Of a stretch of DNA of 64,000 nucleotides, positions 1-64,000 are shown piece after piece. The notes under the pieces are model-generated. The model ran no database searches, was not told the DNA's origin, and was given only the letters and a program-made list of their open reading frames with translations. How positions within the stretch are numbered: the stretch's first letter is position 1; each line of letters starts with the position of its first letter. The translations under genes and the position numbers were made by a program. Origin of the DNA: an uncultured Bacteroidia bacterium (lineage in GTDB: Bacteria; Bacteroidota; Bacteroidia; Bacteroidales; UBA932); the NCBI GenBank assembly GCA_902774155.1, contig CACYHF010000002.1, forward strand, positions 42,602 through 106,601. The letters are read 5' to 3'.

Positions 1-622
1 CGGTTTTGCGCACCAGGCCGATTTGCTGGCCGTCCCGGGACACTTCGTATTTTTCTATATGCTGCAGGGTGTCCATACGGGCATCGACCCAATGGTATAC
101 CAAGAGCGGATTGCCCAGCTGCTCTTTCTTCTTGCGGTCCTTGGCGGGCATGACGGCCGATGTGTCCGTGGTGCTGAAGGCAAAGCCGTCCAGGGCGTGC
201 CGGCCCATCTTGAAGTCCTTGACCTTGGGGAACTTGGTCACGGAACCGGTGGTAAGGTTGATCACGGCCAGGGAGTCCTTGGGCATCTGGTCGGGTTTTT
301 TCTTGTCGATCTTGGCCCGGCGGGTTTTCTGGAACTCCGGCTTGATCAGGCACACCGCAAATTTCTCATTATCCGCGATGCGTGCCCTGTATCCGCGCGG
401 GATTACTACCTCGCGTCCTTTTTTGCCCATCACTTTCAGGTACAGCGTACCGTCCCCTTCCTGGGGATTCACCTCATAACTCACCACGTTTCCGGCGGGC
501 GAAATGTTCACGTTGGCAACGGCTTGCCAACTGTCGTACACACTGTGGTCCAAGGGTTTTTTCTGGGCCTGCAGGGGGAGGACAAACGCCAGCAGGACAG
601 GGAGAAGGAAGTACTTTCTCAT
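1..622 (-). CDS. S9 family (prolyl-oligopeptidase type) exported peptidase, N-terminal part
   Basis: The frame is open from the ATG at 622 to the left edge, giving the first 207 residues. A signal peptide (MRKYFLLPVLLAF..LQAQ) is followed by KPLDHSVYDSW at residues 22-32 and then beta-rich sequence. This start is typical of large Bacteroidota S9 peptidases, where an N-terminal propeller precedes a C-terminal alpha/beta-hydrolase domain. The catalytic domain lies outside the window, so activity cannot be checked. From the family, the inferred role is periplasmic peptide degradation. The gene is divergent from the rubrerythrin gene, with about 90 bp between the two starts. Confidence 0.72.
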   Translation of the reverse strand, partial: MRKYFLLPVLLAFVLPLQAQKKPLDHSVYDSWQAVANVNISPAGNVVSYEVNPQEGDGTLYLKVMGKKGREVVIPRGYRARIADNEKFAVCLIKPEFQKTRRAKIDKKKPDQMPKDSLAVINLTTGSVTKFPKVKDFKMGRHALDGFAFSTTDTSAVMPAKDRKKKEQLGNPLLVYHWVDARMDTLQHIEKYEVSRDGQQIGLVRKT

Positions 623-669
623 ATAGAATTCATTTTCCTGCTAAATTAGTAAAAATTCCGAAAATTACC

Positions 670-677
670 TATATTTG
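670..677 (+). promoter_or_regulatory. -7 promoter element (TATATTTG) of the rubrerythrin gene
   Basis: It matches the Bacteroidota primary sigma factor -7 consensus TAnnTTTG exactly and lies 38 bp before the rubrerythrin ATG. No convincing -33 TTTG is visible. Confidence 0.6.
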
Positions 678-715
678 TAAGGTTTAGACACAACAACACT
701 AAAAAGGAATAACTT

Positions 716-1270
716 ATGAAAAAGAAATTCAGATGCCTCGTTTGCGGATATGTCCACGAAGGTAACAATCCCCCGGCAGAATGCCCCGTGTGCCATGCCA
801 AGGCCGAAAAATTCGTAGAAATCAAAGAAGGTGGTGACAAGCCCCAGTATGCCGCAGAGCACGTGCTGGGCGTAGCCAAGGGCTGTGACCCGGAAATCTG
901 GGCCGGCCTGGAGGATCACTTCAAGGGCGAGTGCTCGGAGGTGGGTATGTATTTGGCCATGTCCCGCCAAGCCGACAGAGAGGGTTATCCGGAAATTGCC
1001 GAAGCCTTCAAGCGCTACGCTTTTGAAGAGGCCGATCATGCCGCCCGTATTGCCGAATTGCTCGGTGAAGTCGTATGGGACACCAAGACCAACCTTAAGA
1101 AACGTTACGAGGCTGAAGAAGGCGCCTGCGAAGGCAAGTTCCTCATCGCCAAACGCGCCAAGGAGCTGGGTTACGACGCCATCCACGACACTGTCCACGA
1201 AATGGCCCGCGACGAAGCCCGCCACGGGGCAGGTTTCCTGGGTCTGTACAAACGTTATTTCGGAAAATAA
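716..1270 (+). CDS. Reverse rubrerythrin (NADH-dependent peroxidase type)
   Basis: This 184-residue protein starts with a rubredoxin domain: CLVCGY at residues 8-13 and CPVC at 25-28 form a Cys4 iron site. A four-helix rubrerythrin domain follows with diiron-ligand signatures, including EEADHAARI and DEARHGAGF. The order is the reverse of classical rubrerythrin, where the rubredoxin domain is C-terminal. Reverse rubrerythrins of anaerobes reduce hydrogen peroxide (and oxygen) with electrons relayed from NADH. It appears to be a cytoplasmic oxidative-stress protein with its own promoter, and it is monocistronic, since the next gene converges on it. Confidence 0.93.
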
Positions 1271-1289
1271 TCCCTGAAAACGGGATCTT

Positions 1290-2915
1290 CTATTGGTAAA
1301 GGTGGCGTTTTACGCTGCCTTTTGCCGTTCTTTCAAAGGGTACATCCACTAACTCCACGCGGAATACCTGGCTGAAGCGGGGCAGGTGGACGTTGCTCTT
1401 GTTGCGGATGTCTTCGGCCAGAGCAGCGATGGCTTGGTCGTCGTCGCCCGCTACGGCTCCGGCACGGGGATACACCAGGGCGGTGATTTTCCCGTCGCGG
1501 TCCAGCACCAGCGATTCTTCCACCAGAGGGTGGCGGTTCACGACCTGTTCCACCTCTTCCGGATAGATGTTCTGGCCGGATGCACTCAGGATGAGAGACT
1601 TGATGCGCCCGCGGATGAAGAGGTTACCGGCCTCGTCCATTACGCCCAGGTCTCCGGTGCGGAACCAGCCGTCGGCGGTGCGGCACTTGGCATCGGCCTC
1701 CGGATTCTTATAATAGCCGGAGAAGAGATTGGGCCCCAGGGTCTGGATTTCACCGGGGATGCGGTCCGGTTCCGGGGATTCGATGCGCACCTGGTGTACG
1801 GGCTTGCCGCAAGAGCCGGGCGCATAGTCTTCCGGCCGTTCATAGGCCAGCAGCGGACAGGCTTCCGTCATTCCGTACCCTACGGCATAGGGGAGCTCAA
1901 TTTTCTTGAACACGCTCTCTACTTTCCAGCTGAAGGGGGCTCCACCCACGATAATGGTGTGCAGGTTTCCGCCAAACGCCGCCAGCACTTTTTTCCCCAC
2001 GGATTTGTAGAAGGAAGTACGGAGCCCGGGTACCGTGCGCAATGCTTTGGCTGCGCGGGTGTTCAACTGGGGACGGATGAGGTTCACATAGACCTTCTCC
2101 ATAATCAGGGGTACCGTAATCATCAGGTACGGTTTCACTTCCGACATAGACTGGACCAGCAGCGAAGGGGAGGGAACCTTCCCCAGGAAATAGATGGTGA
2201 AGCCGGTGCAGCAGGGATAGACGAATTCCACCACCAGGCCGTAAATATGGGCCAGGGGCAGCATGGAAACCAGGGTTTCCGGCGCGTTGTAGATTTTGTG
2301 CTGCAGGTATTCTACGATGTCCGACATGGCCCCGTAGCTGAGCATAACGCCCTTGGGGTCTCCGGAGGTGCCGGAAGTGTAATTGATGATGGCAATGGAC
2401 TCCGGATTGTCCGGATAGTGGACGTGGCCGGTGTCGAAACCGTCCGGATAGCATTCCCGGAACAGTTGTTCGCGGTCTTCCCAGGCCGATGACAGGCGCT
2501 CATCCATGCTGAAGAGCAACTGGTCTTCCTTTGCATCCAGTACGCCGCGCAGTTGAGGCAGTTCCTGGCGGCTCAGCTGTTTCCAGATATCGGCATCGGC
2601 TATGAGCATTACGCTGTCCGAGTGACGGATCAGTTGCGCCGTCCCTTCCGGCGTGTAATTGGGGAGGATGGGGACGATGACGGCTTCGTAGGTGTTCACT
2701 GCCAGGAAGCAGATGGCCCAGCGGGCCGAATTCTTGGCGCAGAGGGCAATCTTGTCCCCTTTGCGGATGCCGGCGGCCTGGAAGAATATGTGGAACTGCT
2801 CGATGGCGGCGGCCACCTCTGCGTATGTATAGGCCTTTCCGCCATAGTCGCACAGGGCAGGCTTGTCGGCGCGAAGGCGCATCTGTTCTTCCAGCTTCTT
2901 CAGGTATGATTTCAT
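1290..2915 (-). CDS. AMP-dependent acyl-CoA synthetase/ligase (long-chain fatty-acid type)
   Basis: This 541-residue ANL-superfamily enzyme has the P-loop-like motif YTSGTSGDPKGVMLS near residue 180. The adenylate-binding YGMTEACP, the hinge-region GDLGVMDEAGNLFIRGR and a C-terminal IYPEEVEQVV are also present. It should activate a fatty or other carboxylic acid to acyl-CoA through an acyl-AMP intermediate. I start at the ATG at 2915 (MKSYLKKLEEQM) because the 25 residues encoded upstream run into the divergent promoter region of the cardiolipin synthase gene. Sharing that intergenic region with a phospholipid gene fits a lipid role. The exact substrate is not predictable. Confidence 0.88.
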   Translation of the reverse strand: MKSYLKKLEEQMRLRADKPALCDYGGKAYTYAEVAAAIEQFHIFFQAAGIRKGDKIALCAKNSARWAICFLAVNTYEAVIVPILPNYTPEGTAQLIRHSDSVMLIADADIWKQLSRQELPQLRGVLDAKEDQLLFSMDERLSSAWEDREQLFRECYPDGFDTGHVHYPDNPESIAIINYTSGTSGDPKGVMLSYGAMSDIVEYLQHKIYNAPETLVSMLPLAHIYGLVVEFVYPCCTGFTIYFLGKVPSPSLLVQSMSEVKPYLMITVPLIMEKVYVNLIRPQLNTRAAKALRTVPGLRTSFYKSVGKKVLAAFGGNLHTIIVGGAPFSWKVESVFKKIELPYAVGYGMTEACPLLAYERPEDYAPGSCGKPVHQVRIESPEPDRIPGEIQTLGPNLFSGYYKNPEADAKCRTADGWFRTGDLGVMDEAGNLFIRGRIKSLILSASGQNIYPEEVEQVVNRHPLVEESLVLDRDGKITALVYPRAGAVAGDDDQAIAALAEDIRNKSNVHLPRFSQVFRVELVDVPFERTAKGSVKRHLYQ

Positions 2916-2954
2916 CTCCGGTTTTTTGGGGGTGCAAACGTGCGAAATTTTTAT

Positions 2955-2962
2955 TAAATTTG
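2955..2962 (+). promoter_or_regulatory. -7 element (TAAATTTG) of the cardiolipin synthase gene
   Basis: It is a perfect TAnnTTTG match ending only 8 bp before the ATG at 2971. Transcription starting the usual 4-8 bp downstream would leave almost no 5' leader. Confidence 0.5.
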
Positions 2963-2970
2963 CAAGGATT

Positions 2971-4425
2971 ATGCCAATTTCAGCCATCATAGGGACTATT
3001 TTATGGACCGTGCTTTACCTGAGCATCGCTGTCCAGGTGACCCTGAGCAGAAAAGATTCGGATGCCAAGCTTTTCTGGCTGGTGTTCGCTGCACTGTTCC
3101 TTCCGTTGGCACTGCCCCTCTATCTTTTGACGGGTATCTACTACCGCCGTCCGGATGCCCGGGAACGCTTGCATAGCCGTTCGTTGGACTTTTTCCAGCG
3201 GCAAATGACCAAAGACCTGAAGGAACGCTATTTCACCAACGCCAATCTGGAGCAGGTAAATGATCTGTGGCGCCCCCTGGCCCACTTGCTGCTGGCCTGC
3301 GGGGAAGGGAACAAGGTCTATGCCCATAACTCCTTTGAAATCATCACTTCCGGTGCCCGAAAAAGGGAACTCCTGCTGGAAGACATCGGCAAGGCACAAA
3401 AGTACATCCATCTGGAGTACTTCCGTTTTGGGAACGACGCTTCCGGTCGGGAAGTGCGGGATGCGCTGCTGAAAAAGGCTTCCGAAGGGGTGGAGGTGCG
3501 CTTTATCAACAACAATATGTCTGCGTGGCGCATTCCCACGTCCTATTTTAATGATATGCGCAAGGGCGGCATGGAGGTAAAGAACTTCACGAGTATCCGC
3601 TACGGCTGGCACATCTGGCTCATGCGCCTGAATCACCAGGACCACCGCAAGATGGTCATCATCGACGGCAAGGTGGCCTATACCGGCGGCATGAACATCA
3701 ACGACAACTACTTCTGTCGTTGGCGCGATACCCACCTGCGTATAGAAGGACCGGTGATTGCCCGCCTGCAGGTTTCCTTCATCGACACCTGGCTCAGCTG
3801 CGGGGGAAAGCTCAACCGTCCGCTCCCGTATTATTTCGACATTCCCATGAAAGGGGGCGAAGCACCGCTCAAGGACAAACTCCTGCAGGTGGTTACCGAT
3901 GCTCCGGAATTCCCTTTGCCCTCCTCCCAATTGGCCTACGAATGGATTCTGCAGAACGCGAGGGAATACGTCTATATCCAGACGCCCTATTTCATTCCGC
4001 CCACCTCATTTCTGCATGCCCTTAAAGGGGCGGCGTTGAGGGGCGTGGATGTCCGCTTGATGCTTCCCAAGGAAGTGGATACCCCGCTTATCGGCTGGGC
4101 CAACCGTTCCTATTATGAGGAATGCCTGGAGGCCGGCGTCCGCATTTTCGAACGGAGCGGAGCCTTCATCCATTGCAAAACGCTGGTGGCCGATGATGCC
4201 GTGAGCATCGTGGGCGCTACCAACCTGGATGCACGCAGCTTCGGCATCAACAACGAAGTGAACACCTTCGCCTATGACCAGGAAACCGCCCTCGCCTGCA
4301 AGAAGATTTTCCTGGACGAGCCCGAAGCACTGGAGGAAATCCTCCTGCCCGCGTGGAAAGCCAAGCACCGTGAGCATCGGCAGTACTTCTCCCAGATCAT
4401 TCGCCTGTTCAGCAGTGTCCTTTAA
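2971..4425 (+). CDS. cls: Cardiolipin synthase
   Basis: This 484-residue membrane enzyme has two N-terminal transmembrane helices (about residues 3-22 and 32-52). Two phospholipase D HKD motifs follow: HRKMVIIDG with TGGMNIND in the first half and HCKTLVADD with GATNLDARS in the second. The family condenses two phosphatidylglycerols, or phosphatidylglycerol with phosphatidylethanolamine, to cardiolipin. The start at 2971 gives the family's usual length and sits just after a -7 element; an upstream open frame contains that element and is rejected. Its stop codon is immediately followed by the stop of the convergent lipoprotein gene, with no base between them. Confidence 0.93.
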   Translation: MPISAIIGTILWTVLYLSIAVQVTLSRKDSDAKLFWLVFAALFLPLALPLYLLTGIYYRRPDARERLHSRSLDFFQRQMTKDLKERYFTNANLEQVNDLWRPLAHLLLACGEGNKVYAHNSFEIITSGARKRELLLEDIGKAQKYIHLEYFRFGNDASGREVRDALLKKASEGVEVRFINNNMSAWRIPTSYFNDMRKGGMEVKNFTSIRYGWHIWLMRLNHQDHRKMVIIDGKVAYTGGMNINDNYFCRWRDTHLRIEGPVIARLQVSFIDTWLSCGGKLNRPLPYYFDIPMKGGEAPLKDKLLQVVTDAPEFPLPSSQLAYEWILQNAREYVYIQTPYFIPPTSFLHALKGAALRGVDVRLMLPKEVDTPLIGWANRSYYEECLEAGVRIFERSGAFIHCKTLVADDAVSIVGATNLDARSFGINNEVNTFAYDQETALACKKIFLDEPEALEEILLPAWKAKHREHRQYFSQIIRLFSSVL

Positions 4426-5445
4426 TTAAGGAAACAGGTATTCGGCCGTACTTTTCAGGCCAATTGTACCAAAGTAACGCTGCACCACATCTCCTTTCAG
4501 ATATACCTCTCGGCCGATGAATTCCGGGTGATCCACCAGGTTCAGGGCGTCGCGAAGGGCACCTTGGGGCAGTTCCACGGCCATGCAGGCGGCTTTTTCC
4601 GTAATGGATGGGCTTTCAGCAAGTGCCAGGTGGGTGCTCTTCCCAAGGTCCCCGGTCTTGACGCTTTTTCCGTTGGAGGTAAGGTCTCCGCCCACGATGT
4701 AGCCGTACACCCAGAGGCCTTCTTCTCCCACATGCGCCCGGGCCTGGCTCACGGAAAGGGCGTTCAGCAGGACATAGTCTTCACCGGTCCGGTTCCGGGT
4801 AGTGTCCACGGAAATACTCACCTGGCCGCCGGGTTCGGAAACATGCAGCTGCATCGTAAGGACTTCCCGGGACGTGAGTTTGCGGGTAAAGAGCGTCTGT
4901 TCGTTGCCCTGGTGATACAGGAACGCGGAGACGACATCGGCCAGGAAATAGCCTGTCCGTTGCTCCTGGTAGGTGTATTTCAGCTGGGTGTCGGCCTGAC
5001 GGACGTACAATTCACCGCCGGGAAAGGCTTCCTGAAAGGCGGAGGAAGGCTGGAGCCGGAGGCCGGCGTTGAGCAGCGTACACAGCAGATGGGCCGTGAC
5101 CGTCTGGCCGGAAGGCACTACCACCACCTGCTCGTCCCCGAACTGCGGGCGCTCGAAGGCCGGGACCGTGAAGGGGATGGAAACCACTTTCAGGGTATAA
5201 GCCCCGGGCGAAACCGGCAGGTAGGCGGGCGAATCGCCATAGGTACCCTCGTACAGGAGGTTTCCCTCGGCATCCTGAATGGTCAGGAAAAAATCGTTGG
5301 TGTCCGGCATCTCGCTTTTGGTGGAGGGATTATCCACCAGCACCCAGCGCAGTTCTCCCATTTCTTCCGTTCGGGGAAGCAGGGAAAAGTCGTCGCAGGC
5401 ACCCAGTCCCGCCAGCAGCGGGAGCAACAGCAAAAGTTTCTTCAT
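4426..5445 (-). CDS. DUF4493/DUF6359-like lipoprotein
   Basis: The 339-residue protein begins MKKLLLLLPLLAGLGAC, a lipoprotein signal with the lipid-modified Cys at 17. The middle (roughly residues 30-200) is beta-rich with a DUF4493-like layout (GAYTLKVVS, VVVVPSGQTVTAHLLC). The C-terminal 100 residues contain WVYGYIVGGDL and YLKGDVVQRYFG, resembling the OB-fold DUF6359 domain of Bacteroidota surface proteins. Its function is unknown; an outer-membrane location is inferred. The start at 5445 was chosen for the signal peptide; the frame extends about 100 codons further upstream without plausible coding sequence. Confidence 0.75.
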   Translation of the reverse strand: MKKLLLLLPLLAGLGACDDFSLLPRTEEMGELRWVLVDNPSTKSEMPDTNDFFLTIQDAEGNLLYEGTYGDSPAYLPVSPGAYTLKVVSIPFTVPAFERPQFGDEQVVVVPSGQTVTAHLLCTLLNAGLRLQPSSAFQEAFPGGELYVRQADTQLKYTYQEQRTGYFLADVVSAFLYHQGNEQTLFTRKLTSREVLTMQLHVSEPGGQVSISVDTTRNRTGEDYVLLNALSVSQARAHVGEEGLWVYGYIVGGDLTSNGKSVKTGDLGKSTHLALAESPSITEKAACMAVELPQGALRDALNLVDHPEFIGREVYLKGDVVQRYFGTIGLKSTAEYLFP

Positions 5446-5614
5446 AAGGCAATTTCGTTTATGGGCTGGACTCCGTTGTCCGGTCCGGAGCGAAGGTAGG
5501 GTCCCCGCCCGGAATGCATCGTAAAAAAGCAGACTATTTTTTTTACGATTCCCCTGAAACAACAGCCAAGTGCAGGAATAAAAGACACGATTTCCTTTCT
5601 TCACGCAAAATCCG

Positions 5615-5622
5615 TATATTTG
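5615..5622 (+). promoter_or_regulatory. -7 element (TATATTTG) of ffh
   Basis: It is an exact TAnnTTTG match located 25 bp before the ffh ATG. Confidence 0.6.
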
Positions 5623-5647
5623 CAAGATTGAGTAAAGCAAAAAAACT

Positions 5648-6970
5648 ATGTTCGAGAACCTGAGTGAGAGACTGGAGCGGTCTTTCAAGATATTGAAGGG
5701 TGAAGGGAAAATCACCGAAATCAACGTAGCGGAAACGGTCAAGGACATCCGCAAGGCCCTGCTGGACGCCGACGTCAGCTACAAGGTGGCCAAGGACTTC
5801 TGCAACCGCGTGAAGGACAAGGCTATGGGCGCCAACGTGCTCACCGCCGTGAAGCCTCAGCAGATGATGGTGAAGATCACCCACGACGAACTGGCCGATT
5901 TTATGGGCTCCACGGCCCAGGACATCAATGTGAAGGGGAATCCCGGCGTGGTGCTGGTGGCCGGTCTCAACGGTTCGGGTAAGACCACCTTCTCGGCCAA
6001 GCTGGCCCTGCACCTGAAGTCCAAGCGCGGTATGAAGGTGCTCCTGGCCGCCTGCGACACGTTCCGTCCTGCCGCCATCGAACAGCTCAAGGTCCTGGGT
6101 GAGAGCATCCAGGTGCCCGTTTATACGGAAGAAGGGGAGAAGGACCCCATCAAGATAGCCCAAGCCGCCATTGCCAAGGCCAAGGCCGAAGGCTACAGCG
6201 TGGTGATTGTGGATACCGCCGGCCGCCTGGCCGTGGACCAGCAGCTGATGGACGAGATATCGGCCCTGCACCAGGCCGTCCACCCCACGGAAACGCTCTT
6301 CGTGGTGGATGCCATGACGGGCCAGGACGCCGTGGAAACGGCCAAGGCCTTCAACGACCGCCTGGATTTCGACGGCGTGGTCCTCACCAAGATGGACGGC
6401 GACACCCGTGGCGGTGCAGCCCTTTCCATCAAGGCCGTGGTGGGGAAACCCATCAAGTTCGTGAGCTCCGGTGAAAAGCTGGAAGCACTGGATATCTTCC
6501 ACCCCGACCGTATCGCCGACCGCATCCTGGGTATGGGCGATGTGGTGTCCCTGGTAGAGAAAGCCCAGGAACAGTTCGACGAGAAGCAGACCCGCGAACT
6601 CAAGAAAAAGCTGGCACGGGACCAGTTCACCCTCTGGGACTTCTATCAGCAGATCCAGCAGGTGAAGAAGATGGGCAATATGAAGGACCTGGCGTCCATG
6701 ATTCCCGGCGTGGGCAAAGCCATCAAGGACGTGGATATCCCGGACGACGCCTTCAAGGCCACGGAGGCCATCATCCTGTCCATGACCCCGTACGAACGTG
6801 AGCATCCGGAAGCCATCAACGGCTCCCGCCGCAAACGCATTGCCGACGGCTCCGGCACCTCCCTGCCGGATGTGAACAAGCTCCTGAAGCAGTTCGAAGG
6901 CACCCGCAAACTAATGAAGGGCGCCGTCACCGGCACCCTTATGCAGCAAATGAAGGGATTCAGACGCTGA
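5648..6970 (+). CDS. ffh: Signal recognition particle GTPase Ffh
   Basis: This 440-residue SRP54 homologue has an N domain (residues 1-85) and a G domain with GLNGSGKTT near 105, DTAGRLAVDQ near 190 and TKMDGDTRGG near 248. The methionine-rich M domain ends in MKGAVTGTLMQQMKGFRR. Ffh binds 4.5S RNA and signal sequences and delivers ribosomes to FtsY at the inner membrane. The G motifs are intact and the length is normal. The last 10 codons form the left arm of a perfect inverted repeat, and the stop codon lies in its right arm. Confidence 0.97.
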   Translation: MFENLSERLERSFKILKGEGKITEINVAETVKDIRKALLDADVSYKVAKDFCNRVKDKAMGANVLTAVKPQQMMVKITHDELADFMGSTAQDINVKGNPGVVLVAGLNGSGKTTFSAKLALHLKSKRGMKVLLAACDTFRPAAIEQLKVLGESIQVPVYTEEGEKDPIKIAQAAIAKAKAEGYSVVIVDTAGRLAVDQQLMDEISALHQAVHPTETLFVVDAMTGQDAVETAKAFNDRLDFDGVVLTKMDGDTRGGAALSIKAVVGKPIKFVSSGEKLEALDIFHPDRIADRILGMGDVVSLVEKAQEQFDEKQTRELKKKLARDQFTLWDFYQQIQQVKKMGNMKDLASMIPGVGKAIKDVDIPDDAFKATEAIILSMTPYEREHPEAINGSRRKRIADGSGTSLPDVNKLLKQFEGTRKLMKGAVTGTLMQQMKGFRR

Positions 6971-6988
6971 ATCCCTTCATTTGCTGCA
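6942..6988. repeat. Perfect 22-bp inverted repeat spanning the ffh stop codon
   Basis: Arms at 6942-6963 and 6967-6988 are exact reverse complements separated by a 3-base loop (ACG). The right arm contains the ffh stop. There is no U tract after it for ffh (an A7 run follows), so it is not a canonical intrinsic terminator for the plus strand. It lies between two convergent genes. Confidence 0.85.
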
Positions 6989-7001
6989 AAAAAACACCTA
7001 C

Positions 7002-7078
7002 GTTACCCTCTCCCCATACCCCTCTCCTGAGAGAGGGGCTGGCGGCAGAAGCCGCCATTGGTCGCTCGTTCAACAGTC
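7002..7078. repeat. REP-like palindromic element
   Basis: The intergenic stretch begins CTACGTTACCCTCTCCCC and contains the hairpin CCCCTCTC-CTGA-GAGAGGGG at about 7019-7038. A second small hairpin (GGCGGC..GCCGCC) follows. It shares the TACGTTRCCCyCTCC edge and the C-rich/G-rich hairpin with the paired copies at 30893-31030, so I treat it as the same dispersed family. Confidence 0.55.
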
Positions 7079-8821
7079 TTACTTCTTGAACAATAGGGCC
7101 ATATCGGCCTCGAGGGCAGGTTGGGCTATCTTCTCCGGCACGAATTTCCAGGTTCCGATGACGGACGGCTGGCCGATGATCTCGGGATCGATGCTGCCGT
7201 TTTCCATCAGATAATCGTATAAGATGTTGCGGAGTTCCGGATGACGGGAAACAATCCGCTCATCGGTGTTCTCTATGCCGGCTTCCTGTAGCAGTCCGCC
7301 GCCGCCGCTGGCGCGGTAGGAGGTCATGGCTACCTTGTAGGAGCGCTGTGGATCAAAGGCGCTGCCATCGGCCATGGAAGTGATCTGGATGCGGCTGCCG
7401 AAGGGTTTGGTAACATCCACAGTATAGTTGATGCCGGCGGCCGAATCGAAATTGTAGGCGCGGTTGACGAAGGACCAGCCTGCCTGCTGGGTACGGGGAT
7501 CGTCCCGCTTTTGGATCTTGAGGATATGATCATCGGCCTTGGCAATGGTGTTGATCCATTTGTCATAGGACACTTCCAGGTATTTTTGCAGTTCCTCACC
7601 CGTCATATTGACTACATATAGCTGATTCTCAAACGGATAGATGGTGAACAAATCGTTGTAAAGTAGCGTACCGCTGTTCACGTGTCCGTTGTAGGTGAGG
7701 GGAGCGGCGATGGAGATTTCGGCCGGAACCCGGGTAAGGCCCAGGGTGTGGATCAGGTTCATATAATGGCACATGCCTTTGTAGGCTTCGCGGGTATGCA
7801 GTTCCGCATTCAGGATGCCCACCTCCTGCAGGGTGAACGCCTTCACGGCCTCGAAGTCTTTCCGGAAATGGGCCCGCATGGCTGGATCGGCTTTTTCGGC
7901 CTTTACAGGGATGAGGTCTGTCTGGAAGGATTTTTCCTTGATCTGGCCGTCCTGCACCAGCAGATGCATCTTTCCGTGCGCCACATATCGGCTGTGGCTG
8001 CCGGAATTCAGGAGCGCCATGGTGTCGCGGGTCTCCACATAGGGCCGATGGTCGTGGCCGCATACCACCCAGTCCACGCCCTGCACGTGGTTGAATACAT
8101 CCAGGGCTTCCGCTTCCAGGATGGTGCCGTCGCCTTGTCCGCAGGCCGAATGCATAGCCGCTACTACCACGTCAGGATGCTCTTTGGCGCGCACCAGGTC
8201 CACATCACGCTGGATAATATCGGCAATGGAGACAAAGTGCATTCCACTCCAAAGGTCTTCGTTGAGCCAGGCGGCGATGTTGGCATTGTTGTAACCCAGG
8301 ACGGCGATCCGCAGCCCGGCCTTCTTGACCAACTTGTAGAGGGGGAAGTAGGTTTGGCCATTATCGTTGCGGATGGCATTGCCCGCCAGGAAAGGAGAAC
8401 CGGCTTTCTGCAATTCCGCCGCTACGCGGTCGTACACCGGATGGCCGGTTTCAATGTCGTGGTTACCCATGGCTACGGCGTCGTAGCGCATATATTCCAG
8501 CAGGCGCGGGAACAGGTGTGGGCTCAGGGTATCGATGTAATTGAAATAGTACGGGGCGTTGTCTCCCTGCAGGCAGTCGCCGGCATCCAGCAGCAGCACG
8601 TTGTCAAAACCATCGGCCGTGCGGACGCTGTCGATGTAATAATTCATGGCGAAAAGGGACCTGCGCAGATGGCCGTCCACGTAGGTGGAGTCGAACCAGG
8701 TACCGTGCACGTCGTTGGTGGACAGTATGGTGAGGTTGTATTCACCGTCTTTGAGTTTGTGCGTGCAGGAAAGGGAGAGCAGTACAGGGACCGCAAGGAG
8801 GACAAGATGGCGGAATTTCAT
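7079..8821 (-). CDS. 5'-nucleotidase/2',3'-cyclic phosphodiesterase family lipoprotein (UshA-like)
   Basis: The 580-residue protein has lipobox LSLSC (Cys at 19) and then a calcineurin-like metallophosphatase domain: STNDVHG, DAGDCLQGD, GNHDIETG, AMHSACGQGD and VCGHDHRPY supply the dinuclear metal ligands. A C-terminal 5'-nucleotidase substrate domain (about residues 340-560) includes PLTYNGHVNSG and YRASGGGGLLQE. It is expected to release phosphate and nucleosides from nucleotides in the periplasm or at the cell surface. It may feed the purine salvage operon at 16.4-19.3 kb, although the two are not linked. It is divergent from the Gfo/Idh-DUF1080 unit. Confidence 0.92.
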   Translation of the reverse strand: MKFRHLVLLAVPVLLSLSCTHKLKDGEYNLTILSTNDVHGTWFDSTYVDGHLRRSLFAMNYYIDSVRTADGFDNVLLLDAGDCLQGDNAPYYFNYIDTLSPHLFPRLLEYMRYDAVAMGNHDIETGHPVYDRVAAELQKAGSPFLAGNAIRNDNGQTYFPLYKLVKKAGLRIAVLGYNNANIAAWLNEDLWSGMHFVSIADIIQRDVDLVRAKEHPDVVVAAMHSACGQGDGTILEAEALDVFNHVQGVDWVVCGHDHRPYVETRDTMALLNSGSHSRYVAHGKMHLLVQDGQIKEKSFQTDLIPVKAEKADPAMRAHFRKDFEAVKAFTLQEVGILNAELHTREAYKGMCHYMNLIHTLGLTRVPAEISIAAPLTYNGHVNSGTLLYNDLFTIYPFENQLYVVNMTGEELQKYLEVSYDKWINTIAKADDHILKIQKRDDPRTQQAGWSFVNRAYNFDSAAGINYTVDVTKPFGSRIQITSMADGSAFDPQRSYKVAMTSYRASGGGGLLQEAGIENTDERIVSRHPELRNILYDYLMENGSIDPEIIGQPSVIGTWKFVPEKIAQPALEADMALLFKK

Positions 8822-8862
8822 GGTGGTTTTGGTTTAATGCACGAAGATACGATTTTTTTTAG

Positions 8863-8870
8863 TATATTTG
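8863..8870 (+). promoter_or_regulatory. -7 element (TATATTTG) of the Gfo/Idh-DUF1080 operon
   Basis: It is an exact TAnnTTTG match 27 bp before the chosen ATG at 8898. Its position argues against the earlier in-frame ATG at 8868, which overlaps the element. Confidence 0.6.
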
Positions 8871-8897
8871 TATCAATCACATAACACTGAAATCCCC

Positions 8898-10337
8898 ATG
8901 GAAATGTTTTCCCGACGTAGTTTCATCAAGACGGCCGGACTGGGAACAGCCGGAGCCGTCCTGGGCGTGCAGCATCTTTCCGCATCGGAACGCCCCCAGG
9001 GGCCGGCTGCACGGAAAGAGAGCAAGATCCGGCTGGCTGCCATCGGCATTGCCAACCGCGGAGCTCAGATCATCGGCGATTTCATGCGTACCGGTCTCTG
9101 CGATATCGTGGCCCTGTGCGACGTAGATCCGCAGAGCGAGGGCAGCCGCAAAACCATCGCCGCATTCCCCAAGGCCAAGCTTTTCACGGATTTCCGGAAG
9201 CTCTTTGAGGAGTACGCCGATCACTTCGACGCCGTCTGCGTCGCTATTCCGGACTTTGCACATTTCCCCGTGGCTATGCTGGCCTTGCACTATGGCAAGC
9301 ACGTGTATCTGGAAAAACCCATGGCGCGTACCTTCCTGGAGTGCGAACTGCTGATGGACGCCGCCCGCCGGCATCCGCAGCTGGCCACCCAGGTGGGCAA
9401 CCAGGGCCATTCGGAGGAAAACTATTTCCAGTTCAAGGCCTGGAAAGAGGCTGGCATCATCAAGGATGTTTATTCCATCGTGGCTCACCATAACGACTGG
9501 CGCCGCTGGCATCCCTACGATGTCAATATCCATAAGTATCCGGATGCGGAACCTGTTCCGGAGGGCATGGATTGGGACACCTGGCTGTGTACGGCCCAGT
9601 GGCACGACTACAACGGCAAGTATCATCCCGGCAACTGGCGCGGCTGGTTCGACTTCGGCATGGGCGCCATCGGCGACTGGGCGGCCCACATCATCGATAC
9701 CTGCCACGAGTTCCTGGAACTGGGGCTTCCGTATGAGATTGAGCCGCTGAAACTGACCGGCAGCAACGATTATTTCTTCCCGCAGGAGACCACCCTTCGC
9801 TTCCGTTTCGCCAGCCGCGGGGATATGCCCCCGGTGGAACTCACCTGGTATGACGGCCAGAAGAATTTCCCCACGCTGCCTGCCGGCTATGGTCCTACCA
9901 CCAACAACAGCGCCGATGTCCCCGCCACCAATATGGACGGCACCTTCACGCCGTCGGCCCTGAGCCCGGGCAAGATTATCTACTCCAAGGAACTCACGTT
10001 CCGCGGTGGCAGCCACGGCTCGCCGCTGCGGATCATTCCGGAGGAAAAGGCCCGCGAAATGGCGCCCAAACTGCCGTTCGTGCCGGACGAGGAAACCATG
10101 TCCAACCATTTCCAGAACTTCCTGCTGGCCTGTATGGGCCAGGAGAAGACCCGTTCTCCCTTCGAGACCTTCGGCCCTATGTGCCAGACCTTCGCCCTGG
10201 GTGTGGTGGCCATCCGCACCGGCCGCAAGCTCAGCTTCGACCGTATGAGCAAAACCATTGTCAACGATCCTTTCGCCAATGCACTTCTGGTGGGTATGCC
10301 GCCCCGGAAGGGTTGGGAGGAGTATTATACCATGTAA
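8898..10337 (+). CDS. Tat-exported Gfo/Idh/MocA family oxidoreductase
   Basis: The 479-residue protein starts [14 protein letters not shown], a twin-arginine signal, so it is probably exported folded with its nucleotide cofactor. A Rossmann domain follows; the usual glycine motif reads IGIANRG at about residue 50 rather than GxGxxG. YLEKPM at about 140 is the family's conserved EKP motif, and the C-terminal half is the Gfo/Idh alpha/beta domain. Relatives oxidise sugars at a single hydroxyl using bound NAD(P). The next gene, 2 bp downstream, encodes two DUF1080 domains, a family linked to 3-keto-glycoside hydrolysis. The pair therefore suggests oxidation of a glycoside at C3 followed by cleavage; the substrate is unknown. 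Confidence 0.88.
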
Positions 10338-10339
10338 TT

Positions 10340-11683
10340 ATGAATAAGAGATTGATGCTGCTGGGGCTCGTCCTCACGCTGTCTTTTTCCGCTGCCGCAC
10401 AGCAGTGGGAACCTTTGTTCAACGGGAAGAACCTGAAGGGCTGGAAGCAAGTGACCGGTACGGCCCAATATGCCGCCAAAGACGGTATGATTGTGGGCAC
10501 GGCCACCAATAGCAAGGTAAATTCCTTCCTGGCCACCACCAAAGAATACGGCGACTTCATCCTGGAGTTCGACTTCCTGACGGAAGGCATCAATTCCGGC
10601 GTGCAGCTCCGCAGCCACAAGGATCCTGCCCGGGGCGTGGTCTACGGCTATCAGTTCGAGATTGATCCCGCCCCGCGTGCCTGGTCCGGCGGCATCTACG
10701 ACGAAGCCCGCCGGATGTGGCTGTATCGGCTCACCTCCAACGAGCCGGCCCGGAAGGCCTACCACGATGGCTGGAACCACGCCCGTATCGAATGCATCGG
10801 TACGCACATCCGCACCTGGGTGAACGGAATTCCCTGCGCCAATCTCATCGACGACGTGGATCCCAGCGGCTTTATCGCCCTGCAGGTCCACGTGGTGGGG
10901 GCCGAACAGCTGGGCGCCCGCATCTGCTGGAAAGACATCCGGATCATTACCAAAGACGTGGAGCAGTACGCCACGCCCACTTCGGCACCTTGCATCAACT
11001 GCATTGCCAATACCCTTACGCCGGAGGAGGAAGCCGCCGGCTGGAAATTGCTCTTTGACGGAAAGACGGCCGACGGTTGGCAGAGCGCCCGTCCCCGTAT
11101 GAACGGTGCGTTCCCGCACGAAGGTTGGAGCATCGAGGACGGCGTGCTGTATGTCCACGCCGGCGACGGCGCGGAGAGTGCCAACGGCGGGGATATCATC
11201 ACCACCCGCAAGTACGGGAATTTCATCCTGAAGGTGGACTTCAAGATTACGGAAGGGGCCAACAGCGGTATCAAGTACTTTGTGGACCCGTTCCTGAACA
11301 CCGGACCGGGTTCGGCCATTGGCTGTGAATTCCAGATCCTGGACGACAAACGCCATCCGGACGCCAAGCTGGGCGTGAAGGGAAACCGTACCCTGGGCTC
11401 CCTGTACGACCTCATTCCCGCCCCGCACGGGGACTGGGAGACCTACACCCTGGATGGCTGGAGCACGGCTATGATCGTGGTCTGCGGCAACCACGTGGAG
11501 CATTGGCTCAACGGTCACAAACTGTTGGAATACGAACGCAACAACCAGATGTGGAACGCCCTGGTGGCCTATAGCAAGTACAAGGACTGGCCCAACTTCG
11601 GCAATGCCCAGGAAGGCTACATCCTCCTGCAGGACCACGGCTTCCGCGTATCCTACCGCAATATCAAGATCAAGGAATTGTAG
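10340..11683 (+). CDS. Tandem DUF1080 (3-keto-disaccharide hydrolase-like) exported protein
   Basis: The 447-residue protein has a signal peptide ([16 protein letters not shown]) and two copies of the concanavalin-like DUF1080 domain. The first (about residues 22-210) contains [13 protein letters not shown] and [17 protein letters not shown]; the second (about 230-447) contains [13 protein letters not shown] and [18 protein letters not shown]1080 enzymes act on 3-keto-glycosides produced by Gfo/Idh-type dehydrogenases. Translation is closely coupled to the upstream dehydrogenase (start 2 bp after its stop). The two domains are clearly diverged, so one may be catalytic and the other binding. 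An open frame from 10181 overlaps the dehydrogenase and is rejected as the start. Confidence 0.88.
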
Positions 11684-11685
11684 GA

Positions 11686-13935
11686 TTACAGGCTAAGCAG
11701 CCCGTCGATATCCTTTTGTTCGCCCACCAGCCACAAGACGTCCCCGTCTTCCAACGGCAGGTGGGCGTTGGGTACGTGGAGGTTCCCGTCGGACTTCTCG
11801 ATGCCGGCCACCAGACAGTGGTGCTGGCTGCGGATGCCGCTCTCCAGCAGGTTTTTCCCCACGAAGAGAGAATCGGCCTTGATGGGGAGGCGCCGGAGAA
11901 TCATTTCGCTGTTGCTCCAGGTTTCGGGGGTGTCTTCCTGGTGCCGTTGCAGGGCAGCCCCGAAGGTTTCCAGGTCTTTGTCGGTGCCGATTACCTGGAT
12001 GCGGTCCTGCGGGAAAAGCCGGGTGGTGGCCTGTGGGATGTTGATGCGCCGCTGGCCGCGCAGAATGGAGACCACCTGTACACCGTAGCGCTGGCCGAAG
12101 GTGAGTTCGCGCAGCTCCTTGCCGGCCCACTCTACTTCAGCGGGAACATCGAAGATGGCCAGGTGCAGGTCTTTATCCAGGAGACGGGTGGCATATTCGG
12201 GTTTTTTCTTTCCTTCCTGTTCGGCCCGGAAATCGCGGGAGCGGAGGTTAATCATGAAGGTTTCCTCCAGACGGCGGGAAGAGCGCTTGGTCCAGCGGCT
12301 GAAAATCATATAACCCACAGTGAGTAAGGCCAGCAGCAGGATCAGCAGTACCGAGATGTGGAAGAGGCGGGCCAGCACGTAAAAGACAAAGCCCATGGCG
12401 ATGAGTACGCGGATGACCACGCTGGCCACCAGCGGCGCGCGGTTGGCCTTGCTTTCCTCCCACAGCTGGGTGAATTCCTCCGACCTGTTGTGCTTGATCA
12501 TCATGGCGCGGAGGAACGGAGCCAACAGTACCAGGATGACTGCGGCGGCGGTCACATGGGCCCAGATGCCCGGAATCCATTTTTCGGCCAGGGGAACCAG
12601 GGCGGTGAATCCCACAATGCAGATGGCGATGCACAGGATACCGTAAATGAGCACCGTGCTCACGATTTTCCTCAGGTATTTCTTCCAGGCATTGTCCTTG
12701 CCGCTGCTGGGTTCGGCCGATTCGGCATAGGATTCCAGGAATGTGCGTGCCCTAGCGGGCAGGTGCCCGTTGATGAAATTGTAGGCTGGATCGGCCATTC
12801 TGATCATGTAGGGCGTGAGGAAGATGGTGATCACGGAAACGGCCACCACAATGGGGTAGAGGAAGCTGCTGGTGACGCCCAGCGCTACGCCCAGGGAGGC
12901 GATGATGAAGGAAAACTCGCCAATCTGGGTAAGGGAACAGCCGCTCTGGACGGCCGTTTTCAACGGCTGGCCGGAGAGCAGCACACCCACGGTGGCAAAG
13001 AAGGACTGCCCCACGATGACCGTGACGGTGATGATGAGGATGGGAAGCCAGTACTGGGCGATCATAGCCGGGTCCACCATCATACCCACAGATACGAAGA
13101 AGATGGCTCCGAAAAGGTCTTTGACGGGTTTGACCAGGTGTTCGATGTGTTCGGCATCCAGGGTTTCGGCCAGGATGGAGCCCATGATGAAGGCGCCGAA
13201 AGCGGCCGAAAAGCCGGTCTTGGCGGCCACGACGACCATCAGGAAACACAAGGCCAGCGACACCACCAGCAGGGTTTCATCGTTCATCAGGGCGCGCGTT
13301 TTCCGTAGGATGAGCGGAATCAGGTAAATGCCCACCACCAGCCACAAAACCAGGAAAAAGACCAGTTTCAGGATGCTCCTAACCAGTTCACCGCCTTCGA
13401 AATTGGCCGATACGGCCACGGTGGACAGCACCACCATGAGCACCACCGCCAGGATATCCTCCAGGATGAGGATGCTCATGACCAGGCCGGCGAATTTCTT
13501 CTGCGAAAGCCCCAGGTCCTGGAAAGCCTTGTAGATGATGGTGGTGGAACTCATGCAGATCATGCCGCCCAGGAACAGGGCGTCCATCTTGCTCCAGCCA
13601 AAGGCCGATCCCACCATGAATCCCAGGAAGATCATCCCGAAAATGATGGTGAGGGCGGCAATGATGGCCGGTCCGCCCACCTTCACGATTTTCTTGAAGC
13701 TGAATTCCAGTCCCAAAGCAAAGAGCAGGAAGATGACGCCGATATCCGACCAAACGTGGATGCTGGCGGCATCTATCACCGACGGAGTGAGGGTAAAGTG
13801 CGGACTGGCCAGGAACCCCGCCACGATATAGCCCAGCACCAAGGGCTGTTTCAATTTCTTGAAAACGAGCGTCATGATGCCGGCGCAGATGAGGATCAGC
13901 GCCAGGTCGGCTATGAGCGGGGCCAGTTCGTTCAT
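11686..13935 (-). CDS. CPA2-family monovalent cation:proton antiporter with TrkA-C domain
   Basis: The 749-residue protein has about 12 hydrophobic segments in its first 400 residues, with the CPA2 signatures LGYIVAGFLASPH and FLLFALGLEFSF. A further membrane region (about 425-560) precedes a cytoplasmic C terminus of TrkA-C type (DKDLHLAIFDVPAEVEW..). Family members exchange K+ or Na+ for protons (KefB/GerN type). No NAD-binding RCK-N domain is evident, only the C-terminal regulatory part. The ATG at 13935 directly abuts the rny stop codon, so it is probably co-transcribed with rny. Confidence 0.88.
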   Translation of the reverse strand: MNELAPLIADLALILICAGIMTLVFKKLKQPLVLGYIVAGFLASPHFTLTPSVIDAASIHVWSDIGVIFLLFALGLEFSFKKIVKVGGPAIIAALTIIFGMIFLGFMVGSAFGWSKMDALFLGGMICMSSTTIIYKAFQDLGLSQKKFAGLVMSILILEDILAVVLMVVLSTVAVSANFEGGELVRSILKLVFFLVLWLVVGIYLIPLILRKTRALMNDETLLVVSLALCFLMVVVAAKTGFSAAFGAFIMGSILAETLDAEHIEHLVKPVKDLFGAIFFVSVGMMVDPAMIAQYWLPILIITVTVIVGQSFFATVGVLLSGQPLKTAVQSGCSLTQIGEFSFIIASLGVALGVTSSFLYPIVVAVSVITIFLTPYMIRMADPAYNFINGHLPARARTFLESYAESAEPSSGKDNAWKKYLRKIVSTVLIYGILCIAICIVGFTALVPLAEKWIPGIWAHVTAAAVILVLLAPFLRAMMIKHNRSEEFTQLWEESKANRAPLVASVVIRVLIAMGFVFYVLARLFHISVLLILLLALLTVGYMIFSRWTKRSSRRLEETFMINLRSRDFRAEQEGKKKPEYATRLLDKDLHLAIFDVPAEVEWAGKELRELTFGQRYGVQVVSILRGQRRINIPQATTRLFPQDRIQVIGTDKDLETFGAALQRHQEDTPETWSNSEMILRRLPIKADSLFVGKNLLESGIRSQHHCLVAGIEKSDGNLHVPNAHLPLEDGDVLWLVGEQKDIDGLLSL

Positions 13936-15477
13936 TTATTTGGCGTAGGCGACGGAACGGGTTTCCCGGATAACGGTGATCTTCACCTGGCCGGGATAGG
14001 TCATTTCGTCCTGGATCTTCTGGGCAATTTCGCCGGAGAGGGTTTCGGCCTGTTGGTCGCTCACCTGGTCTGCGCCTACGATGACACGTAGTTCGCGGCC
14101 AGCCTGGATGGCATAGGCCTTGGTGACACCGGGATAGTTGCCGGCCAGATTCTCCATACCGCGCAAACGCTTGATATAGCTTTCAATCACCTCCCGGCGG
14201 GCACCCGGACGGGCACCGGAGATGGCATCGCCCACCAGTACCAGCGGGGCGTAGAGGGAAGTCATTTCCGTTTCTTCGTGGTGGGCGCCGATGGCGTTGC
14301 AGATTTCGGGTTTTTCCTTGTACTGTTCGGCCAGTTTCATACCCAGCAGGGCGTGCGGCAGATCCGGTTCCTCTTCGGAAACCTTGCCGATATCGTGCAG
14401 AAGGCCGGCGCGTTTGGCGATCTTGGGATTCAGGCCCAGTTCGCTGGCCAGGATGGCACAGATATTGGCCACTTCGCGGCTGTGCTGCAGCAGGTTCTGA
14501 CCATAGGAGGAACGGTATTTCATGCGGCCGATCAGGCGGACCAGTTCCATACTGAGGCCGTGGATGCCCAGGTCTATGCAGGTGCGCTTACCCGTTTCCA
14601 GAATCTCTTCTTCCAGTTGCTTCTGCACCTTGGAAACCACTTCCTCGATGCGGGCCGGATGGATGCGGCCGTCCACTACCAGCTGGTGCAGGGCCAGGCG
14701 GGCTACTTCGCGGCGCACAGGGTCAAAGGCGCTCAGGAGGATGGCGTCCGGGGTGTCGTCCACTACGATTTCCACGCCGGTGGCGGCCTCCAGGGCACGG
14801 ATGTTTCTACCTTCGCGGCCGATGATGCGGCCCTTGATTTCATCGCTTTCGATGGGGAAGGTGGTGACGGCATTCTCGATGGCCGTTTCCGTGGCGGTGC
14901 GCTGGATGGTGTTGATAACGATGCGTTTGGCTTCCTTGGCGGCATTCAGGCGGGCTTCGTCGATGGTGTCGTTGATATAGGCCTGGGCTTCGGTGCGGGC
15001 TTCGGCCTTCATAGACTCCATAAGCTGTGTTTTGGCCTCCTGGGCCGACATGCCGGCAACGGCTTCGATCTGGCGAATCACCTGGCCGCGGAGTTCCTCA
15101 TATTCGGCTTCCCGGGCTTTCATCTGCTCCTCCTGGGCCTTGGCCAGATTTCTCTGGTTCTCCGCTTCCTTGATGCGCCGGTCTACCTCGTTGAGCTTTT
15201 GGTTCAGGGTGTTCTCCTTCTGCTTCAGACGGTTCTCCGTTTCCCGCAGCTGGGCGTTCTTTTCGTTGACGGATTTCTCGTGTTCGCTCTTGAGGTTCAG
15301 ATACTTCTCCTTGGCCTGAAGGATGCGCTCGTTCTTGATTTTTTCCCCTTCCAGTTCTGCTTTCTCAATGATCTCATCTCGCTTTCCTTTCAGGATGGAG
15401 CGCCGGATGAGTATGTACGCGCCCAGAGCGATGACAGCGCCCAGGACGAATCCGATGACTATACTGATGGTATCCAT
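13936..15477 (-). CDS. rny: Ribonuclease Y
   Basis: This 513-residue endoribonuclease has an N-terminal membrane anchor (residues 3-25). A long charged coiled coil (30-200) precedes a KH domain with [15 protein letters not shown] near 220 and an HD domain with [11 protein letters not shown] near 345. RNase Y starts mRNA decay at the membrane. Length and domain order are canonical. It lies downstream of the 6S RNA and zapA in an arrangement common in Bacteroidales. Confidence 0.97.
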
Positions 15478-15505
15478 AAAAATATATTGTGTATAAAGTG
15501 TTTAC

Positions 15506-15540
15506 AATAAAAGCAGCTTCCTGCCGTGAGGAAACTGCTT
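15506..15540 (-). terminator. Intrinsic terminator downstream of the 6S RNA
   Basis: Arms at 15511-15522 and 15529-15540 pair over 12 bp with one G-U. On the minus strand the hairpin is followed by a U-rich tract (complement of 15504-15510). It sits just upstream of rny and may separate the RNA gene from it. Confidence 0.65.
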
Positions 15541-15548
15541 CATGAAAA

Positions 15549-15701
15549 AAGCCGCCAGCATCTAGTCAGAAAATCTTAATGAATAAGATTTGGGTGCCAT
15601 CCGGTCTCTGGTATCCCATCGGGTGGGCCCGCCATCTCCGGCTTGAGTCATCCCTGTTTCGTTGAAACTTGTTGATTTCAGCTTTCGATGGGTGACGGCT
15701 T
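15549..15701 (-). ncRNA. ssrS: Probable 6S RNA
   Basis: No reading frame of note lies between zapA and rny. On the minus strand the 5' end (complement of 15694-15701) and the 3' end (complement of 15549-15556) form an 8-bp closing stem containing one G-U. Between them is a long, imperfectly paired rod including GGCGGGCCCACCCGAUGGG, as expected for a 6S-like RNA with a central bubble of about 150 nt. An intrinsic terminator follows. The zapA-ssrS-rny order supports the call. 6S RNA binds RNA polymerase holoenzyme in stationary phase. The identification rests on location and structure, not a covariance-model hit. Confidence 0.7.
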
Positions 15702-15702
15702 A

Positions 15703-15990
15703 TTATTTTCCGTTGTCCTTAAGATAGTTTTCCAAGTCCCTGGCAAGCTGTTTTTCAGCTTCCTGGATTTGGTTGATGTCCTTCTGCAAACCCAGACGGA
15801 GGACCGTCTCATTGAGGGCTATCATAGACAGCAGGTCTGAGACGTTCTTGCCGGGGTGGGTCCGGGTGTAGGCGGCGAAGCGCTTGTTGATGGTATCTGC
15901 AGCCAGACGGTACAACTGCTCCGCTTCCGGAGAAGAGGCCGTCAGGTTGAACATGCGACCGGCAATCTTTACGCTGATTTTCTGGTCCAT
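15703..15990 (-). CDS. zapA: Cell division protein ZapA
   Basis: The 95-residue protein starts MDQKISVKIAGRMFNL, the ZapA beta-hairpin. A long helix (ARDLENYLKDNGK at the end) drives dimer and tetramer formation. ZapA bundles FtsZ filaments at the septum. The start at 15990 overlaps the stop of the upstream ZapB-like gene (TGATG), indicating translational coupling. The 6S RNA starts essentially at its stop codon. Confidence 0.88.
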   Translation of the reverse strand: MDQKISVKIAGRMFNLTASSPEAEQLYRLAADTINKRFAAYTRTHPGKNVSDLLSMIALNETVLRLGLQKDINQIQEAEKQLARDLENYLKDNGK

Positions 15991-16262
15991 CACGCTTCCT
16001 CCAAATAGGAGATGCACTTATCAATCTCCCTGATTAAAGTATCTACCTTGGCTTTTGCCTGCGCGTTGAAAGTGCCGCTGGAGAAAGCCTCGGCCAGTTT
16101 CCTGGTTTCTATCTCGGATTCCAGTTCATGTATCTGTTTCCTCAGGCGGGCACCGGTTTCCTCACACGCCTGTAGCTCCTGGCGAAGATGTTCGTTCTCC
16201 GCCTTCACAGCCTCATATCGTGCAATCAACTGTTCAATCTGTGGTCTGATTTGTTCCAGCAT
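15990..16262 (-). CDS. Small coiled-coil protein, ZapB-like
   Basis: The 90-residue protein is almost entirely heptad coiled coil (residues 5-60, IEQLIARYEAVKAENEHLRQ), followed by a short helical tail ending in CISYLEEA. Its size, composition and position immediately before zapA suggest a ZapB-type partner in FtsZ-ring assembly. Coiled coils diverge quickly, so this rests mainly on context. Confidence 0.75.
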   Translation of the reverse strand: MLEQIRPQIEQLIARYEAVKAENEHLRQELQACEETGARLRKQIHELESEIETRKLAEAFSSGTFNAQAKAKVDTLIREIDKCISYLEEA

Positions 16263-16285
16263 AGCCGGTTTTAGCCCTATCTCTG

Positions 16286-16293
16286 CAAAAATA
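16286..16293 (-). promoter_or_regulatory. -7 element (TATTTTTG, minus strand) of the zapB-like/zapA/ssrS unit
   Basis: It is an exact TAnnTTTG match 23 bp before the start at 16262, immediately downstream of the terminator of the preceding operon. Confidence 0.55.
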
Positions 16294-16294
16294 C

Positions 16295-16335
16295 AAAAAA
16301 ACTTCCAATGTTCTGCATCCCATTGAAAGTTTTTT
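16295..16335. terminator. Intrinsic terminator of the purine salvage operon
   Basis: The near-perfect hairpin has arms 16295-16310 and 16321-16335 and a 10-base loop. It has A7 on the left and T6 on the right, so it has a U tract on either strand. It follows the last phosphorylase gene (minus strand). Confidence 0.75.
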
Positions 16336-16363
16336 AAATAAAGAAACTATTAGATATTGTATC

Positions 16364-17200
16364 TTAAAGCTTTTCGATGAGTCTTTTGAAGATACACGTC
16401 ATCTTATCGGCCGCTGAATCAGCGGCTTTCACAATGGCATCTCCGTCGGTGACGTATTCTTCGTCGTCGGAGGCGGGGGCCACGTCCGTAATCACGGACA
16501 TACCGAAGACGGGAATGCTGCTGTGCCGGGCCACGATCACCTCCGAGGTGGTGGACATACCCACGGCATCGGCGCCGATCAGGCGGAAATAGCGGTATTC
16601 GGCCGGCGTTTCATAGCAGGGGCCGGTGCAGGCCACATAGACGCCTTTCTGCAGCTGGATGCCTTCATCGGCGGCAATCTGCTCCGCCATGCGGATGAGG
16701 TTGGGGTCGTACGGGCGGGTCATGTCCGGGAAACGGGGGCCGAAATCCTCCAGATTAGGGCCGATGAGCGGGTTGGGCAGCAGGTTGATATGGTCGCGGA
16801 TGATCATGAGGTCTCCCACGTGGTAGTCCAGGTTGGTGGCCCCGGCGGCGTTGGACACGAACAGATAGCGGATGCCCAGGCGGATCATCACCCGGATGGG
16901 GAGGGTGACCAGGTTCATGCCGTAGCCTTCGTAATAGTGGATGCGTCCCTGCATGGCAATCACGTACTTGCCCGACAGTTTGCCCACGATGAAATTGCCT
17001 TTATGGCCGATGGCCGTGGAGATGGGGAAGCCCGGGATGTTCTTGTAGGGGATAACCAGCGGGTCCTCAATCTGTTCGGCCAGCTTGCCCAATCCGCTGC
17101 CCAGGACGATCCCCACAACGGGACGGCAGTCTCCCAAGCGTTCTTCCAGCCGGGATTTCAGCAGATCTGCAGCCAGTGTAATACTTTCTAAATAACTCAT
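16364..17200 (-). CDS. Purine nucleoside phosphorylase, paralogue with Asp239
   Basis: This 278-residue trimeric-type (PNP-I) phosphorylase has [14 protein letters not shown] (phosphate site), QGRIHYYEGY, SNAAGATNLDYHVGD, GPCYETPAEYR and GADAVGMSTTSEVIVARH. It cleaves purine nucleosides with phosphate. At the position of human PNP Asn243 it has Asp239 (SVITDVAP), whereas its neighbour has Asn. In human PNP, Asn243Asp is known to let the enzyme accept adenosine, so this copy may prefer 6-amino purines. It starts 4 bp after the neighbouring paralogue and is last in a three-gene operon. Confidence 0.93.
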   Translation of the reverse strand: MSYLESITLAADLLKSRLEERLGDCRPVVGIVLGSGLGKLAEQIEDPLVIPYKNIPGFPISTAIGHKGNFIVGKLSGKYVIAMQGRIHYYEGYGMNLVTLPIRVMIRLGIRYLFVSNAAGATNLDYHVGDLMIIRDHINLLPNPLIGPNLEDFGPRFPDMTRPYDPNLIRMAEQIAADEGIQLQKGVYVACTGPCYETPAEYRYFRLIGADAVGMSTTSEVIVARHSSIPVFGMSVITDVAPASDDEEYVTDGDAIVKAADSAADKMTCIFKRLIEKL

Positions 17201-17204
17201 TTAC

Positions 17205-18032
17205 TTAAAGTTTTTCAATCATTTTGGTAATGAGCCGCGTCATTTTATGGGCCGCGGCTGCGGCCGCCACCAATACATCCTCTCCGTCGTTTTCGAAATC
17301 ATCGGCGTAATCGTCGTGGGCTTCGTTGGTGATGACGGAGATTCCGAATACCGGGATGCCGGCGTGCCGCGCTACAATCACTTCCGGCACGGTGGACATA
17401 CCCACGGCGTCGCCGCCCAGGATGCGGAAGTATTTGTATTCGGCGGGGGTCTCATAGGATGGACCGGTTCCGCCCACGTAGACCCCCTGATGTAGGGGAA
17501 TGTCTTCTTCGGCCCCTATCTGCAGGGCCAGTCGGATGAGACTGCGGTCGTACGGACGGGTCATGTCCGGGAAACGGGGACCGTAATCTTCGAAGTTGGG
17601 GCCGATGAGGGGGTTGGGCAACAGGTTGATGTGATCCCGGATGATCATAAGGTCTCCCACATGGTAGTTCAGGTTGGTGCCGCCGGCGGCATTGGATACG
17701 ATGAGGGTACGGATGCCCACGCCGATCATCACGCGGATGGGGAGCACCACCTTGTCCATACCGTAACCTTCGTAGAAGTGGATGCGTCCCTGCATGGCGA
17801 TGACGGTTTTCCCTCCCAGCTGTCCCACGATGAAGTTGCCTTTGTGGCCGCTGGCGGTGGAGACGGGGAAACCGGGCAGCTCGCGATAGGGAATCACCAA
17901 CGGGTCCTGGATGGCATCGGCCAGCTGGCCCAGGCCGCTTCCCAGCACGATGCCCAGCACCGGTCTGCGCCCGTTCATGCGCTGCTTCAGGCAGGCAGTA
18001 ATCCCCTGGATGATTTCAATTCTTGGATCCAT
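17205..18032 (-). CDS. Purine nucleoside phosphorylase, paralogue with Asn236
   Basis: The 275-residue PNP-I family protein is clearly a tandem duplicate of the next gene: [53 protein letters not shown] and [18 protein letters not shown]. It keeps Glu in YETPAE and has Asn236 in SVITNEA, the canonical pair for 6-oxopurine nucleosides (inosine, guanosine). The deaminase gene ends 12 bp upstream, fitting deamination of an adenosine-type nucleoside followed by phosphorolysis. Confidence 0.93.
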
Positions 18033-18044
18033 CGTTTTGCTGCG

Positions 18045-19295
18045 TTAGATTTGTGAGAGCACCTTGCGAGCACTGGCAAGGATTTCGGCCTCCTGGGGGA
18101 TGACGCCTTCCCGCATCACCCATTTGCCCCGTACCAGCACGGAGGAAACGGCCCGGCTGCCGGCTGCGTAGATGAGATTGGCGGTGACGGACCCCGGTGA
18201 CAGGAAGTAGGAATTGTCCAGGTCCAGGAGGACGAGGTCTGCCCAGGAGCCTTCGCGGATGACGCCGGAGTCGATTCCCAGGGCCTTGGCACCGTGGGCG
18301 GTGGCACAGTCCAGAAGTTCCTGCAGAGGCATGGCCAGGGGATCCGAGCGCCAGGCTTTCTGCATGATGGCGGCGGTTTTCATATGCGCAAGCATATCCA
18401 TATCGTTGGCCGATGAAGCGCCGTCCGTGCCGATGCACACGTTCACGCCGGCATTCCGGAGTTCGTTGTAACGGAAACGGTAACCGGAAGCCAGTTTCAG
18501 GTTGGAGTGGATGTTGTGCACGCAGTTGACGCGGTGTTCGCCCAGGATGCGGACATCTTCGTCCGAAAGGTGGAGGCAGTGTGCCGCAATCACGTGCGGT
18601 CCCCAGATGCCCAATTGTTCGAAGTATTCGGTGGGGGAGAGACCGCCGTGGGCACGGCGGCAGTCTTCGTTTTCCACCTTGGTTTCCGACAGATGCAGGT
18701 GTACCTTGAGGCCGTGGTCCAGGGCGAACTGGTTGGCCCAGACGATGTTTTCCTTGCAGACGGTGTATACCGAGTGGATGGAGATGGCGAACTGGGACTC
18801 CGGCCCCCAGTCCAGCGTGCGTTCGTACAGCCGCTGGCAGGCTTCCCGCTGCTTGCGGGCCAGTTCCGGATTATGGGAATCCAGGAAGATGAAGGAAACC
18901 ACCGGACGGACGCCCATTTCCAGGGCGGCCTGGCGGGCGTGCGGACAGAACCAGTATTGGTCGTTGAAGGTGGTGGTGCCGCTGCGGATCATTTCCAGGC
19001 AGGCGGCCTTGGTGCTCCAATAAATGAACTCCCGGTCCAGTTTGGCCTCTATTTTCCAGATATTGTTGAGCCAGTCATAAAGGGTTAAATCCTCGTGGAT
19101 GCCGCGCAGCAGGATCATGGCGGCGTGGGTGTGCATGTTCACCAGGCCTGGAATGACGGCCAGGCGGCTGCCGTCCACGATTTCTGCGCCAGGAATCTCT
19201 TCCGTGATGGGACCGATACGGCCGATGCGTCCTTCATCGTTGATGAGGATATCGGTACGGGTTGCACCGTGCAGGATATTCTTAAGGAGGATCAT
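18045..19295 (-). CDS. Amidohydrolase, 5'-methylthioadenosine/S-adenosylhomocysteine deaminase-like
   Basis: The 416-residue metal-dependent amidohydrolase has the metal ligands HTH in NMHTHAAM near residue 55, HLHLSET near 200, AHCLHL near 230 and GTDGASSANDMDM near 290. This layout matches the MTA/SAH/adenosine deaminase (MtaD/TrzF-type) group, which converts 6-amino to 6-oxo purine nucleosides. It heads the operon with two purine nucleoside phosphorylases, supporting a nucleoside substrate. A chlorohydrolase or guanine-deaminase activity is less likely from the motif spacing and context, but specificity cannot be proven from sequence. Confidence 0.85.
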   Translation of the reverse strand: MILLKNILHGATRTDILINDEGRIGRIGPITEEIPGAEIVDGSRLAVIPGLVNMHTHAAMILLRGIHEDLTLYDWLNNIWKIEAKLDREFIYWSTKAACLEMIRSGTTTFNDQYWFCPHARQAALEMGVRPVVSFIFLDSHNPELARKQREACQRLYERTLDWGPESQFAISIHSVYTVCKENIVWANQFALDHGLKVHLHLSETKVENEDCRRAHGGLSPTEYFEQLGIWGPHVIAAHCLHLSDEDVRILGEHRVNCVHNIHSNLKLASGYRFRYNELRNAGVNVCIGTDGASSANDMDMLAHMKTAAIMQKAWRSDPLAMPLQELLDCATAHGAKALGIDSGVIREGSWADLVLLDLDNSYFLSPGSVTANLIYAAGSRAVSSVLVRGKWVMREGVIPQEAEILASARKVLSQI

Positions 19296-19308
19296 CGGTT
19301 CGGGTTTG

Positions 19309-19334
19309 AAAAAACCGGCAGGGCGTGCCGGTTT
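19309..19334 (-). terminator. Intrinsic terminator of the Pur-family gene
   Basis: On the minus strand AAACCGGCA-CGCCC-TGCCGGTTT is a perfect 9-bp hairpin ending in a U6 run (complement of 19309-19314). It lies 9 bp past the stop codon of the upstream gene and just before the deaminase operon. Confidence 0.8.
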
Positions 19335-19343
19335 CAGAGATGT

Positions 19344-19691
19344 TTAAAATTCTTCTTCGGAGCCCTCCTGTTCCTCCCGCGAAGGGTATTGGCGGATGGG
19401 TTGGTCGTGCAGAAGATCATGCATAATGTAGCGCACGGCGTCCTGAAGGCCTTCCTGGAATTTCTCGAAGTCCTCCTTGTAGAGGAAAATCTTATGTTTG
19501 TCATACGTGAAGGAACCGTCCCGTTCCTGGCGACGCTTGCTTTCCGTAATGGTCAGGTAAAAATCGTTATTACCTTTGGTGGATTTGACATCAAAAAAAT
19601 AGGTTCGCTTGCCGGCGCGTACCGGCTTGGAGTACACGTCCTCTGAATTTCTCTCCTGAGCGCGAAAACGCTCGTAATCTTCACTGTACAT
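19344..19691 (-). CDS. PUR family DNA/RNA-binding protein (DUF3276)
   Basis: The 115-residue protein contains the Pur-type unit KRTYFFDVKSTKGNNDFYLTITESKR (residues 28-53), then KIFLYKEDFEKFQEGL and an acidic tail. Bacteroidota homologues bind single-stranded DNA or RNA as dimers resembling half of eukaryotic Pur-alpha. A role in RNA or chromosome housekeeping is inferred. It has its own promoter and a strong terminator, so it is monocistronic. It is divergent from nusB. Confidence 0.88.
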   Translation of the reverse strand: MYSEDYERFRAQERNSEDVYSKPVRAGKRTYFFDVKSTKGNNDFYLTITESKRRQERDGSFTYDKHKIFLYKEDFEKFQEGLQDAVRYIMHDLLHDQPIRQYPSREEQEGSEEEF

Positions 19692-19722
19692 ACCTTCTGT
19701 TGGTTTTTTTGTTTTCCGTTTA

Positions 19723-19730
19723 CAAAAATA
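19723..19730 (-). promoter_or_regulatory. -7 element (TATTTTTG, minus strand) of the Pur-family gene
   Basis: It is an exact TAnnTTTG match 31 bp before the start at 19691, back to back with the nusB promoter. Confidence 0.55.
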
Positions 19731-19752
19731 AGGGAAATTATTGAAAAAACAC

Positions 19753-19760
19753 TAACTTTG
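19753..19760 (+). promoter_or_regulatory. -7 element (TAACTTTG) of the nusB operon
   Basis: It is an exact TAnnTTTG match 19 bp before the nusB ATG. Confidence 0.6.
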
Positions 19761-19779
19761 TGGAAATTTATTTGACAGT

Positions 19780-20700
19780 ATGCTCAACCGCCGTATCCTC
19801 AGAATTAAGGCTTTCAAGGTCCTGTATTCCTATGCAGAGAATCCGGACCTCAGCTTGAAAGAGGCGCTTTCCGGATTCGAGGTTTCCTGCGAAGCCACCC
19901 GGGACCTTTACCTGTATATGCTGGGCATCATCCCCGCCCTCACGGCGGAAGCCGCCCGTCGCATCGAGGCCGCGCGCGGAAAGTTCAACCCCACCCGGGA
20001 AGACCTTCACCCCAATCTCAAGTTCGTCCAGAACGGCCTGTCGGCCCTTTTGGAGCAAGATCCGGATTTTCAGAAACTTCTGGAAAAGAAAAAAATGTCC
20101 TGGGAGCAGAACGACGCTTTCCTGCACACGCTGTACGAGCAACTGAAAACGCGTGACTATTATCAGGAATATCTGAACGCCCCGGAGCAGTCCCTCCAGC
20201 AGGATGCCGCCCTGTGGAAATGCATCTTCGAGCAGGAGTTTGAAGACGACGAACAACTGGCCGCCATTCTGGAAGACCTTTCCATCCACTGGGCCGACGA
20301 CCTGGGTTACGTACTGGGTTGCTGCATCCGCAGCCTGGAAGATATGGCCCGCAAAGGCCGCTGGAACCTTCCGTCCCTGTATCAGCCGGACTCCCGTGAC
20401 TTTGCCCGGAAGCTTCTTACGGTCACCTACGGCCGTTTCCAGGAATTCAGTGACCTGATCGCCGCCTCCGTTTCCCAGTGGGAACAGGACCGTCTGTACA
20501 CCACGGACATCGTCCTCATCGCCATGGGCCTGGCAGAAGCAGAATCCTTCCCGGAGATTCCGCTGCGTGTCACCATCAATGAGTATGTAGAAATTTCCAA
20601 GTATTATTCAACGCCCAAGAGCCGCAGTTTCGTGAACGGTCTGCTGGACCGCCTCATCAAGACGCGGATGGAACAGGGCATCATAAACAAAACCGTATGA
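19780..20700 (+). CDS. nusB: Transcription antitermination protein NusB (long Bacteroidota form)
   Basis: The 306-residue protein starts MLNRRILRIKAFKVLYSY, which is the RNA-binding helix of NusB. The NusB fold resumes in the last 130 residues (EIPLRVTINEYVEISKYYSTPKSRSFVNGLLD). The roughly 150-residue insertion between them is usual in Bacteroidota. NusB with NusE (S10) binds boxA RNA in rRNA antitermination. It is the first gene of the nusB-yajC-ybbR-coaE run and overlaps yajC by 4 bp. Confidence 0.92.
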   Translation: MLNRRILRIKAFKVLYSYAENPDLSLKEALSGFEVSCEATRDLYLYMLGIIPALTAEAARRIEAARGKFNPTREDLHPNLKFVQNGLSALLEQDPDFQKLLEKKKMSWEQNDAFLHTLYEQLKTRDYYQEYLNAPEQSLQQDAALWKCIFEQEFEDDEQLAAILEDLSIHWADDLGYVLGCCIRSLEDMARKGRWNLPSLYQPDSRDFARKLLTVTYGRFQEFSDLIAASVSQWEQDRLYTTDIVLIAMGLAEAESFPEIPLRVTINEYVEISKYYSTPKSRSFVNGLLDRLIKTRMEQGIINKTV

Positions 20701-21038
20701 ATCTGATTTATACCTTCCTCCTGATGGGAGCTCCCGCCGCTCCCGCCGGACAGGCCGGCCAACAGCCCAGCGCCTGGCCCACCATCCTCATGTTCGGTGC
20801 CATCATCCTGGTGATGTGGCTGTTCATGATCCGCCCGCAGCGCAAGCAGCAGAAGGAAATGCAGGAATTCCGCAATGCCCTCAAGAAAGGCGACAAAGTG
20901 GTCACCGTGGGCGGCATTTACGGGGAAATCGTGGAAGTGAGCGAGAAAACCGTCCTCATCAAGGTAGACGGCGACGTAAAACTCCGCGTGGACAAGCAAG
21001 GCCTGGTGAAGGATTACTCCGACGCCGAGCAAAAGTAA
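20697..21038 (+). CDS. yajC: Preprotein translocase subunit YajC
   Basis: The 113-residue protein has an Ala/Pro-rich start and one transmembrane helix (about residues 27-47, TILMFGAIILVMWLFMIRPQ). The conserved RPQRKQQKEMQ, GDKVVTVGGIYGEIVEV and IKVDGDVKLRV follow. YajC accompanies SecDF in protein export. Its ATG overlaps the nusB stop (ATGA). Confidence 0.95.
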   Translation: MNLIYTFLLMGAPAAPAGQAGQQPSAWPTILMFGAIILVMWLFMIRPQRKQQKEMQEFRNALKKGDKVVTVGGIYGEIVEVSEKTVLIKVDGDVKLRVDKQGLVKDYSDAEQK

Positions 21039-21042
21039 GCCG

Positions 21043-22011
21043 ATGGCCCTGAAAGACACCATTAAGGGCCGTATGGAAACCTGGGGCAGGGAATGGATCA
21101 TCATCGTCCTGTCCCTGTTTCTTGCTATAGCCATCTGGCTGCTTACCAATCTTTCCAAGGAATATTCCGGTACCATCAGCGTGCCCGTGGTGGCGGAATG
21201 TAATATTGAAGGGCACGGGATGGAGTCCTCCAACACCGTGGTGGTAAGCGCCCGTTGCCGGACGGAAGGTTTCCGCCTGCTGCGGGAAAAGAGCCGCCGG
21301 GAGCGCAAGGTGGTGAAGGTCCGCTTCGACCGGGCCGATCTCCGCAATACCGCCCCGCACACCTTCTGCGTGGTGGGCGGCGCCAAAAACTCCTATGTGA
21401 ACCAGTTTTTTGGGGACGGGGCTGTGGTGGAAGCGTTCATCTCGGATACCCTCAAGTTCATTTTCCCGGTGGAGAACCACAAGAAGGTCCCCGTGGATGT
21501 GAACAAGACGGTGGTCTGCCGTTCGCAGTTCATGCCCAGCGGCTCGTTCAAAGTGATGCCGGATTCCGTAACCATCTACGGGGACGACGCCCACCTGGAT
21601 GCCGTGGAGCGGGTAACCGCGTCCCGTCTGATCCTTACGGATGTCCACGAGTCGCAGCACGGCGTGCTCCGGCTCAATCCCGTCAAGGGGGTGCGTATGT
21701 CGGTGGAAGAGGTGAGTTATGAACTGCCGGTCTCCCGTTATGTGGAACTGCGCACCACCGTTCCGGTGGAGGTATGGAATACCCCGGCCGGTCATCAACT
21801 GCAGGTTTATCCGCCCAATGCCCAGGTGGTGATCCGCTGCGTCTTTCCGCTGTCCAAAGATCCGCTGGAGTCGTTCAAACTGTATATCGATTGGAAAGAT
21901 TTCAGCGCCTCCATCAGCGGACGCTGCGTAGCCCGTACCCTGCGGCTTCCCGCCGCTGTCCTGGATTACCGGATCGAGCCCGAAGTGTTCGACTGCGTGG
22001 AACTCTTCTGA
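21043..22011 (+). CDS. YbbR-like domain protein
   Basis: The 322-residue protein has one N-terminal transmembrane helix (residues 18-36, WIIIVLSLFLAIAIWLL). Repeated beta-rich YbbR-like segments follow, including PDSVTIYGDDAHLDAVERV. In Firmicutes, YbbR proteins (CdaR) regulate a diadenylate cyclase; in Bacteroidota the homologue is usually encoded between yajC and coaE, as here, and its function is unknown. It is extracytoplasmic by topology. Its stop overlaps the coaE start (TGATG). Confidence 0.85.
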   Translation: MALKDTIKGRMETWGREWIIIVLSLFLAIAIWLLTNLSKEYSGTISVPVVAECNIEGHGMESSNTVVVSARCRTEGFRLLREKSRRERKVVKVRFDRADLRNTAPHTFCVVGGAKNSYVNQFFGDGAVVEAFISDTLKFIFPVENHKKVPVDVNKTVVCRSQFMPSGSFKVMPDSVTIYGDDAHLDAVERVTASRLILTDVHESQHGVLRLNPVKGVRMSVEEVSYELPVSRYVELRTTVPVEVWNTPAGHQLQVYPPNAQVVIRCVFPLSKDPLESFKLYIDWKDFSASISGRCVARTLRLPAAVLDYRIEPEVFDCVELF

Positions 22012-22607
22012 TGAAAACCGTCCTTCTTACAGGCCCCATCGGCAGTGGAAAATCGGCCGTCAGCGCCCTGCTCCGGGAGCGGGGCATTCCTGTCTATGAT
22101 TCCGATGCCCGTACCAAGCGGATCTATGACCGTCGGCCCGCGCTGGTGCGCCGCCTGGAACAGGTACTGGGCCTGCCCCTCCGTACGCCGGATGGGAAAC
22201 TGGACCGCGCCCGTCTGGCTGCGCGCATTTTTGCCGATGAAGCCGCCCGGGAAAGCCTGGAAGCTATTGTTTATCCTGCTGTGCGGCAGGATTTCCTGCG
22301 TTGGCGGGAAAAGCAGCAGGGGGTGCCTTTTGTGGTGCTGGAATCGGCCGTGGCCCTGGCCAAGCCCCTTTTTGACAGCGTGTGGAATGTGGCCGTGCTG
22401 GTGACGGCGCCGGAAGCGGTGCGTCTGCAGCGGGTGATGGAGCGGGATGGGATGGAAGACGCAGCGGTGCGGGCCCGGATGGCCGCCCAGCAGATTCCTT
22501 GGGAACGGGCGCAGGTGGTGTTGGAAAACAACGGTACGCCCGAGGCCCTTTCCCAGGCTGTGGAGCATACGTTTTTCGACAAAAATTCCTATCTTTGTAA
22601 ACTATAG
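22011..22607 (+). CDS. coaE: Dephospho-CoA kinase
   Basis: The 198-residue P-loop kinase begins MKTVLLTGPIGSGKSAV (Walker A at residues 8-15). It has YDSDARTKRIYD and ESAVALAKPLFDSVWNVAVLV, typical of CoaE, with the lid-region RVMERDGMEDAAVRARMAAQ. It catalyses the last step of coenzyme A synthesis. The start at 22011 overlaps the upstream stop; a longer frame from 21774 overlaps the YbbR gene and is rejected. The C-terminal codons contain the promoter of the next gene. Confidence 0.93.
   Translation: MKTVLLTGPIGSGKSAVSALLRERGIPVYDSDARTKRIYDRRPALVRRLEQVLGLPLRTPDGKLDRARLAARIFADEAARESLEAIVYPAVRQDFLRWREKQQGVPFVVLESAVALAKPLFDSVWNVAVLVTAPEAVRLQRVMERDGMEDAAVRARMAAQQIPWERAQVVLENNGTPEALSQAVEHTFFDKNSYLCKL
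22590..22597 (+). promoter_or_regulatory. -7 element (TATCTTTG) inside the 3' end of coaE
   Basis: It is an exact TAnnTTTG match 23 bp before the DUF5606 start, suggesting an internal promoter separating this gene and rimO from the nusB operon. Confidence 0.5.
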
Positions 22608-22620
22608 AAAGTGATATAAA

Positions 22621-23055
22621 ATGAAAACCGATTTAGCAAAAACCCTTTCCATCCGTGGTCAGCACGGACTTTTCCACTATATCGCCCAGTCCCGCACGGG
22701 CGCCATCGCAGAGGCATTTGAAGACAAGAAACGCTATAATTTCGCTGCCAATGCCGGTATCACCACCCTGGCCGATATCTCCATCTACACCGAGGAAGGT
22801 GAGGTGAAACTGCAGGAAGTGTTCGGCAAACTGCACGAAGTGCTGGGGGAGGAAGACGCTCCCACCGGCAAGGCTCCGGAGGCCGCCCTGAAGGCCCTTT
22901 TCGCCAAAGCCCTGCCCAACTACGACGAATCCCGTTTCTATGTTTCTCATATGAAGAAGGTGGCAGAGTGGTACAATGTGCTCAAGAACCACGCTTCCCT
23001 GGATTTTGTAACCGACGAAGAACGCGAGGCGGAAGCCGCCGCCAAGGAGGCTTAA
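22621..23055 (+). CDS. DUF5606 domain protein
   Basis: The 144-residue protein has the family's start MKTDLAKTLSIRGQHGLFHYIAQSRTG. YNFAANAGITTLADISIYTEE and a helical C terminus with YDESRFYVSHMKKVAEWYNVLKNH follow. The N-terminal half looks like a small RNA- or protein-binding beta-barrel, but no function is established. It has no signal peptide, so it is cytoplasmic. rimO starts at the base after its stop codon, so the two are co-transcribed; a link to translation is possible but unproven. Confidence 0.85.
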   Translation: MKTDLAKTLSIRGQHGLFHYIAQSRTGAIAEAFEDKKRYNFAANAGITTLADISIYTEEGEVKLQEVFGKLHEVLGEEDAPTGKAPEAALKALFAKALPNYDESRFYVSHMKKVAEWYNVLKNHASLDFVTDEEREAEAAAKEA

Positions 23056-24372
23056 ATGCCCAGTTTGCAGGTCATTACGCTGGGCTGCTCCAAGAACACC
23101 GTAGATACGGAGCACCTGCTTTTCCAGGTACAGGACGCCTATGAACTTGTGCCGGAGAAGGAAACCCGTGCCCGGGTGGATGTCCTGCTCATCAATACCT
23201 GCGGCTTCATCGGAGATGCCAAGGAACAGTCCATCCAGGTGATTCTGGAGGCTGCGGCACGCAAGAAGACCGGGGAAGTGGGAAAACTGTTGGTTTTCGG
23301 CTGCCTGTCCCAGCGTTATGCCACGGAACTTCCGGTCCTGATTCCGGAAGTGGACGGCTGGTTCGGTGCCCGGGACCTGGCACCGCTGGTGCAGGCGCTG
23401 GGCTGCGAATATCGGCCCTCGCTGGAGCATCGGCGTGTCCTTACGGCGCCTCATCGGCCCTATGCTTTTTTCAAAATCTCCGAGGGCTGCAACCGGCGCT
23501 GTTCCTACTGCGCCATTCCCTTCATCCGCGGTGCGCACAAGTCCGTCCCCATGGAGGTGCTGGTAAGCGAGGCCGAACAACTGGCTGCACAGGGCATCCG
23601 GGAGCTGGTCATCATTGCGCAGGACACCACCTATTACGGCCTGGACCTGTATGGAAAGCGCTGCCTGGCAGAGCTCCTGCAGCGTTTGTCGGCCGTGGAA
23701 GGCATCGAATGGCTGCGCATCCACTATTCGTATCCCGCCGAATTCCCGGAAGATGTGCTGGACCAGATGGCCACCAATCCCAAGGTGTGCCGTTATATGG
23801 ACATTCCGCTCCAACACGTGAGTGACCGGGTGCTGGACAAGATGCACCGGCACGTGGACGGCGCCTGGACGCGGGAACTGATTCGCCGGATGCGGGAGAA
23901 AGTACCCGGCGTGGTCCTTCGTACCACCCTCATCGTGGGCCATCCCGGTGAAAGGGAGGCCGATTTCCAGGAACTGGTGGAATTTGTGCGCGAGTCCCGC
24001 TTCCAGCGGATGGGCGCTTTCACCTATTCGGAAGAGGAGGGAACTTTCGGCGCCCTGCATTTCAAGGACAGTATTTCGGCTGCCACCAAACAAAGACGGC
24101 TGGATGCGCTGATGGAGGTGCAGCGTGGCATATCCCTTGCATACAATCAGTCCCGGATTGGCACGGAAGTCCGCGTGCTGGTGGACGACTTCACAGACGG
24201 CACCCTGGTATGCCGCAGTGAGTTCGAAAGCCCGGAAGTGGACGGTGAAATCCTGGTGAAATATACGGCGGCGGCCTTCGACGGCGTGGAGCCTGATTCC
24301 CTTGTGGGGAAATTCCTCCAGGTGCGCATTACCGGTGCCGATGAATACGACCTTATGGCAGAAGTAATATGA
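23056..24372 (+). CDS. rimO: Ribosomal protein S12 methylthiotransferase RimO
   Basis: This 438-residue radical-SAM enzyme has an N-terminal UPF0004 domain with conserved cysteines (TLGCSKNTVDTE, NTCGFIGDAKEQS, FGCLSQRY). The radical-SAM cluster CNRRCSYC lies near residue 148, and a C-terminal TRAM domain runs over about 370-438. RimO methylthiolates an aspartate of ribosomal protein S12. All six cluster cysteines are present. The stop overlaps the next gene's start by 4 bp. Confidence 0.95.
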   Translation: MPSLQVITLGCSKNTVDTEHLLFQVQDAYELVPEKETRARVDVLLINTCGFIGDAKEQSIQVILEAAARKKTGEVGKLLVFGCLSQRYATELPVLIPEVDGWFGARDLAPLVQALGCEYRPSLEHRRVLTAPHRPYAFFKISEGCNRRCSYCAIPFIRGAHKSVPMEVLVSEAEQLAAQGIRELVIIAQDTTYYGLDLYGKRCLAELLQRLSAVEGIEWLRIHYSYPAEFPEDVLDQMATNPKVCRYMDIPLQHVSDRVLDKMHRHVDGAWTRELIRRMREKVPGVVLRTTLIVGHPGEREADFQELVEFVRESRFQRMGAFTYSEEEGTFGALHFKDSISAATKQRRLDALMEVQRGISLAYNQSRIGTEVRVLVDDFTDGTLVCRSEFESPEVDGEILVKYTAAAFDGVEPDSLVGKFLQVRITGADEYDLMAEVI

Positions 24373-25298
24373 GACATCTATGGATTGTAGCGGCAGCTCT
24401 GCTGGCCACAGCCTGCTCTCCGCAAGTGTATTCGCTGTATCTGGACGTAAGAGGACCTTCCTCTTCGGGCCTGACGCTCGCCGGAAAGAACATTTCCGTA
24501 GTGTATATGGACGGGACCACGCAGGTGGATTCCCTCTTCGACCGGCAGGTAGCCTCCTCCCTGGCCCGCAGCCTGGAGGCCGATTATTTTGACGGTCAGG
24601 AGGTGGTGGGCGTTTTCCGCACACCGGCCGCAGACAGCGTTTCGCTGGACCTGATGCATTCGCTGGTAATGGAGACGGAAGGGGATGTAGTTTTCGTCCT
24701 GTCTTCCAACCTGGGCCTGCCGGCTCCGGAGACCAACCAGGTGGTTGCAAAAGCCACTTCCGTAGATTCGGCCTTCGTTTGTCCCGTAGCGGTGCCCGTG
24801 CGCACTCAGTTGTACGTGTACGACAGTATGGGTGAGGACAAGGTGCTCCCTTACAAGGGTTCCGCCGTGCTGCGCCCGCTGGTATACAACAACGGCGCAC
24901 TCACGGAAGACGGACTCAAGTCACTGGCGCTGCGGAGCATGTCCGGAGAGGCCGAAGAAGTGGGGGCGCGCATCTCCACCCGCTTCCTGTCCACCTGGAC
25001 CACGGAAAGTTTCAGTTTCTATTATTTTAACAATACCACGATGGACGACCCTTGGGTCTACGCCCTGGCCCATGCGCTGGACGGTGAGTTTTCCAAGGCC
25101 ATCGATGTCTGGGCGCCGTATACCAAGCGGGGCGGCAACCAGGCTCGCGCCTGTGCCTGCTACAACATTGCCATGGCATTCTACCTGCTGGAAGATTATC
25201 CCCTGTCCGTCCGCTGGCTGGATATGGCCGAAAAACTGGAGGATGTATCCCTGGCTCAGGGCCTTCGTAAAAGGCTGTCCCGGCATTTGGAAAAGTAA
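24369..25298 (+). CDS. DUF6340-like lipoprotein
   Basis: The 309-residue protein begins MRHLWIVAAALLATAC (lipobox Cys at 16). A region resembling DUF6340 follows: ISVVYMDGTTQVDSLFDRQV and FVCPVAVPVRTQLYVYDS. A helical C terminus (about residues 225-305, AHALDGEFSKAIDVWAPY..) looks like TPR repeats. An outer-membrane-associated location is inferred; the function is unknown. It is translationally coupled to rimO, a conserved pairing in Bacteroidales as far as I recall. Confidence 0.75.
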   Translation: MRHLWIVAAALLATACSPQVYSLYLDVRGPSSSGLTLAGKNISVVYMDGTTQVDSLFDRQVASSLARSLEADYFDGQEVVGVFRTPAADSVSLDLMHSLVMETEGDVVFVLSSNLGLPAPETNQVVAKATSVDSAFVCPVAVPVRTQLYVYDSMGEDKVLPYKGSAVLRPLVYNNGALTEDGLKSLALRSMSGEAEEVGARISTRFLSTWTTESFSFYYFNNTTMDDPWVYALAHALDGEFSKAIDVWAPYTKRGGNQARACACYNIAMAFYLLEDYPLSVRWLDMAEKLEDVSLAQGLRKRLSRHLEK

Positions 25299-25309
25299 CG
25301 GATATTCAG

Positions 25310-25317
25310 TAAATTTG
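25310..25317 (+). promoter_or_regulatory. -7 element (TAAATTTG) of pckA
   Basis: It is an exact TAnnTTTG match 35 bp before the pckA ATG. Confidence 0.6.
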
Positions 25318-25352
25318 CAAGATAGAAATTTTATTCAAACACAAATACTTTT

Positions 25353-26969
25353 ATGGCAAACATCAATCTCAGAAAGTACGGCATTCTGGGTGTGAAGGAA
25401 GTCCTTTACAACCCCACGTACGAGGTCCTTTACAACGAAGAAACCAAACCCGGCCTGGAAGGCTTTGACAAGGGTCAGGTAACCGAACTGGGCGCCATCA
25501 ACGTGATGACGGGCATCTACACCGGCCGTTCCCCCAAAGACAAGTACATCGTGTACGACAACACCACCAAGGAAGGCAAACCCGGCGAAATCTGGTGGAC
25601 CACCGAGGGATACCCCAACGACAACCACAAAATGTCCGTGGCCGTGTGGAAGCAGGTCAAGCGTATGGCCCAGAAGCAGCTCTCCGGCAAACGTCTCTTC
25701 GTGGTGGACGGTTTCTGCGGCACCCACGCAGATACCCGCATGAAGGTCCGCTTCATCATGGAGGTGGCCTGGCAGGCTCACTTTGTTACCAACATGTTCA
25801 TCCGTCCCAAGAACCAGAAGGAGTTCGACCAGGAGCCCGATTTCGTGGTGTACTGCGCTTCCAAGGCCAAGGTGGAGAATTATGAACTGCTGGGTCTCCG
25901 TTCGGATACCTGCGTGGCCTTCAACGTCACTTCCCGTGAGCAGGTGATCCTGAACACCTGGTACGGCGGTGAGATGAAGAAGGGTATGTTCTCCATGATG
26001 AACTACTACCTCCCGCTCAAGGGCATCGCCGCTATGCACTGCTCCGCCAATACGGACATGAATGGTGAAAACACCGCCATCTTCTTCGGCCTCTCCGGCA
26101 CCGGCAAGACCACCCTCTCTACGGATCCCAAGCGCCTCCTCATCGGCGACGACGAACACGGCTGGGACAACAAGGGCGTGTTCAACTTCGAAGGCGGCTG
26201 CTACGCCAAGGTAATCAAGCTGGACAAGGAGTCCGAACCCGATATCTACAACGCCATCCGCAGGGATGCCCTCCTGGAGAACGTAACCGTGGACAAGAAC
26301 GGCAAGATTGACTTCAACGACAAGTCCGTCACCGAGAACACCCGCGTTTCCTATCCTATCTACCACATCGAGAAGATTGTCCGTCCGGACAGCCACGGCC
26401 CCGCAGCCAAGCAGGTGATCTTCCTCAGCGCCGACGCTTTCGGCGTGCTGCCTCCGGTTTCCATCCTCACCCCCGAGCAGACGAAGTACTACTTCCTCTC
26501 CGGCTTCACCGCCAAGCTCGCCGGTACGGAGCGCGGTATCACCGAGCCCACTCCCACCTTCTCTGCCTGCTTCGGCCAGGCTTTCCTGGAGCTGCATCCT
26601 ACCAAGTATGCAGAAGAGCTGGTTAAGAAGATGAAGAAGAGCGGTGCCAAGGCATACCTTGTGAATACCGGCTGGAACGGTACCGGCAAGCGTATCTCCA
26701 TCCGTGACACCCGCGGTATCATCGACGCCATCCTGAGCGGTGCCATCGACAAGGCTCCCACCAAGGTCATCCCTTACTTCAACTTCACCGTTCCTACCAA
26801 GCTGGAAGGTGTAGACACCGGCATCCTGGATCCTCGCGACACCTACAAGAATGCCTCCGAGTGGGAAGAGAAGGCCAAAGACCTCGCCGGTCGTTTCATC
26901 AAGAACTTCCACAAGTATGAGAGCAACCGCGCCGGCAAGGCCCTGGTAAAGGCTGGTCCCAAGCTGTAG
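25353..26969 (+). CDS. pckA: Phosphoenolpyruvate carboxykinase (ATP)
   Basis: This 538-residue enzyme has [13 protein letters not shown] (substrate site), [29 protein letters not shown] (kinase-1 P-loop near residue 245), [10 protein letters not shown] (kinase-2/metal site) and EGGCYAKV. It interconverts oxaloacetate plus ATP with PEP, CO2 and ADP. In fermentative Bacteroidota it runs as a CO2-fixing step toward succinate and makes ATP. The heavily C-ending codon use suggests high expression. It is monocistronic, with its own promoter and a strong terminator. Confidence 0.97.
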
Positions 26970-26991
26970 TTCACCTCTCATTGTTAGAGAA

Positions 26992-27028
26992 AATGAGGCT
27001 GTCTCTTGCGACAGTCTCATTTTTTTTG
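26992..27028 (+). terminator. Intrinsic terminator of pckA
   Basis: A 12-bp stem (arms 26992-27003 and 27010-27021, one G-T pair) with loop TCTTGC is followed by a run of T ending at 27027. The T tract abuts the -7 element of the next gene. Confidence 0.88.
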
Positions 27029-27036
27029 TAAGTTTG
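27029..27036 (+). promoter_or_regulatory. -7 element (TAAGTTTG) of the cytochrome-SUMF1 operon
   Basis: It is an exact TAnnTTTG match 17 bp before the ATG at 27054, directly downstream of the pckA terminator T tract. Confidence 0.55.
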
Positions 27037-27053
27037 AAAGATTAAACGGCGGA

Positions 27054-28580
27054 ATGAAACATAAGGGCATCATCTGGAGCATCGTTTTGGGCGTTTTCGT
27101 GCTGGGCATCGTATTGGCGATGACCTTGGTCACGGTAGATACCCGTTCTTCCACCAACGAATCCTGCACCAGTTGCCATTACCACGAAGAGGCCGACAGG
27201 CTTTGGAAACAGTCGCCCCATTACCTCAATGGGAGCGGAACGGTCACGGATTGCGCCGCCTGCCACCTTCCGCCTAAGGAAGCGGGCATCAACCGCTATT
27301 ACATGATCAAGCTCAGGATGGGCGCCAAGGATATGTGGGCCAAGACCGTCAAGGACAAGGACCAGATAGATTGGGCAGCCAAGCGTACGCAGGACTATGC
27401 CCCGCGCATCGTGTATAATGAATCCTGCGTGAAATGCCACCAGAACCTGTATCCGGAAGGCATCTCCGACGACGGCATTGCCGCCCATCTGCATTATGAG
27501 GAAAACGCGGAAAAGCTTCGGCTCAACTGTGTGAGCTGTCACTTGAATGCGGGCCACTATATCCCGGGTTATACCCATCAGAAACTGCAGGGCACCGTGG
27601 ATACCGGTTCCGGGGAAATCTATGAAGCCCCCGCTGCGGTTACGTGTTTCGAATCCTTTACGGAAACCATTCCGGGCACCAACGCCGCCATCCGCATGGT
27701 GGCCGTGCCGGGCGGCGAATTCCTGTTGGGCAGTCCCCGGAACGAACCCCGCCGCCACGCCAACGAAGGTCCGCAGAAACGGGTCCGTGTCTCGCGCTTC
27801 TTTATGGCCGAGACCGAAATCACCTGGCAGCAGTTCTGGAGCTTCTACAATGAAACCATGTCGGAGGGCCGTACGCCGCCTTCCGTCATCTATGCGGCCA
27901 ACAGCCGGCCTGATCTGGACGCTGTCAGCGGTCCCACGCCGCCCTTCGGCTTCCCGGACCAGGGCTGGGGGATGGGCAATCGGCCGGCCATCACTATGAC
28001 GCACTATGCCGCCGAAACCTTCTGTCAGTGGCTTTCGCTCAAGACGGGCAAAACCTATCGGCTCCCAACGGAAGCGGAATGGGAGTATGCCGCCCGTGGC
28101 GGTACGGAAACCCCGTATTTCTTCGAGGGAGACCCCAGGCGCTTTGACCCCAAGGGCCTCCGCCGCCTGTTCGGCGCCGATACCACCGGCATTGCCGGTT
28201 ATGTGATTTACAGCGGCAATTCGCCGGCCCGCACCCAGGAACCCAGCCAGGTGAAACCCAATCCCCTGGGCCTGAAGAATATGCTGGGCAACGTGATGGA
28301 ATACTGTTCGGACTTTTATGCCGAAGACGCTTATGAACAGCTCCCCGATGGCGCGCTGGACCCGAAAGGCCCTTCGGCTGGCAGCGAATACGTGGTTCGC
28401 GGCGGCTCTTATGCCGATAACGCCGGAGAGGTGCGTTGCGCCTCCCGCAGCCATACCCGTCACGACGAGTGGCTGCGGACAGACCCGCAGAACCCCAAGA
28501 GCATCTGGTGGTACTCTGACATCAAGGGCATCGGCTTCCGCGTGGTGTGCGAAGTGCCGGACGGCCTGGAAAACGAATAA
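27054..28580 (+). CDS. NapC/NirT-type tetraheme cytochrome c fused to a SUMF1 (FGE-like) domain
   Basis: This 508-residue protein has a membrane anchor at residues 6-27 and four c-type heme sites at 38-42, 67-71, 125-129 and 159-163 (CTSCH, CAACH, CVKCH, CVSCH), the layout of NrfH/NapC quinol dehydrogenases. Residues about 215-500 form a SUMF1/formylglycine-generating-enzyme-like domain (MVAVPGGEFLLGSP, RLPTEAEWEYAARGG, LGNVMEYCSD, VVRGGSYADNAGEVRCASR). The two copper-binding cysteines of true FGE, expected right after GGSY, are absent. No NrfA-like partner is adjacent. The operon continues with an exported Gfo/Idh oxidoreductase, so it may exchange electrons between the quinone pool and that enzyme. 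The start at 27054 follows the -7 element. Confidence 0.87.
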   Translation: MKHKGIIWSIVLGVFVLGIVLAMTLVTVDTRSSTNESCTSCHYHEEADRLWKQSPHYLNGSGTVTDCAACHLPPKEAGINRYYMIKLRMGAKDMWAKTVKDKDQIDWAAKRTQDYAPRIVYNESCVKCHQNLYPEGISDDGIAAHLHYEENAEKLRLNCVSCHLNAGHYIPGYTHQKLQGTVDTGSGEIYEAPAAVTCFESFTETIPGTNAAIRMVAVPGGEFLLGSPRNEPRRHANEGPQKRVRVSRFFMAETEITWQQFWSFYNETMSEGRTPPSVIYAANSRPDLDAVSGPTPPFGFPDQGWGMGNRPAITMTHYAAETFCQWLSLKTGKTYRLPTEAEWEYAARGGTETPYFFEGDPRRFDPKGLRRLFGADTTGIAGYVIYSGNSPARTQEPSQVKPNPLGLKNMLGNVMEYCSDFYAEDAYEQLPDGALDPKGPSAGSEYVVRGGSYADNAGEVRCASRSHTRHDEWLRTDPQNPKSIWWYSDIKGIGFRVVCEVPDGLENE

Positions 28581-28598
28581 ACCAAAACACACTTTGAT

Positions 28599-29960
28599 AT
28601 GGCTAATAAGATCAGCAGAAGAAAATTCCTCATCAGCTCGGGAGCTGTGGTAGGTGCCGCCGGCCTTCTGGGCGGCAGTGGTCTCATTGCTACCTCCTGC
28701 AGTGGCAATGCCGGTAGCGGCAAGCAGGTTCCCCTGCGCGAAAAGGGAACGTATTATGTGCCCGAACTGCCGGACAAGGCCATCGATGGCCGTCCCCTCA
28801 AGGCCGGTCTCATCGGCTGCGGCGGACGCGGCAACGGCGCCGTGAACGACCTTCTGAATGCCGCAAACGGCATCACCATCACCGCGCTGGGAGACGTCTT
28901 CGAAGACCGCCTCATGGCCACCCGCGGGAACATCGCCCGGGACCATGGTCAGGAAGTTCCCCTGGATCACTGCTTTATCGGCTTTGACGCCTATCAGAAA
29001 GTAATTGACTCCGGCGTAGATATGGTCATTGTGGCCACGCCGCCGGCCTTCCGTCCCACCCATTTCCAGTATGCCACCTCCAAGGGCGTACACTCTTTCC
29101 TGGAGAAACCGGTCTGCGTGGATGCCAAGGGTTACCGCACCGTGATGGCCACCGCCAAACAGGCTGAAGCCAAGGGCCTGAGCGTGGTCACCGGCACTCA
29201 GCGCCACCACGAGCGTTCCTATGTGGCCGCCTTCCAGTTAATCCAGGAAGGCATCATCGGCGAAATCACGGGCGGAAACGTCTATTGGAACCAGGGCATG
29301 CTCTGGTACCGCGAACGCCAGAAAGGCTGGTCCGATATGGAATGGATGATCCGCGACTGGGTGAACTGGAAGTGGCTCTCCGGAGACCATATCGTGGAAC
29401 AGCACGTCCATAACATCGATGTGTTCACCTGGATGACCGGCAAGCATCCCCTCAAGGCAACGGCCTTCGGCAGCCGCCAGCGCCGTATCACCGGAGACCA
29501 GTACGACAACTTCAGCGTAGACTTCGAATTCGAGAACGGCGTCCACCTGCACAGCATGTGCCGGCAGATAGATGGTTGCTCCAGCAATATTAGCGAACAC
29601 GTCCAGGGCACCAAGGGTGTCTGGCACTCCAGCGGAGAAATCTATGACCTCAAGGGCAATCTCATCTGGAAATACGACGACGAAGCGGCCGAAAAAGAAT
29701 TCACCCAACACAATCCCTACGTCCTGGAGCACGTAGACTGGGTCAACCATATCCGCAAGGGTGAAGCCCACGTGGAAGCCGCCGAAACCGCCCTTTCCAC
29801 CCTGGCCGGCATTATGGGCCGCGAGGCTGCCTACACCGGTGCCACCGTGGAGTGGGACCAGATAAGCGCCGCAGACCAGGATTGGGTACCGGAGAATCCT
29901 CAGCTGGGCCCTGTAGATATGAGTGCCTATACCGTTCCCGTACCGGGTAAAAGTAAATAA
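28599..29960 (+). CDS. Tat-exported Gfo/Idh/MocA oxidoreductase lipoprotein
   Basis: The 453-residue protein has twin-arginine signal KISRRKFLISSG and a following lipobox-like IATSC, so it is probably a Tat-exported lipoprotein. The Rossmann domain has GLIGCGGRGNGA near residue 70 and the EKP motif SFLEKPV near 168. The C-terminal domain contains HVHNIDVFTW and GGNVYWNQG. This is the secreted Gfo/Idh group that oxidises or epimerises sugars with tightly bound NAD(P). It lies 18 bp after the tetraheme cytochrome-SUMF1 gene and 8 bp before a TIM-barrel isomerase, so the three probably act together. It is only distantly similar to the copy at 8.9 kb. Confidence 0.9.
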   Translation: MANKISRRKFLISSGAVVGAAGLLGGSGLIATSCSGNAGSGKQVPLREKGTYYVPELPDKAIDGRPLKAGLIGCGGRGNGAVNDLLNAANGITITALGDVFEDRLMATRGNIARDHGQEVPLDHCFIGFDAYQKVIDSGVDMVIVATPPAFRPTHFQYATSKGVHSFLEKPVCVDAKGYRTVMATAKQAEAKGLSVVTGTQRHHERSYVAAFQLIQEGIIGEITGGNVYWNQGMLWYRERQKGWSDMEWMIRDWVNWKWLSGDHIVEQHVHNIDVFTWMTGKHPLKATAFGSRQRRITGDQYDNFSVDFEFENGVHLHSMCRQIDGCSSNISEHVQGTKGVWHSSGEIYDLKGNLIWKYDDEAAEKEFTQHNPYVLEHVDWVNHIRKGEAHVEAAETALSTLAGIMGREAAYTGATVEWDQISAADQDWVPENPQLGPVDMSAYTVPVPGKSK

Positions 29961-29968
29961 ACCGGCCT

Positions 29969-30952
29969 ATGGATAGGAAAACCTTCTTGAGAACTACGCT
30001 GGCCGGGGCCGCCGCCCTTGCTGTGGCCCCCGGCAGCCTTGTCTCCTGCGCTGCGCCGGAGAAAAAGTCTTCTACCCCGCTGCGCCTCTCTTTCCAGGAG
30101 GGGCTCACCCCCGGGGATACCCTGGCAGAGAAACTGGATTTCATGGAAAAACTGGGCATTACCGGTTTTGAACCCGGCGGACGCGGTCTGGCAGGCCGCG
30201 TACAGGAAATCCGCGGGGCGCTGGAAGGCCGGAACATCCAGGTATCGGCCATCTGTGCCGGCTTCGACGGGTTTATTCTGGCAGAGGATCCTGCGGTGAA
30301 AGCGTCGTTCGACACTTCCATGCGGGAGATCGTGCGCGCTGCCGGTGAACTGGGTTCCACCGGCGTGATTATGGTGCCTGTGTTCAACGGGCAGAAACCG
30401 GCCCTGCCGCATACCCTGGAAACGCGCGAATTCCTCTGTGAGCAGTTGCATGAACTGGGCGAATTCGCTGTGAGCTGTGGCACTACGGTGATTCTGGAGC
30501 CGCTCAACCGCAGGGAGGCTTTCTATCTGCGCCTGGTGGCCGATGCCGCTGCCATCTGCCGGGATGCCCGGAGCGAAGGCGTCAAGTGCATGGGTGACTT
30601 CTGGCATATGCAGGAAGAAACCTCCGACTACGCCGCCTTCATGGCTGCCGGTTCTAACCTACGGCACGTGCACATCGCCAGCCGCGGGAACCGGGTGATG
30701 CCCGGCGAAGACGGTGAGGTGGACAACTACATCGAAGGTTTCCGTGCGCTCAAGGAGTTGGAATATCCGTACTATGTGAGTTTCGAATGCGGCTGCCGCG
30801 GGGAAGACCGGGCGGCAACGCTCACCAATGCGGTGAACCTGCTCCGCAGCCAGTGGGAACAGGCCTTTACCTTAAAAAATTTCGGAGGCCTTCGGCCGAC
30901 AGCTTTCACCTCCCAAAGGGAGGGGAAACGGGAAAGGGGTGGGGTAAATTGA
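29969..30952 (+). CDS. Exported sugar phosphate isomerase/epimerase-like TIM-barrel protein
   Basis: This 327-residue AP-endonuclease-2-like TIM barrel has an export signal (MDRKTFLRTTLAG) and lipobox LVSC near residue 29. Barrel features include GITGFEPGGRG, TTVILEPLNRREA and MGDFWHMQEE, with Glu, Asp and His metal ligands, and VHIASRGNR. Relatives isomerise or epimerise keto-sugars (hydroxypyruvate isomerase, 3-ketoglucoside-type enzymes). Third in the cytochrome/Gfo-Idh operon, it could process the oxidised sugar. About 30 terminal residues (from FGGLRPTAF) are encoded by a REP-like element, so the native C terminus was probably replaced. Confidence 0.85.
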   Translation: MDRKTFLRTTLAGAAALAVAPGSLVSCAAPEKKSSTPLRLSFQEGLTPGDTLAEKLDFMEKLGITGFEPGGRGLAGRVQEIRGALEGRNIQVSAICAGFDGFILAEDPAVKASFDTSMREIVRAAGELGSTGVIMVPVFNGQKPALPHTLETREFLCEQLHELGEFAVSCGTTVILEPLNRREAFYLRLVADAAAICRDARSEGVKCMGDFWHMQEETSDYAAFMAAGSNLRHVHIASRGNRVMPGEDGEVDNYIEGFRALKELEYPYYVSFECGCRGEDRAATLTNAVNLLRSQWEQAFTLKNFGGLRPTAFTSQREGKRERGGVN

Positions 30953-31030
30953 TTATTATTATTTACGTTGCCCCCTCCTCCAAACCTCCTCCCCTCGGGG
31001 GAAGGAGGCTTACTGTCGCCCTTTCAGGGC
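30893..31030. repeat. Pair of inverted REP-like elements
   Basis: Two related copies face each other. The left runs CGACAGC..CCTCCCAAAGGGAGGGG..GGGGTGGGGTAAA; the right, read on the minus strand, runs CGACAGT..CCTTCCCCCGAGGGGAGG..GGGGGCAACGTAAA. Each holds a C-rich/G-rich hairpin. They resemble the element near 7.0 kb. The left copy overlaps the 3' end of the TIM-barrel gene and the right copy ends at the stop of the convergent acyltransferase gene. Confidence 0.65.
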
Positions 31031-31031
31031 T

Positions 31032-32006
31032 CTATCGTTGGTAACTTTCGCATTTTGCGAAAGTTAAGTAGATAATATCGTAGAAGATGCTGTAGCTGAA
31101 AAGGTACAGCATCATTAGTATTGTGGCCAGCGGCCAGGGCAGCAGCAGGAAGAAAAGCACGGCCCAGATGATCAGGAAAAGGGGCATGAGGACCAGCTTG
31201 GCCAGAAGGCGTACAGAGTTGCAGAAGGCTTTATCGGCTACTTTCCGGCAAAGGAGTTCGGCCGTTAGCCAAAGGGGGAGGCTCAGCAGGGCCGCCACCG
31301 GCCAGAGGGGCAGCAGCAGCCAACGCCAGGCCGACGGGGCCGGCAGGGGATCGGGATTCACCAGTTCCTGGATTTGGGCGCCCAGTTGCTCACGGAATAA
31401 CTGGTGGAGTTCGGCTTCCGACATTTCGCTGTGACTGTCCAGGAAGGCGTTCACATCAAAAGGCTTCCCAATACGCATCAGGCAACGGCCGCGATAATGG
31501 AAGAAGTTGCTGTAGTTGATCCCGGTGGGAATCACGATGGTAGGGCGCTGCCGTGCACTGCGGAAGGCGATGCGGCCAATACCTTTCTGGAGGGGCAGGA
31601 GCACGCGTTCCGTGCGGTGCCGTCCTTCCGGAAACATGCAGTAAGGCACTCCTTGGGCGATGGTTTCGTCAATGACGTCGAAGGCATACATGCTTTCCCG
31701 GATGGTACCATTTCCATCCCGTTCGCGTGCCATGGGAAGGATCTTCAGGAAGCGCAGGATTTTGGCGGCAACGGGCTTACGGAAAATATCGGCCCTGGCT
31801 CCGAAGACGATACCATTGTTTCTCATAAGCAGCACCAACAGTGCGTCCATGAGAGTATTGGAATGATTGGGTGCGATGAGCACGGCCGATCCGTTTTCCG
31901 GCAGGCTCCCTTCTATTTTCAGTTGGCAGTAACTGGCGCGTGTACAGACGTCTACATAATGCCGTAAGAGGCAATACCCCTTTCCCGGATCCCAGATGTT
32001 AGACAT
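31032..32006 (-). CDS. 1-acylglycerol-3-phosphate acyltransferase family protein (PlsC-like)
   Basis: The 324-residue protein has the acyltransferase motif NHSNTLMD (HX4D) near residue 48. FGARADIFRK, FPEGRHRTERVLLPLQKG (block III) and IVIPTGINY follow. Two or three transmembrane segments lie in the last 120 residues. It probably acylates lysophosphatidate or a related glycerolipid at the inner membrane. Its ATG overlaps the end of the upstream transporter gene: by 8 bp if that gene's frame is restored, by 55 bp as sequenced. The gene ends beside a REP-like element. Confidence 0.87.
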   Translation of the reverse strand: MSNIWDPGKGYCLLRHYVDVCTRASYCQLKIEGSLPENGSAVLIAPNHSNTLMDALLVLLMRNNGIVFGARADIFRKPVAAKILRFLKILPMARERDGNGTIRESMYAFDVIDETIAQGVPYCMFPEGRHRTERVLLPLQKGIGRIAFRSARQRPTIVIPTGINYSNFFHYRGRCLMRIGKPFDVNAFLDSHSEMSEAELHQLFREQLGAQIQELVNPDPLPAPSAWRWLLLPLWPVAALLSLPLWLTAELLCRKVADKAFCNSVRLLAKLVLMPLFLIIWAVLFFLLLPWPLATILMMLYLFSYSIFYDIIYLTFAKCESYQR

Positions 32007-32902
32007 CGCTCCGTTTGCTGCGGTTGAAGATGGTGGCTACGGTGAGGCCTGAAATAATATGCCAGATACCCCACCAGGCGGTGATCACGCATAAGGGCCA
32101 GACCCAGGCCGCTGTTCTGGATACCGGTTTCGATGGTGAGGGTGCGGCGATCCCGGAAGGGGAGTTTGGCTATGGTGGCGGTTGTGAAGCCGATGCTCAG
32201 GGCCAGCAGGTTATGGATCAGGACAACCAGGAAGATGTATCTGACGCACTTAAGGAAAGCGTCCAGGTTGCTGCTGAAGGAGAGGATCACCATAGCGATG
32301 AAAATCACGATGGAAAGCCACTGCAGGGGCTTTTTCAGGGCCGCAGCCACCTTGGGGAGGTACTGACTGGTGAGGATGCCCAGCACCAGCGGAATACCCA
32401 GCAGGATGAAGATGGTTTTAAAAACATCCCAAAGGGGAATCACCAGCGTGGGGATTTCGGCCGATACGGCAGCCGAATGCAGGTACAGGGAACCCCAGAG
32501 CCAGAAATTGAAGGGGGTGAGCAGTACCGCCAGGGCCGTAGAAATGGCCGTGAGGCTCACGGAAAGCTCGATGTTGGCCTTGGCCAGGGAGCTCATGAAA
32601 TTGGAGATGTTGCCACCCGGGCAGGCGGCTACCAGGATCATACCCAGACCCATCATGGGGGAAATCCAGCCGGTGAGCAGGATGGCCAGCCCGCAGGTGA
32701 GGGCCGGTAGCAGCACCAGCTGACATAACATGCCCAGTAACACGGACTTGGGCTTCTTGAACACTTCCACAAAAATGGCCGGCTTGATGCCCAGCGCAAC
32801 GCCGTACATCACAAAAGCCAGGACAATGTTAATGGTATTCATACCACCGGCATTCAGGCTTACCTGGATGCTGTCGATGGTCTGCATCATCTCTTGCGTC
32901 AT
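31952..32902 (-). pseudogene. Bile acid:sodium symporter (BASS) family transporter, frameshifted near its C terminus
   Basis: Residues 1-270 are a normal BASS/SBF transporter with eight or more membrane helices (LAACPGG-type motif VAACPGGNISNFMSSLAKAN near 95, ETGIQNSGLGLAL near 262). After ALMR the frame changes to non-hydrophobic sequence. Shifting frame at about 32085 restores ITAWWGIWHIISGLTVATI, a normal last helix, ending at a stop at 31999 that overlaps the next gene's ATG. About 15 residues usually found between these parts also seem missing. I infer a small deletion of a length not divisible by 3; an assembly error is possible. The substrate would be an organic anion. Confidence 0.8.
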
Positions 32903-32959
32903 GAGGTTTAGGGTTTAATAGCGTTAAAATTAGTCATTTCAAACGAAACGACCAAATTT

Positions 32960-34144
32960 TTATAGCTTGTGGGTGGGAATCCAGGCCATCAGATAGCCGA
33001 TTCCGGCTACGCCCGCCACCGTCCACAGGAGATCGGAGGCCTTGAGCACTACCGGATAAGCGCTGACCATGAAGTTTCCCGGCATGGGTACCAGGCCGAA
33101 ACGCTGCTGCAGCAGCACCAGTGCCACGCCCAGCATCAGGCCGATGGCCATACCCAGCAGGGAGATGAGCCAGCCTTCCAGGCGGAAGATGTGCCGGAGC
33201 AGGGAAGCGGGTGCCCCCAGGCTGCGCAAGGTGCTCCGGTCGGCCGATTTCTCGATGACCAGCATCTGGAGGGAACTGTAGATGTTGAAGGCGATGATGA
33301 GCACGATAAAGATGAGAATCAGGTAAATGGCCAGTTTCTCGTAGCGCATCATCTTATAAATGGATTCTTCCTGCTGATAGCGGTCCAGAACGCGGAAGGA
33401 GGGGCCCAGGCGTTGGCTCAAGGTCTCTTGCACGGCGCGGGTTTTCCCGGGGGCCGTGCCGATTTCCAGGTACGAAACTTCCTCAGGGTATTCCAGCAGT
33501 TCCCGGACGGTGCCGATGGGAACCAGCAGCAGCTTGGCGTCCATATCGGCGCTCACGGAGAAGACGCCGGACAGGAGCACTTTCTGCGTACGAAGGGAGG
33601 CGGCCGGGTTGGCCAGGGAAACGGCTTCCGTCCGGGACGGGTAATGGAGCTCCAACGGAGCCACGAAACGGGGATTCATACCCAGGCTGGCTGCCAGTCC
33701 GGCTCCCGCCAATCCCGCAGCGTAGTTTCCTTTTTGAAACTGCCAGGTACCGTCAACCAGGTGGTTCTTCAGGGGAGATTCCTCCTGGGCGGCCTCATCG
33801 ATGCCCTTGACGCGGGCCAGGGACTGCTTCCCCTCATAAGAGAGGAATACCTGCTCTTCCAGCACGCTGGAAAGGCGCAGGATGTCGGGATCATCCGTTA
33901 TCCAGTCCAGCCCCTCCGTGGAAAAGACTTTTCCGGTGACGGGTTTTACCACCAGGTCGGGGTGGGCGTCCGTGAGCGACTGGCTCACCAGGGAATCGAA
34001 GCCGTTGAAGACAGAGAGAATGACCACCAGCGCTGCCGTCCCTACCGCCATGCCCGCTACGCCAATTCCCGAAATCAGGTTGATGACGTTGTAGGATTTC
34101 CGGGCAAAGAGGTACCGGAGGGCAAATTTCAGCGCCAGCTTCAC
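32960..34144 (-). CDS. FtsX-like permease (LolC/LolE type)
   Basis: The 394-residue protein starts MKLALKFALRYLFARKSYNVINLISGIGVAGMAVG, a MacB/LolE N terminus with the first helix. A periplasmic domain (about 45-255) follows. Three more helices include a segment near 280 (YLILIFIVLIIAFNIYSSL) and two near the C terminus. Such permeases extract lipoproteins from the inner membrane with the ATPase LolD, which is not in this window. Its start overlaps the rbfA stop by 4 bp, a pairing common in Bacteroidota. Confidence 0.9.
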   Translation of the reverse strand: MKLALKFALRYLFARKSYNVINLISGIGVAGMAVGTAALVVILSVFNGFDSLVSQSLTDAHPDLVVKPVTGKVFSTEGLDWITDDPDILRLSSVLEEQVFLSYEGKQSLARVKGIDEAAQEESPLKNHLVDGTWQFQKGNYAAGLAGAGLAASLGMNPRFVAPLELHYPSRTEAVSLANPAASLRTQKVLLSGVFSVSADMDAKLLLVPIGTVRELLEYPEEVSYLEIGTAPGKTRAVQETLSQRLGPSFRVLDRYQQEESIYKMMRYEKLAIYLILIFIVLIIAFNIYSSLQMLVIEKSADRSTLRSLGAPASLLRHIFRLEGWLISLLGMAIGLMLGVALVLLQQRFGLVPMPGNFMVSAYPVVLKASDLLWTVAGVAGIGYLMAWIPTHKL

Positions 34145-34488
34145 TTCTTAAGCAGTTCTTCTATATGTTCGGCATAATCCAGCGTGGTGTCCAGGTAGAA
34201 AACCAGCTCCGGTACGATGCGGAACTGTTTAGCCACTTGGTGGCCCAGTTCACCGCGGAGAGCCTTGTTGTTCTCTTCCAGCCACTGCATCACGAATTCC
34301 TGTTTGTCGGAGGGGAATACGCTCACGTACACTTTGGCCACGGACAGGTCCGGGCTCACGCGCACTTCGCTCACGGTGACCAGGGCGCCGTTGAACGTGG
34401 CCATCCCTTTGGCACGGATAATTTCTGCCAGGTCCTTCTGGATTTCGCGGGCAACCTTCAGCTGCCGGGTGCTTGCAGGTTTATCCAT
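34141..34488 (-). CDS. rbfA: Ribosome-binding factor A
   Basis: The 115-residue KH-fold protein begins MDKPASTRQLKVAREIQKDLAEII. LVTVSEVRVSPDLSVAKVYVSV and the C-terminal VPELVFYLDTTLDYAEHIEELL follow, all canonical. RbfA binds 16S rRNA helix 1 during 30S maturation. It is encoded between tyrS (2 bp upstream) and the permease (4-bp overlap), giving a tyrS-rbfA-lolE operon. Confidence 0.95.
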   Translation of the reverse strand: MDKPASTRQLKVAREIQKDLAEIIRAKGMATFNGALVTVSEVRVSPDLSVAKVYVSVFPSDKQEFVMQWLEENNKALRGELGHQVAKQFRIVPELVFYLDTTLDYAEHIEELLKK

Positions 34489-34490
34489 TA

Positions 34491-35777
34491 TTATTTCACG
34501 TTAATAATGAAGTAGTTCTTTTTGCCTTTCTGGGCCAGGATATAGTGGCCGTTCACGATGTCGGCCTCGCTTACTTCGGCCGCGATGTCGGTCACTTTGT
34601 CCTTGTTGATGGCGATGCCGCCGCCCTGGACCATCTTGCGGGCCTCGCCCTTGGAAGGCAGAATGGCGGTTTTGACGGCCAGCAGGTCCAGGATGTTGCA
34701 GGGGAGATCGGCCTTTTCGATGTCGAAGGAAGGCACTTCCCTAAATACGGCCAGGAAGGTGCGCTCGTCCAGCTTTTTCAGGGCTTCGGAGTTGCCGCCG
34801 AAGAGCATCTGGGAGGCCGATACGGCGTTTTCGTAGGCTTCCTGTCCGTGGCACATCACGGTGACCTCACGGGCCAGGACCTTCTGGAGCTCGCGGCGGC
34901 CAGGGTCCTCCCGGTGGGCGGCGATGAGGTTCTCGATGGTCTCCCGGTCCAGCATGGTGAAGATGCGGATGTAACTCTCCGCATCAATGTCGCTTACGTT
35001 CAGCCAGAACTGGTAGAACTCATAGGGGCTGGTCTTTTCGGCATCCAGCCAGATGTTGCCCTTTTCCGTTTTGCCGAACTTGGTGCCGTCGGCCTTGCGG
35101 ATAAGCGGGCAGGTGAGGGCGAAGGCAGAGCCGCCGTCCATACGGCGGATGAGCTCCGTACCGGTGGTGATGTTGCCCCACTGGTCGCTTCCGCCCAGCT
35201 GCAGCACTACGCCACGGTTCTTCCACAGCCAGTAGAAGTCGTAGCCCTGGAGGAGCTGGTAGCTGAATTCCGTGAAGGACATCCCTTCCGAGGAATCCCG
35301 CTGCAGGCGCTTTTTCACGCTGTCCTTGGCCATCATATAATTGACGGTGATGTGCTTGCCTATATCGCGGATGAAGTTGATGAAAGTGTAGTCCTTCATC
35401 CAGTCGTAGTTGTTCACCAGTTCGGCTTTGTTGGGGGCGTCCGAGTCAAAGTCCAGGAAGCGGGAAAGCTGGGCCTTGAGGCAGGCCACGTTGTGGGCCA
35501 GGGTTTCCTCGTCCAGGAGGTTGCGCTCCGCGCTTTTCATGGAAGGGTCCCCAATCATGCCGGTGGCACCGCCCACCAGGGCGAAGGGCTTGTGGCCGCA
35601 GTTCTGGAAATGCTTGAGAATCATCACGCTGACCAGGTGGCCGATGTGCAGGGAATCGGCCGTGGGGTCAATTCCCACATAGGCCGCCTGCGGGCCTTCC
35701 ATCAGTTTCTCTTCCGTCCCGGGCATGATGTCCTGGATCATGCCGCGCCATCTTAATTCCTCGACAAAATTTTTCAT
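34491..35777 (-). CDS. tyrS: Tyrosyl-tRNA synthetase
   Basis: This 428-residue class I synthetase has the HIGH motif as DSLHIGHLV near residue 42 and the KMSKS equivalent [10 protein letters not shown] near 230. LQGYDFYWL and GGSDQWGNI bind tyrosine, and a C-terminal S4 domain starts near 355. The start at 35777 gives [13 protein letters not shown]; the frame is open further upstream but crosses the -7 element. It heads the tyrS-rbfA-lolE operon. Confidence 0.96.
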
Positions 35778-35811
35778 ATGTTTTTTTGTTTCCTTTTTTT
35801 CTTTGAACCTA

Positions 35812-35819
35812 CAAAGATA
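35812..35819 (-). promoter_or_regulatory. -7 element (TATCTTTG, minus strand) of the tyrS operon
   Basis: It is an exact TAnnTTTG match 34 bp before the tyrS ATG, 13 bp from the oppositely oriented element of the M16 peptidase gene. Confidence 0.6.
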
Positions 35820-35832
35820 CGACAATTTTATG

Positions 35833-35840
35833 TATTTTTG
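35833..35840 (+). promoter_or_regulatory. -7 element (TATTTTTG) of the M16 peptidase gene
   Basis: It is an exact TAnnTTTG match 37 bp before the ATG at 35878. Confidence 0.6.
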
Positions 35841-35877
35841 CATTCAGTTAGTCAGTGTAAACAAAACGATTACCAAG

Positions 35878-38760
35878 ATGAAAAGACTTATTCTCCTGCT
35901 CGCGGCTGCCATGGTGGCCCTGAGCGCCTGTTCACGTTACGAAACCGTGAAGGGGGATCCCCTCCAGGCCAGGATCTACACCCTGGACAACGGTCTCAAG
36001 ATCTACATGACGGTGAACAAAGACGAACCCCGTATCCAAACCTATATCGCCGTCCGTTCCGGCGGCAAGAACGACCCGGCCGACAATACCGGCCTGGCCC
36101 ATTATCTGGAGCACATGATGTTCAAGGGAAGCGAACTTTTCGGCACCCAGGACTATGATGCCGAAAAACCCATGCTGGCTGCCATCGACAGCCTGTTCGA
36201 GGTATACCGCACCCTTGCGGATCCGCAGGAACGCCTGGACCTCTATCACCAGATCGACTCCATCAGCTACGAGGCTTCCAAGATTGCCATCCCCAACGAG
36301 TACGACAAACTGATGTCCATCATCGGCTCGGAAGGCTCCAACGCCTACACCAGCAACGACGTCACCTGCTACGTGGAGGAAATCCCTTCCAACCAGCTGG
36401 AGAACTGGGCCCGCATAGAGGCCGACCGCTTCAAGAACTGCGTTTTCCGCGGTTTCCACACGGAACTGGAGGCGGTGTATGAAGAGAAAAATATGGGGAT
36501 GGCTTCCGGCAGCGAGAATGCCATGGAGGCCCTGGATTCCATGCTGTTCCAGGGACATCCTTACGGCAGCCAGACCGTAATCGGCACGCAGGACCACCTG
36601 AAGAATCCGTCCCTGCTGGCCATCCGCAAGCAGAAAGATACCTATTATGTACCCAACAACGTGGCCATCTGCCTGTCCGGCGATTTCGACCCCGACCAGG
36701 TGGTGACCCTGGTGAAGAAGTATTTCGGCGACTGGAAAGCCAATCCGGAACTGCCCACCTGGACCGCTGCGCCGGTGAAGAAACTCACCGAACCCGCCGT
36801 GAAGGATGTCTGGGGCAACGAGGCCGATTTCGTGATGATGGGCTGGTGCACCCCCGGCGCCTGCTCCACCGGCAGCGATGCCTCTGATATCGTGGGCGCT
36901 GTCATGAGCAATGGCATGGCCGGTCTCATCGACCTGGATGTGGTACAGCGCCAGCGTGTGCTGGACGTGGGCATCTTTCCCTATGACCGCACCGATTACG
37001 GCCTCTTCCTGGTGGAGGTGATGCCCAAGGAAGGCCAGAGCCTGGAGCAGGCCCGCGACATTGTGCTGGCCGAATTTGAAAAACTGCGCCAGGGGGACTT
37101 CTCCGAAGAACTGGTGGAGGCCGCCAAGGCCAATTACAAGCTCCGCCAGATGCAGAGCCTCACCCGCAACAGCAGCCGGGCCGACAAATTCGTGGATTCC
37201 TTTATCAACGGCACCACCTGGGCCTCCGAGGTGCAGAAGATGGACCGCATTGCCGCCCTTACCAAGGACGATATCGTGAAGTGGGCCAACGATTACCTGG
37301 GTGCCGAAAACTATGCCATCGTGTACAAGCACAACGGCAAGAACCCCAACGAGAAGAAGATTGAAGCACCGCGTATTACGCCCATCGTCACCAACCGTGA
37401 CAAGCAGAGCGCCTTCCTGCAGGAGATTGCCGCCAGCGAACCTGCTCCCATCGAGCCGGTGTTCGTGGACTTCTCCAAGGATATGAGCGTAGAGAACCTG
37501 AACGGCCTGCAGCTGCTGTACAAGCATAACCACCAGAACGACATCGCCCAACTGAGCTTCCGCTACGACCGCGGCAGCGACGATGACCCGCTCCTTTCCC
37601 TGGCGGCCGATTATATCTCTTACCTGGGCACTTCTGAGGCATCGGCCGCGGAAATCGCCACACGGATGTATGCCCTGGCCTGCAACCAGAACATCCGCGT
37701 GGGTGGAAACACCACCGTCCTGAACGTGAGCGGCCTGGGTGAGAATATCGGCGAGGCCCTTGCCCTGGCCGAAGGCCTGGTGGCCGGCGCCCAGCCCGAT
37801 GAATCCATCCTGCAGGAACTGAAGGCCGATATGCTGCGCAGCCGCCTGGATGCCAAGATGAATCAGCGTGCCTGCAACAGCGCCCTGCAGAATTACGTCA
37901 TCTACGGTCCGGCCTATATCAAGAGCCGCACCCTGACCAACGACGCCCTGTCCCAGGTGAGCTCGGAGCAGCTCCTCGCCGCTCTGCGCGACCTTAGCGG
38001 CAAACAGCACACCATCCTCTATTATGGTCCGGCTTCGCTGGAGCAGGTGAAGGAGATGCTTTCGGCCCACAAGACCCAGGGCCTGGAGCCGCTGCAGAAG
38101 TCCCATCCCCAGAAGCTCATTACGCCCTCCAAGCAGGTGATCGTTGCACCCTATACGGCCCGCCAGTTCAATTACGTGCAGTATTCCAACCGTGGAGAGC
38201 AGCTGGATCTGGCGCAGGACCCGTACATCGACCTCTTCAATGAGTATTATGGCGGCGGTATGAATGCCATCGTGTTCCAGGAGATGCGCGAATCCCGCGC
38301 CCTGGCCTACAGCGCCGGTGCAAGGCTCACCACGCCCGCCTTCCTGGGCGACAGCTATGCCTTCCGGGCGGTCATCGCATCCCAGAACGATAAACTGGAA
38401 AAGGCCGTGCGTGGCTTCGATGAGATTATCGAAGACCTGCCTCAGGCCCCCGAGAACCTGGAAATTGCCAAGGCGGCCATCCTGGCCAAACTGCGCACCC
38501 AGCGCACCATCGGCCAGGCGGTTCTGTACAGCTATCTCAACGCCCAGGAACTGGGCCTGAGCGAACCGCGTGAGAAACAGGTATTTGAAAAGGTGGGTTC
38601 CCTTACGATGGAAGACCTCCTGGCCACCCACGCCCGCTGGATCAAGGGCCGTACCTACTGGTATGCCATCCTGGGAGACCCCAAGGATCTGGATATGAAT
38701 TTCCTCAAGACCTTAGGTCCCGTGCAACAGGTAACCCTGGAAGAAATCTTCGGCTACTAA
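35878..38760 (+). CDS. M16 family zinc metallopeptidase (pitrilysin/PqqL type), lipoprotein
   Basis: The 960-residue protein begins MKRLILLLAAAMVALSAC (lipobox Cys at 18). The N-terminal M16 domain has the inverted zinc motif HYLEH (residues about 74-78, in GLAHYLEHMMFKG) and downstream acidic ligands around ENAMEALDSM. Three further M16-like domains follow, the last without the zinc site, as in two-part pitrilysins. It should degrade peptides in the periplasm. The start at 35878 was chosen for the signal peptide and its position after the -7 element. It converges on, and overlaps by 4 bp, the next gene. Confidence 0.93.
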   Translation: MKRLILLLAAAMVALSACSRYETVKGDPLQARIYTLDNGLKIYMTVNKDEPRIQTYIAVRSGGKNDPADNTGLAHYLEHMMFKGSELFGTQDYDAEKPMLAAIDSLFEVYRTLADPQERLDLYHQIDSISYEASKIAIPNEYDKLMSIIGSEGSNAYTSNDVTCYVEEIPSNQLENWARIEADRFKNCVFRGFHTELEAVYEEKNMGMASGSENAMEALDSMLFQGHPYGSQTVIGTQDHLKNPSLLAIRKQKDTYYVPNNVAICLSGDFDPDQVVTLVKKYFGDWKANPELPTWTAAPVKKLTEPAVKDVWGNEADFVMMGWCTPGACSTGSDASDIVGAVMSNGMAGLIDLDVVQRQRVLDVGIFPYDRTDYGLFLVEVMPKEGQSLEQARDIVLAEFEKLRQGDFSEELVEAAKANYKLRQMQSLTRNSSRADKFVDSFINGTTWASEVQKMDRIAALTKDDIVKWANDYLGAENYAIVYKHNGKNPNEKKIEAPRITPIVTNRDKQSAFLQEIAASEPAPIEPVFVDFSKDMSVENLNGLQLLYKHNHQNDIAQLSFRYDRGSDDDPLLSLAADYISYLGTSEASAAEIATRMYALACNQNIRVGGNTTVLNVSGLGENIGEALALAEGLVAGAQPDESILQELKADMLRSRLDAKMNQRACNSALQNYVIYGPAYIKSRTLTNDALSQVSSEQLLAALRDLSGKQHTILYYGPASLEQVKEMLSAHKTQGLEPLQKSHPQKLITPSKQVIVAPYTARQFNYVQYSNRGEQLDLAQDPYIDLFNEYYGGGMNAIVFQEMRESRALAYSAGARLTTPAFLGDSYAFRAVIASQNDKLEKAVRGFDEIIEDLPQAPENLEIAKAAILAKLRTQRTIGQAVLYSYLNAQELGLSEPREKQVFEKVGSLTMEDLLATHARWIKGRTYWYAILGDPKDLDMNFLKTLGPVQQVTLEEIFGY

Positions 38761-39266
38761 TTTGCATCCGCTTCCACGGTGTCCATAGTGCCGTGGAAGC
38801 TGATAGCATCGCGATTGCGGCAGTTGACGCGAATCTCGGCGAAACCTTCGTCCGAGATACTTAGGTTGAACTCGTAGGTGTCTTCGTCGTTGCTGGTGGT
38901 GAAGAAAATCTGACGCAGTCCTTTCTTCCAGCCGCCATCGCTGTATTTACTGATTTCGGCCTTGAAATCCAGGCCCTGGCCACCGCCGTAGGGGACGTTT
39001 TGGGCCACGCCCATATAAGGGAGATGCGAGTCCACTTCCTCTCCGTTCACTTCCAGGGAATAGGAACCGGATAGCATCTTTCCGCCGCCGCGGAGGGGCA
39101 TCATATAGTTGACATCGATCCGGTAGTTCTTGTCGTTGAGCCGTTGGTCCACGACGCCGGCAACCTGTTGCTGCTCGGCCGATTTCTCAGCTGCAGTCTG
39201 CCTGCTTGCCCCGCACCCGGCCAGAAGCACGAGAGAGATAGCCAAAAGGAGAATGTTCTTTTTCAT
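38757..39266 (-). CDS. DUF4251-like lipoprotein
   Basis: The 169-residue protein begins MKKNILLLAISLVLLAGC (lipobox Cys at 18). A beta-rich domain follows with NYMMPLRGGGKMLSGSYSLEVNGEEVDSHLPY and GLDFKAEISKY, matching the Bacteroidota DUF4251 pattern. It probably binds a ligand or partner in the periplasm; no enzyme motif is seen. Its -7 element ends 4 bp before the ATG, so the mRNA may be leaderless. Confidence 0.8.
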   Translation of the reverse strand: MKKNILLLAISLVLLAGCGASRQTAAEKSAEQQQVAGVVDQRLNDKNYRIDVNYMMPLRGGGKMLSGSYSLEVNGEEVDSHLPYMGVAQNVPYGGGQGLDFKAEISKYSDGGWKKGLRQIFFTTSNDEDTYEFNLSISDEGFAEIRVNCRNRDAISFHGTMDTVEADAN

Positions 39267-39270
39267 ACAG

Positions 39271-39278
39271 CAAATATA
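39271..39278 (-). promoter_or_regulatory. -7 element (TATATTTG, minus strand) of the DUF4251-like gene
   Basis: It is an exact TAnnTTTG match whose downstream edge lies only 4 bp before the ATG at 39266, implying essentially no 5' leader. Confidence 0.55.
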
Positions 39279-39320
39279 CACATTTTTGTTTTTCCTGGAA
39301 AAATGGCGTAACTTTCGGAT

Positions 39321-40061
39321 ATGAAAAGAGTTGTTTTCTATTTGATGCTTGTTGCCCTGGCTGTGTGCGCCTGTGGCCGGAAGGGGAGTGCGCCCCTGGT
39401 GGGAATCAGTTGCTCGCGCACGCACGGGGGAACGGACCAGTTGTCTCCCAACTATTCCCAGGCCGTGCTCAAGGCGGGGGGCGTCCCGGTTATCCTGCCC
39501 ACCATTTCCACTCCTGAGCAGGCTAGGGAGTTGCTTTCCCGTGTGGACGGCATCATTTTCTCCGGCGGAGTGGATATCAATCCTGCCTGGTATGGGGAGG
39601 AAGTGTGGAACGAGACCGTGGAGGTGGATCCGGTCCGGGACCGCAGTGACAGCCTGCTGGCCCGGGCGGCCCTGGAATCGGGAAAGCCTGTTCTGGCCAT
39701 TTGTCGGGGGGAACAACTGATGAACGTGATGCTGGGCGGAAGCCTCTATCAGGATATCCCCACGCAACTGCCGGATGCGCACGTGCACAGAAGCATCAAG
39801 CATAAGATGGGTATTGAGGAAGAGTCTTTCCTGGCTCAACTTTTCGGAACAGACTCCCTGGAAGTGAATTCTTTCCATCATCAGGCGGTAAAGACGCTAG
39901 CACCGGGTCTGACAATATCGGCCTGTTCCGATGATGGCATTGTGGAGGCTTATGAGAATGAGCAGATCTGGGCGGTGCAGTTCCATCCGGAGGGTATGCT
40001 TCGGGAAGACGATACCTGGCTGCCCCTGTTCGTGGCCTTCTTAGACAGGATCCGCTTATGA
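39321..40061 (+). CDS. Gamma-glutamyl-gamma-aminobutyrate hydrolase-like class I glutamine amidotransferase, lipoprotein
   Basis: The 246-residue peptidase C26 family protein has lipobox AVCAC (Cys at 18). SRVDGIIFSGGVDINP, the nucleophile in AICRGEQLMNVMLGG (Cys near 131) and the His-Glu pair in WAVQFHPEGM are present. Homologues (PuuD, YvdE) hydrolyse gamma-glutamyl amides. The lipoprotein signal means it acts outside the cytoplasm, perhaps on peptidoglycan-derived or dietary gamma-glutamyl compounds. The next gene overlaps by 4 bp. Confidence 0.88.
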   Translation: MKRVVFYLMLVALAVCACGRKGSAPLVGISCSRTHGGTDQLSPNYSQAVLKAGGVPVILPTISTPEQARELLSRVDGIIFSGGVDINPAWYGEEVWNETVEVDPVRDRSDSLLARAALESGKPVLAICRGEQLMNVMLGGSLYQDIPTQLPDAHVHRSIKHKMGIEEESFLAQLFGTDSLEVNSFHHQAVKTLAPGLTISACSDDGIVEAYENEQIWAVQFHPEGMLREDDTWLPLFVAFLDRIRL

Positions 40062-41176
40062 AAAAAGGGTGGGTGGCAGGCCTGCTGCTGGTCCTGCTGC
40101 TGGGCGGGTGCCGGATGGGGCCTTCCGAAAAGGTGCCCCGGATTCGCGAGGGTTTGATCCAGACGGAAGATACACTCTGTCTGGGGCTTTCCCGGCGGGC
40201 CGATACCCGCTGGATTACCGTTTTCCAGTCTGACGGATATGTCAATAATGCTATCCTGACGCATTTTAAAGGCCGATATTACTGTATGTGGCAGCAGTCG
40301 GAGAAAGACGAGGACACGCCGGATACCGGGGTCTATTATTCCGTGAGCGACGATGGCTTGTCCTGGTGTACGCCTGATCTTCTGGTGGGTCCTAGCGAAA
40401 CCTTTTTCGCATCGCCGGGCGGATGGATTCAGCAGGGCGATTCCCTCACGGCCCTTATCAATTGTATCTATGCCGATGACCGCTCAAAGGGCGGATGTGC
40501 CTTCTACACCACCACAACGGATGGATTGGCTTGGAGCAGCCTTCAGCCTGTTCGGATGGCGGACGGCACGCCCGTCCAGGGCATTTTCGAACAGGATCCC
40601 CTGATACTTCCCGGCGGAAGGATAGTGGGCGCCGTTCACTTCCAGCCGGGCACAACCCTCTGCCCCGTATACACGGACGATCCTCCCGGAATCAGGGGAT
40701 GGAAAAAAGCCGTGTTTCCGGAAGGGGAGGGGCGGCCCCTTGAACCCAGCCAATATTCGGCCCCTGACGGGAACCTGGTTCTGTTTATGCGGGACCAGCA
40801 ATCCTCTTTCCGCAAGCTGTTTTCTTTATCGGCCGATCAAGGAGAAAGCTGGAGTGCTCCGCAGTTGACCAACATCCCCGATTCCCGTTCCAAGCAGAGC
40901 GCCGGCACCCTGCCGGATGGCCGCGCTTTCTGGGTGGGGAACCCTACGGGCAATAAGTCCAGGCGCGCCCTGGTCCTGGCTCTTTCCGAAGACGGCTACC
41001 TGTTTGACGAAGCTTTTCTGCTGGCCGGCCCCGAAGAACTTCCCGCGCGAAGAAAGGAAGGACGCTACAAGACGCTGGGATACAACTATCCCAAAGCCAC
41101 TCTGGTAGGCAACACGCTATGGGTTGCCCTTTCCATCAATAAGGAAGATGTGGCCCTGGTTCAGCTAAAACCCTGA
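40058..41176 (+). CDS. Sialidase-fold (BNR/Asp-box-like) lipoprotein
   Basis: The 372-residue protein has lipobox LLGGC (Cys at 18) and a six-bladed-propeller pattern with Asp-box-like repeats: YSVSDDGLSWCTP, TTTDGLAWSS and LSADQGESWSAP. This is the sialidase/neuraminidase superfamily. The full catalytic set (Arg triad, Tyr, Glu) cannot be assigned confidently, so it may act on another glycan or only bind one. It is coupled to the amidotransferase gene by an ATGA overlap. Confidence 0.72.
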   Translation: MKKGWVAGLLLVLLLGGCRMGPSEKVPRIREGLIQTEDTLCLGLSRRADTRWITVFQSDGYVNNAILTHFKGRYYCMWQQSEKDEDTPDTGVYYSVSDDGLSWCTPDLLVGPSETFFASPGGWIQQGDSLTALINCIYADDRSKGGCAFYTTTTDGLAWSSLQPVRMADGTPVQGIFEQDPLILPGGRIVGAVHFQPGTTLCPVYTDDPPGIRGWKKAVFPEGEGRPLEPSQYSAPDGNLVLFMRDQQSSFRKLFSLSADQGESWSAPQLTNIPDSRSKQSAGTLPDGRAFWVGNPTGNKSRRALVLALSEDGYLFDEAFLLAGPEELPARRKEGRYKTLGYNYPKATLVGNTLWVALSINKEDVALVQLKP

Positions 41177-41182
41177 TTTCTT

Positions 41183-41803
41183 CTACGGCGCCAGTTTATC
41201 CGTCGAATGGAACTGCATTTTGGGGACTGCTTCTGTCCTGTAGGGGCCTCCGAAGCTTCGTACCATGCTCCTCTGGACATCTTGCCATTTTACCATTACC
41301 TGTTGGTATGTCCCGCTTTTGAAATCGTAATCCAGCCGGATGCACTGGGGAAACGCTTCTGAGGAATAGGGATACACCTCCGGTGCTCCTCCTGGCGTAG
41401 TAGCAAACATAAACGGATTGGACGCACTCATTACGGGGACAGTGCCTTCCCGAAACTGATAAGGACTGGTCAGGAAAAGCGAGCCTATAAACAATAAGGC
41501 CTTTTCCGTGGAGGAGAGTTTAGGAGGTCTGTACCAAGAAAGATTGTGATGGACAGCGGTCATTACCCGCTGGAAGGTTTCCTGATTGATTCGGGCGGCA
41601 CGTTGTTCCTTACTCTCTACGCCTTCCGCATCCGGAGACAGGTAATAAGGCTGCCAAGGATTGAAAAAGACGGGAGTATTCAACGTAGACAAGGGTATCG
41701 GCCTCACGACGACGGTATCCGTCTTCTCCCTATATTCCTGGGCATATAGGCCGATGGCCCCCGCCACCAGCAACACTACCGTCAATAGCCATTTCTGTCG
41801 CAT
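41183..41803 (-). CDS. Exported protein of unknown function
   Basis: The 206-residue protein has a signal peptide (MRQKWLLTVVLLVAGAIGLYAQ, residues 1-22). The mature part includes NTPVFFNPWQPYYLSPDAEG, a helical region (KEQRAARINQETFQRVMTAVHH) and SSTEKALLFIGSLFL. I do not recognise the family. The start was placed at the ATG at 41803; the frame is open to a TTG at 41824 and an ATG at 41815. It converges on the sialidase-fold gene with a 6-bp gap. Confidence 0.6.
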   Translation of the reverse strand: MRQKWLLTVVLLVAGAIGLYAQEYREKTDTVVVRPIPLSTLNTPVFFNPWQPYYLSPDAEGVESKEQRAARINQETFQRVMTAVHHNLSWYRPPKLSSTEKALLFIGSLFLTSPYQFREGTVPVMSASNPFMFATTPGGAPEVYPYSSEAFPQCIRLDYDFKSGTYQQVMVKWQDVQRSMVRSFGGPYRTEAVPKMQFHSTDKLAP

Positions 41804-41844
41804 TCCGAGGCACATTCTTCTCAAGAATTATGCCGGGGAAAAGA

Positions 41845-42546
41845 TTAGTCAAACGCCAGGCCGGAGTAGCGGCGGATGTAAAATTCGTCCAGGGTTCCGT
41901 TTCCTTTCCGGGTAAGGAGGAAACGGACGATTTCGGCAATCTCTTCCGGCTGGATAAGTTCAGAGGGATCGATGTCCGGACGCATCTTGGTAACCATTTC
42001 GGTGGCCACGCCGCCGGGACTGATCAGATGGACCCGAATGCCGAAGGGCTGCACCTCCTTGGCAAATACCTTGGTGAAGCCGGCCAGGGCGTGTTTCGAT
42101 GAAGAATACACACTCTGCTGGATGTATCCCTTGAAGCCCACCACAGAGGAAATGTTGATCACGACGGGCTTGGAAGACTGTTTCAGGTACGGTAGGGCCG
42201 CCTGGCAGAGGAAAAAGGGTGCCCGGGCATTTACGGCAAAAACGGCATTCCACTGCTCCGGAGTCACTTCCGTTAAGGGGCCCTTCTGGGGAATGCCCGC
42301 ACAGTTTATCAGCACGTCAATGCCCCCAAAAGCCCTGATGGTCTGTTCCACAATGGCCCCGGCCGATTCCGCCTTGGCCAAATCGGCCTCAATGGGAACT
42401 ACCCGCACCCCGGCCACTTCTTCCGCCACCTTTTCCAGCGATGCACGATTTCGGCCCACAATAGCCAGGTCATAGCCCAGACGGGCCAGTTCCAATACGA
42501 TGGCTTTTCCGATGCCCCGCGATGCGCCTGTTACAAGTGCTACCAT
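41845..42546 (-). CDS. Short-chain dehydrogenase/reductase (classical SDR)
   Basis: The 233-residue protein has the NAD(P) motif VTGASRGIG at residues 5-13, INCAGIPQKG near 86 and the catalytic Ser and YxxxK in INISSV and VYSSSKHALAG. It is a complete classical SDR. The basic residue in TGASRG and RNRASLE favours NADP, as in FabG-type 3-ketoacyl reductases. The substrate is not predictable. It lies divergently from the next lipoprotein gene. Confidence 0.88.
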   Translation of the reverse strand: MVALVTGASRGIGKAIVLELARLGYDLAIVGRNRASLEKVAEEVAGVRVVPIEADLAKAESAGAIVEQTIRAFGGIDVLINCAGIPQKGPLTEVTPEQWNAVFAVNARAPFFLCQAALPYLKQSSKPVVINISSVVGFKGYIQQSVYSSSKHALAGFTKVFAKEVQPFGIRVHLISPGGVATEMVTKMRPDIDPSELIQPEEIAEIVRFLLTRKGNGTLDEFYIRRYSGLAFD

Positions 42547-42565
42547 TCTCTTAGATTTTACTTTT

Positions 42566-42573
42566 CAAAATTA
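42566..42573 (-). promoter_or_regulatory. -7 element (TAATTTTG, minus strand) of the SDR gene
   Basis: It is an exact TAnnTTTG match 19 bp before the ATG at 42546. Confidence 0.5.
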
Positions 42574-42595
42574 CGCATTTTTTCACGAAATAAGC

Positions 42596-42603
42596 TATAT
42601 TTG
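42596..42603 (+). promoter_or_regulatory. -7 element (TATATTTG) of the propeller-like lipoprotein gene
   Basis: It is an exact TAnnTTTG match 16 bp before the ATG at 42620. Confidence 0.55.
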
Positions 42604-42619
42604 TTTGACAGATAATCCC

Positions 42620-43549
42620 ATGATGAAAAGGCTCCTTCTTTTTTGCACGCTTGCCGCTGCGTTGTGCGCATGCGGAAGGGAAAACCTGATTGGTGTCAGT
42701 TTCCCCGAACCTCCCATTGAGATTGCCACCAACGAGGATTTCGGCATGGGGCTCATCAATTATTTCAACATCATCCGGCTTCCGGACGGAACTTACCGGA
42801 TGTATTTTTCGGGCAATGAAGGTAGCGGCATCGCCGAGGATGAATGGGCGCAGAACCTTTATCTGGCCGAATCGGCCGATGGTTTTCATTACGAACTGAA
42901 GGGCAAGCTGATGGAAGCACTGATAGAACAGTCGGTATGCCGGGTGAACGACAAAACCTGGCCCTACCGTCTGGTGGGCAGCCAGATGGAAGGCGGACAC
43001 CACAGCCTGTTTCTCTGGAAATCGAAGGACGGGATTACCTTCACTGACCGCAAAATGCTTCATAGAGACAAGCATGACACCCAGAATGTCCTGATACCGT
43101 GCGGCCAGCGGATGAAACTGTATTCCCGCGTGACACAGGAGAGATATAAAAACCGCAGAATCACCCTGGCGGAGTTCTCCCTGGATGGAGAGCAGTTGAC
43201 CGCCACCGAAGTCCTGGCCGGCGATTTCCTGTATAACAATGCCGCCTGCAAAGTGGATGAGCGCTACGATTTACTGTTCCCTACTTACTACAACACCCAC
43301 GGCGGCACCACCGACACCTGCTTCTTCAGGTGTTATCTGGCCGATGGTCCCTTCGTACGGGAAGTTCCTTGTGCCCTGAACCGCTGGGTAGAAGAAAACG
43401 AAGGCTGGATGCTTGCCTCCCCGGGCTTTATCATCATCAATGGGGAACGCTACCTGGCTTTCTGCACCCGCACCGAAACCCACGAACACAGCCATACCGG
43501 CATGGTGAGCAAATACAAACTCATCAAAGCCGTATTGGAATACGAATAA
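42620..43549 (+). CDS. Beta-propeller-like lipoprotein, possible glycoside hydrolase
   Basis: The 309-residue protein has lipobox AALCAC (Cys at 18). Repeated propeller-type strands follow (LPDGTYRMYFSG, LYLAESADGFHYELKG, SLFLWKSKDGITF), resembling GH43/GH32-type or sialidase-fold proteins. I cannot assign a family or catalytic residues. The tandem ATG-ATG at 42620/42623 makes the start uncertain by one codon. The MetE-like gene begins 12 bp downstream, so they may be co-transcribed although no metabolic link is obvious. Confidence 0.68.
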   Translation: MMKRLLLFCTLAAALCACGRENLIGVSFPEPPIEIATNEDFGMGLINYFNIIRLPDGTYRMYFSGNEGSGIAEDEWAQNLYLAESADGFHYELKGKLMEALIEQSVCRVNDKTWPYRLVGSQMEGGHHSLFLWKSKDGITFTDRKMLHRDKHDTQNVLIPCGQRMKLYSRVTQERYKNRRITLAEFSLDGEQLTATEVLAGDFLYNNAACKVDERYDLLFPTYYNTHGGTTDTCFFRCYLADGPFVREVPCALNRWVEENEGWMLASPGFIIINGERYLAFCTRTETHEHSHTGMVSKYKLIKAVLEYE

Positions 43550-43561
43550 ATACCTTTAGCC

Positions 43562-44686
43562 ATGATCGATAAAAAACGTCTCCCGGCTCAGCGGGCCGAT
43601 TTTGTAGGCAGTTTCCTGCGCCCCCAGTCCGTTAAACAAGCCCGTCTGGATTTCGCAGCAGGCGCCATTTCCAAGGAACAGCTCAAGACAGTGGAAGATG
43701 ACGCCATCCGCAACCTGGTGGCCAAGCAGGTGGAACTGGGCTTCAAGGTGATTACGGACGGCGAATTCCGCCGGCAGGCCTGGCATCTGGACTTTATGTG
43801 GGGATTCCACGGCGTGGGGCATGCCCCCACCAAGACCGGTCTGCCCTTCCACGGTGAACAGGCCATGATTGACGACACCTTTCTTACCGGCAAACTGGCC
43901 CTGGGAGAGAACCATCCTTTCATCGAACATTTCCAATTCGTCAGCAGCCTGGCCCCGGAGGGTGTGGAAGCCAAACTCACTGTCCCGGCGCCCGCTCAGT
44001 TCCTGGCCCAGATGGTCATGCCGTTCGCCCTGGAAAATACCAGGAAGTATTACGCCGATAATGAGGAGCTTATCCAGGATATGGCCGAAGGATACCGCCA
44101 GTTCATCCAAGCGGTCTATGCGGCCGGATGCCGCCGCCTCCAGTTTGACGACTGCACCTGGGGCATGCTGGTGGACCCCGCCGCCGTGTACATGTGGGGC
44201 ACCGACGAAGCCGGCCTGAAGAAAGTGCAGGAGATGAACCTCCGGATCAACAACCTGGCCCTGGAGGGAAAGCCGGCCGATCTTTTCATCAATACGCACG
44301 TTTGCCGGGGCAATTATCACTCTACCTACGCCAACTCCGGCGCGTACGACAAAGTGGCCGAAGTCCTGTTCGAGCAGGAAAACGTGAACGCCTACTATCT
44401 GGAGTTCGACGATGAACGCTCCGGCGGCTTCGCCCCCCTGTCCCACGTGAGCGGCGACAAGATGGTGGTCCTGGGGCTTATCACCACCAAATCGCCCAAG
44501 CTGGAGTTCAAATCCATCGTGGCGGAGCGCATCCGCAAAGCGGCCGAGTATCTTCCCCTGGAGCGCCTGTGCGTGAGCCCGCAGTGCGGCTTCGCCTCCT
44601 GCGAAATCGGCAATAAACTAACCGAAGAGGAACAGTGGGCCAAACTCCGTCTGGTCCAGGAAGTAGCCAAAGAAGTCTGGGGATAA
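43562..44686 (+). CDS. MetE C-terminal-like methyltransferase (YxjG/YxjH family)
   Basis: This 374-residue cobalamin-independent methionine synthase-like barrel has SPQCGFASCE near residue 340, THVCRGNYHS near 240 and ITDGEFRR near 60. Together these give the His, Cys and Cys zinc ligands of the MetE catalytic domain. The family lacks the N-terminal MetE half and is thought to methylate homocysteine from other donors. It has no signal peptide. Location suggests co-transcription with the upstream lipoprotein. Confidence 0.88.
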   Translation: MIDKKRLPAQRADFVGSFLRPQSVKQARLDFAAGAISKEQLKTVEDDAIRNLVAKQVELGFKVITDGEFRRQAWHLDFMWGFHGVGHAPTKTGLPFHGEQAMIDDTFLTGKLALGENHPFIEHFQFVSSLAPEGVEAKLTVPAPAQFLAQMVMPFALENTRKYYADNEELIQDMAEGYRQFIQAVYAAGCRRLQFDDCTWGMLVDPAAVYMWGTDEAGLKKVQEMNLRINNLALEGKPADLFINTHVCRGNYHSTYANSGAYDKVAEVLFEQENVNAYYLEFDDERSGGFAPLSHVSGDKMVVLGLITTKSPKLEFKSIVAERIRKAAEYLPLERLCVSPQCGFASCEIGNKLTEEEQWAKLRLVQEVAKEVWG

Positions 44687-44693
44687 AGTTCCG

Positions 44694-47600
44694 TTAAGGG
44701 ATCAGGAGCACAAGTTCATCGTCGGCTGGCACGAGGCGGAGGACGGAAGCGGTACCTTGGGAACGCAGGTCCTCCACATAGCCTTTGTCCACTTTCAGGC
44801 CATAGTCCCTTCCCAAGTAACTGGCTTGGATGGCCTGGCTGGAAAGGGACGTGAACGGCAGTTGGGCACCGGGAGCCGTGGAAAGCTCCAGGTACCACTT
44901 GCCCACACGGCCTTTGGTGCAGATGGAAAAGCCATCTTCTGTGAAGGAAAGGATAAATACCCCCCGGGCCGATGGCCAGAGAATCTTCTGCTCCTTGTCG
45001 GTGGCGGTGAACTGGGGTTCGTCCCCCTTGAAATCCGGTGCCACCAGATGCAGACCGGCCATGTGATCGGCCTGGCTCCAGAGGCAGCCGTCCACCAGCG
45101 GAAGAGTTTCGTAACGGAAGATAGGGAGGGTGTCGGGCCGATCCAGATATTCTGAACGCAGTTGTTGGTCAAAGACGTGTATATCGCGGATCTTCAGGGA
45201 TTTTCCTTCCCATAGCAGGTTGGCGCGGTAGTTCCGGCTGTTGAACCACAGGGTTTTCCGGGCTTTTCTCTGGATATCTTCGGTAGTGATGACGGAGGTG
45301 GGAGGTGTGACGGGGTAATTAGCCTTGAACCATCGGCCTGTCTGGGCCAGGGTCTCGATGCGGACTTTTCCTTCCTGCTGCAACTGCACCAGGCGGCCTG
45401 TCTGATATACGAAGCCCTTTTCCATGGCCTCCCAGGTGAAGGAGTTCTCCTGACCCACCTGGACGTAATTGTAGCCCATATGCGGTTCCCGGGTGAACAT
45501 CCGGAAGAACCAGTCCACCCATTTGGGGTTGCCGCCGCCCAGTTTGTAAACAGGCTCCAGGGTCACGACGCTTTGGACGGCTCCGCCCACACCGGCTTCG
45601 TACTGGTAGATGGGGTCACTGCCCAGCATGCGGAAGATGGGTACGTCAATGGCGCCATCGGCCGTCTGCGCCGGCATGTAGGCATTCTGGCGGCTGGGAT
45701 AATAGCCGCCGTTCCAATAGCCGCCCCACAGCGTGTAACCGTCAGTGCCCACCTGGTCGCGGCAGGAGCAGGAAGCCTCGATGCCGTATTTGTCCCGAAG
45801 ATAGGCCAGCGTTCCGGCCTCGATGAACCAGGATCCAACCGACTTGGGGTACTGGCCGAAAATGGCCTTGAACTGCTCCATGTAAACATCCACCAGACGT
45901 TCCCTTTCGGCCTGGGTGTAACCCACTGAAAATCCCACGTGGGCGTGCCAGTCCCAGGGGTATCGGCCCCTCCAGTTATAACCGGCGGCTTCCACATGCG
46001 GCTGGGTGATTTCCCACCAGGCGCCCACCTCGCATCCACGCGCCATCTCCTCCTTCATCAGTGCCTGATACGAAGGATCCATAAGCGCGTCGAATTGCAG
46101 TAAATACGTGCCGATCAGCCCTTTGCTCCGGAGGTCTTCGGCCTGTGAACGTACAGTTTCGAAGAGCACCCGGTTGGTGATTTTCTTGCTGCGGGGTTCG
46201 GTGAACCGGATGAAATTGATGATGTTGACGATACGCGGGGTCTGGGGCTGGTAAGTCAGGAGCCGGACCGGACCCAGGAGACCCGAAGGCTGGAGTTTGT
46301 CTTCCGCCTCATAGAAACGGCGGACCTTGGTGACGGGTTTTGCATTCCGCTGCCGGTCGCCGATCATCCGGTTCACCCAGAGGTTTGTCACCTTGACTTC
46401 CAGCTTGTTCTCGCCTTCTTGCAGGTAGGGGAGGATATCGGCCGATACAAAAGGCGCATGCCATAAAACGCCGGCGGGATGGCCGTTGACGAAGAGTTCG
46501 GCCAGGACTTTTACTTCGCCCAGGTCTATTCTTGCTTCTTCCAGACCCTCCAGGCTGTCCACGGTAAAGGTGGTGGAATAATGCGCCGTACCGGAGAAGT
46601 ATTTCACCACGGGGTCACTGTTAGAGGTCCAGTCGTTCAGCACCGAGAAGGTTTCCACGGCCGATTCGCCCCCTTTCTGCACAAACTCCACATCCCAGTA
46701 GCGGTCCAGGATTTGGGCCGATTGCAGGTTGCCGGGCTGTTTGGCGGCTGGCACGTTCAGCGGAGTGTCAGTGAGGACATAGAACAGGGCTTCACCGGAA
46801 AGCAGGGAGAACTGCAGGGCTGTGTATCCGTTGCCGACATCGGCACAATCCAGCGCGAAAGCCTCTCCGGTTTCGGGGTTGAAGAGGGCAGCATACCGGG
46901 CCACAGTGCGGAACTTGACGGTTCCGCTCTGCTTCTTGCCGGTGAAATTACTTAACCAGTAAATATTTATGCCCTTGCCAGGGATTTCCCGGTGAACGGA
47001 CTGGATGCCCATCAGGCTGGCATCGTGGCCCCTTTCGTTTTGGGGAATACCCACGCCATCGCCGAACAGATGCTCAGGCGTTATTCCTTCCGGAAGCACC
47101 ACATCGGGTTGGAGGGTGGCGAGGAAGGGGGCATTTTCCTCTAACACGCACACGCCGGCGGCGCGGATTTCCGCTATCCGGGCCTTCAGCTCGTCTGAAA
47201 TCACTTGTGCATGGCGCCCCATCATTAGGATGGAGTAACGCTGGCCGCTGTCCGTTACCAGCGTTCCATTTTCAATGCGTACCTGGTTCAGCAGGACGTC
47301 CGGACTGGCGAAGTCGAAGTTGTAGCCGGAGGGAAGGGTGGGCAAAAATTTAAAATGCTCGCCTCCGTAGGCGGCGGTGGCGTTGGTGTCCTCCCCGTAG
47401 AAGAGGAGGATATCGGCCACATTCCTTCCGCTTTGCATCATCTGGCAGCTGCGGGAGAGATAATCGGTCCAGACCTTGGCGTAGGGAGCCCATGTCTCGT
47501 TCCGGTGAAACCACTGGCCATACTTGAAGAGCCCCAGGCCCGGCAGATAATCATCCGAGGGCTGCGAGGCGGAGTCGTGGATGACGAAGCGGTTCAGACC

Positions 47601-49361
47601 GCTGGCCAGGGCCATATCGGCTATGGGCTTGATATTGGCCGGATGATAGGTATAGGCCTTTTTGTTCTCCCCGTTGGCGGTAAAAGACTCAGCCGCTGCG
47701 ATATTCTGTCCGTAGATATGGGCCACTGAGGCGCTTTCGCGGATGTCCACGATGGCCGATGGAAGCATGGAACCGGAAGGACTGTCGGTCATCCAGATGG
47801 CCGCCATGGGCACCGTTGCGGCCCGCTTTGCATCCATGCCGTCGCCCACGAAGGCCCGTCCGGTTTCGTGGGCCTCGATGTAGGTGCCCTTCATGCCGTA
47901 TTCCTTTACGAAATCGCCGATGCGGGCGTAGTTTTCGGTGAAGAGTTCGCCCAGCGTCTTGCGCCAGTCGAAGAGGAAGCGCTCGCTGATGCTGGCATCG
48001 CCGATGATTTCTCCGGCCAGGACAGGCAGCCAAGGGATAAGGTCGTATCCGCGGCGTTTTTGGAATTCTTCGGGCAGGCAGGCCGACCAAGTCTCCGATT
48101 TAGCCTCGTAGCTGTCCACCAGGATATGGGTTACGCCTTTGGGTCCCAGCATACCGCCGGCGGCCTCTTTGTACATATCCAGATAGGTGTGGAAATAGCG
48201 GCTCCAGGCCTCTTTGTCCAGTTTGTCCACTTCCAGTCCCGTGGCATTGGGGGAGGCCGGATGGTTCATCTTGCCCGTGAGGGAGGCGCCGAAGCGGTAG
48301 ATTCTCCATTTCCCTTCGGGCAGGCTGCATTGCAGGCGTCCGTCGGGGCCCATTCGGCCTGTAAGGATTACCACATCCTGGGGTCGAATGCATTTTTCTT
48401 TATCAATTTGCTCCGTGGGATACAGGTTGAAATCGTAGGGGAAGCAGTAACCTGCCTTTTCCTGAAAGCGTTCAATCTTACGTACGCCGTGCAGTTGCAA
48501 ATCCTGGATGCCTTCTCCCGTTACCCGGAAATAGCGGGCCTTGGTGGGCGGGATATTCAGGGTGACATACTCCAGCGGCGATTTCAGGATCTTACAGACC
48601 GTCTTCCATTTTTTGCCGTCCTGGCTGCACTGCAGTTCGCTGTCCGTATAAATATTCCCTTCCCTGGGACGGAAACCACCGGCCGTTCCTTTAAGCGTAA
48701 AGGACTGGATTAAAGTGGGGCGGGGGAATCGGACCGTGATGGAGGTGTCTTCCTTCTTTATATCGGCCCCCATTTCTTCCATACTCATATCGCCATCCGG
48801 CAGTTTGACGGCAATCAGGGCCACATCGTAGCCGAAATCCTCCACTTGCACGTGCTCCGGAGGGGCCGGCAAATCCCTGTACTGGCCTGTGACTTTGCTA
48901 AGTTCCGGAAGTTTTACATCAATGGCTCCGCCCCGGACATCCACGCTTTGCCATTCCAGTTTTTTCATGGCATCCTGCGGCGATACCCAGGGGCCGCCGG
49001 TGCTGCTCCAGCCCGGCGCGCTGGCCACGGTGGCCTCCATTCCCAGGGAATCGGCCAGGAAAATGGCATAGCGGTAGGCTTCTTTCCAACTGTCGGACAG
49101 ATAGGGCCTTTTGAAGGCGGCCGCCTTGGGCATATTGACCCCGCCGGCGTCGAACTGATGGAAACCGGCAATGCCCATGGCATCCATCCAGGTCAGGTCT
49201 TTCTTGATGCCGTCCAGACTCACTTCGCCGTCCATCCAATGCCACCAAACGTAAGGCCTGGCGGCGCGGGGCGGATGCTGGAAAGAGGAAAGCAGGCTAT
49301 CCGGTTCGGCTGCGGGAGAGGAGGCAGCCAGGAGCAGGGAGAAAAGCAGAGACAGGGTCAT
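44694..49361 (-). CDS. GH106 alpha-L-rhamnosidase-like protein fused to a C-terminal deacetylase-like domain
   Basis: This 1,555-residue exported protein has a signal peptide (MTLSLLFSLLLAASSPA). Residues 25 to about 1040 are GH106-like, with PYVWWHWMDGEVSLDGIKKDL, GIAGFHQFDAGG, ESFTANGENKKAYTYHP and a jelly-roll end QPSGLLGPVRLL. From about 1041 a second module of roughly 515 residues begins (RIVNIINFIRFTEPR). It includes GAWWEITQPHVEA, WDWHAHVGFSVGYT, SVGSWFIEAGTLAYLRDKYG and a beta-rich tail, resembling the polysaccharide-deacetylase/glycosidase barrel. GH106 enzymes release L-rhamnose from pectin-like glycans. The fusion is in one open frame without a break. It overlaps the upstream glycerophosphodiesterase gene by 4 bp. 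Confidence 0.82.
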   Translation of the reverse strand: MTLSLLFSLLLAASSPAAEPDSLLSSFQHPPRAARPYVWWHWMDGEVSLDGIKKDLTWMDAMGIAGFHQFDAGGVNMPKAAAFKRPYLSDSWKEAYRYAIFLADSLGMEATVASAPGWSSTGGPWVSPQDAMKKLEWQSVDVRGGAIDVKLPELSKVTGQYRDLPAPPEHVQVEDFGYDVALIAVKLPDGDMSMEEMGADIKKEDTSITVRFPRPTLIQSFTLKGTAGGFRPREGNIYTDSELQCSQDGKKWKTVCKILKSPLEYVTLNIPPTKARYFRVTGEGIQDLQLHGVRKIERFQEKAGYCFPYDFNLYPTEQIDKEKCIRPQDVVILTGRMGPDGRLQCSLPEGKWRIYRFGASLTGKMNHPASPNATGLEVDKLDKEAWSRYFHTYLDMYKEAAGGMLGPKGVTHILVDSYEAKSETWSACLPEEFQKRRGYDLIPWLPVLAGEIIGDASISERFLFDWRKTLGELFTENYARIGDFVKEYGMKGTYIEAHETGRAFVGDGMDAKRAATVPMAAIWMTDSPSGSMLPSAIVDIRESASVAHIYGQNIAAAESFTANGENKKAYTYHPANIKPIADMALASGLNRFVIHDSASQPSDDYLPGLGLFKYGQWFHRNETWAPYAKVWTDYLSRSCQMMQSGRNVADILLFYGEDTNATAAYGGEHFKFLPTLPSGYNFDFASPDVLLNQVRIENGTLVTDSGQRYSILMMGRHAQVISDELKARIAEIRAAGVCVLEENAPFLATLQPDVVLPEGITPEHLFGDGVGIPQNERGHDASLMGIQSVHREIPGKGINIYWLSNFTGKKQSGTVKFRTVARYAALFNPETGEAFALDCADVGNGYTALQFSLLSGEALFYVLTDTPLNVPAAKQPGNLQSAQILDRYWDVEFVQKGGESAVETFSVLNDWTSNSDPVVKYFSGTAHYSTTFTVDSLEGLEEARIDLGEVKVLAELFVNGHPAGVLWHAPFVSADILPYLQEGENKLEVKVTNLWVNRMIGDRQRNAKPVTKVRRFYEAEDKLQPSGLLGPVRLLTYQPQTPRIVNIINFIRFTEPRSKKITNRVLFETVRSQAEDLRSKGLIGTYLLQFDALMDPSYQALMKEEMARGCEVGAWWEITQPHVEAAGYNWRGRYPWDWHAHVGFSVGYTQAERERLVDVYMEQFKAIFGQYPKSVGSWFIEAGTLAYLRDKYGIEASCSCRDQVGTDGYTLWGGYWNGGYYPSRQNAYMPAQTADGAIDVPIFRMLGSDPIYQYEAGVGGAVQSVVTLEPVYKLGGGNPKWVDWFFRMFTREPHMGYNYVQVGQENSFTWEAMEKGFVYQTGRLVQLQQEGKVRIETLAQTGRWFKANYPVTPPTSVITTEDIQRKARKTLWFNSRNYRANLLWEGKSLKIRDIHVFDQQLRSEYLDRPDTLPIFRYETLPLVDGCLWSQADHMAGLHLVAPDFKGDEPQFTATDKEQKILWPSARGVFILSFTEDGFSICTKGRVGKWYLELSTAPGAQLPFTSLSSQAIQASYLGRDYGLKVDKGYVEDLRSQGTASVLRLVPADDELVLLIP

Positions 49362-50446
49362 AGGGTATACAGATGGACCTTCAGGGACTTGATATTAGTG
49401 GAGGCCAGTGCCTTCAGCGTTAATTCAGGATTGGATTTATACAGGCGTACGCCGAATCTTTTCGGCTGGCCCGCTTCCTGGTGAGACAGGGTATAAGTTC
49501 TGCCGCAAAGGGTGATTTCCAGGGAACCCTGGAAGTCCAGTTCCATTGTAACGGCCGAAAATTCAGACGCTTCCTCCTTCCAATTAAAGCTTTCCCCTTC
49601 GGCCAGGTCCAGGCTCTTTTTCTTCAGGGAGGTGGTGGCCTTGCGGCCCTGGGTCTGGTGCCAGTAGAAATCAGACAGCTCAATGGTGACGCCGTCCGTA
49701 AGGGCCCGCTGCTCGTGGGGCGAGGGGAAGATGGAGGCCTGGACTTCAAAACCGGCGTCCTTCAGGGCCTGGATATATGCGGCGTCCAACATCCGGTAGT
49801 TCATAGTGCTCATTCCGCATCGGCCTCCTATGTTTTCCAGCCGATGGATGGTGGTGGCGGCATCGTCTTTTCCAGGATCCAGCAGGATCAGGCAGGAAGA
49901 ATAGTCCCGGGCGCGGCTCACGGCGGCCTCATTGGCATCAAAGGCTATGAAATGATCGCCCAAAATTTCCTGCGCCAGAGCATAGGACTCTACCACTGCG
50001 CTGTGGAGCATGGGGATGATGCCTGCGTCCCGGCAGGCTTCCAATTCTTCCCGGAGGGTAGGAATGGGCGTCCGAAGCGCCGGATCCGTGGAGGCCAGGA
50101 CATAACGGGTTCTCAGTTCCTCGAAGGTGCAATCGGCCACCCTGACAGATTCAGTGATCTTTGAATAATCGGCCGCATTGCGCATGGTCCGGTTGATGGT
50201 ACCGTCGTGCATGATCACCATCACGCTGTCGCGGGTGTACTTGACATCGCATTCAATAGCAGGATAGCCGTATCGGGCGGCCATCCATACCCCTGCCGGG
50301 CAGTTTTCGTTGATATAGAATTCTTCCCCTTCCTTAAGCCAGCAGCCCCTGTGGGCCACGGCCATGGGGAGGTCTTCAGGGGCCTCCTGCCCGCAGGAAA
50401 GGGCCAGGAGCACCATAGACAGCATGGAAATAAGCCTTTTGAACAT
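49358..50446 (-). CDS. Glycerophosphodiester phosphodiesterase family lipoprotein
   Basis: The 362-residue protein has lipobox LLALSC (Cys near 18) and a GDPD TIM barrel. AVAHRGC near 30, IECDVKYTRDSVMVIMHDGTINR (Glu, Asp and His ligands) and PIPTLREELEACRDAGI are present. A beta-rich tail of about 100 residues (residue 260 on) may bind carbohydrate. It would hydrolyse glycerophosphodiesters at the cell surface or in the periplasm. The start at 50446 follows a -7 element by 20 bp. It is followed by the GH106 fusion gene in the same operon. Confidence 0.87.
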   Translation of the reverse strand: MFKRLISMLSMVLLALSCGQEAPEDLPMAVAHRGCWLKEGEEFYINENCPAGVWMAARYGYPAIECDVKYTRDSVMVIMHDGTINRTMRNAADYSKITESVRVADCTFEELRTRYVLASTDPALRTPIPTLREELEACRDAGIIPMLHSAVVESYALAQEILGDHFIAFDANEAAVSRARDYSSCLILLDPGKDDAATTIHRLENIGGRCGMSTMNYRMLDAAYIQALKDAGFEVQASIFPSPHEQRALTDGVTIELSDFYWHQTQGRKATTSLKKKSLDLAEGESFNWKEEASEFSAVTMELDFQGSLEITLCGRTYTLSHQEAGQPKRFGVRLYKSNPELTLKALASTNIKSLKVHLYTL

Positions 50447-50466
50447 ATCTTTGCCTGTAATATGCA

Positions 50467-50474
50467 CAAATCTA
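50467..50474 (-). promoter_or_regulatory. -7 element (TAGATTTG, minus strand) of the GDPD-GH106 operon
   Basis: It is an exact TAnnTTTG match 20 bp before the start at 50446. Confidence 0.5.
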
Positions 50475-50520
50475 CACATTTTTGGCCGAAAATACATCAG
50501 GCTTATATTGCGAAATTTCT

Positions 50521-50528
50521 TAATTTTG
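50521..50528 (+). promoter_or_regulatory. -7 element (TAATTTTG) of the broken lipoprotein gene
   Basis: It is an exact TAnnTTTG match 50 bp before the ATG at 50579. Confidence 0.45.
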
Positions 50529-50578
50529 TATCGTGGTCAAAGCCCAAAAACAGTGAACATACGAAAATAATATATGTT

Positions 50579-51140
50579 ATGAAAAGGTTTCTCATCGTAG
50601 TTTTTGCTTCGCTTTTTGCTTTTTACGGTTGCAAGTGTTCGAATAATGCGCCTGCAGAAGCTTCTGCCCAGCAGGAGGATACGCCCATGGCGGCCATTGA
50701 GCGGTATATGACGGAGGTGGGTAGCCAGTACAGTCCGGGGACATACTGTATTCCTTATGCCCAGGTTGTTGCAACGGATGAGAGCAATCCTGAAGACATC
50801 CGGGTCTGGGGCATTTTCCAGGGAAAATTACAATTTGGAAGGGGACACCCTGCTTTGCATTTCCGGAGGCAGTCATCCCGGCCTCATGCACGTGGCCAAG
50901 ACGGCCGATGGCTATGAGGTCAAGAGCTTCGACGAAGTAGCGGACGGTTCCTTATTCGATTCCACCGCCAAAGCCATCTTCCTGGAGCACTACGAAGCCT
51001 TCACGAAGACGCTGGCTGATGATTCAGCCAAGAAATCGGTCCGCGAGAAAGCCCTTGCCGCTTATGTATCGGCCCATCAGATCCCGGCCAAACTCTATAA
51101 GGACTACGGTTGGGATGCCGTTACAATTCCGCAAATTTAA
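50579..51140 (+). pseudogene. Small lipoprotein gene interrupted by a 1-base frameshift
   Basis: The first frame begins MKRFLIVVFASLFAFYGC (lipobox Cys at 18) and makes sense through EDIRVWGIFQ. It then reads unrelated sequence to a stop at 50917. Removing one G from the GGG at 50821-50823 joins WGIFQ directly to ENYNLEGDTLLCISGG in the other frame, which runs to 51140 and gives about 186 residues. The C-terminal part is helical (KAIFLEHYEAFTKTLADDSA). The family is not recognised. The simplest cause is a G2-to-G3 homopolymer change, real or sequencing-derived. Confidence 0.8.
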
Positions 51141-52432
51141 TCGAAATTGACACAAATGGTGTAGGGTACGCCGTTCAGGACATCTGTTCGGCCTGCATAC
51201 TCTACGCCATACTTTCCTGTTGTGGCCGTGACGGTGGTGGCGCAGAAGACGGAGATGTAGTACTTCCCGGGCTTCGGGTCCGGGATTTCCAGCGTTTTGG
51301 CCACTTTTTCTCCCACATTGCACCAGGTGGACTCACCGGCGTAGGCGAAGCCTTTCCGGGAAGCGTAGAGATGCAGGTCAAAGTCATCGGCATCCAGGAT
51401 GCCCTCCAGGCCGATGGTCATGTGCTTAACGCCTTTCGGCACCTCAATGCAGAAGTGGTGGTACTGGCGGTCGCCCACGGGCGCAAAGGCGGGATCGCGG
51501 CGATTGGTCATGGCCCGGGGCTCACCGGGGGAGAGGACTGCTTTGAGTTGCGGCGTTCCGTTCCCAGCCAGGGCGTATCGGACCATCGCGGCCATCAGGC
51601 CCAGGTTATCGGCCTCTATGCGCGCCCCTTCCGGATGTGAACCGCAAAGGACCACCCGTCCGGTTTCGGCCGATTCCTTATGGGCCCACACCACGGGAAG
51701 GCCGTTGATGTCCCGCTCCAACTCGCGTCCTTTGGTGTTGTAGGTGGCCAGGATTTCCGTTCCTTTCGGTGCCGTCTCCAGGTTGGGATAGCAGCCGCCG
51801 TTGTGCCGGACGCTGTCAATATGCATGCGGCCGTCGAAATCGAAATATTGGGTGAGGGGGCCATCGGCAACGATGTCCACGGCCGTGTAGGATTTGTTCA
51901 GGCGGGTTGCTACGGCATGTCCCGGCCACAGTCCCATATAGGTGTCGGTATGGCTTACGGTGGTGTTGTCTCCGGGTTTTACCGAGCCTATGCTGGCGAT
52001 AAAGGCCCCGGCGCAGGAGCCCAGGTAGCTTCCGCCCGCTTTTACGAAGTCCCGGAGCACCTGCCTTCCGGCCGCCTCCAGGCTCCGTCCATGGGTCACG
52101 GCTTTTCCGCCGTTCATGTACACCATCCGGAACCGCGGCTGCCCGTCGGGGTACAGCAGGATGCCGTTTTCGTCTATAGGTGAACCGGCAATCAACTCCC
52201 GTTGCCGCAGGGTGTCAGTATGCGTGAACTTGTATTTCTTGGTAGAACTGTGCGGAGTGGACACGAAGGCCTCCATGGAAAGCCCCAGCATCTCTGTCAC
52301 CGGCAAATCTGTCCGGGAGTTGAGCATGATGCCGCTGTCCATGAAAATGTCCTTGTAATATCCTTTGGTATTGTCCTGTCCCCAGGCTAAGAACGGGAAC
52401 GAAAGGGCGAGAATGAAGAGAACTCGTTTCAT
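51137..52432 (-). CDS. BPL-N-like class I amidotransferase-fold exported protein with PPC-type tail
   Basis: The 431-residue protein has signal peptide MKRVLFILALSFPFLAWGQ. The N-terminal ~300 residues carry a glutamine-amidotransferase fold: VYMNGGKAVTHG, nucleophile GSCAGAFIASIG (Cys near 145) and His in LCGSHPEGAR, as in the biotin-protein-ligase N-terminal-like group. The last ~110 residues (HHFCIEVPKGVKHMTIGLEG..DADDFDLHLYASR) resemble a bacterial pre-peptidase C-terminal domain. Substrate unknown. It is last in the minus-strand run from the carbonic anhydrase gene, 12 bp after the previous gene. Confidence 0.77.
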   Translation of the reverse strand: MKRVLFILALSFPFLAWGQDNTKGYYKDIFMDSGIMLNSRTDLPVTEMLGLSMEAFVSTPHSSTKKYKFTHTDTLRQRELIAGSPIDENGILLYPDGQPRFRMVYMNGGKAVTHGRSLEAAGRQVLRDFVKAGGSYLGSCAGAFIASIGSVKPGDNTTVSHTDTYMGLWPGHAVATRLNKSYTAVDIVADGPLTQYFDFDGRMHIDSVRHNGGCYPNLETAPKGTEILATYNTKGRELERDINGLPVVWAHKESAETGRVVLCGSHPEGARIEADNLGLMAAMVRYALAGNGTPQLKAVLSPGEPRAMTNRRDPAFAPVGDRQYHHFCIEVPKGVKHMTIGLEGILDADDFDLHLYASRKGFAYAGESTWCNVGEKVAKTLEIPDPKPGKYYISVFCATTVTATTGKYGVEYAGRTDVLNGVPYTICVNFD

Positions 52433-52444
52433 GGCGCCTCTGTT

Positions 52445-53506
52445 TTAATCGTTTAAGAGTTTCATGCCGGAGGCGTCGATATAACCGCTGAGCACATCTG
52501 CCATGAGGAACATGTTGGATGCGATGGGGTAGATGCGTGCATCCTTCATGTGCTCCTTCAAGGAGTACCAAGTAGCGTCGGAGTCCTCGATGTGGTCGCA
52601 GAAAGTAATTCCAGGGAATCTTTCGGCAAGATTTGAACGGAAGACGGCCGTATAATGGCTGCACAGGGCGTCCAGCTCTCCCTCCAGTGCTTGGTCGGCC
52701 TCCTCTTCCCGGATGCGGGCGTAAGTGTCGATGAACTCCTGGTAGAAATCCGACTTGTTCACGGTGAGCCCGTCCCATTCCTCGCTCACCAACAGACAGC
52801 GGTTCACATCTCCCGGGTCGCGGTCGATGGCCAGGTCGTTAAGTTTGGTGAAGGTAACACCGAAGAGCGTGAGCACATCCCCGTCGGTGGAGAACTTGAT
52901 TTTGGTGAAATCCAGGCCGATGGAGGCCTTAATGTAATACTTGCCGATATACAGCACCTTCTTTTCCCCGGGGTAGGTGAGGTCATCCACCCATTTGACA
53001 ATGCGGTCGAAGACGCCTTTCTTGTCGGCAATCTTGTATACAGGGTCGTTCACGAAGCGCTCCAGTGGCTCTTCCTTGACGATGTATCCCGTCTTGTCGA
53101 AGGTCATGGTCTCCACCTTGAAGGTGAAATTGACATTGGCGGGGACGCTGGCCGTCTGCGCCCAGGTGTCGATGCGTCTCTCCAGTTCGCGGTTCTGATT
53201 CTCGAGCGTGGCCACCTTCTCCAGGAGTTCCTTTTCGGCCTTTTCCTTTTCCATCAATTCCAGCGCCTTCTCGCGGAACTCATTCTGGATGAGGCGGTTG
53301 ATGGGGCGTATGGCCACCAGCATGAGAAGGACTGTAATTACGTTAGAGAGGATGATGGCCAGGGGCGCCATGAGCTTCGGAAAGAAGATAAAGGCCGCCA
53401 CGTTGCAGGCAATGAGAAGGAAACAGGCCGATGTGACCAGGAAACTTGTCGCCATCTTGCTCTGGTCCAGAATGGACTTGACTGTTTTATGTATGAAGAA
53501 ACCCAT
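52445..53506 (-). CDS. Membrane-anchored coiled-coil protein, possibly DUF4230-related
   Basis: The 353-residue protein has two transmembrane helices (about 20-41 and 46-66), then a coiled coil (residues 72-110, FREKALELMEKEKAEKELLEKV). A soluble domain follows with KYYIKASIGLDFTKIKFSTDGDVLTLF, faintly like DUF4230 proteins. No enzyme motif is visible. It lies between the truncated dtd gene (13 bp upstream) and the amidotransferase-fold gene (12 bp downstream), probably in one operon. Function unknown. Confidence 0.6.
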   Translation of the reverse strand: MGFFIHKTVKSILDQSKMATSFLVTSACFLLIACNVAAFIFFPKLMAPLAIILSNVITVLLMLVAIRPINRLIQNEFREKALELMEKEKAEKELLEKVATLENQNRELERRIDTWAQTASVPANVNFTFKVETMTFDKTGYIVKEEPLERFVNDPVYKIADKKGVFDRIVKWVDDLTYPGEKKVLYIGKYYIKASIGLDFTKIKFSTDGDVLTLFGVTFTKLNDLAIDRDPGDVNRCLLVSEEWDGLTVNKSDFYQEFIDTYARIREEEADQALEGELDALCSHYTAVFRSNLAERFPGITFCDHIEDSDATWYSLKEHMKDARIYPIASNMFLMADVLSGYIDASGMKLLND

Positions 53507-53519
53507 ATCGGTGTAGTGA

Positions 53520-53720
53520 TTATTCTTTGTTTTTGGTGTCGATGCAGATGGTTACCGGGCCGTCGTTCACCAGGGCCACTTTCATGTCCGCGCCGAATTC
53601 TCCTGTTCCCACCGGTCGGCCGATACCCAAAAGGATCATCAGGCCTTGGCCGATGGAAGATTTGACTGTTCCGTCAATGGTGACGGAGGCGGAAGATACT
53701 CTTTGAATGACGGCACGCAT
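53520..53720 (-). pseudogene. dtd: D-aminoacyl-tRNA deacylase remnant with in-frame internal deletion
   Basis: The 66-residue frame equals the first 33 residues of Dtd ([21 protein letters not shown]) joined to its last 33 ([27 protein letters not shown]). Full-length Dtd is about 150 residues, so some 84 central residues, including the catalytic SQFTL loop, are missing. The frame is kept and the C-terminal Gly-cisPro motif (NDGPVT) remains. The join lies at about 53615-53625 and contains a GGCCGAT copy (53618-53624). Deacylase activity is very unlikely. It starts 3 bp after nnrD ends. Confidence 0.88.
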
Positions 53721-53723
53721 AGA

Positions 53724-54572
53724 CTATTTATAAAGCTCTTGGAAGCCCAGGTAAAGCTTGTTAATCAGGTCCCGGCTGCTGAAAGCCTCCTCCGTGCGCT
53801 CCGCGGAGAGTACATCCCCAGCATAGCCGTGAATCCATACGCCCAGCGTAGCGGCATCTTCGGCCGAATAACCCCGTGCCATCAGGCCGCCGATCAGACC
53901 CGTGAGCACGTCTCCGCTGCCTCCTTTGGCCATTCCGGGGCCTCCGGTGGTGTTTACGTAGCAAGTGCCGTTGGGGGTGAAAACCCTGGAGTGGTATCCC
54001 TTCATCACCACGCAGCAGCCGGCTTCGGCGCAAAGTTCCCATGCCAGGGTTTCCCGTTCTTCGTCGCTCTTGCTGGGGAGAAGCCGTTTGAGTTCCCCTT
54101 TATGGGGCGTCAGTACGGAGCCTGGCGGAATGAGTTCCGTCCAATCGGAGAGGACGGAGAGAATATTGAGGGCATCGGCATCCAGGACCATGGGAATGTG
54201 GCGCGAACGGGCTTCGGCCAGCAAATCCATAAAGGAATTCAGCGTTCCCGGAGACCAGCCCAGGCCGGGGCCGATGGCGATGGTATTGTAGCGCTCCAGT
54301 TTTTCCGGCACGGTGTGGAAGAAATCGTCGTATTCTTCGCTTAACATGGCCGACGGAAAGCTGTTGACCACAGCCTGCAGGGCGCGGGCAGTAGAATGCA
54401 GCCTCACCAGCCCGCAGCCGGATTGGAGGGCGCCCCCGGTGGCCAGAACCGCCGCGCCGGGCATGGTCTCACAACCGGCAATGATCAGCAGCCGGCCATA
54501 ATCGTGCTTGTGACTGTTCCGTTCCCGGTGAAGCAGTTTGGGACGTAGATATTCAGGGGTAAGGGAAATCAT
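53724..54572 (-). CDS. nnrD: ADP/ATP-dependent NAD(P)H-hydrate dehydratase
   Basis: The 282-residue ribokinase-fold repair enzyme has HKHDYGRLLIIAGC near 22, AIGPGLGWSPG near 97, VLTPHKGELKRLL near 150 and the signature TTGGPGMAKGGSGDVLTGLIGGLMA near 208. It dehydrates damaged NAD(P)H hydrate. The NnrE epimerase half, often fused, is absent here. It overlaps the carbonic anhydrase gene by 4 bp and is followed by the dtd remnant. Confidence 0.93.
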   Translation of the reverse strand: MISLTPEYLRPKLLHRERNSHKHDYGRLLIIAGCETMPGAAVLATGGALQSGCGLVRLHSTARALQAVVNSFPSAMLSEEYDDFFHTVPEKLERYNTIAIGPGLGWSPGTLNSFMDLLAEARSRHIPMVLDADALNILSVLSDWTELIPPGSVLTPHKGELKRLLPSKSDEERETLAWELCAEAGCCVVMKGYHSRVFTPNGTCYVNTTGGPGMAKGGSGDVLTGLIGGLMARGYSAEDAATLGVWIHGYAGDVLSAERTEEAFSSRDLINKLYLGFQELYK

Positions 54573-55111
54573 TGGATTTCAGTTAAGGCGCCTGTCACGG
54601 AATCGATGATAAAGCCCCGTACATCAATGTCCTTGGGGATGAGCGGGTGGTTGACAATGGTGGCAACCGTCTTACGCACAGAAGCTTCTGTATCATGGAA
54701 ACCTTCCAGCCAGGCAACAACGCCTTGAGTCTCCCACTCCGTGAGCGTTTCTTCTGAGATGCCGCGCTCCAGCATATGAGGCTTGAACTCGGAATAGCTC
54801 ATGTGGCAGGCTCCGCAGGTGGTATGGGCAATCACCATAATTTCATTGACTCCTAACTCATAAACGGCAACGATGAGGCTGCGTACCGCTGAATCCCACG
54901 GGGAAGTGATGACGGCTCCGGCGTTCTTGATGATTTTGGCATCGCCGTTTTTCAGTCCCAGGGCCTCCGGAAGCAGGACGGACAGGCGGGTATCCATGCA
55001 GCTGAGGATGGCCAGTTTCTTGTCTGGATACTTATTGGTGATATGTCTCTCATAGCCCTTTGAAGCTACGAATTGCTGGTTGAAAGCGAGAATGTTGTCA
55101 ATGTTACTCAT
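54569..55111 (-). CDS. Beta-class carbonic anhydrase
   Basis: The 180-residue protein has zinc ligands in LSCMDTRLSV (Cys near 38, with the Asp-Arg dyad) and IAHTTCGACH (His, Cys). It is a short beta-CA of the type common in anaerobes and interconverts CO2 and bicarbonate, which the PEP carboxykinase pathway would use. I start at MSNIDNILAF (55111). An in-frame ATG at 55186 would add a hydrophobic stretch (MLISLIIFLISLYIFGG), which is possible because the -7 element lies upstream of both. Confidence 0.87.
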   Translation of the reverse strand: MSNIDNILAFNQQFVASKGYERHITNKYPDKKLAILSCMDTRLSVLLPEALGLKNGDAKIIKNAGAVITSPWDSAVRSLIVAVYELGVNEIMVIAHTTCGACHMSYSEFKPHMLERGISEETLTEWETQGVVAWLEGFHDTEASVRKTVATIVNHPLIPKDIDVRGFIIDSVTGALTEIQ

Positions 55112-55217
55112 GTTTCTTTTACTTTTTTTCGTGCGGCCGCCGAAGATGTATAGTGATATAAGGAAGATTATTAGGGATATGAGCATGGGTCTTATTACCT
55201 AAGTAGGAACTTTCCTT

Positions 55218-55225
55218 CAAAAATA
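55218..55225 (-). promoter_or_regulatory. -7 element (TATTTTTG, minus strand) of the carbonic anhydrase operon
   Basis: It is an exact TAnnTTTG match about 106 bp before the start at 55111 (31 bp before the alternative ATG at 55186), back to back with the element at 55247. Confidence 0.45.
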
Positions 55226-55246
55226 GTAAAAATCCACGAAAATAAG

Positions 55247-55254
55247 TAAATTTG
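55247..55254 (+). promoter_or_regulatory. -7 element (TAAATTTG) of the metallophosphoesterase gene
   Basis: It is an exact TAnnTTTG match 15 bp before the ATG at 55270. Confidence 0.55.
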
Positions 55255-55269
55255 AAAAACTTGTGAGTA

Positions 55270-56085
55270 ATGAAAAAACTATTCTTTTGTATTGTTGTTA
55301 TGCTGGCCACCGCTTGTCAGACTTTTAAACCGTTCACTTTCGTTCAGATGAGCGATACTCAAATAGGTTTTATCGATTCATCTCCGGCCTTCGCCCACTC
55401 GGATTCGCTGTTCAAGGCGGCCGTTCAGGCCACGAACGCCCTTTCTCCCGCCTGCGTGATTATCACCGGAGACCTGGTGGACAATCCGGCCGATCCAGTA
55501 CAGGATTCGGTCTACAAAGCCTGTCTGGCCGGGATAAAGGCTCCGGTGTATATGGTCCCCGGCAACCACGATTACTTGGGCTTTACCAAAGAGAAACAGC
55601 AGGCATATATTGCGCTTCGCGGATACGACCGTTTCTCGTTCCGGGAAAAGGAGTGCGCGTTCATCGGCATGGATTCCAATTGTATCAAGGATAGGGTGGA
55701 GGAGGCCGAGGCCGAACAACTGGTCTGGTTGGAGAAAGAATTATCGGCCTCCCAGAATTGCCGATACACTTTTGTATTCCTGCACTGCCCGGTGATTCGG
55801 GAGTCTTTGGACGAACGGGAAGACTATTTCAACTTTTCTAAAGATAAGCGCAGGCAATACATCGACCTTTTCAAAAAGTACGGGGTGGATGGGGTTTTCG
55901 CCGGCCACACGCATCAGGAGTATGACTGTATAGTGGAAGGAATCCGTTTTGTGGCTGCCGGTCCGGTGGCAAATGCCCTGGGCCACGGAACCCCGGGATA
56001 CAACGTGGTGAATGTCACCCAGGATGGATTTGAGGTGCTCTATACCCCCACGCCCGGTATCGATCCCACGCACTGCCGATTCTAA
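55270..56085 (+). CDS. Calcineurin-like metallophosphoesterase lipoprotein
   Basis: The 271-residue protein has a lipobox near LATAC (Cys at 16) and the complete metallophosphoesterase set: QMSDTQIGF, ITGDLVDNP, VPGNHDYLG, FLHCPVIRE and FAGHTHQEYD. It resembles CPPED1-like protein phosphatases more than nucleotidases, but the substrate is open. It has its own promoter; the next small lipoprotein gene starts 86 bp downstream. Confidence 0.87.
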   Translation: MKKLFFCIVVMLATACQTFKPFTFVQMSDTQIGFIDSSPAFAHSDSLFKAAVQATNALSPACVIITGDLVDNPADPVQDSVYKACLAGIKAPVYMVPGNHDYLGFTKEKQQAYIALRGYDRFSFREKECAFIGMDSNCIKDRVEEAEAEQLVWLEKELSASQNCRYTFVFLHCPVIRESLDEREDYFNFSKDKRRQYIDLFKKYGVDGVFAGHTHQEYDCIVEGIRFVAAGPVANALGHGTPGYNVVNVTQDGFEVLYTPTPGIDPTHCRF

Positions 56086-56171
56086 TGTCGTGCGGAAGGT
56101 TCAAAAAAGTTATCAAGGAGGAGACGCATTTCGGAAGGTTGTGTGTTTATAGGACAGAAACGGATGAAAAA

Positions 56172-56564
56172 ATGAAGACTTTTCTGAAACTGACGGGAGT
56201 ACTGGTTCTCCTCGGGTTATTGGTCTCTTCCTGTTCGAAGGGGCAGTTGTTTGACGGTATGTCTTGGTTTGCGCGGACAGGTTCAGTCAGTTCCTTGACC
56301 CTTACTTTCAGTGACAGCGGACAAAAATGTACGGTCCTTGAAATTAATGGTGAATGCGGGAGTGGTTGTGAGTACCCGGTGGAATGGACGGCCCGGAACG
56401 CGTTCAATCTGTTCCTAACGGATATCGACCAGACAGACGTTAAACAAGTCTATTATCGAGACATCAAGTATTCCGGCGTAATAAACGGCGACACCATGTT
56501 GTTGGACGTTTATCGCCGCGACGGCGAGCCTAGTAGAACATACGAACTGAAGAAAAAATATTGA
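56172..56564 (+). CDS. Small lipoprotein of unknown function
   Basis: The 130-residue protein has an uncleaved hydrophobic start with lipobox LLVSSC (Cys near 22). A beta-rich domain follows with SVSSLTLTFSDSGQKCTVLEING and DVKQVYYRDIKYSGVING. No family is recognised. Its stop overlaps the TTG start of the ECF sigma factor gene, so it is translated in the same unit as the sigma/anti-sigma pair and may be part of that signalling system. Confidence 0.65.
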   Translation: MKTFLKLTGVLVLLGLLVSSCSKGQLFDGMSWFARTGSVSSLTLTFSDSGQKCTVLEINGECGSGCEYPVEWTARNAFNLFLTDIDQTDVKQVYYRDIKYSGVINGDTMLLDVYRRDGEPSRTYELKKKY

Positions 56565-57118
56565 CTTCTCCAGAGGAGAAAGATTTGGCCAAATCCTGCT
56601 CCCAAGGGAACAAATTGGCGGAGGAACAACTGTATAGGACCTATGCAGTAAGGGTGTATGCACTCTGCCGACGCTATCTGGGGGATGAAGAGGAGGCGAA
56701 GGACCTGATGCTGGAGACCTTCCTGCAGGCACTGGACAAGATAGACACATTCAAGTACTCCGGGGAAGGTTCCCTGTATGCCTGGATCAGCCGGATTGCC
56801 ATCAATAAGGCCATCAACCAGATCAAGCGCCACCGTTGGCGATTCGTCCCGCTGGACCGCCAGACGCAGGACGACATCCCGGAGCCCACGGAGGAAGAGA
56901 TGCTCACCATCCCGGCAGAGAAATTACGGGCGTGGATAGCCGAATTGCCCGATTTAAGGAGGGCCGTATTCAACCTGTACTGCATGGACGGATACTCGCA
57001 CAAGGAAATCGGCCAAATGCTGGGAATCAGCGAAAAGGGATCCACCAGCACCATGGCAAAGGCCAGAAAACAACTGAAAGAAAAGATTAAGCAATACCTC
57101 AAGGAGCAAGAGCCATGA
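56561..57118 (+). CDS. ECF sigma factor (RNA polymerase sigma-70 family)
   Basis: The 185-residue protein has region 2 (YRTYAVRVYALCRRYLGDEEEAKDLMLETFLQALDKI, residues about 25-62) and region 4 with helix-turn-helix (YSHKEIGQMLGISEKGSTSTMAKARKQLKEKI, 145-176). It starts with TTG at 56561 overlapping the upstream TGA; no ATG exists before region 2. The downstream gene encodes its probable membrane anti-sigma/beta-barrel partner (4-bp overlap). The serpin gene is a candidate target. Confidence 0.92.
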   Translation: MTSPEEKDLAKSCSQGNKLAEEQLYRTYAVRVYALCRRYLGDEEEAKDLMLETFLQALDKIDTFKYSGEGSLYAWISRIAINKAINQIKRHRWRFVPLDRQTQDDIPEPTEEEMLTIPAEKLRAWIAELPDLRRAVFNLYCMDGYSHKEIGQMLGISEKGSTSTMAKARKQLKEKIKQYLKEQEP

Positions 57119-58240
57119 GAAAATGGGAAGACATAGTCAAGGACAAATTGGAAGAGGCCGATGGCACCCTTCCGGAAAGCGTCTTTGCTGAATTCCAGGC
57201 CCGCCGCTGCGCTGCTGCATCGGCCTCCGCGCCGAAGCGTTTCCCGCTGGTGTGGCTGGCTATCCCTGCCGTAGCTGCCGGACTTGCCGCCATCCTGCTC
57301 CTTCGCCAGCCGGCGGCCGTTCCGGAAGATGGAATTCAGCTTATTCAGCAGCCATCGGCTCCGCTTGCCGTTACGGTGGATACTGTTATAGTAGATGAGC
57401 CGATGCAGTTGGAACCGCCTGTTTCCCAGACGCATAAACATAGAATCGTTAAGCAATCCCATATACAACCGCAAGTGGTGGCTGAGGCTGAAAGCATTGA
57501 AGCCCACGACCATCCCGTCATCTCCCTTCATTCCGGAAAAATCGGCCCAACCCAAAACGGTCAAGATGAAGGTGGGGTTGGCGGCAGGCGCCGTTGCCGG
57601 CGGGGGACTGTTGGCGGCGGCCATTGTGCCCGCTCTCGGGACAGGAGCTACGGGGCAGTCGGCTCAGACAGGGGAGGGCTGGAAAGAGTTGTATAATCAT
57701 ACGGATCGATACCAGATGAATAATGGCACAACGAATAATGGTCATACTGTTGAAGACTTGTTCAAGGGGAGTCCGGTTCACTATTTCCCGCTCAAAGTAG
57801 GATTGTCTGCCAGAATCCCTGTCGCCCCAAAACTGTTTATCTCTACCGGCATCAACTATTCCCTGTATATTTCCACCTTCGAATACACGCTGTCTGGAAA
57901 AAAGAATCAGCAGGCGCATTACCTGGGTATTCCGATCCGGCTGGACTGGGTTTTCGCCTCCAGCAAGCTCTTTGACGTGTACGTGGGCGGCGGACTGGAA
58001 GGGGACCTGTGCGTAGGGGCCACGTTGGGAGGAAACAAGATTTCAAAAGACGGCTTCGGCCTGGCGCTGCAGGGCGCAGGAGGCGTCCAACTAAATGTCA
58101 CCCGGCATCTGGGCATTTATGTGGAACCGCAATTGAGCTGGCAGATTCCGTTGAACAATACGGTGTTGGAAACTTACCGGAGCACGCATCCGCTACTTTT
58201 TACCGTGGCGGCGGGTGTCCGGTTTAACATAAGTAATTAA
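57115..58240 (+). pseudogene. Anti-sigma/outer-membrane beta-barrel fusion gene with a frameshift
   Basis: The first frame (MRKWEDIVKDKLEEADGTLPESVFAEF..) gives a cytoplasmic anti-sigma-like segment, a transmembrane helix near residues 45-62 and a periplasmic linker. It ends at 57696 in unrelated sequence. The other frame supplies KSAQPKTVKMKVGLAAGAVAGGG and a beta-barrel domain to 58240, ending AAGVRFNISN. Both frames are open at about 57480-57560; dropping one A from the A5 run at 57537-57541 joins LHSGK to SAQPKTV. Bacteroidota encode such fused proteins next to ECF sigma factors, so one intact gene of about 375 residues is expected. Confidence 0.78.
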
Positions 58241-58241
58241 A

Positions 58242-59492
58242 ATGAAGAGATATTTAGCCCTTGCGGCCACGGTAGCCGCTCTAAGCCTGGCTTCCTGCCA
58301 GAAAGAAGATGTGACCATCCCCAGTGAGGACTTGATTCCGCGCAAGGATATCGTGCTCACGAAAGCCCAGGCCGATTTTGTCCTGGACAACAGCGATTTC
58401 GCGCTGGATCTGTTCCGGCGGGTGGCGCAACGTGCGGAGGGGAAGAGCGTTGTAATCTCTCCGCTCAGTGTCACCATTGACTTCGGAATGGTGAACAACG
58501 GTGCCGTGGGAACCACGCAGCAGGAAATCTATGAGACACTGGGCTTCAAGGAAGGATCGGTGGAGGGCCTCAACGCTTTCTGCCAGACTATGATGGAACA
58601 ATCTTCCACCATAGATCCGTCCACCACTTTGGAAATTGCCAATGCCGCGGTGGTCAACAAGAAGTTTCCCGGCCTGAAGGACAGTTTTACCCAAACGGTC
58701 AAGTCGGCCTATGACGCCGAGGTCATTTACAAGGACTTCGGCACGGAGGATATCAAGAAACTGGTCAACGAATGGTGCAGTGAGAAGACCCACGGCATGA
58801 TTCCGGAATTGCTCAAGGCCCCTGTATCTCCCAATGAGTACGCCCATTTCCTGAACGCAGTCTATTTCAAGGGTATCTGGGCCAATAAGTTCAAGAAGGC
58901 CGATACGAAGAAGGAAACCTTTACCCGGGAGGACGGCTCTAAGATCAGCGTCAATATGATGCATCAGCAGGATAAGTTTCTCTTCGGCACCATGCCCGGT
59001 CTGTACACCTCTATTATTCTCCCTTATGGTAACCAGGCCTACAGTATGACGCTGCTGCTGCCCGAAGAAGGGAAAACGCTGGCCGACGTGGCGGAGGCTC
59101 TGGTGAAGAGGGAGAACAATTTCTGTTACTCTACGGGAATGTATCCTTTTCAGGTGGATGTCAAAATCCCTTCTTTCGAGACCGAATATTCCGCCTCATT
59201 GAAAGACATCCTTCCGGAAATGGGCATCCGCCAGGCGTTTGGCGGCGGGGCCGATTTCTCGGCCTTGTCTTCCACGTCCGGCCTCTATATCGGCGATGTC
59301 CTGCACAAGGCAAAAATCAAGGTGGACGAAGAAGGCTCCGAGGCCGCTGCTGTGACGGATATCGTGATGTTTAATTCCGCCGGCGGCCCGTCACAAGTCT
59401 TTGAATTTCACGCCGACCGCCCCTTCCTGTACATGATCACGGAAATCAGCACCGGCGCCATCTATTTCATCGGCCAGTACACCGGGAAATGA
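58242..59492 (+). CDS. Serpin-family protease inhibitor, lipoprotein
   Basis: The 416-residue protein has lipobox LSLASC (Cys at 19) and a full serpin fold: SVVISPLSVTIDFGMVNNGA, NAVYFKGIWANKF, ILPYGNQAYSMTLLLP and the C-terminal HADRPFLYMITE. The hinge EEGSEAAAVT (P17-P8, residues 363-372) has the small residues needed for loop insertion, so it is probably inhibitory. Counting from P17 puts P1-P1' at Ser379-Ala380, suggesting elastase- or subtilisin-like targets. Anchored outside the cell, it could block host or competitor proteases. It begins 1 bp after the anti-sigma gene. Confidence 0.94.
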   Translation: MKRYLALAATVAALSLASCQKEDVTIPSEDLIPRKDIVLTKAQADFVLDNSDFALDLFRRVAQRAEGKSVVISPLSVTIDFGMVNNGAVGTTQQEIYETLGFKEGSVEGLNAFCQTMMEQSSTIDPSTTLEIANAAVVNKKFPGLKDSFTQTVKSAYDAEVIYKDFGTEDIKKLVNEWCSEKTHGMIPELLKAPVSPNEYAHFLNAVYFKGIWANKFKKADTKKETFTREDGSKISVNMMHQQDKFLFGTMPGLYTSIILPYGNQAYSMTLLLPEEGKTLADVAEALVKRENNFCYSTGMYPFQVDVKIPSFETEYSASLKDILPEMGIRQAFGGGADFSALSSTSGLYIGDVLHKAKIKVDEEGSEAAAVTDIVMFNSAGGPSQVFEFHADRPFLYMITEISTGAIYFIGQYTGK

Positions 59493-59538
59493 TTTGGTCA
59501 AGTTTTTGCAGGGTCTTTTCGTATAGTTTGACAAAACA

Positions 59539-59982
59539 ATGAAAAGATATCTCATTCTTGCCCTCGCGCTGATGCTGACCCTTCCGGCCTTTGCCCAAGT
59601 GGGACGCTATAAGGATATCAAGGTCCTCTATCCCGGCTATACGCTGAAGTTCGACACCGCCACGGGTGAACTCTCCGCGGTTCACTATGACAATGACCAG
59701 CTTTTCGAGGAGGTGATACAGAAAAAGCTAAGCCACGATAAAAGCCAAATCGGCCGATATGAGTTCCGCCGGATGCGTCGCGTGGGCACGTATCAGATTT
59801 TCGACACCGCAACCGGCGAATACACCACTGTGAAATGGAAGCCCCTGGACAAAAACGGGAAAGAGATCGAGGCCGATATAGACACGGCCGTCACCAATGC
59901 GGTGGAAAGTATGAAAAAGATTCTCAAAGGTCTGGAGGACAAACTGGACAGAACGCAAAAAGACACCTCCGTGGTGGTATAA
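59539..59982 (+). CDS. Exported protein of unknown function
   Basis: The 147-residue protein has signal peptide MKRYLILALALMLTLPAFAQ. It contains two copies of a short strand-turn unit, GYTLKFDTATGELSAVHYDND and YQIFDTATGEYTTVKWKP, suggesting an internal beta repeat. A helical C terminus (AVESMKKILKGLEDKLDR) follows. The family is not recognised. It is followed by a bidirectional terminator. Confidence 0.62.
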   Translation: MKRYLILALALMLTLPAFAQVGRYKDIKVLYPGYTLKFDTATGELSAVHYDNDQLFEEVIQKKLSHDKSQIGRYEFRRMRRVGTYQIFDTATGEYTTVKWKPLDKNGKEIEADIDTAVTNAVESMKKILKGLEDKLDRTQKDTSVVV

Positions 59983-60015
59983 ATGAAAAAAGGCGGTCTG
60001 ACCGCCTTTTTTCAT
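59983..60015. terminator. Bidirectional intrinsic terminator
   Basis: Perfect 15-bp arms (59983-59997 and 60001-60015) with a 3-base loop have A6 on the left and T6 on the right, giving a U tract on either strand. It serves both converging genes and overlaps the minus-strand gene's stop codon. Confidence 0.9.
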
Positions 60016-60713
60016 TGGATAAAGTCCTTCAGGAGTTTGTGCAGCATCTTGCTCACGTCTTCGTAGTCGGTGGGGTGGGAATTGAACATGGGCGCTTTCT
60101 GCTTCTTGTAATAGACCACACTACGATCCTGTTTGTCAATTACCACGCATAGCATCTCGTTGTTGTAGGGGATGTCGGGCGTGTAGTTCTGGGTAGGGTT
60201 GGTGAGGCCCTTTACGCCGGTGAGCTCTTCTGCCACAGTGTCCACAGCCTTGCTGATGGCTTTGTCCCGCTTTTCCTTTTCATAGGCATCCACGGAGGTG
60301 ACATATCCATAGGTATAGATGAACACGCCATAGCGGTCTTCACTCTCATTCAACTGCGCTATCAGGGACTTGGGGACCCGCAGGCGGGCAGCATCTTTCG
60401 GTTTGGTCTCGACAAGGACCCTGGCCCACTTAAGGGCGTCGGCATTGGCTCCGTCGCCGTAATAATCGGCCGGAACCATTTCCGAGAACGGGAAACGTTC
60501 CACGTTGATGATATCGGCCACAATCCCGGCGGCCTTGTCTGTCTGGGGCTGGCTGTAGAAACCTCCATTCGTATAATACATATCGATGCAGGCACAGGGC
60601 TGAAAGAAGAGGAATTCATCAACACTCTTGACTTTGAAGCCGGGACCCGCACTGGCTGGCATAAAGGTGCCAACAGCGAACAGTGTGGCCAGTACTAAGG
60701 CTAACTTTTTCAT
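60012..60713 (-). CDS. Exported protein of unknown function
   Basis: The 233-residue protein has signal peptide MKKLALVLATLFAVGTFMPASA. The mature protein has QPCACIDMYYTNGGFYSQPQT, YGVFIYTYGYVTSVDAYEKEK and EMLCVVIDKQDRSVVYYKKQ. No family is recognised. It sits 6 bp after a second exported protein gene; the two may function together. Confidence 0.62.
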   Translation of the reverse strand: MKKLALVLATLFAVGTFMPASAGPGFKVKSVDEFLFFQPCACIDMYYTNGGFYSQPQTDKAAGIVADIINVERFPFSEMVPADYYGDGANADALKWARVLVETKPKDAARLRVPKSLIAQLNESEDRYGVFIYTYGYVTSVDAYEKEKRDKAISKAVDTVAEELTGVKGLTNPTQNYTPDIPYNNEMLCVVIDKQDRSVVYYKKQKAPMFNSHPTDYEDVSKMLHKLLKDFIQ

Positions 60714-60719
60714 TACCTT

Positions 60720-61262
60720 CTACTTTTTCAGTTTGAACAAATCACGGCAGAACCAGTTCATGGTCTTGGGGAAGCGGTCGGTTTCCACAAAGTCCGTGTC
60801 ACCCTTTACATTGTTTACCTGAATCTCCAGGGCTGTTTCTCCGGTAGCGGAATCCACTACGCTGAAGGTTCCATAAACGCTGATGTAGCAGCTTCCCATG
60901 ATGCCGGGGCCCTGCGTGCGTTCGAATTTATCCACCTTGAGGACTACCTGATAGGGAGCATCGCCTTCTTTTACCAGCTCCATACCCTGGCTATAAAGAT
61001 TGAAGGAATCGAAAAAGGCCTCGTTCATTAGGCGTACGCGCTCATCGTAGTCGTCTTCGCACCAGGTTTTGAAGTCCCCTTTGTTTTCCTTGGCAAAAAT
61101 ACCGTTGTTCACAAACACTGCCTCGGAAAGATCGATGGTCCAGGTGGCAGTAACGTCCTGCTTAAGCACATCCAGGCTGCCTTTGGTCACCTTGAACGGT
61201 TTGGCGGCAAAGAGGGAAACGGAAGCCAGCAAAAGGGCCGAAACAAGAAGAATTCTTTTCAT
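60720..61262 (-). CDS. Exported protein of unknown function
   Basis: The 180-residue protein has signal peptide MKRILLVSALLLASVSLFAA. The mature domain has VTATWTIDLSEAVFVNNGIFA, APYQVVLKVDKFERTQGPGIMG and ISVYGTFSVVDSATGETALEI, a pattern like secreted beta-sandwich proteins. I start at the ATG at 61262; an in-frame ATG at 61286 would put charged residues before the signal. It heads a two-gene operon with the next gene. Confidence 0.63.
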   Translation of the reverse strand: MKRILLVSALLLASVSLFAAKPFKVTKGSLDVLKQDVTATWTIDLSEAVFVNNGIFAKENKGDFKTWCEDDYDERVRLMNEAFFDSFNLYSQGMELVKEGDAPYQVVLKVDKFERTQGPGIMGSCYISVYGTFSVVDSATGETALEIQVNNVKGDTDFVETDRFPKTMNWFCRDLFKLKK

Positions 61263-61309
61263 AGCGTATTGTCTAATTTGATTCATTCATTAGCATTGCA
61301 AAAATCATT

Positions 61310-61317
61310 CAAAGATA
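61310..61317 (-). promoter_or_regulatory. -7 element (TATCTTTG, minus strand) of the exported-protein pair
   Basis: It is an exact TAnnTTTG match 47 bp before the start at 61262. Confidence 0.5.
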
Positions 61318-61566
61318 GAAAAAACTTTTGATTTTCGGGCCGATTGGCGCAGGTCAGTTTTTGGGAGGGGGACCGGCGCCGCCAGAATGCACAGAAGGCC
61401 GATTCGCGGCGCGGGTCAGTAGGCTGAAATCGGACCTGCTCCGCTTATGCTACTGACTCGCGCCGGTTACCATACTGACCTGTACCGGTCACTCTACAGA
61501 CCTGCACCACCAGGCATCTGTCGGGGATGCGATGATGATGCAATTGACAGATACGGCGAAAATGAG
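61318..61566. repeat. Intergenic region with iterated GTCAGT/ACTGAC units and a long hairpin
   Basis: No gene is seen here. GGTCAGT, GGGTCAGTAGGC, CTACTGACTCG, ATACTGACCTG and ACAGACCTG recur between 61350 and 61505. Arms at 61408-61422 and 61450-61464 pair over 15 bp (one G-T) around a 27-base loop. Two GGCCGAT copies (near 61338 and 61397) also lie here. Confidence 0.6.
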
Positions 61567-61574
61567 TACATTTG
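61567..61574 (+). promoter_or_regulatory. -7 element (TACATTTG) of the CE15-like esterase gene
   Basis: It is an exact TAnnTTTG match 20 bp before the ATG at 61595. Confidence 0.5.
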
Positions 61575-61594
61575 CATAAAGCAAAACCATCTCT

Positions 61595-62734
61595 ATGAAA
61601 AGGATCATCCTCTTGCTGCTGGCAGGCTGCTGCATTGCATTCTCCGGAAACGGTGGCGTGGCCTATGCTCAGCATCAGACCTCGTTGCCGGATGTCCTGG
61701 TCCGGGCCGATGGAACGCCTGTCCGGACGGCTGCACAGTGGACGGACGGTCGCCGGGCGGAAGTGTTGGAAATGTTCTCCAGGGAGATGTACGGACACGT
61801 TCCCGGACGGCCGGAAGGACTTCATTTTGAGGAGCTTTCATCTGAGGAAGCCTTCGATGGATTGGCTGTGCGGAAAACCGTTCGCATCTGGTTAGATGCC
61901 GTCGGGGAGCATTATTTCGATGTGCTCATTCACCTTCCTGTCCAGGCCAACGGACCTGTTCCCATGTTTGCCGGGCTCAATTTCAAGGGAAACGATGCCA
62001 CCCTGGATGAGCGTGCCTCCAGCCGCTGGCCCTATGAGTTGGCCCTGAAAGCCGGCTGGGGCGTAGCAACGGCCTGGCGGGATTCCATTGAGCCGGACGT
62101 GGCGCAGGGGGCCGAAGGCGGCGTGCGGTCCTGGTACAACGCCGGCGGCGATTGGGGCGCTATCTCGGCCTGGGCCTGGGGTCTGAGCCGCATCCTGGAT
62201 TACCTGGAGGCCGATCCGGCGGCGGATGCCTCCCGGGTGGTGGTCATCGGCCATTCCCGGCTGGGGAAGACGGCCCTCTGGGCTGCGGCGAATGATGAAC
62301 GGTTTGCCGGGGTGGTCTCCAATGATTCAGGCTGTTGCGGTGCGGCCATTTCCCGGCGGAAAGTCGGTGAGACTTTCCAGGCCATCGATACAGCCTTCCC
62401 GCACTGGTTCACCCGCGCGTTTGACCAATACAAGGGCCGTGAAGAGGATTTCCCCGGAGACCAGCACTGGTTGCTGGCCCTCTCTGCGCCGCGTCCCCTT
62501 TACGTGGCCAGCGCCACGGAAGATACCTGGGCCGATCCCGTAGGGGAGTGGCTGTCGGCCCGGGAAGCGGGGGCTGTCTATGCCCTCTTCGGCCTGGGCG
62601 GTATAGGGGAGTGCTATCCCGCACCCGATACCCCCGTTGTTTCCGCCGCGGTGGCTTATCACGTCCGCACCGGCGCACACGACATCACCGCCTGGGACTG
62701 GGCCCAGTACCTTGCCTTTTTCGGGAAAAACTAA
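61595..62734 (+). CDS. CE15-like glucuronoyl esterase, exported
   Basis: The 379-residue alpha/beta hydrolase has a signal peptide (MKRIILLLLAGCCIAFSGNG..). The CE15 motif VIGHSRLGKTALWAAA carries the nucleophile Ser near residue 222. NDSGCCGAAISRR follows, and the catalytic His lies in HVRTGAHDITAWDW near 360. CE15 enzymes cleave ester bonds between glucuronic acid of xylan and lignin, or related uronate esters. This suggests plant-fibre use. It is monocistronic with a downstream hairpin. Confidence 0.9.
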   Translation: MKRIILLLLAGCCIAFSGNGGVAYAQHQTSLPDVLVRADGTPVRTAAQWTDGRRAEVLEMFSREMYGHVPGRPEGLHFEELSSEEAFDGLAVRKTVRIWLDAVGEHYFDVLIHLPVQANGPVPMFAGLNFKGNDATLDERASSRWPYELALKAGWGVATAWRDSIEPDVAQGAEGGVRSWYNAGGDWGAISAWAWGLSRILDYLEADPAADASRVVVIGHSRLGKTALWAAANDERFAGVVSNDSGCCGAAISRRKVGETFQAIDTAFPHWFTRAFDQYKGREEDFPGDQHWLLALSAPRPLYVASATEDTWADPVGEWLSAREAGAVYALFGLGGIGECYPAPDTPVVSAAVAYHVRTGAHDITAWDWAQYLAFFGKN

Positions 62735-62766
62735 AAGCCTCATAACCAATTGGTTACAAGGCTTTT
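62733..62766 (+). terminator. Hairpin downstream of the CE15-like gene
   Basis: AAAAGCCT (62733-62740) pairs with AGGCTTTT (62759-62766), with AACCAATTGGTT nested inside. The T4 ending makes it a plausible weak terminator. It overlaps the gene's stop codon. Confidence 0.55.
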
Positions 62767-62778
62767 GAAGTGCACTCT

Positions 62779-62997
62779 TAGGGACTCGTCGCCGAAATCG
62801 GTAGCGCCATGCTATGCAACCGCATCGGTATCGAAAGCGAAAAGTCCTTCCGGAACTCTGCCGCCTACATCCAGTCCTGGCTCAAGGCCCTCAAGAACGA
62901 CAACAAGATGATCGTCTGGGCCTCCAAGCGCGCCGAGGATGCGGCTAAGTATATCCTGGGGGAGTGTGAACAATCTTTTGAAAAACTCTCTGATTAA
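62779..62997 (+). pseudogene. Fragment of an ArdC-type antirestriction (DUF1738/zincin-like) protein
   Basis: Only a C-terminal piece remains. Translation from 62779 gives GLVAEIGSAMLCNRIG and then a helical stretch with YIQSWLKALKNDNKMIVWASKRAEDAAKYIL. This matches the end of the zincin-like domain of plasmid- and conjugative-element ArdC proteins. The frame is closed upstream by an in-frame stop at 62776 and the rest of the gene is absent. It looks like debris from an integrated mobile element. The stop overlaps that of the convergent AbiEii-like gene. Confidence 0.78.
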
Positions 62998-63932
62998 AGT
63001 AATTCATATGTTTTTGCCCAATACCAGAATGCCTCCGGGGAGGAGCGGCGGAATCGTTGCAGTTCTTTGGGCATATTGGCAAAAATGGCCAGGGTATGAA
63101 GATCGAAATCCCTGTTGTATTTCTGGATATCGGTGATACCATGTTCGAAACAAGTGGCCAGATATGCAGCCTTGGCGGCGTCGACGATAGCCTGCTCAAT
63201 ATAGTAATTCCGCTGGTACATGTAATTCTTGATGCGAATGAGGCCATCCTGGAATTCTTCGAACTTCCCTTCGCCAATTAGCCCACGAGTAGAAAGGCAA
63301 AGGGCACTCTGGCGGACATCATCGAAGTACTTTTCTATCCGGCCTTCCATTTGTGGACGGAAGTTGAGTTCTTCGGCGGATACTTTCAAGAATGACTTAA
63401 ATGTGTTAGAGAAGTCAGTAACGGAATTGAACAGGCAGCCGATATCGAAAAGCTGCTTGATGATTTCCAGGGAGCAACGGCGACGTTCCTCGTCAAGGTC
63501 TTCACGCTTGAAATATGGAATACCAAGCGTGTTGGGACCAAAAGCAGTGAGTTTGTCTCCCAAGATGTCCTCTTTAGCGGGTACTTGGACCATAAGAGGT
63601 TCACCATCTTGCTTGAAGAAGGGACTTTCTATAGGAAGTGTAATGGTGTTGTGGTATGGATTCTCGGCATTGAGGACGTCCAACCGGATGTATGCTTCAT
63701 CATCATCTCTTCCACTGAATATGATATCGTAATAGCTTTTGAAATGGCTGGCAGGCAGGTTCTTCCCACCATTTTCTGTATTAACGGGAATGAGGTTCTG
63801 GAATCCGTGCTTGTCAAGGTTTTTTAGGTACTCGCGGATATCAACGTCAGGAGGGCAAATAATGTCAATGTCTATACTGAGCTTATCACAAGTTTTGATA
63901 ACTTCTCTTATCGCAAGTAAAAGATTATCCAA
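62994..63932 (-). CDS. Nucleotidyltransferase AbiEii/AbiGii toxin-like protein, N terminus uncertain
   Basis: This protein of at least 312 residues has LSIDIDIICPPD near 18 (nucleotidyltransferase DxD site), VPAKEDILGDKLTAFGPNTLG near 120 and helical YNRDFDLHTLAIFANMPKEL near the end. AbiEii toxins transfer nucleotides to tRNA in abortive-infection systems. The AbiEi-type antitoxin gene is not visible. The frame begins only at a TTG (63932) with an in-frame TGA at 63945-63947. The glycine/serine-rich strand that should precede the DxD site is missing, so the gene may be 5'-truncated or broken; the rest may lie beyond the window. Confidence 0.7.
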   Translation of the reverse strand: MDNLLLAIREVIKTCDKLSIDIDIICPPDVDIREYLKNLDKHGFQNLIPVNTENGGKNLPASHFKSYYDIIFSGRDDDEAYIRLDVLNAENPYHNTITLPIESPFFKQDGEPLMVQVPAKEDILGDKLTAFGPNTLGIPYFKREDLDEERRRCSLEIIKQLFDIGCLFNSVTDFSNTFKSFLKVSAEELNFRPQMEGRIEKYFDDVRQSALCLSTRGLIGEGKFEEFQDGLIRIKNYMYQRNYYIEQAIVDAAKAAYLATCFEHGITDIQKYNRDFDLHTLAIFANMPKELQRFRRSSPEAFWYWAKTYELL

Positions 63933-63947
63933 AGTACCATCCTCTCA

Positions 63948-64000
63948 GTTCCTATAACTTTCTGATTTTCAACACTACTTTTGATAATATTGTTTTGATA
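63948..64000. other. Right-edge sequence without an assignable feature
   Basis: This is AT-rich DNA upstream of the AbiEii-like frame. It may hold the missing N-terminal codons of that gene on the minus strand, but the frame is interrupted by the TGA at 63945-63947. Confidence 0.4.

Follow-up and report, generated by a model that had tools for sequence, protein, structure and literature searches.

The heptamer GGCCGAT, a non-palindromic DNA word, is highly iterated in one gut Bacteroidales clade, which includes the source genome of the DNA analysed here and is probably Candidatus Cryptobacteroides. The counts presented below support a DNA-level signal that extends across the genome, beyond what codon preference explains.

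Copy number and distribution of GGCCGAT

The window, i.e. the whole stretch of 64,000 nt under analysis, carries 118 copies of GGCCGAT/ATCGGCC (69 on the plus and 49 on the minus strand), slightly more than the approximately 110 of a hand tally in an earlier note on this DNA. Base composition predicts 10.8 copies at a G+C content of 56.2%, in keeping with the note's estimate of about 11 from an assumed content near 57%, and an order-3 Markov model predicts 28.4. The relevant features are the following.

1..64000, 69 on + and 49 on -: GGCCGAT/ATCGGCC, 118 copies distributed across the entire window (count, positions, codon shuffle 106 vs 21.3)
25353..26969, +: pckA (phosphoenolpyruvate carboxykinase), by family match; GGCCGAT-free
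40828..40837, both strands: two overlapping opposed copies (ATCGGCCGAT), from the position list
42871..42880, both strands: overlapping opposed copies (ATCGGCCGAT), from the position list
46437..46446, both strands: overlapping opposed copies (ATCGGCCGAT), from the position list
59749..59758, both strands: overlapping opposed copies (ATCGGCCGAT), from the position list
61338..61344, +: GGCCGAT copy between ORFs 60720-61286 and 61595-62734, from the position list and ORF calls
61397..61403, +: another GGCCGAT copy between the same two ORFs, from the position list

The source genome (G000), a Bacteroidales MAG of 2.43 Mb and 92% completeness, contains 3,748 copies in total, compared to 297 of the word reversed. 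Codon-preserving shuffles gave counts far below those observed, both for the 52 called ORFs of the window (106 observed vs 21.3, s.d. 4.0, maximum 31 of 200) and for 277 ORFs outside it (570 vs 123.9, maximum 151). When all called ORFs were considered (676 vs 148.2; 40 shuffles), GGCCGAT ranked first among 8,192 words. The earlier note had argued that codon preference was insufficient as an explanation, and had named similar counts after such a shuffle, or a normal frequency in the rest of the genome, as grounds for abandoning its claim; neither was observed. Its expectation of a top-ranked word was borne out in ORFs, and enrichment was also found in strict noncoding DNA (see below).

GGCCGAC, with 24 copies in the window, is about 5 times rarer than GGCCGAT, as the note had proposed. 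However, GGCCGAA is present in 66 copies, so the final base is only partly fixed. For GGCCGAT taken together with its three one-base variants, the summed excess was 2.2- to 2.8-fold at each of the seven positions.

Within called ORFs, enrichment occurred in five of the six reading phases. In NNG-GCC-GAT, 323 of 552 permissible sites are filled (61.9 expected), in NNA-TCG-GCC 159 of 523 (7.1 expected) and in ATC-GGC-C 136 of 168 (58.3 expected); NGG-CCG-AT is the one phase that showed no enrichment. Codon usage as the cause of the excess is ruled out by the shuffles together with this phase table. The strict noncoding set of G000 (5,662 bases) holds 4 copies vs 0.5 expected, and the corresponding values were 5 vs 0.3 in G097, 2 vs 0.3 in the G208 group and 1 vs 0.3 in G277; none was found in G100 (0.2 expected) or in three motif-poor genomes (0.9 expected). 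Twelve window copies lie outside called ORFs. The intergenic location reported by the note holds for those at 61338 and 61397, yet at least five of the twelve sit in longer, uncalled ORFs (21774-22607, 57115-57696).

Gaps between copies are exponential and the spread is Poisson, with a gene dispersion of 0.93; neither clustering nor regular spacing was observed in G000. Overlapping copies aside, spacing analysis revealed no excess of close opposed pairs suggesting terminators, and terminator-like inverted pairs were therefore rejected. The palindrome ATCGGCCGAT seemed at first over-represented and was considered as a dimer site. This was dropped since ATC precedes GGCCGAT no more commonly than other GGCC words (36 of 733, compared to 126 of 1,516 for six other such words), and the overlap is thus no signal by itself.

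Relatives and lineage words

Relatives were found, and their tree built, with pckA as a marker. GGCCGAT density is clustered on this tree and concentrated in one clade; by our count, 29 of 300 same-genus genomes carry at least 2,000 copies, the highest number being 4,066 in G146. Words differ among the few lineages read deeply: TGCCGAT is favoured in G277 (133 vs 26.5), GCCGATG in G097 (136 vs 32) and GTCGATG in G256 (107 vs 33).

In heavily overlapping alignments among 22 motif-rich genomes, 58% of 1,253 aligned GGCCGAT sites retained the word, compared to 26% of phase-matched control windows. In the same kind of alignments GGCCGAA was kept at 70%, and GGCCGAT ranked only 352 of 2,828 words by retention. 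Given this ranking and the overlap, conservation carries little weight and was set aside as support. When the source genome's own DNA was aligned to relatives, again with heavy overlap, motif-rich genomes retained GGCCGAT at 122 of 297 sites, intermediate ones at 26 of 103 and motif-poor ones at 0 of 10. Aligned relatives differ from GGCCGAT by many different words (unpolarised), although GGCCGAC alone made up 15 of 39 differing words in one of three comparisons.

Possible readers of the motif

We propose, with a probability of about 0.4, that GGCCGAT is a self-recognition word acting like a DNA uptake sequence, with a putative reader. Such a reader of double-stranded DNA would favour the full heptamer in most sites that the protein code permits. 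The most likely cause would be biased import and recombination of word-bearing DNA, a functional analogue of DUS/USS: uptake or recombination would favour fragments that carry the word, and copies would accumulate by drive. The route would probably consist of ComEC and a pilus-free outer-membrane path, such as that proposed for Riemerella, and a changing receptor could shift the word between GGCCGAT, TGCCGAT, GCCGATG and GTCGATG.

The earlier note had suggested looking for a Com-type uptake protein specific for the motif. ComEC was found in 55 of 57 genomes, among them G000. It is, however, equally present in motif-poor genomes, and it was not found in motif-rich G248 (76% complete). The pilus/T2SS ATPase family PF00437 exceeded the cut-off in only one of the 57 genomes, motif-poor G016, and not in G000; 54 others showed only sub-cut-off matches near 20 bits. 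GGCCGAT is therefore not a classical pilus-based uptake sequence, and a pilin, the receptor type known for DUS, is unlikely to read it. Type IV pilus machinery carrying a receptor pilin, looked for through the ATPase family PF00437, was not found above the cut-off in G000.

In genes of motif-rich genomes the trinucleotide CGA is scarce outside the motif, which simple uptake drive does not predict. A pilus-independent self-recognition system, in which a seven-base accept word drifts into dialects and CGA is purged elsewhere as a reject word, is a candidate that we consider doubtful. CGA scarcity also speaks for a rather unlikely alternative without DNA import, in which GGCCGAT would be the self-marking site of a sequence-specific nuclease, a recombination attenuator or a nucleoid protein, CGA being disfavoured elsewhere. 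In 22 of 23 motif-rich genomes (GGCCGAT observed/control of at least 7), the codon-shuffle ratio of CGA outside GCCGAT was 0.30-0.78, compared to 0.94-1.06 in 18 of 25 motif-poor genomes and 0.74-0.91 in the other 7. G100 carries the motif, yet its CGA is hardly reduced (0.88). Motif richness and CGA ratio are correlated (Spearman -0.75, 61 genomes), and the scarcity affects both strands of genes. In addition, CTCGAC/GTCGAG, GTCGAC, CTCGAG and CGATCG are nearly missing from G000 ORFs, although GTCGAC and CGATCG are scarce in some motif-poor genomes too. In alignments, a CGA that the poorer relative had but the richer genome lacked was 2.5 to 3.9 times as frequent as the opposite case, but these ratios are unpolarised, come from heavily overlapping alignments and compare with 0.38 to 2.65 for control trinucleotides. 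Only three phylogenetically independent pairs were available, and CGA loss was not coupled to the motif in them. Nor was CGA loss in uncalled DNA confirmed in the strict noncoding DNA of G000, where the ratio was 1.03 (G208 group, 0.72; motif-poor genomes, 0.89). The near misses GGCCTAT and GGCCGTT were not depleted in the codon-shuffle word table of G000 ORFs, and no enzyme was found. A HIP1-like motif tied to DNA methylation, through an orphan or restriction-linked methyltransferase, shares with GGCCGAT the high copy number and the alternate words replacing it. We nevertheless hold this quite improbable, as GGCCGAT is no palindrome and motif-rich G000, G146, G248 and G157 gave no match to PF07669, PF01555, PF00145, PF02086 or PF02384. 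Control searches with these families were positive in 11, 11, 10, 4 and 13 of 14 genomes, respectively. For G000 (92% complete), the absence of a match concerns these five families; it weakens a HIP1-style cause, and with it the methylation part of the note's suggestion of a genome-wide signal for uptake, recombination or methylation. Motif-poor G033 also lacked a match to the five families, and other motif-rich genomes have members of at least one. A restriction-modification site was rejected, GGCCGAT being enriched and not avoided, with no modification enzyme matched among the five families in G000.

We give little credence to the idea that the excess follows from mutation bias or from rules of codon context, with no reader involved. 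Extreme codon-context rules do exist in G000 (0 vs 86 for CTC-GAC; 81 vs 451 for CCG followed by A), and the phase NGG-CCG-AT is unenriched. But the other five phases, both strands and strict noncoding DNA (with small counts) are all enriched, and GCC-GAT is favoured (440 vs 179) where GCC-GAC (159 vs 299) and GCC-GAG (89 vs 197) are avoided. A mutation or repair process at a single base is not favoured: the excess appears at all seven positions with no compensating loss at any single one, and many different words stand opposite GGCCGAT in aligned relatives, which argues against one single-base bias. A polar site of the Chi or KOPS type, serving AddAB/RecBCD or FtsK, appears very improbable. 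The usual Chi length includes seven bases, and near comEC in G000 lie ftsK and a gene for a UvrD helicase whose weak PD-(D/E)XK match would make it AddA-like. However, Chi and KOPS sites are normally strongly strand-skewed, whereas neither a comparison of 21 stretches (chi-square 14.3 on 21 d.f., p 0.86; contigs, no closed genome) nor one by gene sense (350 vs 326) revealed a strand bias of GGCCGAT. This argues against both site types. Of the note's suggestion, the genome-wide signal stands and the Chi-like part is not supported.

Comparison with known systems and significance

DUS are 10-12 bp long and occur in both orientations, in coding and noncoding DNA; inverted pairs of them can serve as terminators, though not universally. 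GGCCGAT is likewise found in both orientations and in coding and noncoding DNA, but it has 7 bp, and none of the motif-rich genomes tested reaches the cut-off for the pilus/T2SS ATPase family. The DUS of Neisseriaceae are reported to form dialects and to number up to 5,918 in a genome of 2.4 Mb (PMC3630211); GGCCGAT resembles them in its shortness, in its thousands of copies in genomes of 2-2.5 Mb and in the differing words of some lineages. HIP1 and alternate HIPs of cyanobacteria are reported to accompany cognate methyltransferases (PMC4390886); GGCCGAT is similarly highly iterated and patchy among relatives, with other words in some. Unlike HIP1, it is non-palindromic, and the source genome has no match to the five DNA-methyltransferase families. 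With the Chi sites of AddAB/RecBCD it shares over-representation, a similar length and the presence of a putative AddA-like gene, but not strand bias.

Riemerella belongs to a Bacteroidota class other than that of the source genome. According to excerpts of two reports (PMC8459023, PMC7965970), its transformation requires ComEC, pilus homologues were not found, R. columbina favours its own DNA, and the putative DUS/USS candidates of R. columbina are A-rich k-mers of unproven function. Unlike these candidates, as they appear in the excerpts, GGCCGAT is a sharp, GC-rich heptamer. Judged by titles, none of the papers listed in literature searches reports such a word for this group, and among the matches listed for the string GGCCGAT none concerned an iterated bacterial genome motif (titles and abstract starts).

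Should GGCCGAT prove to be a word for uptake or self-recognition, we know of no earlier sharp example in Bacteroidota, and it would need machinery other than pili. If it does not serve uptake, it would be a HIP-like motif without the methyltransferase proposed to explain HIPs. Its graded density, and the differing words among many relatives, make the origin, spread and change of such words testable by comparison.

Over-representation of GGCCGAT

GGCCGAT and its complement ATCGGCC occur 118 times in the window (69 on the plus and 49 on the minus strand), compared to 10.8 expected from base composition, 14.8 from a first-order and 28.4 from a third-order Markov model, the last of which ranks it as the most over-represented 7-mer. 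It was again the top 7-mer in 417 kb of the same genome (G000), window included, with 733 copies against 182.8 expected (third-order model). Whole-genome counts were 1,907 + 1,841, and those of the control, the word read backwards, 142 + 155. The last position is loose, as judged by GGCCGAA, which likewise exceeds its codon-shuffle value, by about 2.2-fold; no enrichment over codon shuffles was observed for GGCCGAC or GGCCGAG in called ORFs.

Gaps between copies were exponentially distributed (712 gaps, CV 0.98, KS p 0.78) and the two strands carried balanced numbers across 21 stretches (chi-square 14.3 on 21 d.f.). Copies per gene were Poisson-like (dispersion 0.93, 329 genes), with equal representation in sense and antisense orientation (350 and 326, respectively). 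Seven low-GC genes (5.3 kb) carried no copy.

Codon usage as the source of the excess was ruled out by shuffles in which synonymous codons were permuted within each ORF, preserving both protein and codon usage. Window ORFs contained 106 copies, compared to 21.3 after shuffling (200 shuffles, maximum 31), and ORFs of the remaining G000 sample 570, compared to 123.9 (maximum 151). Over all called ORFs, GGCCGAT ranked first among 8,192 words (676 observed, 148.2 in 40 shuffles). Enrichment was observed in every reading phase except NGG-CCG-AT.

Motif occupancy of protein-permitted sites, by reading phase
NNG-GCC-GAT: 323 of 552 sites, 61.9 expected
ATC-GGC-C: 136 of 168 sites, 58.3 expected
NNA-TCG-GCC: 159 of 523 sites, 7.1 expected
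GGC-CGA-T: 22 of 135 sites, 1.5 expected
NAT-CGG-CC: 31 of 62 sites, 5.7 expected
NGG-CCG-AT: 5 of 51 sites, 6.7 expected

CCG before A is generally avoided in G000 (81 vs 451), an avoidance absent from the motif-poor relatives G105 and G254. Codon-context rules were very strong in ORFs of the window and of loci L001-L020 of the same genome: CTC before G and CCG before A are avoided, and codons ending in T are preferred before T.

Strict noncoding DNA, free of any ORF of at least 60 codons, held 4 copies in 5,662 bases of G000 (0.5 expected). In three motif-poor relatives, 10,025 such bases held none, with 0.9 expected. With a looser definition of uncalled DNA, a set that includes missed ORFs, 44 copies were found compared to 4.5.

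Taxonomic spread and top words by genome

The PEPCK gene (pckA) served as marker for relatives. Its nearest matches among named genomes were Bacteroidales MAGs, many titled with ruminant or deer hosts; Candidatus Cryptobacteroides choladohippi matched at 86%. On the pckA tree (midpoint root, weak) this species groups with the same-genus genomes, and the genus is therefore probably Candidatus Cryptobacteroides.

As counted from the table, 29 of 300 same-genus genomes, G000 included, carry at least 2,000 copies, with a maximum of 4,066 in G146. The bulk of the others hold about 100 to 700, and reversed-word controls mostly 100-400. We scored genomes as HIGH (at least 7 times the control) or MID (from 3.3 times) on the pckA tree, where counts were available for 58 of the 61 rows. 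One supported clade (32 rows, SH-aLRT 99) contains 20 of the 21 HIGH, 10 of the 12 MID and 2 of the 25 low genomes; G100 (HIGH) and G097 (MID) lie outside. The HIGH label requires 6 changes, compared to 17.3 with shuffled labels.

Relatives were scanned for their own top words (92 to 120 kb each, 417 kb for G000).

Top words by genome, observed/expected under the third-order model
G000: top word GGCCGAT, 733/183
G208: top word GGCCGAT, 163/26
G277: top word TGCCGAT, 133/26.5
G097: top word GCCGATG, 136/32
G256: GTCGATG, 107/33, with GCCGATG, 115/47
G100: GGCCGAT, 70/24.7, extended to GGCCGATGC, 22/2.3

Under the same model, motif-poor G105 and G254 had no 7-mer at z >6, and G066 had a word unrelated to GGCCGAT. 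Codon shuffles agreed for G000, G208, G277, G097 and G100, and gave weak values for the pooled G256 clade (GTCGATG 1.57, GCCGATG 1.89). Whole-genome counts of TGCCGAT reached 2,678 in G081 (reversed-word control 326), 2,409 in G277 (238) and 1,494 in G188 (257). TGCCGAT outnumbers GGCCGAT in many motif-poor genomes too (G013: 781 vs 322, control 269) and therefore this alone is no sign of a dialect; height above control is.

Other words were also enriched. The motif-poor G066 lineage favours GAATAT (207 vs 76; L181-L185, L136 and sister loci) and GGAATAT (83 vs 21), possibly another dialect or another system. The palindrome TCCGGA was enriched 1.3- to 2.6-fold in 15 of 16 genus groups, motif-poor ones included (G030/G235, 0.97). 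Strong repetition of words like AAACCACAA and TCTACATCA in loci of G188 and G322 (L121, L123) and of G097 (L127, L166-L170) suggests a repeat array, perhaps CRISPR.

Scarcity of CGA and other words

Outside GCCGAT, CGA/TCG is scarce in almost all contexts in genes of motif-rich genomes, including G208, G289, G247 and G149. In the G208 group, the ratio of CGA to its codon-shuffle value was 0.40 overall and ranged from 0.14 to 0.54 across the 15 two-base 5′ contexts that remain once GCCGA is set aside, compared to 2.78 for GCCGAT. Over 61 genomes, many sampled at <20 kb, the CGA ratio was inversely related to motif density (Spearman -0.75). Several results nevertheless count against a causal link: none of the three independent pairs on the pckA tree supported it, G100 carries the motif with a CGA ratio of 0.88, G075 and G078 display strong CGA loss with fewer motifs, and the ratio in strict noncoding DNA was 1.03 in G000 (no loss), 0.72 in the G208 group and 0.89 in motif-poor genomes. 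Because G000 shows no loss there, part or all of the scarcity may be a codon-junction effect. A reading that joins a self-recognition word with a purge of CGA is thus slightly less probable, since its CGA part comes from coding DNA only.

Four words were nearly absent, compared to codon shuffles, from the called ORFs of the window and of loci L001-L020: CTCGAC/GTCGAG (5 vs 149), GTCGAC (10 vs 142), CTCGAG (20 vs 157) and CGATCG (18 vs 224). This looks like restriction avoidance, despite the lack of matches to five DNA-methyltransferase families in G000. GTCGAC and CGATCG are scarce in some motif-poor relatives too.

Candidate machinery and known systems

Machinery was searched over 57 genomes. 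The five methyltransferase families (PF07669, PF01555, PF00145, PF02086 and PF02384) gave no match in motif-rich G000, G146, G248 and G157, nor in motif-poor G033; other motif-rich genomes carry members. In 14 control genomes they were found in 11, 11, 10, 4 and 13, respectively. With completeness at 76 to 92% for these four motif-rich MAGs, each single absence is uncertain; the joint absence in all four would be hard to attribute to assembly gaps.

ComEC was present in 55 of the 57 genomes, G248 and G091 being the exceptions. The pilus/T2SS ATPase family PF00437 exceeded the cut-off solely in motif-poor G016, with sub-cut-off matches of about 20 bits in 54 others. The comEC neighbours in G000 are acetate kinase, ApbE, a Fib_succ_major protein, FtsK and an AddA-like helicase; among 20 comEC regions, some ending at contig edges, matches to ApbE occurred in 17, to FtsK in 17 and to the helicase in 12. 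The Fib_succ_major-domain protein (L201, 9953-10912), located between ApbE and FtsK, had a match in 17 of the 20, at 27-54% identity outside G000. It is a candidate fast-evolving reader: a lead, nothing more.

Taken together, a DNA-level process that reads and favours the whole GGCCGAT word is well supported. An analogy with HIP (PMC4390886) falls short on two counts: GGCCGAT is not a palindrome, and none of the five methyltransferase families searched has a match in G000. By dialects and density, as described in PMC3630211, the closest functional analogy is the DUS. Pilus machinery is, however, a defining part of DUS and was not found in G000 with PF00437, and GGCCGAT is therefore not filed as one. 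As judged by titles, none of the few papers retrieved on uptake sequences in Bacteroidetes, Bacteroidales or Bacteroidota reports such a word. Riemerella is reported to transform with ComEC and without pilus homologues (PMC8459023), and R. columbina to prefer its own DNA (PMC7965970). By analogy with this ComEC-dependent transformation, a pilus-free route of DNA uptake is conceivable in Bacteroidota.
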